Positions 1 through 36,417 of a DNA stretch of 36,417 bases are shown here, piece after piece. The notes under the pieces were generated by a model that saw nothing but the letters and a program-made list of their open reading frames with translations, was not told the origin of the DNA and searched no databases. The stretch is taken from the IMG/VR virus record IMGVR_UViG_3300021087_000039, positions 1 to 36,417 of that record, one strand, 5' to 3'. Source of the DNA: a virus. Numbering within the stretch: position 1 is the stretch's first letter; the number at the start of each line of letters is the position of its first letter. The position numbers and the translations under genes were made by a program.

Positions 1-3000
1 TCGCGCTCGCACTCGCAGTAGTCGTGGTGGCCTCCGTGTAGGCATCACCAACAGTGGCCGTTGTTTCATTGTCATTCCATGACCTCTGGGTGGAGCAACC
101 GCCACTCTGCTGTATCCCATCTATCATAAGGCAGGACACAAAGTCAGTTCCTGTCCGCGCCACCACGGTCGTTGTATCAACGAGGGTGTTGGTGACCGTC
201 GTAGCGGTCGTCGTGACTGTAGTTGTATCTAGATGCCAGTGACCGTCGTTGCTGTTATGCGTCAGAATCCCCGACTCTGAGGTGGTGACATTGGTCGTGG
301 TTGCTGTCCCCGTCTGGGCAGTTGACGAGGATGTAGAGATCGTTTCTTGCAATGACACAGCAGTGTTCGTATATGTGTAGGTCGGAACATAGACCGGAGC
401 AGGAGGGGGGATGTATGTCTCTTGGACTTCTTCGGGGAGATATTCTTCTGCGACCTCAGCATCAACTATCCCTGCTTCTACCTCAACAGTGAAGTCAACC
501 CATGTAACATACCCACCCGGCGGAGTACCCCAGTCATCGTAATAGTTAGGATCATTTGCTGCGTCGTAAGCCTCCCAACTAGTGAAGCCGCCGGGAGCCA
601 TAGAGCAGGCATCCGTACCCCTACACCCTTCATAGGGATCCCAACTAGGTTCAGGTACTACTGGTTCCGGTTCCTCTACTACTGGCTCTTCTGGTGGCTC
701 CTCTGGCTGCAATTCACACCAGTGTTCATCACAAATATCAGGTGAGTCTTCATCAGGCCAAGGCACCACCTCTTCATCCCAGTATGGATCTTCTTCCTCG
801 TCCCAAGGCTCCTCGTCCCAAGGCTCCTCTTCACACCAAGACTCCGCATCACAAACGTCAGGCTCTTCAGGCTCCCAATCTGGATCCCAGTCTGGATCTT
901 CTACCTCCCAATCTGGGTCTTCTTCGATCTCCTCATCCCAAGGCGGCTCTTCGCACCAATCAGTATCTGAACAGCCCTCCTCTACCTCAGGCTCCTCCAC
1001 CTCAGGCTCATCCGTTTCTTCGATTTCAGGTTCGTCTACTTCTTCAGAAGGCACCTCCGCTTCATCCACTTGCTCTTCATCCACTTCCTCTTCTGAAGGT
1101 GAATCTGGCTCGGGTAGAAGTTCTTCGTCAAAGGTGCCTGTATCTTCCGGGTCGGTGAATGGGTCTTCCTCATCATCCCACAACTCTGGCTCTTCCAAGT
1201 CATCAACATCTTCACCCGTGAATTCATTCCAGTCGTCCCACTCCTCCTCGGTCCACTCCTCGGTCATGTCCTCCCAGTCCTCCTCCCACTGGGCTTCCAT
1301 TTCCTCGTCGTATTCCTGCCAATCCTCTTCTGTCCATTCCCATGTTTCGCTAGGTGGTGGTCCCCAGTCCTCGGGCCACTCCTCTAGACCCTCCTCCTCC
1401 AGAATCCACGCTTCCTCATCTTCCGCTGACCAGTTTCCCCACTCGTCATCTTCTTCTAACCAAAGATCATCTTCAGATACATTTTCATCTTCTTCTTCCA
1501 TCCAATCTTCATCAGACCAATCCTCTTCCAAGGACAAATCGGAATCTTCATCCAAGGACCACTCGTCATCTTCTTCATCATTGACCTCCCATAACAATTC
1601 CTGTTCAGCGTCATACGCTTCCCAATCACCATCATCCCACAGCGCGGTTTCGCTAGGTGACGGACCCCAGTCCTCTGGCCATTCGTCAAAACCTTCCTCT
1701 GCAAGAATCATGGCCTCTTCATCAGCGGCCCACTCTTGATCGTAGGCGTCCCAATCGTCTTCAGTCCACTCTGCGGATTCCGTGGGTGACGGACCCCAAT
1801 CCTCAGGCCACTCCTCTACACCCAGTTCTTCCAGCAGTTCCTCTTCCCACGACTCCGGATCTTCCATCTCCTCTTCCCAGATGGCGTCCATTTCCTCGTC
1901 GTAGATATCCCAATCTTCTTCTTCCCAGTCAACGGTTTCGGTAGGCGACGGACCCATGAGGTCTTCGTTCCACTCCTCCAAACCCATCTCTTCCAGAATC
2001 CACGCCTCTTCCAAATCAGCGTCATACTCCTGAAAGGCGAAATCCTCTTCGTAATATTCTTCTTCGTACTCCTCCCAGAACTCCTCCTCATCAAACTCTT
2101 CATGTTCTTCAAAGAATTCGATGCGCTCCTCTTCGACCTCCTCCATGAACGATTCAACTTCTTCAAACAGTTCTTCAACATCGACAGCCTCACCAAAGAG
2201 ATCGTCCATCAACTCCTGTTCTTCTTCAAAATATTCGTCGTCGTATTCGACTTCTTCCCACTGCTCGTCTTCCCAATACTCTTCATCCACACTGAGAAGA
2301 ATCTCAACGAAATCAATCTCATCTTCTTCAAATATTTCAGGGGCTTCCCACTCTTCAACTGATTCGATCTCTTCGACGTAGGACGCGCCCAACACTTCTT
2401 CAATGCGATCCTCAGCAACCGCTTGGAAATATTCAGCATCCGAAGCGACCCACGCTTCAACTTCAACTTCCTCTACTGTGATCTCCCCTACATCTACATC
2501 GAACGTCAGTTCGATAACAACGGGAACGATTACCGGTTCTGGTGCAGGGGGCAGGGTCGCTGCCGGAGCATCCGGTCGATCCGGAATGGTGACAGTCGGT
2601 TCATCGAACACCTGTTCGACAACCCGGTAAGCGGTCATGTCAACCTCTACCTCGGCCAGCACCTCGCCCGCTTCATCTTGAATAGCAATATCCAGCGTGT
2701 CTCTGACTGGCTCCGACTCAGGAATTGTGACACCCGGCTGCTCAGGTTCAGGCTCCGGTTCTGGAGCAAAAGCCACCTCAATTTGCTGACCGGCTTCCAG
2801 TTCGATCTCAACCTCAAGGGCATCAACAGCAATCGCGACAGTCGCTTCCTCTATCTCTGCAATTTCGATTGATTCTTCAGAGAAGGCCAACAACGACTGA
2901 GCCTCTTCAGGTTCTTCTTCAACCTCTTCTTCAGCCTCTTCCCACCGTTCCGGCTCTTCCTCCTCCACGATGACCGCTTCAATCTGAACCGATTTCTCCT

Positions 3001-4294
3001 CGCTCAGAACCAGCAGAGAGAACTTTTGTTCAGTTTCTTCTTCTATCTGTTCCTCTATTGCTTCTTCGATTCTGTCCCTAGTAGAAGTCGGCTCTTCTAC
3101 TTCGGGAGTTGGAACATCAATCTCTTCGACATCTGCGGAGAACGACTCCACCCCCGGTGGAAGAAACACCAAAACTGGATCAGCGGTACTTGGCCCTGAA
3201 ATCAGATAACGATAAGTAGCGCCTTCAATTTCATTAACGAACGCACCATCGTAGTAACCCAGCCTGTCACCTGATTCAGTTTCAATCTTAAGAGCCATCT
3301 GCTTGTCACCAGAAGCGGCAACGGTAAGCATTGTCCCTGACTCTTCTCCCTCTTCCTGAGGGCAGAAACTGCAAGTAAACGGACCGGACCGGGAACGCAT
3401 CGGAGTGAGTTCCATGGTCCCCGTCCCACCAAACCAAGCCTCCGATTGTTCCGTGGGGTTGGTCGCAGCAAGGGCATACATCCATTGACCGTCATTGGAT
3501 ACGTCGATCCAACGTTCCTCGTTAGGCCAGTTGGAATCGTAGATATGGATGCGATAGCCACCGGCCATCTCTTCTACTCGGTAAGGCGTGACGGCGTGTC
3601 CGCCCATCTCGCTGTAAATACCGATTGTGAAACCGGTGTGCGGGTTTCCCTTTTCTGCTTCTGAGAAATCGTAGAGAAGAACCTCTGCCAATTCCGTGGG
3701 AGACTTCTCTAGATAAGAGGATGCTTCCTGCTGCACCTCCATGGCGAACTGGGTTACATACCAGTAGGCGATTTCAGAGAGGAGGGCCGGATCCTGCTTG
3801 ATGAGTTCCGCAACAGTTTGTGTGTTTTGGAAGGTCGCAAGGGTTTCTATGTCGCCCGCGAGGCGGAGGCTCAACACCGCCAAGCCTTCGCACAGCCCTC
3901 CACGCATTGACTTGTTGGCCTGCGACATCAACTGCAAGATCACCGGATACGGCGTACATTGACCGTCGGTTACATCTGAACAAACTTGGTTGTCGCCGTA
4001 CAGACGACGCGCCATGTTTACTGTCAGGTCTGCTGGTGCTTCCCCACCACCGAAGTTCTCAAAAGAGAAGGTGTCATCTACGGTCGCGTAATTCGGGATG
4101 GCGTGATCCGCCAGAGGAACTTCCTCAAGAACTACTGAAGCGATAGTGGCAGTAGGGGCAACAGTTGTCGTGACTACATCAGTGGTCGTCGGAGGAAAGA
4201 GTGTCGTCGGAGATGCATCCGGATCTCCGGCAGGGGAGGAACATCCGAATAAGAACAGCGACCCCGCTAGCAGGGTGGCGATAAACCGTTTCAC
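1..4294 (-). CDS. Giant acidic, Trp-rich lipoprotein with cysteine-peptidase-like N-terminal domain (partial, 3' end outside window)
   Basis: One uninterrupted reading frame runs from a GTG at 4294 off the left edge, giving at least 1431 residues. Residues 1-18 form a lipoprotein signal (K-R, hydrophobic stretch, lipobox L-F-G-C with Cys18), followed by a Thr/Pro-rich linker (about 25-50), so it is probably a lipid-anchored exported protein. Residues 90-275 resemble papain-like secreted domains: Cys135 in a GGLCEGLA context, His233 in GGHAVTPY, and Asp253/Asn255 in IYDSNWP could form a triad. From about residue 390 the chain is dominated by Glu and Asp with about fifty Trp, including four WPEDWGPSP-type repeats and three C-D-x-x-W-C units, then a Thr-rich stretch to the edge. 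The GTG lies 4 nt after the preceding stop, suggesting co-transcription with it. Function is unknown: surface masking, superinfection exclusion or adhesion are guesses. Frame and lipobox are clear; the peptidase assignment is tentative. Confidence 0.85.
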   Translation of the reverse strand, partial: MKRFIATLLAGSLFLFGCSSPAGDPDASPTTLFPPTTTDVVTTTVAPTATIASVVLEEVPLADHAIPNYATVDDTFSFENFGGGEAPADLTVNMARRLYGDNQVCSDVTDGQCTPYPVILQLMSQANKSMRGGLCEGLAVLSLRLAGDIETLATFQNTQTVAELIKQDPALLSEIAYWYVTQFAMEVQQEASSYLEKSPTELAEVLLYDFSEAEKGNPHTGFTIGIYSEMGGHAVTPYRVEEMAGGYRIHIYDSNWPNEERWIDVSNDGQWMYALAATNPTEQSEAWFGGTGTMELTPMRSRSGPFTCSFCPQEEGEESGTMLTVAASGDKQMALKIETESGDRLGYYDGAFVNEIEGATYRYLISGPSTADPVLVFLPPGVESFSADVEEIDVPTPEVEEPTSTRDRIEEAIEEQIEEETEQKFSLLVLSEEKSVQIEAVIVEEEEPERWEEAEEEVEEEPEEAQSLLAFSEESIEIAEIEEATVAIAVDALEVEIELEAGQQIEVAFAPEPEPEPEQPGVTIPESEPVRDTLDIAIQDEAGEVLAEVEVDMTAYRVVEQVFDEPTVTIPDRPDAPAATLPPAPEPVIVPVVIELTFDVDVGEITVEEVEVEAWVASDAEYFQAVAEDRIEEVLGASYVEEIESVEEWEAPEIFEEDEIDFVEILLSVDEEYWEDEQWEEVEYDDEYFEEEQELMDDLFGEAVDVEELFEEVESFMEEVEEERIEFFEEHEEFDEEEFWEEYEEEYYEEDFAFQEYDADLEEAWILEEMGLEEWNEDLMGPSPTETVDWEEEDWDIYDEEMDAIWEEEMEDPESWEEELLEELGVEEWPEDWGPSPTESAEWTEDDWDAYDQEWAADEEAMILAEEGFDEWPEDWGPSPSETALWDDGDWEAYDAEQELLWEVNDEEDDEWSLDEDSDLSLEEDWSDEDWMEEEDENVSEDDLWLEEDDEWGNWSAEDEEAWILEEEGLEEWPEDWGPPPSETWEWTEEDWQEYDEEMEAQWEEDWEDMTEEWTEEEWDDWNEFTGEDVDDLEEPELWDDEEDPFTDPEDTGTFDEELLPEPDSPSEEEVDEEQVDEAEVPSEEVDEPEIEETDEPEVEEPEVEEGCSDTDWCEEPPWDEEIEEDPDWEVEDPDWDPDWEPEEPDVCDAESWCEEEPWDEEPWDEEEDPYWDEEVVPWPDEDSPDICDEHWCELQPEEPPEEPVVEEPEPVVPEPSWDPYEGCRGTDACSMAPGGFTSWEAYDAANDPNYYDDWGTPPGGYVTWVDFTVEVEAGIVDAEVAEEYLPEEVQETYIPPPAPVYVPTYTYTNTAVSLQETISTSSSTAQTGTATTTNVTTSESGILTHNSNDGHWHLDTTTVTTTATTVTNTLVDTTTVVARTGTDFVSCLMIDGIQQSGGCSTQRSWNDNETTATVGDAYTEATTTTASASA
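714..973 (-). repeat. Three C-D-x-x-W-C-E repeats inside the acidic lipoprotein
   Basis: Within the giant lipoprotein, three short segments share a Cys-(Ser/Asp)-x2/3-Trp-Cys-Glu pattern (CSDTDWCEE, CDAESWCEE, CDEHWCEL), about 120 nt apart and separated by Pro/Trp/Asp/Glu-rich spacers such as EEPWDEEPWDEE. Paired Cys five or six residues apart, repeated three times, suggest small disulfide loops or a metal site in an otherwise disordered acidic chain. Confidence 0.6.
1351..1985 (-). repeat. Four WPEDWGPSPSE-type repeats inside the acidic lipoprotein
   Basis: Four related units begin near 1351, 1657, 1790 and 1943. Each encodes a core like EEWPEDWGPSPSET, followed a few residues later by D-W-x-x-Y-D and a Trp/Glu-rich spacer. 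Spacing is irregular (about 306, 133 and 153 nt) and the copies have diverged, the 1943 copy reading EEWNEDLMGPSPTE. This looks like an old duplicated protein module rather than recent slippage. Confidence 0.7.
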
Positions 4295-4298
4295 GGCT

Positions 4299-4739
4299 CT
4301 ACTGCCGTTTGCGTTTATTCTGGTACCAGAAAAGAAAGCCGACTAGAACAACTAACGCGGTAGCGACAATAATAACGGTTACCGATCCACCCGGCGCTCC
4401 GCTCATGTCCAACGAAAAGTTTTTGGTCCCACCGCCAAGAAGATCGTTCTCGGCCTTCATCTCTGCTACTGCCTGCTCCAACTGTTCAACCTTGTAGTTG
4501 AGAGCAGCCTCTTCCCCAGATGATTGCCAGATGAATCCAAAGGCTCCAGAAATGGCAGCAGGTAGACCAAGGACGTAGGCTATGTTGTCTTTGATGCGGT
4601 CAAACAAGCCTGAAGCGTGTTTAGCCGCACCGACGACAGACATACCTACGCCCTCGGTTACCTCTAAGTCCGTTTCCTCCAGTGCGTTGGAAATATTATC
4701 CGCAGCACCTTCCAAGTATTTCCGAAGCGCGTCATCCAT
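4299..4739 (-). CDS. Small membrane protein of the presumed lysis/surface module
   Basis: 146 residues. The N-terminal half is polar and acidic. A hydrophobic stretch lies near residues 53-71, then a coiled-coil-like segment near 75-97 (KVEQLEQAVAEMKAEN), and a strong transmembrane segment near 118-136 followed by a basic tail (NKRKRQ). That pattern suggests a protein anchored by its C-terminus with a positive cytoplasmic end. The ATG has a good ribosome binding site (AGAGG about 6 nt upstream). The stop is 4 nt before the lipoprotein start, and a holin-like gene lies upstream. It could be an accessory lysis factor, a second holin or an anchor for the acidic lipoprotein. I recognise no family. 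Confidence 0.75.
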   Translation of the reverse strand: MDDALRKYLEGAADNISNALEETDLEVTEGVGMSVVGAAKHASGLFDRIKDNIAYVLGLPAAISGAFGFIWQSSGEEAALNYKVEQLEQAVAEMKAENDLLGGGTKNFSLDMSGAPGGSVTVIIVATALVVLVGFLFWYQNKRKRQ

Positions 4740-4837
4740 AGCAACCTCTTATGGGCTTATGCCCAAGTCACTTAGATGATACCCGCTAACGTAATACGGA
4801 AACGGTTAGTTTCTGGTCTTCCCCGTATTCAATGTCC

Positions 4838-5044
4838 TCAAGACATCATCGACGGCGAACGGTCTCCGAACTTACTTGCAGCCCAGCCCTTGATAACTGC
4901 GACACCTGCTGACACACCGGCCATCAGAATCATCTTCCAGTTATCTACGCCAAGGTCCATGACGCTGTTGGTACCCATGGCACCAATAGCGGCTTGAACA
5001 AAAGTTGCAATTGTACGTTCGGCAAGATCCTTGTATTCGGCCAT
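4838..5044 (-). CDS. Holin-like protein, r1t type
   Basis: 68 residues. A charged N-terminus (AEYKDLAERT) leads into two hydrophobic stretches (about 12-27 and 35-52) separated by a short NSVMDLGVDNW turn, then a polar tail. The ERT-x-x-T-F-V-Q-A-A ... D-x-x-x-x-N-W-K ... AGVSAGVAVIKG layout resembles the small r1t-type holins common in phages of Actinobacteria and other Gram-positives. Holins form membrane pores that time lysis. The ATG has GAGG about 7 nt upstream. It is the first gene of the leftward operon, but no endolysin is visible next to it, so a host-lysis role is inferred from family resemblance only. Confidence 0.65.
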   Translation of the reverse strand: MAEYKDLAERTIATFVQAAIGAMGTNSVMDLGVDNWKMILMAGVSAGVAVIKGWAASKFGDRSPSMMS

Positions 5045-5224
5045 GAAATAACCTCACATCTCGCCAATATGGACAGCCCTAAGGCTAATGAGAGTTTACT
5101 CCACTTGAATATGCTGAAAGATGAACCTTATACTGTTTCAAATACCGCGTCACTTTCTTCGTATGGATAGTCGCGTGGTGTAGTATAGTCATCATCGCGT
5201 ATCAGACGAATCTAAGGACGGGCG
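5045..5224. promoter_or_regulatory. Divergent intergenic region between leftward holin operon and rightward operon
   Basis: 180 bp without a gene lies between divergent start codons, so both promoters are expected here. On the plus strand a -10-like TATAGT sits at 5184-5189 but no convincing -35 is seen; AAGGAC about 6 nt before the ATG at 5225 is the ribosome binding site. On the minus strand GAGG precedes the holin ATG. I see no clear operator or long inverted repeat. Confidence 0.4.
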
Positions 5225-5476
5225 ATGGAATTTGCGAACGTTATTCCAGATGGAACCAAGAAGGTGATCCTGACTCGTGTCATCAAAGAACTAGAGATTG
5301 AAATCTGGGACAAATGCACGATGATGGGCGTTGATATGGCTGCCCTCGCCGCTGATTATGCTGCTCCGGCTGAACCAGAAGACAGCGACGGCCTAACGTA
5401 TGTGGGTGAGAGGCAGATCGAATCACTGAACACACGCATCGTCAGTTGTAAGGCCCAACTAGCAGCATTAGGATAA
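5225..5476 (+). CDS. Small protein of unknown function, first gene of the rightward operon
   Basis: 83 residues, with a good ribosome binding site (AAGGAC about 6 nt before the ATG). It has an amphipathic helical N-terminus (KKVILTRVIKELEIEIWDK), a middle stretch with Pro/Glu/Asp, and ends in CKAQLAALG. The next gene ends in a near-identical RIQLAALG after a similar G-V-D ... A-x-Y layout, so the two look like diverged duplicates. The next gene starts 4 nt after this stop. There is no signal peptide, membrane segment or recognised motif. Confidence 0.7.
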   Translation: MEFANVIPDGTKKVILTRVIKELEIEIWDKCTMMGVDMAALAADYAAPAEPEDSDGLTYVGERQIESLNTRIVSCKAQLAALG

Positions 5477-5480
5477 TCAA

Positions 5481-5690
5481 ATGGCTCTCACCGTTGAACA
5501 GGTGGCCGCAGCCAAAGCGGAAGCCAAAGAATTCTTGGAGTATTCCACACAGATACTCTGTCACACGCTTGGCGTAGATCCGGCGACTGTCACCGCTTCT
5601 TACACCAATCCAGTTGCCGTAGATGACGCGTTCTATGAATCCCACGAATGCCTGCGAATTCAACTAGCAGCGCTTGGCGCATTGGCGTAA
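5481..5690 (+). CDS. Small protein of unknown function, diverged duplicate of the preceding gene
   Basis: 69 residues. An Ala/Glu/Lys-rich helical N-terminus precedes a HTLGVDPATVTASYTNPV segment and a C-terminal helix ending QLAALGALA. Its GVDPATVTASY matches GVDMAALAADY in the upstream protein in position and style, and both share the terminal (Q)LAALG. The gene is tightly coupled to its neighbours (4-nt gap upstream, 3-nt gap downstream). Possibly a small structural, chaperone or adaptor protein; no family recognised. Confidence 0.7.
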   Translation: MALTVEQVAAAKAEAKEFLEYSTQILCHTLGVDPATVTASYTNPVAVDDAFYESHECLRIQLAALGALA

Positions 5691-5693
5691 GTC

Positions 5694-5933
5694 ATGGCTG
5701 AAAAGAATCAGCAGGACATCGCCAAAGAGGCCGGTAAAACCCTCCTAACAGAAACACTGCTGTTCGACCCTCTCGTTATGGAAGGAACAGACGGTCTTAG
5801 CCCTGTCGGTAAGTGGCGCGAGAACGAGCCTATTCATTGGAATCAGGAACTAGCCGTTTGGGAATACAAGTCTGACGCGAGCATATTCGCGTGTAGTCGC
5901 ATGGATCCCGACACCGATGCGCGTGGGAACTGA
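5694..5933 (+). CDS. Small hypothetical protein
   Basis: 79 residues, soluble, with a Lys/Glu-rich start (AEKNQQDIAKEAGKTLLTE), a central W-x-E-N-E-P-x-H-W and an acidic C-terminus (MDPDTDARGN). The gaps to the genes on either side are 3 nt, indicating one transcription unit. It has no signal peptide or membrane segment and I do not recognise the family. Confidence 0.65.
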   Translation: MAEKNQQDIAKEAGKTLLTETLLFDPLVMEGTDGLSPVGKWRENEPIHWNQELAVWEYKSDASIFACSRMDPDTDARGN

Positions 5934-5936
5934 CCA

Positions 5937-6236
5937 ATGGCTGCTCGTAGCACTCCCGGCAACTCGTACTCTGCTTCTGCGGAATTAGAATTTTGTGAAT
6001 CGCAAATAGCGAAAATGATGTTCATCCTTGGTTTGGACTGGGCCAATATTGACTCCACATCCATTGATGACATGCTTGACAAAATCAATGAAAACTATTG
6101 GCTGAATCCAAATGGTGGTGCTGAAGACGGACAAGGACGCGCCCCCGAAGACTATCTAAGAGCCAATAACAACCTTCTCGCAATCTTGACACGACGCAAC
6201 TGGTATTGGCGTCACATGGCCATAGGGGTGTCGTAA
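5937..6236 (+). CDS. Small hypothetical protein
   Basis: 99 residues. It contains FCESQIAKMMFILGLDWANI, similar in style to the I/LCHTLGVDPATV segment of the 5481 gene, so the small genes of this operon may belong to one loose family. The C-terminus carries NWYWRHMAIGV. Its TAA stop overlaps the ATG of the next gene (TAATG at 6234-6238), which supports translational coupling to the methyltransferase-like gene. Confidence 0.65.
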   Translation: MAARSTPGNSYSASAELEFCESQIAKMMFILGLDWANIDSTSIDDMLDKINENYWLNPNGGAEDGQGRAPEDYLRANNNLLAILTRRNWYWRHMAIGVS

Positions 6237-6982
6237 TGGCTCACGCATGGTTTGAAACCAACCTGATCTCCAAGTCGCTATCCACCCTCGGAGACAAGCA
6301 CGATCAAGCGTGGAACGATTCAACCGTTGACTACATCAACGCGTGGTCAGCGCACGACACTGCCATGAATACTGACCGGCGAGCAGTAGCCACAGGAAAC
6401 GACGCCGAACTTCATTGGTGGACGATGATTCAAACCAACATTCCCGGCTGGGACGCAAATGTTTGGTCAGCCGAAATGCGAAGCGCATTGTTTACAGAAT
6501 GCATTAACGCCACCAACTCTTTGTGGGCAATCGGGATACCAGAAACGTGGATGACGGAGCAAATGAACGACCGCTCCAAGAACGTCACACTAGTCAATGA
6601 CCGATTTCTGTACGGATATGAACAGTTTTACCTGTCCCAAAGTGCAGCGTCCGCATACTCTGACACACAGTATTCCACCATGGACGTTCAAGATATTCTG
6701 GCTGGCACCAACGCCGGAACCTTCGACTATGTTCATGTTCGCATGGCGGATCTAATTGACACTTCCACCAAGTTGGTAGACGGCTACTTGTCCATGCTGG
6801 CTGTCGGTGGAATCATGCACATCGAAGACTCTGGCATGTTCGGACAAATCTACACCAACCATCAGGCGCTACATAAACATTACGCAACCAGAACCAACAG
6901 GCATCTTTTGACCAAGGACAACCTGCTGGTATTCCATCTCGTCACCGATGATGGAACAACCATCATAAAACGAGTGTCTTAA
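6236..6982 (+). CDS. Possible class I methyltransferase-like protein
   Basis: 248 residues from the ATG overlapping the upstream stop; a TTG 30 nt earlier is open but less likely. The N-terminal half is Trp- and His-rich and unrecognised. The C-terminal half has the look of the second part of a Rossmann methyltransferase: FDYVHVRMADLID (strand 4-like), a helix, then MLAVGGIMHIED (pGG-type turn and strand 5). No clear glycine-rich SAM-binding motif I is seen, so catalysis is doubtful. It lies directly before three 2OG oxygenase genes and, further on, a clear methyltransferase. The fold assignment is by pattern only. Confidence 0.5.
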   Translation: MAHAWFETNLISKSLSTLGDKHDQAWNDSTVDYINAWSAHDTAMNTDRRAVATGNDAELHWWTMIQTNIPGWDANVWSAEMRSALFTECINATNSLWAIGIPETWMTEQMNDRSKNVTLVNDRFLYGYEQFYLSQSAASAYSDTQYSTMDVQDILAGTNAGTFDYVHVRMADLIDTSTKLVDGYLSMLAVGGIMHIEDSGMFGQIYTNHQALHKHYATRTNRHLLTKDNLLVFHLVTDDGTTIIKRVS

Positions 6983-6999
6983 TCTGCTAAAATCTGCTC

Positions 7000-8025
7000 A
7001 TGGCCTTAGTTAGAGAGTACCCCGGATGCAGAACCCCGATCCCTTACGTCTCCGAAGCAGACTGTGAATACATCGGAGGTCTAGAGGTACACGACTATGG
7101 GGCAGGGGTTACCGTATTTCGCAATGTCATAGACGTAGACCAGCCTAGATTATTTGAATACATAGACAAATATGCCGTGCATTCAACGCCGGGAGTGTTT
7201 CTCAAAGAAGAAAACGGCGAGCAGTGGTGCGAAGACCTAGAAGGCAGGAAGCATCCAGTAGCAACCTATTACAGAAATCCATATCGACTTGGTGGATTTG
7301 GTAACAGCAAACCCGTCATGGATAAAACTCCTAAGGACATCGCGGAGTTCTTCTATGAAAACGAGAATCAAATCTATCTGTGCCTAATGAAATACATAGA
7401 CATATACACCCATGTTCTCAACTCATTGTGGTGGCGCTTTAGGGGCAATGTTCTCAAGTATTATCCCAACGGAGCAATCGGAATGCATAGCGACAATGAC
7501 ACCAGTCGCAAGACCAGAGACGGGCAGCGATACGAAACTGATCGTCCTGAAGCCATCTTCCAAGTTCTTTCCACCATCACCTATTACAACGATTGCGTGG
7601 ACACGGAAGAAGAACTAGACGGAACCAATTTCACGGGTGGAGAGATGTGGTTTCCGTTCCTTAACAATCTTACTTACAAGCCGCGTACCGGAGACATTCT
7701 GTTCTTCCCCGCGAACTATGTTGGTTCACACGGTGTACGAGACATCACTGGTGGCATAAGGTACGACTACCAATCTGTGTTTGGTCAAGGAATACATACA
7801 GACGAACCTTCCCCTTTGGTTCCGATTTATGAATCAGATGCCGGACATTGGTGTCAGGCCATTTACCTGCCATGGCTTCATCAGGATTGGGAAAGGTTTA
7901 CCCAATCTCCACATTCAAGGTGGAACACCAAAGGCGAAGGACCACCCAACGGTGAGATCAATCCATTATTGCGACCTGTCGAATCCGACCCAGAAGGCCC
8001 ACTGATGTCCTATGAACATATTTGA
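7000..8025 (+). CDS. 2-oxoglutarate/Fe(II)-dependent oxygenase, paralogue 1
   Basis: 341 residues. The double-stranded beta-helix core carries the iron triad His163-x-Asp165 (GMHSDND) and His244 (VGSHGV), with Arg254 (GGIRYDY) ten residues later as the likely 2-oxoglutarate anchor. Between them, NFTGGEMWFPF and a KPRTGDILFFPANY stretch are typical of prolyl-4-hydroxylase-like folds. The N-terminal lead-in (GAGVTVFRNVIDVDQ) recurs in four other proteins here. Such enzymes use O2 and 2-oxoglutarate to hydroxylate proteins, nucleotides or small molecules; the substrate cannot be read from the sequence. Its last 14 nt overlap the next oxygenase gene. Confidence 0.9.
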   Translation: MALVREYPGCRTPIPYVSEADCEYIGGLEVHDYGAGVTVFRNVIDVDQPRLFEYIDKYAVHSTPGVFLKEENGEQWCEDLEGRKHPVATYYRNPYRLGGFGNSKPVMDKTPKDIAEFFYENENQIYLCLMKYIDIYTHVLNSLWWRFRGNVLKYYPNGAIGMHSDNDTSRKTRDGQRYETDRPEAIFQVLSTITYYNDCVDTEEELDGTNFTGGEMWFPFLNNLTYKPRTGDILFFPANYVGSHGVRDITGGIRYDYQSVFGQGIHTDEPSPLVPIYESDAGHWCQAIYLPWLHQDWERFTQSPHSRWNTKGEGPPNGEINPLLRPVESDPEGPLMSYEHI

Positions 8026-9031
8026 TGCTTCCACCCCTGAAATAACCGATGACACCTTAAGGGAAATCCAAAACCTAGAGGCAGATCATCTTGGTGGAGG
8101 CGTAGTCAAATTTGGCAATACCTGCACAGTGGACCCCTCATTCTTGTCTTGGGTTGACGACAACGCTTCTGAAGCCTTTGAACAGAACTGGACTTACGAA
8201 ACAGACGAAGCCGGAAACACCTACGCCCTTAATATTGATCGCAACAAGTTCTCGCTTGAACAAGTCAAGATGGTGCCGACTCGTCTGTTACAGCCGGTCA
8301 AACACGACACTCCTCAAGACATCGTTGACATCTTTCAACATTACGAAGCCGCCATCTACAAATGCCTAATCAAATATATAGACATGTTCCCTCTTGTGTT
8401 GGGCACTATTTGGTGGCGTTCTAGGGGACACGTTCTACATTACGATCCGGGCAGTTTCTTGGGGGTACATAACGACAACGACGCCAACTACAGAGCCTTG
8501 GATGGGCAACGATTTATTCCCCACGCACAGAATGGCTCTCGTCAAACACTTGCCATTATCTTGTATCTAAACAACGGCATCAAAGATCCCGAAGAATTGG
8601 ATGGCACCAACTACCTCGGTGGGGAAATCACATTCCCTTATCTGGACATTGAACACCAAGGACAAATAGGCGACGTTCTAATCTTCCCATCCAACTTCAT
8701 GGCATCGCATGGAGTGAACACAGTTATCGAAGGCACTCGGTACTCGTATCTAGAATTCCTATCTCACGGAAGCCCCTCGCCGGAAGTAATGGTCGAAGTG
8801 TTTGAACCCGACGAAATACAAGCATGGTGTGAGCCGCACTGGCTAATGGGCATCTACGAAGATTACGCCAAGTACGCACTCAAGACGCAGCAAGGCAACA
8901 CGGACAGAACAGCAACTAGTTCTGTCAACCCGGTGTTTCAAAACAGATCGCTAGAGGGGGAGGTAGGACTAAAGAAGGCGTATGCCCACGAAGATGTTGT
9001 AGAACAGAATCTGGTAAGAGGACAGTCGTGA
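8012..9031 (+). CDS. 2-oxoglutarate/Fe(II)-dependent oxygenase, paralogue 2
   Basis: 339 residues. All expected active-site residues are present: His153-x-Asp155 (GVHNDND), His233 (ASHGVNT) and Arg243 (EGTRYSY). It aligns along its length with the preceding gene: a HLGGGVVKF lead-in, IWWRSRGHVLHY before the first His, an L-D-G-T-N-Y-L-G-G-E-x-x-F-P segment, and DVLIFPSNF. A C-terminal extension of about 80 residues lacks recognisable motifs. The start lies inside the upstream gene and the stop overlaps the GTG of the next (GTGA), so the three are probably translated together and arose by tandem duplication. The substrate is unknown. Confidence 0.9.
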   Translation: MNIFDASTPEITDDTLREIQNLEADHLGGGVVKFGNTCTVDPSFLSWVDDNASEAFEQNWTYETDEAGNTYALNIDRNKFSLEQVKMVPTRLLQPVKHDTPQDIVDIFQHYEAAIYKCLIKYIDMFPLVLGTIWWRSRGHVLHYDPGSFLGVHNDNDANYRALDGQRFIPHAQNGSRQTLAIILYLNNGIKDPEELDGTNYLGGEITFPYLDIEHQGQIGDVLIFPSNFMASHGVNTVIEGTRYSYLEFLSHGSPSPEVMVEVFEPDEIQAWCEPHWLMGIYEDYAKYALKTQQGNTDRTATSSVNPVFQNRSLEGEVGLKKAYAHEDVVEQNLVRGQS

Positions 9032-9786
9032 CGCCGGAAATGACAAATGAAATTCTTGATGAAATACTCGGTTACAGGGACAAGATCAGCAATCTGGGAG
9101 GTGGGATCGTACAGTTCCACGATGTAGTGGAAATAGATCAACTCACACTATTGCCTCATCTTGATCAACTGGCCGAAGAATCCCATACCTCCCGATGGGA
9201 ATATACAACCGACGAAGATGGACATGATATTGCCTTGAACGAAGACGGGTACCAATTCCTATTACACGAAATCAACGAAGCCCCTATCCCTATCCGCCAC
9301 CCAGATACACAACTATTCAAAGACGCGTTATACAAATGTGCCCTCAAATACATCGACCTGTTTCCTGTGATGATGCTGGAAACCGTCTGGTGGCGAAGCG
9401 AGGGTCACTACCTCAAATACCCCACTCGTTCTTATCTGGGCAAGCACAGCACCAACGTCCAAACCATCAGCCTTCAACTATTGCTTAATGATGACTATTC
9501 CGGTGGGGAAATGAAATATCCATACCTTGATGTGGCCGTGGAAGCAAAGGCCGGGGACGTAGTTGTGTCCCCCTGCAACTTCGTGGCTGCCCATGAAATC
9601 AAACCTATTACTGAAGGAAACAGATATTCCTATTTAGAGTTCTACTCACAAGGAAGTCCAGAAAAGGGGATTCCCATGCTCAGTAATATCTTCAACGATT
9701 ACGATAAGTTGCTGGACCGAAGAAACAATCTTTTAGCGGCTTACGGCATGCGACACGGTTTGATGAATTTCGGTCACAGTGATTGA
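9028..9786 (+). CDS. 2OG/Fe(II) oxygenase-like paralogue 3 with altered metal motif (H-S-T)
   Basis: 252 residues, GTG start overlapping the upstream stop. It is clearly a paralogue of the two preceding genes (NLGGGIVQF lead-in, VWWRSEGHYLKY, YSGGEMKYPYLD, GDVVVSPCNF), but about 35 residues between the metal motif and the core strands are missing. His140 (GKHSTNV), His189 (AAHEI) and Arg199 (GNRYSY) are kept, but the iron-binding Asp is replaced by Thr142. In SyrB2/WelO5-type non-haem iron halogenases the equivalent Asp is Ala or Gly, freeing a site for halide; Thr at this position is unusual. It may be a halogenase-like, changed-chemistry or catalytically dead regulatory paralogue. The frame is intact, which argues against decay. 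Confidence 0.8.
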   Translation: MTPEMTNEILDEILGYRDKISNLGGGIVQFHDVVEIDQLTLLPHLDQLAEESHTSRWEYTTDEDGHDIALNEDGYQFLLHEINEAPIPIRHPDTQLFKDALYKCALKYIDLFPVMMLETVWWRSEGHYLKYPTRSYLGKHSTNVQTISLQLLLNDDYSGGEMKYPYLDVAVEAKAGDVVVSPCNFVAAHEIKPITEGNRYSYLEFYSQGSPEKGIPMLSNIFNDYDKLLDRRNNLLAAYGMRHGLMNFGHSD

Positions 9787-9787
9787 G

Positions 9788-10570
9788 ATGAAACTGAACC
9801 TCGGCTGCAACTTCCATCAACCAGAAGGATGGATCAACGCAGACATTAGGGAAGAATTCAATCCTGACGTATTGTTACCAATGCCAGAAGAACCCCTGTG
9901 GGAGGGCGCCTTATCTACAAAGACTACCAATAATCCCCTGCCATGGGAGAACGACACGTTCGATCAAGTATTACTATCTCATGTATTAGAGCACATTTGG
10001 TTGGAGGAGGTGCCCTCATTTTTGCATGAGATTCGACGTATAACCAAGACTGGCGGTCAACTACTTATTATTTGTCCTGATGTAAACACATTAGTGCGAA
10101 GGTGTGTGGGCCTTAATAGTGTTGGCTGCATGGGCCACGATGCGGACGGCCATAACTGGTATATCGAACCCCCGATGGACAGAAACGTTGAAAAACCATG
10201 GTCTACGGAAACTGTAATAGAACACCTATTTAGCGAACTGGTATTGGAAGATGATCCACGTTTAAGAGATGCGGCCGCGGCACGCATGAACGACGGAATT
10301 AGAAGTCAGTTCGGCAAACTGGCACTACCTCATTCTGATCATAAATGGAATTCATACGGAAATCGACTACTTGAAATAGTGCAGGAGGTTTATCCCTCTT
10401 CCGAATTGTTGGGAACCAATGGCATGCCCGAAGAAATCAGAGCGCAGGGCAGAGAAACTAGCACCCACGGCAATCCCTACGAATTCCAATGGACGGATCC
10501 CAACAGTGGATATGTGTGGGACACCACCAGTTGGACCAGCGCTACATGTTCGGTGCTGTCAACTCGCTGA
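9788..10570 (+). CDS. SAM-dependent class I methyltransferase
   Basis: 260 residues from the ATG at 9788, one nt after the preceding stop. Motif I is at the extreme N-terminus (KLNLGCN), followed by GWINADI as the acidic end of strand 2. FDQVLLSHVLEHI (strand 4) and a GGQLLIICPDVN segment (strand 5) follow, which is the Methyltransf_11-type layout. It would transfer a methyl group from SAM; the acceptor is unknown. It is the last gene of the rightward operon and its 3' end overlaps the converging oxygenase gene by 29 bp. A role in tailoring the product of the neighbouring oxygenases is inference. Confidence 0.85.
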   Translation: MKLNLGCNFHQPEGWINADIREEFNPDVLLPMPEEPLWEGALSTKTTNNPLPWENDTFDQVLLSHVLEHIWLEEVPSFLHEIRRITKTGGQLLIICPDVNTLVRRCVGLNSVGCMGHDADGHNWYIEPPMDRNVEKPWSTETVIEHLFSELVLEDDPRLRDAAAARMNDGIRSQFGKLALPHSDHKWNSYGNRLLEIVQEVYPSSELLGTNGMPEEIRAQGRETSTHGNPYEFQWTDPNSGYVWDTTSWTSATCSVLSTR

Positions 10571-11450
10571 TTTGACTGCTCGGCGCTCCATCTGAACCAT
10601 GCACAGGAGGAACCCAATCCCCCTCCTTGTTGCGCCATGCGTCCACATGCGTTTGACTCTGTCCATCTATCGGCGTGCCTTGACAATAGAACTGTAGATA
10701 AGAAACACGATCTCCATTAGTAACAGTTTCCACAGAATGAGATCCAATATAAGACGACGGATAAAATGCCACTGTTCCAACTGGGAACTTCTCTTTATGC
10801 TCTGCGTGGGGGAAATACATCGACCCACCTTCAGCGGTGTCCCTTAAAATTATAGAACCCGTTACGACAGTCTTAGTTGGAAACTCATTTACAGGCTTGT
10901 CATTCTCATCCGCCGGACCATACCCCCACATGCTGTCACCGCGCTCCACGGCCTGATCGGAATGCGGCCCAAGCGAATGTCCCTCAGAATAAATAGCAGC
11001 ATGACTAGGGGTTCGATACCAGATCGAAACACGAATCTCTGGATACATCACCATATACTCCTCTAAGCACATGGCCAAAACTGAATCCAAATATTCGACA
11101 AAGGCTTTATCTTCCGGCTCGGCGTCGTACAATAATCCAACAAGACGTAACGGAGTCGTGTTGAATTGTTCGGGGGTGAACTTGTACCCCCCACGATTGA
11201 TGTAGTTACCATCCTCATCAATCGTAAACTCTTCAGCCGTTTTCAAACGACGATCAGTCTTTCCTTCAAGATTTCCCACGAAGGCAGAACGCCGTTCTAT
11301 CCAACCTTCTAAAAAGTCTTGATCTATTTCAGCAGCATCTGGAAAAACAACTAATCCTGCTTTGTGCTTGATCCGCGTGAATTTGTACCCGCCGCGATTA
11401 GCCGAACGGGACCGAATGTTCATATTCTTATCGGCTATCCAATCACCCAT
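10542..11450 (-). CDS. 2-oxoglutarate/Fe(II)-dependent oxygenase, paralogue 4
   Basis: 302 residues. The iron triad is His163-x-Asp165 (GPHSDQ) and His238 (GSHSVE), with Arg248 (GDRVSY) as the 2-oxoglutarate ligand. It is related to the plus-strand trio: AGLVVFPDAAEIDQ lead-in, FTIDEDGNYINRGGYKF, VSIWYRTPSH before the first His, and a VSYLQFYCQGTP end. The motif NRGGYKFT occurs twice (residues 18-25 and 85-92), so the N-terminus carries a partial duplication. It is the terminal gene of the long leftward operon; its start overlaps the upstream gene by 8 nt and its end overlaps the opposing methyltransferase. The substrate is unknown. Confidence 0.9.
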   Translation of the reverse strand: MGDWIADKNMNIRSRSANRGGYKFTRIKHKAGLVVFPDAAEIDQDFLEGWIERRSAFVGNLEGKTDRRLKTAEEFTIDEDGNYINRGGYKFTPEQFNTTPLRLVGLLYDAEPEDKAFVEYLDSVLAMCLEEYMVMYPEIRVSIWYRTPSHAAIYSEGHSLGPHSDQAVERGDSMWGYGPADENDKPVNEFPTKTVVTGSIILRDTAEGGSMYFPHAEHKEKFPVGTVAFYPSSYIGSHSVETVTNGDRVSYLQFYCQGTPIDGQSQTHVDAWRNKEGDWVPPVHGSDGAPSSQISELTAPNM

Positions 11451-12108
11451 TCGCTTCTATCCAACTGTCATCAGTTCGTGAGTATTTTTCAATATCCTCT
11501 GGGGGAGGAACGTTTTCTTCCATCATTTGACGCTTGTATGCCTTTGCGTCGCCATCTACTATCTCAACATGTAAGGCACTCAAGGTGTCCACGCCTTCTT
11601 CTGACATCAGCGCTACAACATCCTCAGCAGAATCGCCGTTCACAAACAACATACGACCATCCCGATCTGGATACCCATAAAGAGAACCCGACACATAGGA
11701 CGCTCCATTTGAATTCACATAATCGGCCAGAGCGAGTTCCCAACGAGCCTGAGCAGGATCAGAAATAATACTGTTGCAATCTACATAAATGCCTTTGAAG
11801 CCAGCCTCCATGACTTCTTTCGCCACTGGAAATTCAACGACTTCACCTTCGGTGTCTAAACCGTAGACAGCGAACACACCGTGTCCGCCACAGAGACAAA
11901 AGATCACATCTACTTCATCCACCAATTTCTGGATGGTTCCAACGTCTTCAAATTCCTGCCCCCGCTCTTTAGTTTCGTCAGAGCGACCGTCGGTAGCGAC
12001 GAACACCTCATGCCCGACGCTCTTAAGCACATTACCCACGGCTGTAGCCATTCTTCCGGGGTGCAGTATTCCAACTTTAACTGGGAGGATGCTCAAGGTT
12101 GTACCCAC
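11443..12108 (-). CDS. NAD(P)-binding beta-hydroxyacid dehydrogenase-like protein
   Basis: About 221 residues from the GTG at 12108; a TTG at 12096 or ATG at 12153 are alternatives, all overlapping the upstream oxygenase gene. The Rossmann start VGILHPGRMATAVG corresponds to the GxxGxG loop of 6-phosphogluconate/3-hydroxyisobutyrate dehydrogenases. GHEVFVATDGRS is strand 2, VDVIFCLCG strand 4, and YVDCNSIISDPAQAR followed by a SYVSGSLYGYP segment matches the family's substrate-loop region. The helical C-terminal domain of full-length members (about 290 residues) is missing, as is an obvious catalytic Lys. It could oxidise a hydroxylated product of the adjacent oxygenases or only bind a cofactor. 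Confidence 0.75.
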   Translation of the reverse strand: MGTTLSILPVKVGILHPGRMATAVGNVLKSVGHEVFVATDGRSDETKERGQEFEDVGTIQKLVDEVDVIFCLCGGHGVFAVYGLDTEGEVVEFPVAKEVMEAGFKGIYVDCNSIISDPAQARWELALADYVNSNGASYVSGSLYGYPDRDGRMLFVNGDSAEDVVALMSEEGVDTLSALHVEIVDGDAKAYKRQMMEENVPPPEDIEKYSRTDDSWIEANG

Positions 12109-12925
12109 TTTCCATAAATACGTTTGTCGATATCTTAGCACCACCCGGATCAACGGATGGATCTACGGCCATCTCGTTGACTTCTGGGTTCGGAGTTCCC
12201 TGACAATACCATCCGACATGGCTATATCTTGAACCTCCGCTCACCAGAGAAACCGCGTGGGAGGCCATGTAGTTGGACGGGAAAATCAACAGATCACCCT
12301 TGGAGGGTTTGTATTGAATGTCCAAGTATCCGAAATGGACGACTCCCCCTGTGAAATTGGTCCTATCCAATTCTTCCTCGGTTTCTACATGATCGTTGAA
12401 AAAAGCAATAGTTGAAACCACGGTTCTGGTAGCGATCTGATCTGTCGGAGTGGGTGAACCGTAGGCGTAGTCGGTGCTGGTGTCGGCGTGCATTCCCAAG
12501 TAGCCACCTTTTGGATACACCAAGATGTGGCTTTTGATCTTCCACCAAATAGACATGCCCGCTATGGGAAAAAGGTGCAAGTAATCCCACAGGCAATCGT
12601 CCTTGGCATCCTCCAACTTTTTGAGAACTGCCTGTATCTCAGGTCTATCGTCCGCTTGGGTATAGGCGCAATGTTGAGGCATCACTTCTATTGATTCTGT
12701 TGGAAAGAAATACCCATTGCGATTTATGTACCCGTCCTCACCGCTGATCGGATCTTTGCCGGGGACATACATCGTGTCCCTCTCCCTCATCGCAGCCTCC
12801 TCTGAGTAGGCTCTGAGAAGATCCCAGTCCGTTGAGATGTGTTCCCTGTATAAGACCACCCCTCCGCCTAGATGCTCTCCCCTGCCGCCCTTGGGCTGCC
12901 AAGTATCTCCAAACCCTAAACTCAT
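12077..12925 (-). CDS. 2-oxoglutarate/Fe(II)-dependent oxygenase, paralogue 5
   Basis: 282 residues; the ATG at 12925 overlaps the upstream TGA (ATGA) and is preferred over an ATG 45 nt earlier inside the upstream gene. The active site is complete: His146-x-Asp148 (GMHADT), His223 (ASHAVS) and Arg233 (GSRYSH). It shares the HLGGGVVLY lead-in, GEDGYINRNGYFF, MSIWWKIKSHILVY and NFTGGVVHFGYLD segments with the other members of this paralogous family. It lies between a TauD-like oxygenase gene and the dehydrogenase-like gene in one transcription unit. The substrate is unknown. Confidence 0.9.
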   Translation of the reverse strand: MSLGFGDTWQPKGGRGEHLGGGVVLYREHISTDWDLLRAYSEEAAMRERDTMYVPGKDPISGEDGYINRNGYFFPTESIEVMPQHCAYTQADDRPEIQAVLKKLEDAKDDCLWDYLHLFPIAGMSIWWKIKSHILVYPKGGYLGMHADTSTDYAYGSPTPTDQIATRTVVSTIAFFNDHVETEEELDRTNFTGGVVHFGYLDIQYKPSKGDLLIFPSNYMASHAVSLVSGGSRYSHVGWYCQGTPNPEVNEMAVDPSVDPGGAKISTNVFMESGYNLEHPPS

Positions 12926-13746
12926 CTGTAAATGCCTATCAACGAGGGATCCATCAGCGGAACCTTCCACGCCTCCTCATGCCCTCCGTGGTATACCCCC
13001 CGATCAAACACCCGCTGCCCCAATTCAAATCCCCAAGTGACTGCATGTGCCATACGCATCCCTGCGAACATCACCATGTCACCCTGTTCCCATGACCACC
13101 ACTCTTGGTTTGTTTCGTCGTACAAATAATTCTGAATCCACGCATTGATTTCTACGAGGTCATCTTCTGTTAAACCATTACAAGTTTCTATGTCAATGCG
13201 ATATGGAGGCTGGATAGTGTCTTTGTATCCCTGCATGTGAAGTATCAACTCTCCTGTTAACCCATCCTCTTTTATCAACTTGACGGGAGAATGGATCAAC
13301 GGCGACTTGAAGTGTGCTACTTGTTCTTCTACGGTGCGAGCGTCTTTTATTCCTTCTCTCCATTTGTTTGGAAGAGATGTGTACGCACCATGCATGTCTA
13401 CGAATCCGGTCATCCCTTTATCCTGATCCACCTCAAAGGTGTGCATGTTCATGGCGATGACTACGGCGGGATGTTCCTTAAAGGTGTCTTCCACATGCCA
13501 TGTGAGAAATAATTTGGCCTTCCCCAACTCGGGGTCTTTCATACATTGATGAAATCTCGTCCGATGATCTACATCCTTAGACACAGGGCTATCATCAAAC
13601 CCCATACCAATCAAAATATCTGTAAATTCTTGCCGCTTCAAACCGATCTCACGAAACCCCAACACTAAATTTTCCCGCAACAACGACCTGAAATATTCGG
13701 GGTCTTTCCTCAAATCATCCCCAGTAACTCCTTTAAGTTCAATCAT
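12922..13746 (-). CDS. TauD/TfdA-family dioxygenase with H-x-E metal motif
   Basis: 274 residues from the ATG at 13746, which overlaps the upstream gene's 3' end by 8 nt. It has the TauD layout: a Leu-rich start (EYFRSLLRENLVLGFREI), a metal motif TWHVEDTF with His84 and Glu86, a TGFVDMHGAY strand, then a MFAGMRMAHAV segment with His234, and Arg245/Arg249 in the 2OG-binding tail. Most TauD enzymes have H-x-D-x-T-F; an H-x-E variant is known in clavaminate synthase, so activity is plausible. TauD-type enzymes mostly act on small molecules, which differs from the prolyl-hydroxylase-like neighbours. The substrate is unknown. Confidence 0.85.
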   Translation of the reverse strand: MIELKGVTGDDLRKDPEYFRSLLRENLVLGFREIGLKRQEFTDILIGMGFDDSPVSKDVDHRTRFHQCMKDPELGKAKLFLTWHVEDTFKEHPAVVIAMNMHTFEVDQDKGMTGFVDMHGAYTSLPNKWREGIKDARTVEEQVAHFKSPLIHSPVKLIKEDGLTGELILHMQGYKDTIQPPYRIDIETCNGLTEDDLVEINAWIQNYLYDETNQEWWSWEQGDMVMFAGMRMAHAVTWGFELGQRVFDRGVYHGGHEEAWKVPLMDPSLIGIYR

Positions 13747-14383
13747 TCCAATACTGCAAATGCGATCCGCGATCATGCAAAATATTTAGACTTTCCAAGG
13801 TGTCTGTCAAAAAGGACTCTCTCAGATCATCACCCATCTCAAACATCGCAGCACACACATAATCCAAGATCGCCTGAAGCAACGCCTCGTAAGTTACTCC
13901 GTGGTCATCCGCTGGTTCCGGATACAGATGATCCCTAGTAAGCGGCCTGTCCCCTTTCCTATAACCGCCCGCTCCGGAGCCTCGCCAATCCGGATAATGC
14001 CATTCGTTGCCGATATGACGCCGTTCTTGAGGAGTCTCAAATATCTTCCGTAGCGTCCCTTCTTGACTGCCGAAGTCCTCTTGCTCATTCAAGGTATATA
14101 TCAAAGTGCCATTGCGACTGAAGATGAAGGCTTTGGCAGAGGAATGCAGCCTGCGATATGGCTCTACCTTGTTCCACTCATACGATCCCCAAGAAGCAAT
14201 CGTCCACTGGAAATCTTCCCCCAAATCCTGTAACCGTTGACACAGGGCAGTCAACTCCGGAGATTCCAATCCGAAAATAACTAGAAGCATTTTCCCTTCG
14301 TATTGCTCAAACAGTGAGTCACCGTAAAGACCCCTCGTGTATACCCACGGAATATGATCGCCCTCTCTAAATTCAAGACTCAT
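13739..14383 (-). CDS. Redoxin-like protein lacking the usual active-site cysteine
   Basis: 214 residues; the ATG at 14383 overlaps the upstream TAA and follows AGGAG. The N-terminal half resembles the AhpC/peroxiredoxin fold: FREGDHIPWVYT, a LFEQYEGKMLLVIFG strand, an SPELTALCQRLQDLG helix and AKAFIFSRNGTLIYTL. At the position of the peroxidatic Cys it reads GLESPEL, so the usual catalytic residue is absent; Cys48 lies further along the helix. The C-terminal half is unique and holds an EWHYPDWRG segment rich in Trp, Tyr, Gly and Arg. It may be a structural or binding partner rather than a peroxidase. A related-fold gene (glutathione-peroxidase-like) lies 4 kb upstream in the same operon. Confidence 0.65.
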   Translation of the reverse strand: MSLEFREGDHIPWVYTRGLYGDSLFEQYEGKMLLVIFGLESPELTALCQRLQDLGEDFQWTIASWGSYEWNKVEPYRRLHSSAKAFIFSRNGTLIYTLNEQEDFGSQEGTLRKIFETPQERRHIGNEWHYPDWRGSGAGGYRKGDRPLTRDHLYPEPADDHGVTYEALLQAILDYVCAAMFEMGDDLRESFLTDTLESLNILHDRGSHLQYWND

Positions 14384-15156
14384 TACTGCTCCTTGGGCTG
14401 AACAGGGCATTTACCAATGTCCGCTAAAATCGGATGCCCCCCATACGCCGGACCGATACGTTCATCTTTTTCATTCAAACCAGTGCGTATGCCCCCCGCC
14501 CACACCCACGGTTCATCTATTTCCTTCTGGGCTTTTGCCGCCCCATAGGCGGCTCGCGCTTTCCTCAACTCTGGATCATCTCCCATATCCCTAGTTGCAA
14601 ACTCCACCGATGGCAACAGATCATCGTGGTAGAACTGAAAGAACATGAACGGCATCCCTTTGGGAAACCGCACGGGAGTATCGAACTTCGTTATCAACCA
14701 GTTCATATTCCATTGGTCAGGCCACCAACTGGTAGGAATAGAGGCTGTCAACGGAACCGCACCATCAATAAAGTAGTTAGGTGTGCCTGTGATCCATGTG
14801 CTTACACCCTCTGGTGTTTCCATAGACCAACCAGTATCAAAAGAAATTATGTTGATGATGCTGGGAGAAACTATAGGACGGACATAGGTGCCTCCCCGCT
14901 CATGTGTGTGAGTAATCGTTTCTCCGCTCAATACCCTCGGCACTGTTCCATGAAATCCAGATCCGTATTCAGGGGCATCTACCTGAACGACTACATCTTG
15001 TTGTAACTCCAACTCCCAACCATGTATGTTGGCTGATGTCATAGGCAAACACTTATACGCATGTTTATTGTAAGTGTCATCCATCCAGTCGCGTCTCGGC
15101 AACGCCTGCCGGATCGGCGGCGGATTATCGTGAGCGCGAGTGAGAGTTACTTTCAT
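14383..15156 (-). CDS. DUF6065-like protein, copy 1 (unknown function)
   Basis: 257 residues; the ATG overlaps the upstream stop (ATGA). It shares an architecture with two other proteins in this window: LPRRDWMDDTY-like start, a W-E-L-E-L-Q strand, a SPSIINIISFDTGWSM strand, W-I-T-G-T-P-N-Y-F, then IPTSWWPDQWNMNWLI and F-P-K-G-M-P-F-M-F-F-Q. The strand-rich pattern resembles proteins grouped as DUF6065, as far as I recall. No catalytic motif is evident. Copies sit beside 2OG oxygenase genes here and beside the halogenase gene elsewhere in the window, so a shared role with these enzymes (substrate presentation or an unrecognised activity) is likely by association only. Confidence 0.7.
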   Translation of the reverse strand: MKVTLTRAHDNPPPIRQALPRRDWMDDTYNKHAYKCLPMTSANIHGWELELQQDVVVQVDAPEYGSGFHGTVPRVLSGETITHTHERGGTYVRPIVSPSIINIISFDTGWSMETPEGVSTWITGTPNYFIDGAVPLTASIPTSWWPDQWNMNWLITKFDTPVRFPKGMPFMFFQFYHDDLLPSVEFATRDMGDDPELRKARAAYGAAKAQKEIDEPWVWAGGIRTGLNEKDERIGPAYGGHPILADIGKCPVQPKEQ

Positions 15157-15851
15157 GCGTGAAATGGTGTCGTAATCACGATCTGATCGGTTTCTGTGAA
15201 GGCGGGCGCTTCATACTGTGCGGTACTGGGATCTTGGTGATTGCGGTCGTTGTAGTCATACATCGTGACCGCCGAATACTTTGTACCCTTCGTCACGGGC
15301 AGAGAAGCGTGGGCATACACGAAGGTTGACGGGTGTACCAGCACATCACCGAACTCAGGTAAAAAGTTCATGTTCTGATGGGGCATGTGATACTCCCCGC
15401 CCTCGTAATCGTCATTGATATATCCGATAGCCGATACTGTGGCAACGTAGGAGAAGCCGTGATCGGCGTGGACGGCAAAGTGCTGTCCCTCGTTGTATCG
15501 AACGAAGTTGGTTGCTTCCTCAAAATCTAGTTGAAGGTTGTAACAGCCTGCGTAATGCTTCACGCACTCTCGTATTCCTGTTATTACTTCGTCATAGACC
15601 GCAGCCGCAGCCGAAAACTCTTCCGGGCAAGTTTCTAGATCGGAAGCACGCATCTTGAAGTCGGAGCAATCCCGGTAGTCGGGCATCTCTTCCATGTCAC
15701 CGACGAGGGCTTTCTTCCATGAGTAATACTCATGTTCACTGTCCCCGATACAGTCCTCCAACCTCTCCACAAAGTTGGAGTCTTCCGGCCAGACCTTCTT
15801 GTAGAGGGCAATCCCAGAAGCGGGATGGCAGACGTATCCTGCGTATTCCAT
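15153..15851 (-). CDS. Prolyl-4-hydroxylase-like 2OG/Fe(II) oxygenase
   Basis: 232 residues. It has His128-x-Asp130 (VHADHG), His181 (AHASLPV) and Lys191 (TKYSAV), the H-x-D...H...K pattern of the prolyl-4-hydroxylase (P4Hc) class, in which Lys binds 2-oxoglutarate. YINDDYEGGEYHM between them is a class hallmark. The preceding NFVRYNEGQHF is typical for the strand before the first His. This subgroup differs from the GGGVV-type paralogues, which use Arg. It is preceded by GGAG and sits one base after the upstream oxygenase stop. Prolyl hydroxylation of a nearby Pro-rich protein (19122-19619) is an attractive but untested role. Confidence 0.9.
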   Translation of the reverse strand: MEYAGYVCHPASGIALYKKVWPEDSNFVERLEDCIGDSEHEYYSWKKALVGDMEEMPDYRDCSDFKMRASDLETCPEEFSAAAAVYDEVITGIRECVKHYAGCYNLQLDFEEATNFVRYNEGQHFAVHADHGFSYVATVSAIGYINDDYEGGEYHMPHQNMNFLPEFGDVLVHPSTFVYAHASLPVTKGTKYSAVTMYDYNDRNHQDPSTAQYEAPAFTETDQIVITTPFHA

Positions 15852-15852
15852 A

Positions 15853-23727: not shown

Positions 23728-25276
23728 AACCGGCCACAACCACCCGGTAAGCGTTGCTGGCTGGAGCGCTAGAAAATGACACTGTGCAAGTATGCGTGTC
23801 AGTCCTTACGACATCAGCAATCACCGTGTCATAAGACGACATGTCATAAACCTGAACTGATACATCACGAGTGCCCAAACCGTGGGTAATCACGAACGAT
23901 GTGGACGAAGCGTTACCGACGCTTTCAGCGACAACCCGGCTCAAGACTGGAGCGATGGTGCTTCGTGAAGAACCGGAACTGTCTCCAATGGCCAAGAAGG
24001 CATTGGTTCGGGCAAGAGCAGACGTTGTAGTGCCTGTACCGCCATTGGCGATAGGCAGGGTTCCAGTTACACCACCTGAACCGCTCGCCGCCAGATCGGA
24101 GGCATCTGCTGTAAGAACACCCGCAGTAAAGGTAATACCGGTGCCAGCGATATCAGACTTGATTGCCAAACCGCTACTGGTCGTCGCCAAACCGGCAACT
24201 GAACCATTCAGTTTGATCTGAAGGCTGTCAGAAGAAGTTTCAATACCGCCAGCGGCAATCACGTTGATCGACAAAACACCACTTGCGATTGCCAGACCGT
24301 CACCGGCTGCCGTGGTCGAAATCGAAAGAACACCACTTGTGTATGTGATTCCGTCACCGGCAGTGCTGCTCGCTAAAGCAACATCGTTAGCGTTGACGGT
24401 GATGCCATCCCCGGCAATGACATTGAGAGTGTCACCGCTCTTGGTAAGACCGGCACCAGCATCGATCTGACCAGCGCCTGAGAACTGCGAGAAAACTAGA
24501 TCATCAGTGCCAATGGTATAAGACCCGCCACCCACCTTGGCTTGAAGTACATAACCCCGATTGGAGTTTGCGGTGCCTCGCTCTACGAAGAAGAAAGCAC
24601 CAGCGGTAGCCTCTGCGGAAGTATCAAAATCTGTAGCCCGTGTTGGGGCACCAGAAGCATTGACCGTATAAACACCATTTTCAGAAGCGTCAGCCTGATC
24701 TTTGAGCAGAACCCTGTCACCAGTTGCAAGAGTGATTCCGTCAAGGGTGTCACCATTTTCAAAACCACTGGCAAGAGTTGCCGCAGCCGTTGTAGCAACA
24801 GCAACTGATTCTTTTGGATCTAAGCCAGCAGCCCGATCATCGACATAACCCTTGTTGGCCGCATCAGCAGCATTCGTGGGTGCCGCCAAGCCAGTAACTT
24901 TCGTAATGTTGACGGCATTGCTGCCATCACGTTTCATAATCGTGGAAGCAGTATCGGCTTCAGTAGCGTTGCTGACTAGAGTGTAATGTGCCGTGGGCAT
25001 AAGACCATCGGTAGAGCCATTGGCATTAGCAACGGCCAGCGCCGGAGCGCCCGCCGTCCCTGCCGTAACGGTCAATGCCGTAGTGCCAGACGAAACATCA
25101 GTAAGAATCTGCTTCCACGCAGAACCGTTATAAACCTTGAGAATATTGTTGGTTGAATCAAAAATCGTCCAACCCTCAAACTCTCCTGAACCGGGATCCC
25201 CGGCGGAGAACTGCATCTTTGCATTCTGAAGTTCATTTTGATTTATATTGAGATTGGTAACGAATTTTTGTGCCAT
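23726..25276 (-). CDS. Tail-fibre protein
   Basis: 516 residues. The N-terminus MAQKFVTNLNINQNEL is followed by a typical fibre stretch (GSGEFEGWTIFDSTNNILKVYNGSAWKQ, never longer than a short module). ANKGYVDDRAAGLDPKESV and GDRVLLKDQADASENGVYTV form the domain shared with the 1200-residue fibre protein. A beta-repeat region (AGDGITYTSGVLSISTTAAG) runs through residues 290-400. The C-terminus, FVITHGLGTRDVSVQVYD to SSAPASNAYRVVVAG, is a common tip domain of phage fibres. It should recognise a host receptor. It is in one operon with the two small upstream virion genes. Confidence 0.88.
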   Translation of the reverse strand: MAQKFVTNLNINQNELQNAKMQFSAGDPGSGEFEGWTIFDSTNNILKVYNGSAWKQILTDVSSGTTALTVTAGTAGAPALAVANANGSTDGLMPTAHYTLVSNATEADTASTIMKRDGSNAVNITKVTGLAAPTNAADAANKGYVDDRAAGLDPKESVAVATTAAATLASGFENGDTLDGITLATGDRVLLKDQADASENGVYTVNASGAPTRATDFDTSAEATAGAFFFVERGTANSNRGYVLQAKVGGGSYTIGTDDLVFSQFSGAGQIDAGAGLTKSGDTLNVIAGDGITVNANDVALASSTAGDGITYTSGVLSISTTAAGDGLAIASGVLSINVIAAGGIETSSDSLQIKLNGSVAGLATTSSGLAIKSDIAGTGITFTAGVLTADASDLAASGSGGVTGTLPIANGGTGTTTSALARTNAFLAIGDSSGSSRSTIAPVLSRVVAESVGNASSTSFVITHGLGTRDVSVQVYDMSSYDTVIADVVRTDTHTCTVSFSSAPASNAYRVVVAG

Positions 25277-25289
25277 GTTGACCCCGGTA

Positions 25290-25745
25290 CTACGTCAAAT
25301 ATGCCGACCCTGAAAATGCCGCAGAAAATGTCAGTGTAACCTGCGTTTCACTATCGTATTGTACCCCACCTATCACCACTGTGCCGGTAGAATCAACAAC
25401 TGTTACAGACGGATGGCCACCTAATGTGTGTGTAACAGTCCAAGTCGTCGCCGCTGATCCCTGCGTGTGGATATGTCGATCTGCACCAGTCAAAGGGATA
25501 TATTCTGAAGGCCATGCCCCAGAAGTCTTCGGACCATACAAACGAGATGCACCACTTCCCATCTGGTGGATGTACCAATTTCCCTCAGCCCCAGTAGCAG
25601 CATTAGGTTCCGTGCTACCTGTCAACAGTCCGCCCTGCTGACCGCCAGCAGTAGCAAGAACCTTCACATAAACTGTGTCTGGAGTAGCCGCAGACGTAGA
25701 AACAACATTTCGAAGTTCTTCAACCGTCACATTAAAAATAGTCAT
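25290..25745 (-). CDS. Small virion/tail-tip protein
   Basis: 151 residues. A polar N-terminus (NVTVEELRNVVSTSAATPDTVY) precedes GNWYIHQMGSGASRLYGPK and a C-terminal beta domain (WTVTHTLGGHPSVTVVDS, GGVQYDSETQVTLTF, SGSAYLT). That end domain is frequent at the tips of phage fibres and resembles the C-terminus of the 23726 product. The ATG overlaps the upstream stop by 4 nt. It is probably a fibre or baseplate accessory protein. Confidence 0.75.
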   Translation of the reverse strand: MTIFNVTVEELRNVVSTSAATPDTVYVKVLATAGGQQGGLLTGSTEPNAATGAEGNWYIHQMGSGASRLYGPKTSGAWPSEYIPLTGADRHIHTQGSAATTWTVTHTLGGHPSVTVVDSTGTVVIGGVQYDSETQVTLTFSAAFSGSAYLT

Positions 25746-26089
25746 ATCGTCACATTCTCATCCAAGTTGAAGTTACCTTGTAGCAATCTTTCTACTACTC
25801 CGGTACCACCAATCAACTCTAAATCATATATGCCACTGAACTGTAGCGCCGCAGTATCCGCAGCAGAAATAGTTAAACTTACCGTTCCAGTGTTCGGCGT
25901 GATCGCAATCCGACCATTTTCCGTGGTCAGTTCGACCAGAGCGGAAACCGCTTCCATATCCTTACGCACCTGCATGCGAGCAGTGAAGCCTGACAAATCA
26001 CGAATGCTGTCGTCAAAGTTCGTTACTTCTATATCCCGCGCGAAAGTAGAACCTTGTTCGCAAGTAAAATTATAAATACCAGCAGGCAT
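25742..26089 (-). CDS. Small phage virion protein (baseplate/fibre connector type)
   Basis: 115 residues. The layout IYNFTCEQGSTFARDIEV, L-S-G-F-T-A-R-M-Q-V-R, LTTENGRIAITPNTGTVSL, AADTAALQFSGIYDLELIGG and VVERLLQGNF is a recurrent small beta-rich protein found next to tail-fibre genes in many phages. Its exact position in the virion is not known to me. AGGAG lies 6 nt before the ATG and a promoter-like sequence lies just upstream, so it is likely the first gene of the fibre operon. Confidence 0.8.
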   Translation of the reverse strand: MPAGIYNFTCEQGSTFARDIEVTNFDDSIRDLSGFTARMQVRKDMEAVSALVELTTENGRIAITPNTGTVSLTISAADTAALQFSGIYDLELIGGTGVVERLLQGNFNLDENVTI

Positions 26090-26110
26090 TCAAAGACTCC
26101 TTACAGATAG

Positions 26111-26139
26111 TTTATAAAATCTAACCCGATCCCTAACAA
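26111..26139 (-). promoter_or_regulatory. Sigma70-like promoter for the tail-fibre operon
   Basis: Reading the minus strand, TTGTTA (26139-26134) and TATAAA (26116-26111) are separated by exactly 17 nt, matching four of six and five of six positions of the bacterial consensus. It lies in the 73-bp gap between the halogenase cassette and the fibre genes, about 20 nt before the start codon of 25742-26089. Confidence 0.5.
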
Positions 26140-26162
26140 ACTCCCTCTCCAAAAAGTCTACA

Positions 26163-26420
26163 TCATTCATTGCTCTCACCCGGATGAAAGTGAGGGTTAT
26201 AAAATTGATCATCAAAGAACTTATGACCATACTGCAACAGGCCGAACACCGTCCAAGGAGTCGTGGTGGGACCAGTGGAAACCAACAACGACGTACCGTC
26301 GTCGGTTAGAATTTCTGCTATAACAATGTAATCTTTAACGACAACAGGTAGGTCTTCAAATTTATCTGCAACTTCGGAATCTACCAGTTGTTTACCGGGG
26401 TCTTGAGCGGGTTCTTCCAT
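26163..26420 (-). CDS. Small hypothetical protein of the halogenase cassette
   Basis: 85 residues. An acidic N-terminus (EEPAQDPGKQLVDSEVADKFEDL) is followed by a beta-like part (VKDYIVIAEILTDDGTSLLVS) and an aromatic/His-rich end (FGLLQYGHKFFDDQFYNPHFHPG). It may be a small beta protein similar to those common near phage fibre genes, or an accessory of the enzymes. It follows the DUF6065-like gene by 9 nt and is the last gene before the fibre promoter. No family recognised. Confidence 0.6.
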   Translation of the reverse strand: MEEPAQDPGKQLVDSEVADKFEDLPVVVKDYIVIAEILTDDGTSLLVSTGPTTTPWTVFGLLQYGHKFFDDQFYNPHFHPGESNE

Positions 26421-26429
26421 TCCCCAATA

Positions 26430-27191
26430 CTAACCCATAGGACATTTCCCCGCATCAGCCTCGCGCTGGTGCTTGCGATAAAGACCCTTTCTATTGCCAG
26501 CCCGGAATCCGAAGGTGCCCACACCGCGGTTCCAACCCATATCCCACATTTCTTTGAGTCCCATGATGATCGTCTTGACCTTGTCGTTCCTCTTAATAGG
26601 AATCAAATGGTATAACGGAGTTCCCGCACGCACATTAAATGATTCCCCCGTCATCACACGAATAACAGCATGTAGGTTGTGGTAGTAATCCGTGTTCACG
26701 ATGGCTGGTAGAACTTCATAACGAGCATCAGGCTCATAAGCCACCGGTAGAACCAGCATCGAATAGCCGGGAGCGGTCTTATACAGATAGGGGGACACCA
26801 ATTTCAAGTACGCTGCCTCCGGACGCGCCCTACCATCATTGATGGGGGCACCTTCGCAAGAGTCGTAACTAAAGCGTTCCACACCAAAAAAACCATCCGC
26901 TGGTGTCGCCACAAAATCCGTATGGCCCATGGGATCAAACTGCATGTCACACCACAGCGGCACAGTAATGCCCGTGGAGAGATAGTCCTGAATCCCCTTA
27001 CACCCAAGCATCGTAGTACCCCGCTCCTTCGGCATGTTCTTCCACCAGTCGGGCCAAGTGGTGCCGTTGATTACGGGAGGATTCTCCAATAGGCGATAAT
27101 CCTTAGGGATCATCAATATTTCTCCGGGCTTGACCTTGGGCCAATCACGGTAAGTCCTGATTTTATCTGAGTTCTTTAAGTGTTTCAGCAT
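26430..27191 (-). CDS. DUF6065-like protein, copy 3 (unknown function)
   Basis: 253 residues. It is closely related to the 16511-17269 product: YRDWPKVKPGEILMIPKDYRLL, CKGIQDYLSTGITVPLW, SPYLYKTAPGYSML, YEPDARYEVLPAIVNTDYYH, RVMTGESFNVRAGTPLYHLIP and a basic G-L-Y-R-K-H-Q-R-E-A-D-A-G-K-C-P end. The ATG lies 29 nt inside the halogenase gene's 3' end, so it is probably translated with it. Copies beside a halogenase gene and beside oxygenase genes imply a common accessory role. No catalytic motif is visible and the function is unknown. Confidence 0.78.
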   Translation of the reverse strand: MLKHLKNSDKIRTYRDWPKVKPGEILMIPKDYRLLENPPVINGTTWPDWWKNMPKERGTTMLGCKGIQDYLSTGITVPLWCDMQFDPMGHTDFVATPADGFFGVERFSYDSCEGAPINDGRARPEAAYLKLVSPYLYKTAPGYSMLVLPVAYEPDARYEVLPAIVNTDYYHNLHAVIRVMTGESFNVRAGTPLYHLIPIKRNDKVKTIIMGLKEMWDMGWNRGVGTFGFRAGNRKGLYRKHQREADAGKCPMG

Positions 27192-28650
27192 GATCTCTCG
27201 TTGATCTTGAATATTTAGCCTGTTTCAAATCATATAAGTAATTCTCCACCCTGTCTACCAAACCATACGCTGCTATCGAATCCAATGCCACTTCAGCGCT
27301 GAGTAGTCCCTGTCCCTGAGCAACATGATAAAGATGAAGCATCCTAAACAGCAGCCACGGCCCCTGTATGTCCGTATTCTCCGGTTGACGCTCCGACCAA
27401 ACTCCCAACAAATGTTCCAAACTATCTGGAATGGGCATACTTTTCTGTTCACACCAAAATTCGGTATCTTCACGATCACTTATATAATGAAGCCTAATCA
27501 TATCTCTAATATTCAACATCATATTATTCATCATAATATTATACTGCTTTATGCTGTATCTGTTCTCTCTCCGAAACGAAGCCAAAAACCCCAGCAATGC
27601 AAAAGATTGATTGATCGTTGATCCAATGGAAGTAGCCTCAAGAGGTTCAACGAAGGAACTTGACAAACCCACCGCCACACAATTTCCAACCCACATCTTT
27701 TCCAGATAACCGGGATCAAATTGAAAATGTTTGTAGCCCGATAGTTGGATGTCCAATAGTTCTTCCATCTCGGACACGGCATCTTCCTCTGAGCAAAACT
27801 GTGAAGAATAGACGTAGCCCCTTCCTCGTTCCGTCTGTGTCGGAATCTCCCAAGCCCAACCGTTCCTCATGGCCGTAGCCCGCGTGTACGGACGAATCTC
27901 TCCACTGGGGTCTGCATCGAAGCGAAAGGCAATCGCAGAGTCGGTCAACAGGTACTCGCTGAAAGAGTTCCATTTCATATCAGGTAGATTCGACATCAAA
28001 ATCCTGTTGAAACCAGAAGCGTCTATCCAGAAATCAGCCTCAACCGGATGCTCCAAAGTATCTATGTCAACGCTTTCTATCCAATCTGAATCGGATAGAT
28101 TCACATCCCAAACTTCGCCCTCAACAATTCTAATATTACGCTTTTTACATTTCAAAGTCAAAAATTCATTCAACAGGTGCGTATCAAAATGGAATTGATT
28201 GACACCATCATGTGGATTTTCTGCCAGAACAGTATTGTTCCTCGGATCACCGGACATCGTGGCATCGGAGAGAAGAATCCCCTTCGCCTGCAACCCCCCA
28301 TACGAACCATAAAATTCTCCAACACGAGGATCGCCCTTCGTTGTACCCGAGATCGAATGAAAATAGTCTGGCGTATGATGAGTCCATCCCTCAAAGCGAA
28401 TACCCTTTTTATGGGTAGCACTCGTGGCGGGAATCAGATCAGCGACCTTGATATCAACGAAGTTCATAAAGCCTCGCCACTGTTCCGTAGACCCCTCCCC
28501 TACTCCTATGGTGCCGATTTTGTCAGACTTGATAATAGTTATTTGATATTCAGGAAATGCTTTTCGCAGGATCAGGGCGCATATCAATCCGGCGGTTCCC
28601 CCGCCAACAATCACTACTCTTCGATCAATAATCCCCGTTGTATCGTGCAT
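27163..28650 (-). CDS. Tryptophan-halogenase-like flavoenzyme
   Basis: 495 residues, the normal length for flavin-dependent halogenases. VVIVGGGTAGLICAL (12-26) is the FAD-binding GxGxxG, IGVGEGSTEQWRGF follows, and Lys81/Lys82 in ATHKKGIRFEGW sit where the catalytic Lys of PrnA/RebH lies. NGWAWEIPTQ contains W-x-W-x-I-P (265-270), the halogenase signature, and GLSSSFVEPLEATSI (328-342) carries the conserved Glu. It should use FADH2, O2 and halide to make HOX and halogenate an electron-rich ring; no flavin reductase gene is near, so the host would supply reduced flavin. Cyanophage Syn10 VirX1 is a precedent for viral halogenases. The substrate is unknown. Confidence 0.88.
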   Translation of the reverse strand: MHDTTGIIDRRVVIVGGGTAGLICALILRKAFPEYQITIIKSDKIGTIGVGEGSTEQWRGFMNFVDIKVADLIPATSATHKKGIRFEGWTHHTPDYFHSISGTTKGDPRVGEFYGSYGGLQAKGILLSDATMSGDPRNNTVLAENPHDGVNQFHFDTHLLNEFLTLKCKKRNIRIVEGEVWDVNLSDSDWIESVDIDTLEHPVEADFWIDASGFNRILMSNLPDMKWNSFSEYLLTDSAIAFRFDADPSGEIRPYTRATAMRNGWAWEIPTQTERGRGYVYSSQFCSEEDAVSEMEELLDIQLSGYKHFQFDPGYLEKMWVGNCVAVGLSSSFVEPLEATSIGSTINQSFALLGFLASFRRENRYSIKQYNIMMNNMMLNIRDMIRLHYISDREDTEFWCEQKSMPIPDSLEHLLGVWSERQPENTDIQGPWLLFRMLHLYHVAQGQGLLSAEVALDSIAAYGLVDRVENYLYDLKQAKYSRSTRDHAETLKELR

Positions 28651-28653
28651 AGC

Positions 28654-29259
28654 CTACTGAAACCAAGTCACTAGTACATACTTCTCCCCTTCTTCCACCG
28701 GAAGGGCTTTATGCGAATATGGAAAACAGGCTGGCATCAATACGAGAGTTCCGGCTGTTGGTTTAATCTCAACATCAAATAACGGAACTGCCAATTCTCC
28801 ACCAACGTAATCGTCATTCAAATAAAGAAGCAACGACAGCAAACGCATATTTGTGGAACTTGCATCGGCGTGCATCTGATATTCCGCTTTGTTTGCATAT
28901 CTCAAACAACGCAGTCCTTGGTTCCTTTGCAGTTTCAGATTGAAGGCCGACCGATAGTTGTGGATTTGCACTTCGTATGCATTTATCAGATCCGACAAAT
29001 GATTTCTCAAATCTACAACATGCGAATCGTTGGCATACTGAAGCCTGTCTCCGAGGATTTCATGGAAATCCATTTCAACACTGGTTCTATGATCGGAGAC
29101 GACATTCCTAGTTCCCTCTTTGGGGCCATAAACTAGGGATCTCTTCCACGGTGCCACAGAAGGGTCCATATCCCCAACTATTTTTATCTTATCCAGCAAG
29201 CCTTCCGCTTCTGAATAAAATCCATCCCATACACATATGCCCGGCGCTATTTGTTCCAT
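28654..29259 (-). CDS. Prolyl-4-hydroxylase-like 2OG/Fe(II) oxygenase
   Basis: 201 residues, a compact single domain. The triad is His130-x-Asp132 (YQMHADASS) and His183 (YSHKALPV), with Lys193 (GEKYVLV) binding 2-oxoglutarate. LLYLNDDYVGGELAVPLFD between them is typical of the P4H class, as is the lead-in CLRYANKAEY. The stop is 3 nt from the halogenase start and the upstream oxygenase gene is 1 nt away, so the three form one unit. The substrate is unknown. Confidence 0.9.
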   Translation of the reverse strand: MEQIAPGICVWDGFYSEAEGLLDKIKIVGDMDPSVAPWKRSLVYGPKEGTRNVVSDHRTSVEMDFHEILGDRLQYANDSHVVDLRNHLSDLINAYEVQIHNYRSAFNLKLQRNQGLRCLRYANKAEYQMHADASSTNMRLLSLLLYLNDDYVGGELAVPLFDVEIKPTAGTLVLMPACFPYSHKALPVEEGEKYVLVTWFQ

Positions 29260-29260
29260 C

Positions 29261-29914
29261 TTAATCCTTCATCTGAGCCAAAATATAAATCTTCTCACCA
29301 GCAGTATTCGCCAATGACCGGTGTTCGGTATGCCATGTCGTGGGCATCATCAACACTTCGCCCTTCTTGGGTTTATACTTGACTCTTTCACCTTCCGAAT
29401 CACGAATATTTTTGAACTCTATCTCTCCGCCTTCATAGTTGTCATTGACGTAGAACAAGTATGTTCCCGTTCTTCCACCTTCTCGCGTATCCTGATGAAA
29501 ATCGAAATACCCCTGTCCATCTGGATATATCAGAAGTTCGTCATTGGCCCCAGATCGGAAATGATAACCAATACCCAATTCCCTTGCAAGGATGTGCTTC
29601 ATCTCAATCAAGGTATCCCATACGAGTTCATGTAGAATCGAATACTCCCCACGCAACTCTTTGAGCATTCCTGCGGTATAGCAAAACCGTTTCTCGATGT
29701 CTACATAAGGAGGAAGGCTTTTCCCTTCCTTATTTTTAGGATACATTTTCGACAGTTCAAAGTAATCATTTTCTGATCCGTCATAATAATCATCAATATA
29801 TTTCTGCGCTACTTTACAAATAGCACCAGCAGCAGTAAAATTGAAAACATAAACACTAGGACAAATTTCCCTGACCCGTTCACCCTGACCCAAAGTCACC
29901 ATCATTTGTGACAT
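29261..29914 (-). CDS. Prolyl-4-hydroxylase-like 2OG/Fe(II) oxygenase
   Basis: 217 residues. The triad is His140-x-Asp142 (FDFHQDTR) and His198 (HTEHRSLA), with Lys208 (GEKIYIL) as the 2-oxoglutarate ligand. YFVNDNY-type core (FYVNDNYEGGEIEF) and a KYKPKKGEVLMMP strand are classic for the P4H fold. The N-terminal half, including FTAAGAICKVAQKYID, is helical and specific. It is the first enzyme gene downstream of the His/Glu/Gly-repeat fibre gene (2-nt gap), and the adjacency suggests, without proof, that this protein may be its target. Confidence 0.9.
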   Translation of the reverse strand: MSQMMVTLGQGERVREICPSVYVFNFTAAGAICKVAQKYIDDYYDGSENDYFELSKMYPKNKEGKSLPPYVDIEKRFCYTAGMLKELRGEYSILHELVWDTLIEMKHILARELGIGYHFRSGANDELLIYPDGQGYFDFHQDTREGGRTGTYLFYVNDNYEGGEIEFKNIRDSEGERVKYKPKKGEVLMMPTTWHTEHRSLANTAGEKIYILAQMKD

Positions 29915-29916
29915 TT

Positions 29917-31431
29917 TTAGATATTAGCAGTATCCAGTGCGATGAGTCGCCCGTTTACACCCGTGTTGAAAGTATAAGTTGGAGTACCGGCGTCTCTGGT
30001 AACCACGATTAGGACACCGCCACCTCCCCGACCGCCGCGTTGACCCGTATACCCGGTTCCACCACCGCCACCGGGATGAACGGTGGCAGCCTCGTGGGTC
30101 TGCACATCGGGACCCTCGTAACTAAAATACTCGCCTGCTTCATAATTGTCCATTGGCACAGGACTACCTTCACTGTGCCCCGTGACCACAGGACTACCCT
30201 CGCCGTGCTGCGCCACATCTGCACCCTCACCGTGCTGCGCAGTATGTCCTGTAACCACATCCGGACCCTCGGTGTACGACGCTTCGTGTTCTGTAATTAC
30301 ATCCGGGCCTTCAAATCCTATAAACACAGGCACCTGCGAATGACCCGGAAGGTGAAAATTGTAAGTAGAATTATGGTGAGTCGGTCCAGCGGGCTCATGG
30401 TGATGCGCTGCCCCGTCTGGACCCTCGCCATGTTCCGCACTATGCCCTGAGACCACATTCCCACCCTCGCCATGCTGCGCACTATGCCCTGAGACCACAT
30501 CCCCGCCCTCACTATGCCCCGTGACCACATTCCCACCCTCGCCATGCTGCGCTACAGGACTACCCTCAACCGTATATGAACCACCCGTCGGAGCGAACTG
30601 GCCCGTCACAGGAGAACCCTCAGAATGAACTGTTGAAGCGGGATCGGTATAACTAGGAGCAGGAGTCCCACCAGACCCCGCCGTACCAGCAACACCCGCA
30701 CCACCCTCAGAATAAATACCACCCTCACCAGAAATAACCCGTGCTGAAAGCATCACCACGCCACCACCACGAGCGCCTGCGCCACCAGAACCACCGGAAC
30801 CTGCTGAACCCTTTCCGCCGGGCGCACCAACCGTGTTGGCATTCGGGGGCCAACTCCCCGCCGCTCCGGCCCCACTAACCCCGTCAGCACCAGTACCTCC
30901 ACCCGCACCACCCTTGACGCGAAGAAAGTCACCACCACGACGCTGATAAGTATTGACAGCCGCACGAAGATCATAAAAGTCTGAAGAATCAATACCCAGC
31001 GAACTAGTCACAGAACCCGAACCAGAAAACGTAAAACCCGGCTCGTAACCATCAGGCTCACCAGCACCACCCAAACCATCAACCACGCTCTGCCCAACAC
31101 CAACCGTCCCAGACAAAGAACCGGCACTCACACTAGTAACAGATTCTTTAATACCAAGATCACCATTCAGCGTCAGAGTATTCTTCACGAACACCCGCCA
31201 CCCGTTGGGATTCAAAGTCTTACCAGAATCAATAGTCAAATTGTTGTAATACATGTCCTCGCTGAGACTTGTATCAGCAGAAATGGTCACATCGCCGTCT
31301 TCGCCATTACCGAAGAGCATCTCGCCATCAAACTGGACATCCCCGAACTCCCGTTCAGGCAAAGCCGCGTACACATAAGGAAGAAGATCCTTATCCCGGC
31401 GAACATCCTGATCGTAACGAGCCTCAGCCAT
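29917..31431 (-). CDS. Glycine-rich fibre/adhesin protein with His-Glu-Gly repeats
   Basis: 504 residues. Residues 30-110 match the neighbouring 31431 product (GNGEDGDVTISADTSLSEDMYY, LTIDSGKTLNPNGWRVFV, L-T-L-N-G-D-L-G). A Gly/Ala-rich block follows (VKGGAGGGTGADG, GGKGSAGSGGSGGAGARGGG), typical of polyglycine-helix phage adhesins. Residues about 265-450 hold twelve E-G-x-(P/D/N) units with His, such as HGEGGNVVSGHSA, then another Gly-rich run and a beta-like end (GTPTYTFNTGVNGRLIAL). It is probably a tail-associated adhesin; the His/Glu repeats could bind metal or serve as a modification scaffold. It lies just upstream of two P4H-like genes and the halogenase gene. Confidence 0.82.
   Translation of the reverse strand: MAEARYDQDVRRDKDLLPYVYAALPEREFGDVQFDGEMLFGNGEDGDVTISADTSLSEDMYYNNLTIDSGKTLNPNGWRVFVKNTLTLNGDLGIKESVTSVSAGSLSGTVGVGQSVVDGLGGAGEPDGYEPGFTFSGSGSVTSSLGIDSSDFYDLRAAVNTYQRRGGDFLRVKGGAGGGTGADGVSGAGAAGSWPPNANTVGAPGGKGSAGSGGSGGAGARGGGVVMLSARVISGEGGIYSEGGAGVAGTAGSGGTPAPSYTDPASTVHSEGSPVTGQFAPTGGSYTVEGSPVAQHGEGGNVVTGHSEGGDVVSGHSAQHGEGGNVVSGHSAEHGEGPDGAAHHHEPAGPTHHNSTYNFHLPGHSQVPVFIGFEGPDVITEHEASYTEGPDVVTGHTAQHGEGADVAQHGEGSPVVTGHSEGSPVPMDNYEAGEYFSYEGPDVQTHEAATVHPGGGGGTGYTGQRGGRGGGGVLIVVTRDAGTPTYTFNTGVNGRLIALDTANI
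30078..30638 (-). repeat. Degenerate His/Glu/Gly coding repeats in the fibre gene
   Basis: Twelve units with the core Glu-Gly-x-(Pro/Asp/Asn)-Val and a following His, for example EGGDVVSGHS, EGPDVVTGHT and EGSPVVTGHS, occur within this 560-bp stretch. Unit length varies, with one longer insert containing HHHEPAGPTHHN. Nucleotide copies are similar but not identical. Confidence 0.75.
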
Positions 31432-32087
31432 CAGTCTGCCTCAAGGAAGGAAGTCGTTCCCGCTGATCCCGTTCCAGCGCCAGCGGCACTAAGCGTATAC
31501 GAATGGGTCTTATCCGAAGAAATCAAAATCACCGCACCGCCACCGGCATTACCGGACGCCGTAGCCACAACACTCCCGGCACCCGACAGATAGCGAGCGG
31601 CGACAATCACCACGCCACCTCCATAGTTGGTGCCGTCACCGGCACCACCTTTCAAAAGGTTGATGGTCCCATTACTGGGATCAAACGAGTAGCCGTCAAC
31701 TGCATTCAGAGGATTCCGATACCACTTTGACCCACCCAACGCAGCAGTAGGAGCAGTCGCCGTATAACTTGCTGAAGCCCCACCCAACGAATTCGTCACA
31801 TTGGCATCCTGAGTTCCGATACCCAGCGAACCCTGTGCGGAAGGCCCAGCGGCCATTCCCAGCGTTCCATTTAGATACAGATTCCGCTGAACGAATACCC
31901 TGTATCCAGCGGTTGTTAGGGTAATGCCGGAATTTATCGTCAAATCCAGATAGTACATATCCGCAGTCAACGAAGTATTAGTGCTGATCGTTACAACAGC
32001 GTCTTCACCGCTCCCGAAAATATGCGATGGCGAATCATAAAAATCCGCTAAAGCATCAGGAGCGCCTATTCGGACCAGCCGCCCCAT
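31431..32087 (-). CDS. Glycine-rich fibre protein, short paralogue
   Basis: 218 residues. IFGSGEDAVVTISTNTSLTADMYYLDLTI, more briefly the GSGEDAVVT and ADMYYLDLTI blocks, and YRVFVQRNLYLNGTLG match the N-terminal domain of the 29917 product, so this is a paralogue without the His/Glu/Gly repeats. A Gly-rich part (LKGGAGDGTNYGGGVVIVAAR, SGNAGGGAVILIS) forms the rest. The gene is coupled to the longer paralogue (stop overlaps its ATG) and is probably a structural fibre or tip component. Confidence 0.8.
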   Translation of the reverse strand: MGRLVRIGAPDALADFYDSPSHIFGSGEDAVVTISTNTSLTADMYYLDLTINSGITLTTAGYRVFVQRNLYLNGTLGMAAGPSAQGSLGIGTQDANVTNSLGGASASYTATAPTAALGGSKWYRNPLNAVDGYSFDPSNGTINLLKGGAGDGTNYGGGVVIVAARYLSGAGSVVATASGNAGGGAVILISSDKTHSYTLSAAGAGTGSAGTTSFLEAD

Positions 32088-32089
32088 TA

Positions 32090-32422
32090 TTACGCCTCCT
32101 GAATACCGAAAGAATGAATTGTTACGGCGCTAGCAACACTCGCAGAACCAGATATAAAATCTCCAGTTGCCATAACCGCGGACATGTTCACAAAAATCGT
32201 GGACTTAGAATCAACCGGAACGTCGTACAACACGGCGTTCGCCACACCTGCGGTTCCACCATTAGGTACCAAATAAAGTGAAACCGTTCGATTGATTGCC
32301 GTTGTATTACACAGTGCCACCTGTTTCAGGATCGTCGTCGTACTACCCGGAACCGTATACAGGGTCGCTGCCGAGTTGCCCAACTGCGACGGCGCGTGCA
32401 ACTTAGTCTGAGTCATTGCCAT
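32090..32422 (-). CDS. Small phage structural protein
   Basis: 110 residues. SAATLYTVPGSTTTILKQVALCN, briefly the LYTVP and TTILKQVALCN blocks, YLVPNGGTAGVANAVLYD, and a VMATGDFISGSASVAS stretch are the hallmarks of a small beta-rich virion protein very common near tail genes in marine phages. Its exact position in the particle is not known to me. The start overlaps the stop of the upstream tail gene. Confidence 0.8.
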   Translation of the reverse strand: MAMTQTKLHAPSQLGNSAATLYTVPGSTTTILKQVALCNTTAINRTVSLYLVPNGGTAGVANAVLYDVPVDSKSTIFVNMSAVMATGDFISGSASVASAVTIHSFGIQEA

Positions 32423-33114
32423 TAGACAGTAACCTCCATATGGAACATCGTCTCTAGATCACCAAGCGTACCACTGGTGGTTGTTAAATTCGTATCAGTA
32501 GCATAACTATACGATAGAATCTTGTCTTCAATGGCAGCAGAAGTCATAACGGACGTATCGTTGTTAGCAAACGCCTCGCCAGACGACTGAACAGCAGCAA
32601 TTCCAATACTGTCCAACGTTAATGTTCCTGCAATCGTCACATCGTCAGGCAACCCCACCGTTGCAACACCCGACGCCGTGGACACATTGACCTCATTAGC
32701 CGTCCCAGCGACGCTTAAAACAACGTCAGACCACGCCAAACCAGTGCCCGCCGTGGAATCCGCAGTCAATACCTGATTATTAGTACCAACTCCCAACCTG
32801 ATCGGTGTATTAGCCGCCGAAGCAGCGTAAATGTCACCCTTGGTAGTCAGGGTAGTTCCACGAACCTCAGTACCATCAACCACCAAAACCCATGTTGAAT
32901 CGTTGGTGGAATAAACCTTCAACGAATTGTCGGCAGAGTTGTAATGGAAAAACCCGGCCGTGGTTCCAGAGGCGGCACTGCTGCTTTCTGACCATCCAGC
33001 GGCGTTCGTGTTGAGATTCGTAAAAGCGTCGTTGAACTGGACGCGCGTGAATGAATCCAAACTGGATGACCAGTTCGGCAATGAACCAAATCTATTTCCG
33101 TAGGTGATCGTCAT
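32422..33114 (-). CDS. Tail-fibre/tail-associated protein
   Basis: 230 residues. It contains FTRVQFNDAFTNLN, a FFHYNSADNSLKVYSTNDSTW fibre-type segment and SVAGTANEVNVS followed by GLPDDVTIAGTLTL, the same cassette as in the 1200-residue fibre. TAAIEDKI-type and LGDLETMFHMEVTV ends complete it. TAGGAG lies about 8 nt before the ATG. It is probably a short fibre or connector in the tail module. Confidence 0.8.
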   Translation of the reverse strand: MTITYGNRFGSLPNWSSSLDSFTRVQFNDAFTNLNTNAAGWSESSSAASGTTAGFFHYNSADNSLKVYSTNDSTWVLVVDGTEVRGTTLTTKGDIYAASAANTPIRLGVGTNNQVLTADSTAGTGLAWSDVVLSVAGTANEVNVSTASGVATVGLPDDVTIAGTLTLDSIGIAAVQSSGEAFANNDTSVMTSAAIEDKILSYSYATDTNLTTTSGTLGDLETMFHMEVTV

Positions 33115-33142
33115 AACGTTACTCCTAAGTAGATACTACACT

Positions 33143-36100
33143 TTAAGTAGGCAGTGTTATCCGCACTCTTTCCATATCTGTCGCCGACATTGCCTCTTTA
33201 AACACTGCAAAGTGGTTGAATTGCCAGCCCGGCTCGTCATCTGTGTGAACAATAACACTCGCGTCAGAATTGCCTACACGGGAAACCAAACTTCCAACCG
33301 TCGTGTCCGCCACATCCTGAACTTTGGTTCCATTTGCATACATAATAAACTTATTATTGGGAACATCTCGAACAAGCCCAATATGATTCCACTGCCCGAT
33401 GCGTGAAGAGTCATCCCAAGTCACACTTACGGTTCCCCCGGCAGGCGAAGAGGAATCGTACTGTTCCGTGAGAATCCCGATTACATCATCACCGTTGAAC
33501 TTCAACATGAAGTTTGGATGTTTGAATACAAAATCATCATTTCCACTGTCAGTTTTGAACCGACGATAATGAAATGAAATACTTACTGCCGTATCTCGTC
33601 CAATCGTCAAGTTGGGGGCCATCGCTCCCCCCTCACGATTCAACTGGAATAAATCTCTATCAATAATCGCAGAATGCTCATACGCATCAGCAGCCTCCCA
33701 TGCACGATTAATGGTCCATGTTCCGCCTGTCGTATCAGTCCCAGTGCTTGTCGTTATCGTATGCGTCAACGCGATACTAGGCAAAAATGTGTAGGTTTTA
33801 GTCCCAACGGCAGCAATCTGAGTGATCTGTTTACCCCCATACGTTCCGGCATTCCAAGTAATCGTGGTTACACCCGTTCCAGTACCCGTAGCCGTCGTGC
33901 CATTCGTATAAGTGACGGTCCAGTTATAGGTATCATTATCCATTCCAGACACCACAATGCTGTCGCCAGAACTGCTCTGATTGCCCAAGTACAAATAATC
34001 GGTTCCCGTATGAGGTAAGCCAATCCAGTTGGAAATAGGCAAAGGACCGGCCTCATAATCAATGATATAAGACACATCAGCATTAAGAGTGGCGCTCTGA
34101 GTAAATGTATCTATTCCGTCATACAGCGTAGGAGTAGTTGTGCTACTGCTCGTCATGTTCAAATCTATACATGTTGACAAAGTGAAACCAGCATATTGGC
34201 TATCCAATATTCCATCATTCACGATGGCCCGATAGCCCACAATCCCGTTCTCGCCGTGATTTACTTGAAAGAATTGGGCAGTAAACGAAGTAGAGAAAAC
34301 ATTTGGAGAAGACTGCGATGCCGAAGTGATCAGGTGAGAGGTGGGATGACAGACATCAATCAATGACGGACCAGCATAAAACTTCGTCGTTGATGCACCG
34401 ACAGAAAATCGCACCCAACGATCTCCCACAGTGGTGAAATCGTATTCAATAGGATGGGTTGAGGAACTGTAAACATCCGATGAAACAGACCCCGACGCGC
34501 CAGTCAGATATTTGAGAATGCCATTCGATGCATCAATTGTGCAAGCCCTGTAGTTGGCATTGCCAGAAGTCCCCTGTTGGAACAAGATAAGATTAGAACT
34601 ATTACCGTAACTAACATCACTGATATGGAACAAGTAGTCACAATCTGTTCCCGTGAGACCTGTTGAAACTGTTGCAGATTGCATATAAGCCTTCGATCCA
34701 GTGACACCACTCGGATAGAAAGAAAATCCCGTGCTGTACCGTGATCCTGCAATAATTCCGTAACGAGAATCCTTAGAATCAATCGCTGTGCCCGCTGTCA
34801 ATAATGAAACATGCCTACCTGAACCTGTTACATCCGGCACGGCCGCACAGGCGCTATCTCCAAACTTGAAAACAGTGTCATCATTGGCTGTAACTCCAGC
34901 ACCCGGCACGTTCTTCTCTAGAATGTCCTTCGCTTCAAAAGCGAACACCCCAGCGTCTCGCGGCTTGCCAGACTGTGTGCCGGTAACACCCATAGAAAGC
35001 GTCGGATTCATTTCCGTTTCGACACGAATCCCATCTGGATCTGGATCTACTTCCGTATCAAAAACATGCTTAACCAAGAGCGGAGATTCCCGGTCATGCG
35101 TTTTGATCCTATGAAAATAATTGTCCGGTGTAGTTGTATCCAAAATCGTTTTCAAATATTCCCGCATCCAATACGGCTTACCAGTGTTCAAGCCATTAAA
35201 AGAATTTTGAATCTGATCTCGATATGATTGGATATCCTCATAAGAGGCCGATCTGACCTTCGCCCATTGAGCGGAGTCGCTCGCAACGTCCTCATTATCA
35301 ACTAGGTCTATTTTTTGCCACGTTGTTGAATCAGTAGATTCAATCCACCCGGGGAGCGACAACCACATACTCATGCCCGTAAATGGATTGACCAGTTCAA
35401 CCCCAACGAGTTGAGCCAACCATCTGAGATTATCTTTATGAAGTTGCTGAGGATCCGTTAGTGCCGATTTGCTTTCAGTGTTTGTTATCGAATCAGTTGA
35501 CCTTCTATAGTTCCAAGTTCTTGTTTCTTCACCAATAATACTTCCAGAAGCAAAAGCCGCAGACATCAACTTTTTCAACATCCGCACATGGTTCTGAGAT
35601 GCATTATCTAGATTGCTATCAGCATCTCTAAGAAAATCAGGAAGCAAGTCGTATGTATTATTTAATGTAACATTCGAAAGCATCAATGATAAATCTACAG
35701 CGAACACATCTGACAAAACAAATGCCTGATTTGCAGCAGTCGCAGCGTCAACCGAAAAAATCAATCTGGCGTAGTTGGCATCGGACGGAACCCAAAACTG
35801 TTTCTGACCATGATCCGGTGGCCCTTCTCGAAAACCAAACTTCATACTAGCCGCAGACAAGGAAGTCCCTAAAGCATATGTTTTAGTAGCGTCGGCCGGA
35901 AGTTCATACGCAACTCCATGGATATCTGTTGATGAAACCCATGCCCCATCAACCACCTTTTCCCCAATCGGATCTATCGAACTGCCCCCTCCAGCAACTG
36001 TGACAGTGAAATATTCAATCTCTAATGTTGCCGTTTTTTCCGCATAGGCAGAACCAATAGTAACAATTCCATTCATTCCATAACTCTTGGTATAATCAAC

Positions 36101-36301
36101 AGGAAACAGAGGAGATGTGACCGTTACCACCCCAGCAGCCGAAGAGGTGACTAGTAGGCCATCCTTGCCCACCCCACTCCCCAATCTTGTTTCCTGATAG
36201 CCCAAAGAAGCAGTAGTACGAAGTGTTGCATTCGTCGCCGACCAAAGAGAAGAATTAAATACAACCCCATTTGATTCTAATAAATTGATTGGATCAGCCA
36301 T
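33143..36301 (-). CDS. Large tail protein with P2 gpI-like segment and LamG-like C-terminus
   Basis: 1052 residues. Residues 1-210 are beta-rich. Residues 217-420 (YDLLPDFLRDADSNLDN, QLHKDNLRWLAQLVGVELV, W-M-R-E-Y-L-K-T-I-L-D) resemble tail protein I/baseplate wedge proteins (LP-x-x-L-R-D ... LR-W-L-A-x-x-x-G). The middle is variable and beta-rich. The last 180 residues look like a concanavalin/LamG fold: VSISFHYRRFKTD, GQWNHIGLVRDVPNNKFIMYANG, FNHFAVFKEAMSATDMERV. The combination suggests a baseplate protein with a carbohydrate-binding outer part. It follows the edge-truncated gene by one nt. Confidence 0.8.
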   Translation of the reverse strand: MADPINLLESNGVVFNSSLWSATNATLRTTASLGYQETRLGSGVGKDGLLVTSSAAGVVTVTSPLFPVDYTKSYGMNGIVTIGSAYAEKTATLEIEYFTVTVAGGGSSIDPIGEKVVDGAWVSSTDIHGVAYELPADATKTYALGTSLSAASMKFGFREGPPDHGQKQFWVPSDANYARLIFSVDAATAANQAFVLSDVFAVDLSLMLSNVTLNNTYDLLPDFLRDADSNLDNASQNHVRMLKKLMSAAFASGSIIGEETRTWNYRRSTDSITNTESKSALTDPQQLHKDNLRWLAQLVGVELVNPFTGMSMWLSLPGWIESTDSTTWQKIDLVDNEDVASDSAQWAKVRSASYEDIQSYRDQIQNSFNGLNTGKPYWMREYLKTILDTTTPDNYFHRIKTHDRESPLLVKHVFDTEVDPDPDGIRVETEMNPTLSMGVTGTQSGKPRDAGVFAFEAKDILEKNVPGAGVTANDDTVFKFGDSACAAVPDVTGSGRHVSLLTAGTAIDSKDSRYGIIAGSRYSTGFSFYPSGVTGSKAYMQSATVSTGLTGTDCDYLFHISDVSYGNSSNLILFQQGTSGNANYRACTIDASNGILKYLTGASGSVSSDVYSSSTHPIEYDFTTVGDRWVRFSVGASTTKFYAGPSLIDVCHPTSHLITSASQSSPNVFSTSFTAQFFQVNHGENGIVGYRAIVNDGILDSQYAGFTLSTCIDLNMTSSSTTTPTLYDGIDTFTQSATLNADVSYIIDYEAGPLPISNWIGLPHTGTDYLYLGNQSSSGDSIVVSGMDNDTYNWTVTYTNGTTATGTGTGVTTITWNAGTYGGKQITQIAAVGTKTYTFLPSIALTHTITTSTGTDTTGGTWTINRAWEAADAYEHSAIIDRDLFQLNREGGAMAPNLTIGRDTAVSISFHYRRFKTDSGNDDFVFKHPNFMLKFNGDDVIGILTEQYDSSSPAGGTVSVTWDDSSRIGQWNHIGLVRDVPNNKFIMYANGTKVQDVADTTVGSLVSRVGNSDASVIVHTDDEPGWQFNHFAVFKEAMSATDMERVRITLPT

Positions 36302-36302
36302 T

Positions 36303-36417
36303 TTACGAAACCGTAATAGTCAAAGTGCTTGGATAAGTCAACATCCCCAAACGGTTCATACGAATATCGCCGATCAAACCACCAGTACCATCCGTGACAT
36401 TGGAGGCCAATACTTCC
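36303..36417 (-). CDS. Partial virion protein (C-terminus only), probable baseplate component
   Basis: Only the last 37 codons are in the window, ending at TAA (36303-36305). The visible end reads EVLASNVTDGTGGLIGDIR, then MNRLGMLTYPSTLTITVS. The tight spacing to the next tail gene (1 nt) supports a real gene. Its place before a gpI-like gene would suit a baseplate J-like protein, but 37 residues are too few to confirm. Confidence 0.5.
   Translation of the reverse strand, partial: EVLASNVTDGTGGLIGDIRMNRLGMLTYPSTLTITVS

Follow-up and report, generated by a model that had tools for sequence, protein, structure and literature searches.

A genuine, phage-specific gene family of unusual architecture encodes giant lipoproteins, each accompanied by an all-but-invariant membrane-protein partner. 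One member lies at the left edge of the linear IMG/VR record of 36,417 bases that is analysed here over its whole length (the window). The first-pass annotation had described a lipobox protein of more than 1430 residues with a long Glu/Asp stretch containing about fifty Trp, and both statements were borne out. The window reads 1431 residues, and the full gene of 1614 residues is present in IMGVR_UViG_3300031757_000666, a near-identical contig from another metagenome with 2 differences over the shared 1431; residues 641–1215 hold 282 Asp/Glu and 49 Trp, and the mixed Trp/acidic motifs noted earlier recur, EWPEDWG 3 times and DWxxYD 4 times. The account of the acidic Trp-rich tract stood in all points checked; what needed correcting was the orientation, the gene being on the minus strand, and the picture of the N-terminal ~400 residues, which form an ordinary and strongly conserved fold. 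To our knowledge, the protein is among the largest phage-encoded lipoproteins, and no acidic, Trp-rich or papain-like phage lipoprotein was found in the literature that we searched.

Scans of IMG/VR, with one protein and then with two alignments, returned 38, 95 and 105 relatives, the last figure being 105 places in IMG/VR contigs in a single scan; counts over 80 contigs given below refer to the 80 listed loci out of the 95 relatives of the second scan. The lipoprotein of the window begins with VKRFIATLLAGSLFLFGC-SS, a lipobox. A lipobox-like start is present in 79 of the 80 listed contigs, in which starts were picked by script to fit the lipobox pattern, and the remaining contig is cut at this point. 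The features of the gene and its surroundings are collected in Table 1.

Table 1. Features in the window and relatives of the lipoprotein head on plasmids; coordinates are window positions unless a locus is named.
Feature	Coordinates	Strand	Remarks
Giant lipoprotein gene	2..4294	minus	GTG start; open at left edge; 1431 of about 1614 residues
Signal peptide and lipobox, residues 1–18 (LFLFGC)	4241..4294	minus	
Thr/Pro-rich linker, residues 19–73	4076..4240	minus	
Papain-like head (likely), residues 74–302	3389..4075	minus	Alignments, model, structure comparison, Rhodococcus relative
Conserved beta-rich domain, residues 309–395	3110..3370	minus	Weak immunoglobulin-like matches
Middle region, residues 396–640	2375..3109	minus	Acidic, moderately conserved
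Acidic Trp-rich tract, residues 641–1215	650..2374	minus	Repeated cassettes
Start of C-terminal part, residues 1216–1431	2..649	minus	Thr-rich
Partner gene, 146-aa protein	4299..4739	minus	Directly upstream of lipoprotein gene
r1t-type holin gene, 68 aa	4838..5044	minus	phrog_443 E 3.6e-12; precedes the pair
Trp halogenase	27163-28650	minus	PF04820 E 4e-103
Rhodococcus plasmid relatives of the head	L193:5893-7398 and L194:3893-5398		Annotated hypothetical; WP_241065042.1, WP_307846829.1

Acidic residues (137 Asp, 306 Glu) far outnumber basic ones (9 Lys, 23 Arg) among the 1431 encoded in the window, which also include 62 Trp, and a single Lys/Arg falls within residues 641–1215; in the full protein, residues 801–1200 are ~50% Asp/Glu with 41 Trp and no Lys/Arg. 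When the lipoprotein's own residues were shuffled 500 times, the longest Lys/Arg-free run averaged 166 residues and reached at most 378, compared with 500 in the actual protein, and the densest 400 residues averaged 23 Trp with a maximum of 30, compared with 42. Chance composition is ruled out as an explanation of the tract, since the shuffles never reach its basic-free run or its Trp density. The tract evolves under purifying selection: against 9 relatives, pN/pS is 0.13–0.40 in the tract, 0.05–0.24 in the head and 0.27–0.44 in the C-terminal part, and the aligned tract Trp residues are kept at 42 of 46 positions versus L098 and 38 of 45 versus L043. A frameshift or assembly error within the tract, which the first-pass annotation had named as a possible refutation, was not found; it is ruled out by the agreement of separate metagenome contigs and by the low pN/pS, purifying selection on the tract implying that no frameshift is present.

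Cassettes of the type EEWPEDWGPSPTES..W..DDW.AYD are repeated along the tract. The GPxP core is present in 0–7 copies among 37 distinct full-length proteins, whose length ranges from 985 to 1733 aa and whose Trp content ranges from 22 to 83. When the heads were placed in a tree, the clade of the window (11 rows) consisted of cassette-rich proteins, which also turned up in a separate group (L071, L063 and L080). The short relatives L107 (985 aa) and L103 (1022 aa) have 26–27 Trp and are without the large acidic expansion; they keep the head, the partner and the C-terminal domain, with a short acidic stretch containing Trp and an arm that is Thr-rich instead. The expansion of L072 is Glu/Pro-rich and has few Trp (22 in the whole protein). 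Because the short relatives and L072 lack the Trp-rich expansion, the Trp-rich tract is a lineage-specific elaboration and not the core of the protein. Where it is developed, it is unusual as a natural polymer: no basic residue occurs over 500 positions, and roughly every tenth to twelfth position is a Trp. In a separate comparison of the lipoprotein genes of L045 and L041, pS is 0.04 in the head and 0.30 in the C-terminal part, a contrast that suggests a mosaic history of the gene by recombination.

The most conserved part of the lipoprotein is the head, residues 74–302. Four of its residues are invariant: C135 (codon 3890-3892), H233 (3596-3598), D253 (3536-3538) and N255 (3530-3532). All 80 listed contigs contain the motifs (G/A)GLCEG, GGHA(V/I/L)TPY and YDSNW at nearly fixed spacing, and the order Cys, His, Asn/Asp never varies among them, with spacings of 96–98 and 22–23. 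Papain-fold (clan CA) peptidases and amidases such as staphopain and IdeS share this order and spacing with the head, and the likeness extends to the predicted helix after the Cys and the predicted strand bearing the His; papain itself has a similar HAV...Y...Asn-Trp arrangement. Two Rhodococcus plasmids encode a 501-aa protein that shares 26% identity with residues 74–323 of the lipoprotein (E 1e-11). The Cys, the GGHA motif and Asp-x-Asn are all conserved in it, but the acidic Trp tract is missing and its annotated start has no lipobox. A plasmid search with the Rhodococcus protein returned no plasmids beyond the same two.

A first structure model, of residues 1–398 from 14 sequences, was poor (pLDDT 42.8), and its Foldseek rows were disregarded as meaningless. 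A second model, from 54 aligned sequences, reached pLDDT 63.8 and pTM 0.62. In it, the Cys begins a helix, the His is part of a long strand and the Asn comes just behind the following strand. With this second model, Foldseek found nothing in the PDB at E <= 0.001 (all E above 0.06). When VIA-align was used to rank Foldseek's first 1000 chains, the best row was staphopain (Z 6.1, rmsd 4.1, 121 aligned), followed by BtaeB (Z 6.0), IdeS (5.1) and phytochelatin synthase (4.7), and then AvrPphB, cathepsins and calpain; the top 8 rows span Z 6.1–4.6, all below 8, over model residues about 55–233. We take these eight to be papain-fold enzymes, in the case of BtaeB by assumption. A Z near 6 may by itself reflect just a common arrangement. 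No cysteine peptidase model in Pfam, NCBIfam or PADLOC matches the head, which belongs to no peptidase family named there, and a sequence search of solved structures with the lipoprotein returned nothing useful. Since invariant residues in the right order coincide with a Z near 6, the head is quite likely to be papain-like, a reading that draws on the residues, their order and a middling model; that it is also catalytic is possible, and we incline modestly towards it. Compared with clan CA enzymes, the phage lipoprotein is lipid-anchored, carries a very large C-terminal extension and has a membrane partner gene adjoining its own.

A relative of the partner, 128–159 aa in length, is encoded directly upstream in 79 of the 80 listed contigs, and the exception, L106, is a cut contig. 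By the script's measure, the gap between the two genes is 0–33 bases in 78 of 80 and 153 in one. The partner of the window has hydrophobic segments at residues 53–71 and 119–137, an acidic, coiled-coil-like loop and a basic C-terminus; the 30 clustered partners repeat this plan, with a middling hydrophobic segment, then an acidic, heptad-like loop of 46–48 residues, and after it a strong segment that leads into a basic C-terminus. Hydropathy suggests that both ends are inside and the loop outside. PHROG matches of the partner are spanin-like but weak (phrog_739 E 0.003, phrog_214 E 0.3) and are not enough to name it.

Beyond the window, the lipoprotein appears to have a PPC/DVUA0089-like end. 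The model NF038127 (DVUA0089 family) scores 3 of 10 C-termini above cut-off (L103, L105 and L107), 1 below it and 6 not at all, the window's virus being among these six. DVUA0089/FDP and PPC C-terminal domains are the closest known counterparts, the three NF038127-positive members being divergent ones. The C-terminus of the window's clade aligns with two of these three at 28% and 36% identity but falls short of NF038127 itself.

Neither the lipoprotein head nor the partner matched any of 50,697 INPHARED records. WhiB is encoded in 14 of 20 larger lipoprotein-bearing records; in a control with 14 genomes, the WhiB search matched Corynebacterium glutamicum only. This gene content points to uncultured Actinobacteria as hosts, probably marine, and WhiB has been used likewise as a host clue for a marine phage fragment (PMC3861242). 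The first-pass annotation had advised looking for the gene in host genomes. Across 84,980 species genomes, 43 pattern matches reduced to one locus (L040), on a 3.3-kb contig of a Phycisphaerae MAG; 1 of 294 genomes in its phylum matches, that same MAG, and L040 is most likely a stray phage contig. A host origin of the lipoprotein gene on a mis-binned contig is ruled out by this single, probably stray locus.

The pair often lies among lysis and tail genes. The holin that precedes it in the window falls 0.2 bits under the cut-off of Pfam PF16945 (E 6e-6, 26.7 against 26.9 bits). G005 has genes for a portal, a major-head-like protein and a tape measure; right after the pair, it encodes an endolysin that combines VanY-like and PG-binding parts. 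A count of lysis genes covered forty records, all linear and often fragments, and 30 of these encode a holin or a PG-binding protein of endolysin type. At most 2 kb separates the pair from such a gene in 18 of the 30, compared with 7.9 expected by random placement, an enrichment that does not come from independent cases, the records being partly near-duplicates. It is within 2 kb of a holin in 13 of 29 records and of a PG-binding gene in 11 of 17, the latter count leaving out 8 of 34 rows below the family cut-off. Shortly before the partner, L052, L067 and L072 encode tail-fibre proteins (Mtd_N) or tail chaperones (Phage_tail_APC, E 6e-16 and 5e-18). The position of the pair between tail-fibre and lysis genes in many contigs suggests late expression.

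A papain-like head, an invariant membrane partner and a holin/endolysin neighbourhood together shift the weight towards an enzyme-bearing envelope protein. Our preferred explanation, offered tentatively and at somewhat less than an even chance, is that the pair is a late envelope module of actinobacterial phages, in which an anchored enzyme of papain fold, borne on a polyanionic arm, assists lysis or release. After export, a lipid on Cys18 would anchor the lipoprotein to the outer side of the cytoplasmic membrane and keep its papain-fold, cysteine hydrolase-like head nearby. Next along the chain would come the beta-rich domain, then an arm that is polyanionic and Thr-rich, and in some lineages Trp-rich as well, and finally a PPC/DVUA0089-like tip. 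The partner would sit in the same membrane with its short coiled-coil loop outside. Made late, along with the products of the tail-fibre and lysis genes, the pair might act on the host envelope, the head cutting or disabling a protein or peptide linked to the wall or membrane, while the arm takes the tip outward through the wall; cell opening by holin and endolysin, and with it the liberation of progeny, would thereby become easier. Accessory membrane proteins are known from lysis cassettes, LysZ in corynephages and LysF1a/LysF1b in mycobacteriophages, but they are small proteins with one or two TMDs, and no lipoprotein partner is named for them in the cited sections of that work (PMC13056207). 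LysZ, of ~177 aa, has one TMD in an N-in/C-out arrangement (PMC13056207), whereas the partner has two hydrophobic segments. Against a role in release, the pair lies more than 2 kb from any lysis gene in 12 of the 30 records, and since the hosts are probably single-membraned, holin and endolysin could suffice. We also know of no lysis protein of such size.

The main rival explanation, a serious one although rather unlikely, is the exclusion of other phages, as the first-pass annotation had suggested. The pair could serve superinfection exclusion or receptor clearing, disabling the receptor or injection path of the phage's own tail fibres much as T5 Llp acts on FhuA, and infected cells and debris would then stop binding phage. 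By this analogy, the position of the lipoprotein gene behind genes for tail fibres or tail chaperones in the three contigs named above would correspond to that of T5 llp, just downstream of the receptor-binding gene pb5 (PMC9586334), and the partner gene would recall the T1 cor locus with its two upstream membrane-associated genes (PMC13164509); the outer arm of the lipoprotein also changes fast, and TP-J34 Ltp is a superinfection-exclusion lipoprotein from a Gram-positive system (PMC3952083). Llp, Cor and Ltp are phage lipoproteins too, and the gene place after receptor binding is shared in part of the contigs, but only the family described here combines an enzyme-like head with an obligatory membrane-protein gene, and receptor jamming needs no such head. 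Known exclusion lipoproteins are small, Llp being ten or more times smaller than the lipoprotein here, whereas this family spans 985–1733 aa; moreover, no PHROG matches the lipoprotein better than E 0.54, and lysis genes adjoin the pair in 18 of 30 records. Under release and exclusion alike, the acidic arm would be a stiff, extended polyanionic spacer. The first-pass annotation had also proposed shielding of the cell surface or cation binding, roles that the tract itself might fill. Such a cation- or polycation-binding brush would account for 500 residues without Lys/Arg, ~50% Asp/Glu and many Trp, all under selection; the idea is nevertheless weak and improbable, as the shortest relatives lack most of the tract yet keep all else, L072 has a Glu/Pro-rich expansion with 22 Trp in all, and tract length varies, whereas head and partner hardly do.

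That the pair is a two-component spanin of an unusual kind, or that the lipoprotein is carried on the virion, is very unlikely. The weak Rz-like matches of the partner and the combination of a lipoprotein with a coiled-coil membrane protein near lysis or tail genes speak for it, but Rz/Rz1 spanins have one N-terminal TMD and an N-in/C-out topology, whereas hydropathy shows two segments and, in all 30 partner sequences, a C-terminus that is basic and therefore probably inside. The outer-membrane lipoprotein of spanins is small compared with the 985–1733 aa found here, a virion protein is not expected to bear a lipobox, and WhiB indicates hosts for which we know of no outer membrane. It is extremely doubtful that the lipoprotein is the substrate of the phage Trp halogenase, another proposal of the first-pass annotation, which gained no support. 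Both genes are in the window, and among records of at least 50 kb (14 of 40) the 4 with a halogenase encode lipoproteins with 53–82 Trp versus 26–54 in the 10 without (p 0.006), a comparison in which the G002 protein is cut and G004 and G007 are near-duplicates. Halogenase and Trp-rich lipoproteins occur, however, in the same part of the head tree, and the halogenase records with a full-length head belong to one clade, so shared ancestry explains the association with Trp equally well. A halogenase is present in 5 of 40 lipoprotein-bearing records, 4 of which contain enough of the lipoprotein gene to judge and encode Trp-rich forms, its relatives occur in 70 INPHARED records of which none matched the lipoprotein head, and an exported lipoprotein would meet a cytoplasmic FAD enzyme only before export.

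The pair is assigned to no named family: Llp/Cor, spanins and LysZ each differ from it in a defining feature. It is possible, although we would not yet lean towards it, that a membrane-anchored papain-fold enzyme, a dedicated two-segment membrane protein and a hyperacidic, wall-crossing arm whose Trp-richness is tuned by lineage make up an undescribed system with which phages of uncultured marine Actinobacteria remodel the envelope late, for release, for receptor stripping that lets progeny escape, or for both. The phage-envelope step in Actinobacteria is known mainly from mycobacterial and corynebacterial phages, and if the enzyme reading is true, the family provides a testable handle on envelope handling by phages of uncultured Actinobacteria.

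Several other genes were recorded in passing. Downstream of the pair in L041 (14842-18776) are genes for a single-cluster ferredoxin (Fer4_15), an SNase-type nuclease and a polysaccharide deacetylase, together with a glycosyltransferase and a PhyH-like gene recognized by eye. A protein of 269–290 aa (cluster c11, L041:15500-16348) is encoded shortly downstream of the pair in 9 clustered loci and has no Pfam match at E 0.1. In the window, positions 19622-23224 (minus) encode a 1200-aa tail-fibre protein with an Mtd_N start (PF18454 E 1e-14), Mtd_N being the N-terminal domain of a tropism determinant. Positions 19122-19619 (minus) encode a 165-aa protein with HFPP/FFPP repeats in its C-terminal half, and other frames there hold long Arg/Glu-repeat ORFs. 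A 504-aa protein with Gly/His/Glu repeats (GEGGNVVSGHS) at 29917-31431 (minus) lies in the window's GC-richest kilobase (0.588), and its N-terminal part matches phrog_13336, of unknown function (E 4.6e-8). About eight genes in 7000-16593 and 28654-29914 resemble 2OG-Fe(II) oxygenases by eye, and the one tested had a PHROG match at E 4e-6.

Follow-up and report, generated by a model that had tools for sequence, protein, structure and literature searches.

The window analysed here, the whole 36,417-nucleotide stretch of the IMG/VR virus record IMGVR_UViG_3300021087_000039, contains eleven genes for 2OG/Fe(II) oxygenases, all of which were recovered as open reading frames where the initial annotation had placed them. 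Eight of these match Pfam PF13640, namely 7000..8025, 8012..9031 (6e-9) and 9028..9786 on the plus strand and 10542..11450 (4e-4, under the curated cut-off, with the triad present), 12077..12970 (2e-10), 15153..15851 (1e-9), 28654..29259 (1e-14) and 29261..29914 (7e-10) on the minus strand; each gene is referred to below by its first coordinate. Two further minus-strand genes, 12922..13776 (6e-16) and 17279..18247 (2e-20), are of the TauD type (PF02668), and the last, 15853..16593 (minus strand), has no Pfam match of its own and belongs to a family in which 23 of 31 members match PF13640. The island genes as a group match 2OG-Fe(II) superfamily profiles, with some single genes falling under the curated cut-off. 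Clusters of 2OG genes as such have been reported previously in cyanophages (PMC9964418). The density had been described as unusual, and at 11 genes in 36 kb, or ~3 per 10 kb, it lies above chance when compared with the 0.07 per 10 kb found in control viral loci.

Ten of the eleven proteins retain a complete HxD/E...H triad together with an Arg or Lys for 2OG, and the one altered protein is 9028, in which HST replaces HxD, in agreement with the original reading. In the family alignment that includes 9028 (A5), both His residues and the Arg are invariant and the Asp is present in 34 of 35 sequences, such that 9028 is the sole exception. The metal and 2OG residues are kept across the family alignments, 12922 has HxE in place of HxD, and 28654 carries Lys at the 2OG site. 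Selection is evident in dN/dS values of 0.07-0.20 against close orthologues for the PF13640-type genes with measurable dS. Two of the minus-strand genes stand out as relatives of prolyl hydroxylases. The 15153 family (alignment A2; H128, D130, H181 and K191 invariant, Lys being at the 2OG site) finds prolyl 4-hydroxylase (P4H; 3ITQ/5HV0, 2e-6) as its best match when its profile is compared with the PDB, and the 15853 family (alignment A3; H160, D162, H220 and R230 invariant) finds prolyl 3-hydroxylase 1 (P3H1; 4e-8) and then P4H (9e-6). The nearest solved relatives of both families are thus prolyl hydroxylases, and those of the 8012 family are of the PKHD type only. Because the 15853 open reading frame overlaps 16511, its true start is probably downstream of the annotated GTG.

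The oxygenases are accompanied by a varied set of genes. A class I methyltransferase (9779..10570, plus strand) matches Methyltransf_11 above its cut-off (8e-8), as had been claimed, and is seldom conserved with the island (2 relatives in 108 loci). Upstream lie a conserved gene that is weakly O-methyltransferase-like (6206..6982, plus strand; PF01596 E 0.0099; 60 relatives) and its small conserved partner (5937..6236, plus strand; 50 relatives). The gene described as a Rossmann dehydrogenase (11443..12153, minus strand) is only weakly Rossmann-like, with Pfam matches below cut-off, and is conserved in a subset of loci (20 relatives). Of the two thioredoxin-fold genes proposed, 13739..14410 (minus strand) has no Pfam match, and therefore the pair is only half confirmed. 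The other, 18255..19112 (minus strand), is a glutathione-peroxidase-like protein conserved beside the repeat gene described below; it scores just under the cut-off for PF00255 (8e-6), its family profile matches glutathione peroxidases in the PDB with an E of 4e-32, and the family consensus contains the NVAxxCGN segment of the peroxidatic Cys region. Mtd_N and PHROG tail-fibre and head-decoration matches around the island substantiate the tail and virion setting, and a tail-fibre-type protein (19622..23224, minus strand; Mtd_N, PF18454 1e-14; PHROG tail fibre matches) adjoins the repeat gene.

All three genes called DUF6065-like belong together, by different routes. The gene at 14383..15156 (minus strand) is DUF6065 proper (PF19541 3e-36, 125 bits), and 16511..17269 and 26430..27191 (both minus strand; phrog_7084) are linked to it by profile-profile comparison (94%) rather than by Pfam. 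An AF2 model of DUF6065 (pLDDT 83) matches dUTPases in Foldseek with a probability of 1.00 and a TM of ~0.6-0.7 when target-normalised or 0.3-0.4 when query-normalised, which supports a dUTPase-like fold. The Asp resembling that of dUTPase motif 3 is kept in the phrog_7084 branch and not clearly in DUF6065. This fold does not point to a protein substrate, a consideration against the model favoured below. No mention of DUF6065 was found in the PMC open-access literature.

What might so many oxygenases act on? The initial annotation saw no peptide-precursor gene to settle the question and overlooked a likely substrate. The virion-type protein encoded at 19122..19619 (minus strand) combines a PASTA N-terminus (PF03793 E 2e-8) with a C-terminal array of [F/H/Y]FPP units (19122..19385, minus strand) spanning 87 amino acids. 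The array is maintained at the protein level, because its 21 units are encoded by 15 different 12-nt words and because, in 133 arrays comprising 1505 units, position 2 is Phe in 1504 and position 1 is F, Y, H or W in 1502. Chance low complexity as its origin is ruled out by this codon diversity, and the gene has a dN/dS of 0.09. Between loci the N-terminal domain is swapped (PASTA, FN3-like and others) while the array and its neighbours stay. A genome scan for the array returned 17 stretches; 3 of them (L241, L246 and L250) proved to be real genes, each on a phage-like contig within a MAG, and the others were chance ORFs or untranslated matches. A search of the open-access literature for 'FFPPFF' found no phage paper.

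The array and the oxygenases are physically linked across uncultured phages. IMG/VR DNA was scanned with the XFPP array alone as the probe, blind to enzymes, and viral loci bearing collagen-pattern repeats served as the control. A 2OG gene lies within 6 kb at 82 of 118 array loci compared with 5 of 120 control loci (Fisher p 1.6e-28), and linkage to repeat-bearing viral loci in general was therefore not seen with this control. The arrangement is directional, such that a 2OG gene occurs ≤4 kb 3' of the array gene in 49 of 61 genes with enough 3' flank (median gap 123 bp) and ≤4 kb on the 5' side in 3 of 50. The reverse probe, DUF6065, recovered an array in 17 of 20 distinct loci with enough 5' flank. 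Twenty records were chosen because 2OG genes near the array were few or absent; 9 of them carry an above-cut-off PF13640 gene on the contig, with up to 11, compared with 5 of 39 control records, with at most 2. Each of the 16 large island contigs has 4-11 PF13640 genes. Before correction for phylogeny or multiple testing, His arrays occur with TauD and 10542 types and Tyr arrays with the 8012 type. The neighbourhood search in related phages that the initial annotation had called for thus finds the enzyme set conserved directly 3' of the array virion gene, and the scattering of genes that it named as grounds for rejection did not occur. Among 50,697 isolate phages, DUF6065 had no match and oxygenases 12077 and 15853 had few, weak matches (8 and 4 records), and therefore the isolates yielded, at this sensitivity, no example of the array-linked set, termed module A.

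A second set, module B, surrounds the halogenase. The flavin-dependent, Trp-type halogenase (27163..28650, minus strand) is firmly identified (PF04820, Trp_halogenase, 4e-103), and its GxGxxG, active-site Lys and WxWxIP align with those of Trp 6-halogenase. Its conserved neighbour in loci L009-L020 is a Gly-rich tail protein with a variable, His-bearing middle (29917..31431, minus strand), the candidate substrate of this module, which may resemble gp38-type polyglycine adhesins. The middle region differs from phage to phage, and the AF2 model (pLDDT 39.7) was too poor for use. A relative of its N-terminal part is encoded at 31431..32087 (minus strand). A 26430-type gene adjoins the halogenase in L009-L019 and in cyanophages, and the layout as a whole is repeated in L009-L020 and in the isolates Syn9/Syn10, S-RIM44, S-CREM1, P-TIM40 and Sf-FP1. 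In S-CREM1, a phage with published virion proteomics (PMC9964418), ORFs 64-67 encode the Gly/His-rich proteins. The Syn10 locus, the source of the halogenase VirX1, has the same layout with an added gene of JmjC_2, whose members include hydroxylases of protein His and Arg. The halogenases of P-SSM2 and S-H38 lie outside this layout, and therefore halogenases occur in other contexts too.

The initial annotation proposed a single multi-enzyme system acting on virion or surface repeat proteins. Modification of such proteins gains support from the linkages to the array and to the Gly/His-rich tail protein; in place of a single system there are probably two modules with different partners. The occurrence of an iron-dependent hydroxylase battery beside an array-tailed virion gene in many uncultured aquatic phages suggests that these phages may alter the chemistry of their own tail proteins. 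We favour, with moderate confidence, a model in which modules A and B together constitute phage-encoded oxidative tailoring of the phage's own virion repeat proteins. In module A the substrate would be the (aromatic)FPP tail of the 19122-19619 protein, the core would comprise 15853, 15153, the dUTPase-fold DUF6065 and the glutathione-peroxidase-like protein, and the TauD types and the 7000-12077 group would be auxiliary; along the array, these enzymes may hydroxylate prolines and possibly also aromatic side chains, either ahead of tail assembly or while it proceeds. In module B the halogenase, together with 28654, 29261 and the DUF6065-like 26430, would modify aromatic or His side chains of tail protein 29917. 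The gene families, their catalytic residues, the selection on them and the conserved linkage between enzymes and repeat genes are observed; the role of the repeats as substrates, the residues altered and the purpose are inferred, the purpose being probably adhesion or receptor contact and the solubility of a very aromatic tail. More tentatively, a dedicated multi-enzyme line might convert the aromatic-proline tail into an adhesive rod that is heavily hydroxylated and either rigid or akin to mussel glue, while a parallel halogenase module decorates a second tail protein. On that reading no earlier phage system is known to have oxidised and halogenated side chains of its own virion, and VirX1 would gain a natural protein substrate.

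Could the association instead reflect neighbourhood only? The XFPP array might be an inert binding or sticky element, with the oxygenases acting on other proteins, such as fibre 19622, or merely sharing a cargo hot spot. Genes like 19622 are also frequent neighbours of array genes, other tail fibres are usually nearby as possible alternative substrates, and for some array phages the contig recovered carries no 2OG gene (for example, records of 36.8 and 38.4 kb). However, 2OG genes are largely missing from the control repeat loci of viral contigs, placement is strictly 3' at ~123 bp, and the prolyl-hydroxylase kinship of the core enzymes suits a half-proline array, leaving this explanation a small but real chance. 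Were the targets instead glycans of the host surface or the virion, or a host protein, this would fit the wide substrate ranges of TauD-type and PF13640 enzymes, and the genes are tail-linked and therefore possibly receptor-related. It would leave the link with the array unexplained, and the window genes (Pfam, PHROG) include neither a glycosyltransferase, the absence of which the initial annotation also reported, nor a sugar gene; we regard it as quite unlikely. If the system modified nucleotides or DNA, DUF6065 would be a dUTPase-like enzyme and the oxygenases would hydroxylate bases. This view draws on the fold of DUF6065, on an S-CREM1 relative annotated as a triphosphate nucleotidohydrolase and on weak Tet_JBP matches in 2 of 31 relatives of 15853. 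With the gene set placed in tail modules, protein hydroxylases as the best structural relatives and neither a synthase nor a kinase or polymerase gene for base modification found near the island, this view is very unlikely.

Published readings of related clusters favour metabolism. Iyer et al. 2021 proposed a small-molecule role for a jumbo-cyanophage halogenase/2OG/cupin cluster (PMC7824862), and VirX1 is reported to act in vitro as a halogenase of free small aromatics. By this precedent the enzymes would make a hydroxylated, halogenated and methylated secondary metabolite, which we judge unlikely: the genes sit among late tail genes and track the repeat protein rather than biosynthetic genes, and no carbamoyl transferase, NRPS/PKS or carrier gene was seen in the window. 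A role in drawing down or responding to host 2-oxoglutarate has been suggested for cyanophage 2OG genes (PMC3037559); it does not explain why several divergent, conserved enzymes are fixed behind one repeat gene and has the slightest probability of the explanations considered.

Clusters of 2OG and halogenase genes in marine phages were known but read as metabolic genes without a substrate, and the enzyme-blind scan ties them to a specific virion-protein repeat across diverse uncultured aquatic phages. If tailoring of the phage's own virion proteins is correct, there would be a named substrate open to synthesis and direct testing. It would also hint at the natural role of viral halogenases such as VirX1 and open a class of phage-made modified protein materials.

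How does the island compare with known systems? The cyanophage clusters (VirX1 of Syn10; S-CREM1; S-SSM6a, Iyer et al. 2021) share with it Gly-rich tail proteins, one or more halogenases, a DUF6065-like gene and a co-directional run of 2OG/JmjC genes; their oxygenases belong partly to other families (PF13759, JmjC_2), no XFPP array was seen at the halogenase/2OG loci examined, and in print they have been interpreted in terms of an antibiotic, a metabolite or auxiliary metabolism. RiPP tailoring clusters likewise place a ribosomal substrate beside several tailoring enzymes, but no leader peptide, protease, exporter or recognition domain was seen among the window genes searched, and the substrate here would be a virion protein. 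In mussel foot proteins and plant extensins, hydroxylation of Pro- and aromatic-rich repeat proteins makes them adhesive or structural; these are eukaryotic, secreted and modified by other enzymes, and the likeness is one of analogy only. The hydroxylation of collagen and proline-rich proteins (P4H, P3H1, LH3; bacterial P4H 3ITQ/5HV0) employs the same 2OG/Fe(II) superfamily, supplies the nearest solved structures for 15153 and 15853 and resembles the island in that the candidate substrate there is a proline-rich repeat. The collagen-type substrate is Gly-X-Y whereas the island array is (F/Y/H)FPP, and the island system is phage-encoded, its loci often combining 5 to 10 or more enzymes with DUF6065 and glutathione-peroxidase-like proteins.

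The array is carried by a small gene that precedes the oxygenases (19122-19619, minus strand, in the window), and in the loci that reach this gene its C-terminal end consists of repeated [F/Y/H/W]FPP units and its N-terminal domain varies. The window array spans 87 residues, and its 21 units are encoded by 15 different 12-nt words, so what is conserved is the peptide and not the DNA. The 133 distinct arrays comprise 1505 units, of which 1504 have Phe at position 2 and 1502 have F, Y, H or W at position 1, a constancy partly built in by selection, since arrays were chosen by motif. The arrays lack Leu, Cys, Ile and Val, residues that a single base change would produce from Phe, and this absence is not a product of motif selection. 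XFPP proteins are doubled in tandem 5' of the oxygenases in loci L153 and L170. Reading by eye also revealed an apparent Hint (intein/hedgehog-type) self-processing domain after the FPP array in L142, L143, L186 and L192, which could lead to cleavage or transfer of the array.

Linkage between array and enzyme genes is strong and was tested against a control. A scan of IMG/VR with a DNA pattern of three XFPP units, which is blind to enzymes, returned at least 120 stretches. Among the matches listed, 82 of 118 array loci have a 2OG gene no more than 6 kb away, versus 5 of 120 collagen-type-pattern loci, and DUF6065-type genes occur in 60 of 118 versus 1 of 120. The oxygenases lie 3' of the array (of 61 loci whose 3' flank extends 3 kb or more, 49 carry a 2OG gene no farther than 4 kb away, at a median gap of 123 bp) and are found 5' in 3 of 50, again among the matches listed. 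Moreover, PF13640 exceeds its cut-off somewhere on the contig in 9 of 20 selected array records with few or no local matches (up to 11 in one), versus 5 of 39 control records with at most two each. The reverse search, from DUF6065 to the array, succeeded at 17 of 20 loci, and one of the other three (L066) has an array match right at the locus edge. The recovered contigs of two array phages, L126 and L190 (whole records of 36.8 and 38.4 kb), lack a PF13640 gene; the oxygenases then lie on the missing genome part, or else the array works without PF13640 genes. A survey of 84,980 cellular genomes turned up the array as a real gene solely on three phage-like contigs.

The window is an entire IMG/VR record of 36,417 bp, classed as a linear fragment. 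The eleven oxygenase ORFs called in the initial annotation are all genuine and sit at the coordinates given there; eight match PF13640 and two TauD in Pfam, and 15853 has no Pfam match itself, with PF13640 matched by 23 of 31 members of its family. Ten retain the metal triad, as the initial annotation had it, together with the Arg/Lys that binds 2OG, and the altered one is 9028 (9028-9786), in which HST replaces HxD. This is the sole member lacking the Asp among 35 family members, and it is either a pseudoenzyme or a metal site with different chemistry. The flavin halogenase proved to be a full-length Trp-type enzyme with its motifs present, 18255 is glutathione-peroxidase-like, and the three related DUF6065-like genes hold up as DUF6065 (14383) and two relatives (16511 and 26430). 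The Rossmann dehydrogenase-like gene could be assigned only weakly, and 13739 has no Pfam match. The surrounding genes are tail genes, in keeping with the suggested virion region. Elsewhere, an open-ended minus-strand gene (2-4294) encodes a lipoprotein-like product of at least 1431 aa with lipobox LFGCSS and a very long Glu/Asp/Trp-rich acidic stretch, and 4299-4739 (minus strand) encodes a membrane protein that weakly resembles Rz-like spanins (phrog_739, E 0.003).

Searches of IMG/VR seeded with the halogenase, 12077 and DUF6065 yielded 108 non-redundant loci. Profiles built from window genes detect roughly 490 ORFs of the 2OG type in these loci. DUF6065 loci 15 kb or longer have a median of 8 oxygenase ORFs (range 5-10). 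The neighbourhood search that the initial annotation had called for shows that the enzyme set recurs in recognisable gene order: 19622-like tail fibre, array gene, glutathione-peroxidase-like gene, 15853-like, 15153-like, DUF6065, TauD, more oxygenases, 6206 and 5937. The oxygenase genes evolve under purifying selection, with dN/dS of 0.07-0.20 in those with measurable dS.

The first PDB match is a bacterial prolyl 4-hydroxylase for the 15153 family and prolyl 3-hydroxylase 1 for the 15853 family, and the 8012 family matches PKHD-type hydroxylases only. Unexpectedly, the DUF6065 model (pLDDT 83) has a dUTPase-like fold. Uncorrected for phylogeny and multiple tests, TauD genes accompany 13 of 18 His-containing arrays versus 9 of 42 others, the 10542 type 7 of 18 versus 0 of 42, and the 8012 type 22 of 30 Tyr-containing arrays versus 7 of 30 others.

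In a second module (L009-L019), the halogenase is flanked by the Gly-rich tail protein 29917 or a relative, at least one 28654-like oxygenase and a DUF6065-like gene; both modules are present in L020. The middle region of 29917 varies strongly between phages, from His-bearing to His-rich. The isolated cyanophages Syn10, S-RIM44, S-CREM1, P-TIM40 and Sf-FP1 share this layout with the uncultured loci, the last four with tail protein, halogenase and DUF6065-like gene in agreement. Syn10, from which VirX1 comes, has Gly/His-rich tail proteins, a pair of halogenases and a DUF6065-like protein (8562-9350 in L378, beside VirX1), then PF13759, JmjC_2, PF13640 and DUF6445 genes. The S-CREM1 relative of this DUF6065-like protein is annotated as a triphosphate nucleotidohydrolase, which agrees with the dUTPase-like fold. 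In P-SSM2 and S-H38, however, the halogenase sits elsewhere.

Halogenase/2OG clusters have been interpreted as a secondary-metabolite system (PMC7824862), cyanophage 2OG genes as auxiliary metabolism or 2OG sensing (PMC3037559), and the S-CREM1 cluster as antibiotic synthesis (PMC9964418). With ten 2OG genes in S-CREM1 and 24 in S-SCSM1 (PMC9964418), and with other published clusters, the 2OG density initially regarded as unusual is not new as such. We infer, with moderate confidence, that the virion repeats are the substrates of the oxidative enzymes. The enzyme families of the island are already known, and what appears to be new, within the open-access literature, is the pairing of the 2OG set with a virion repeat. 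To our knowledge, no phage system described so far couples a dedicated hydroxylase set with a virion repeat.
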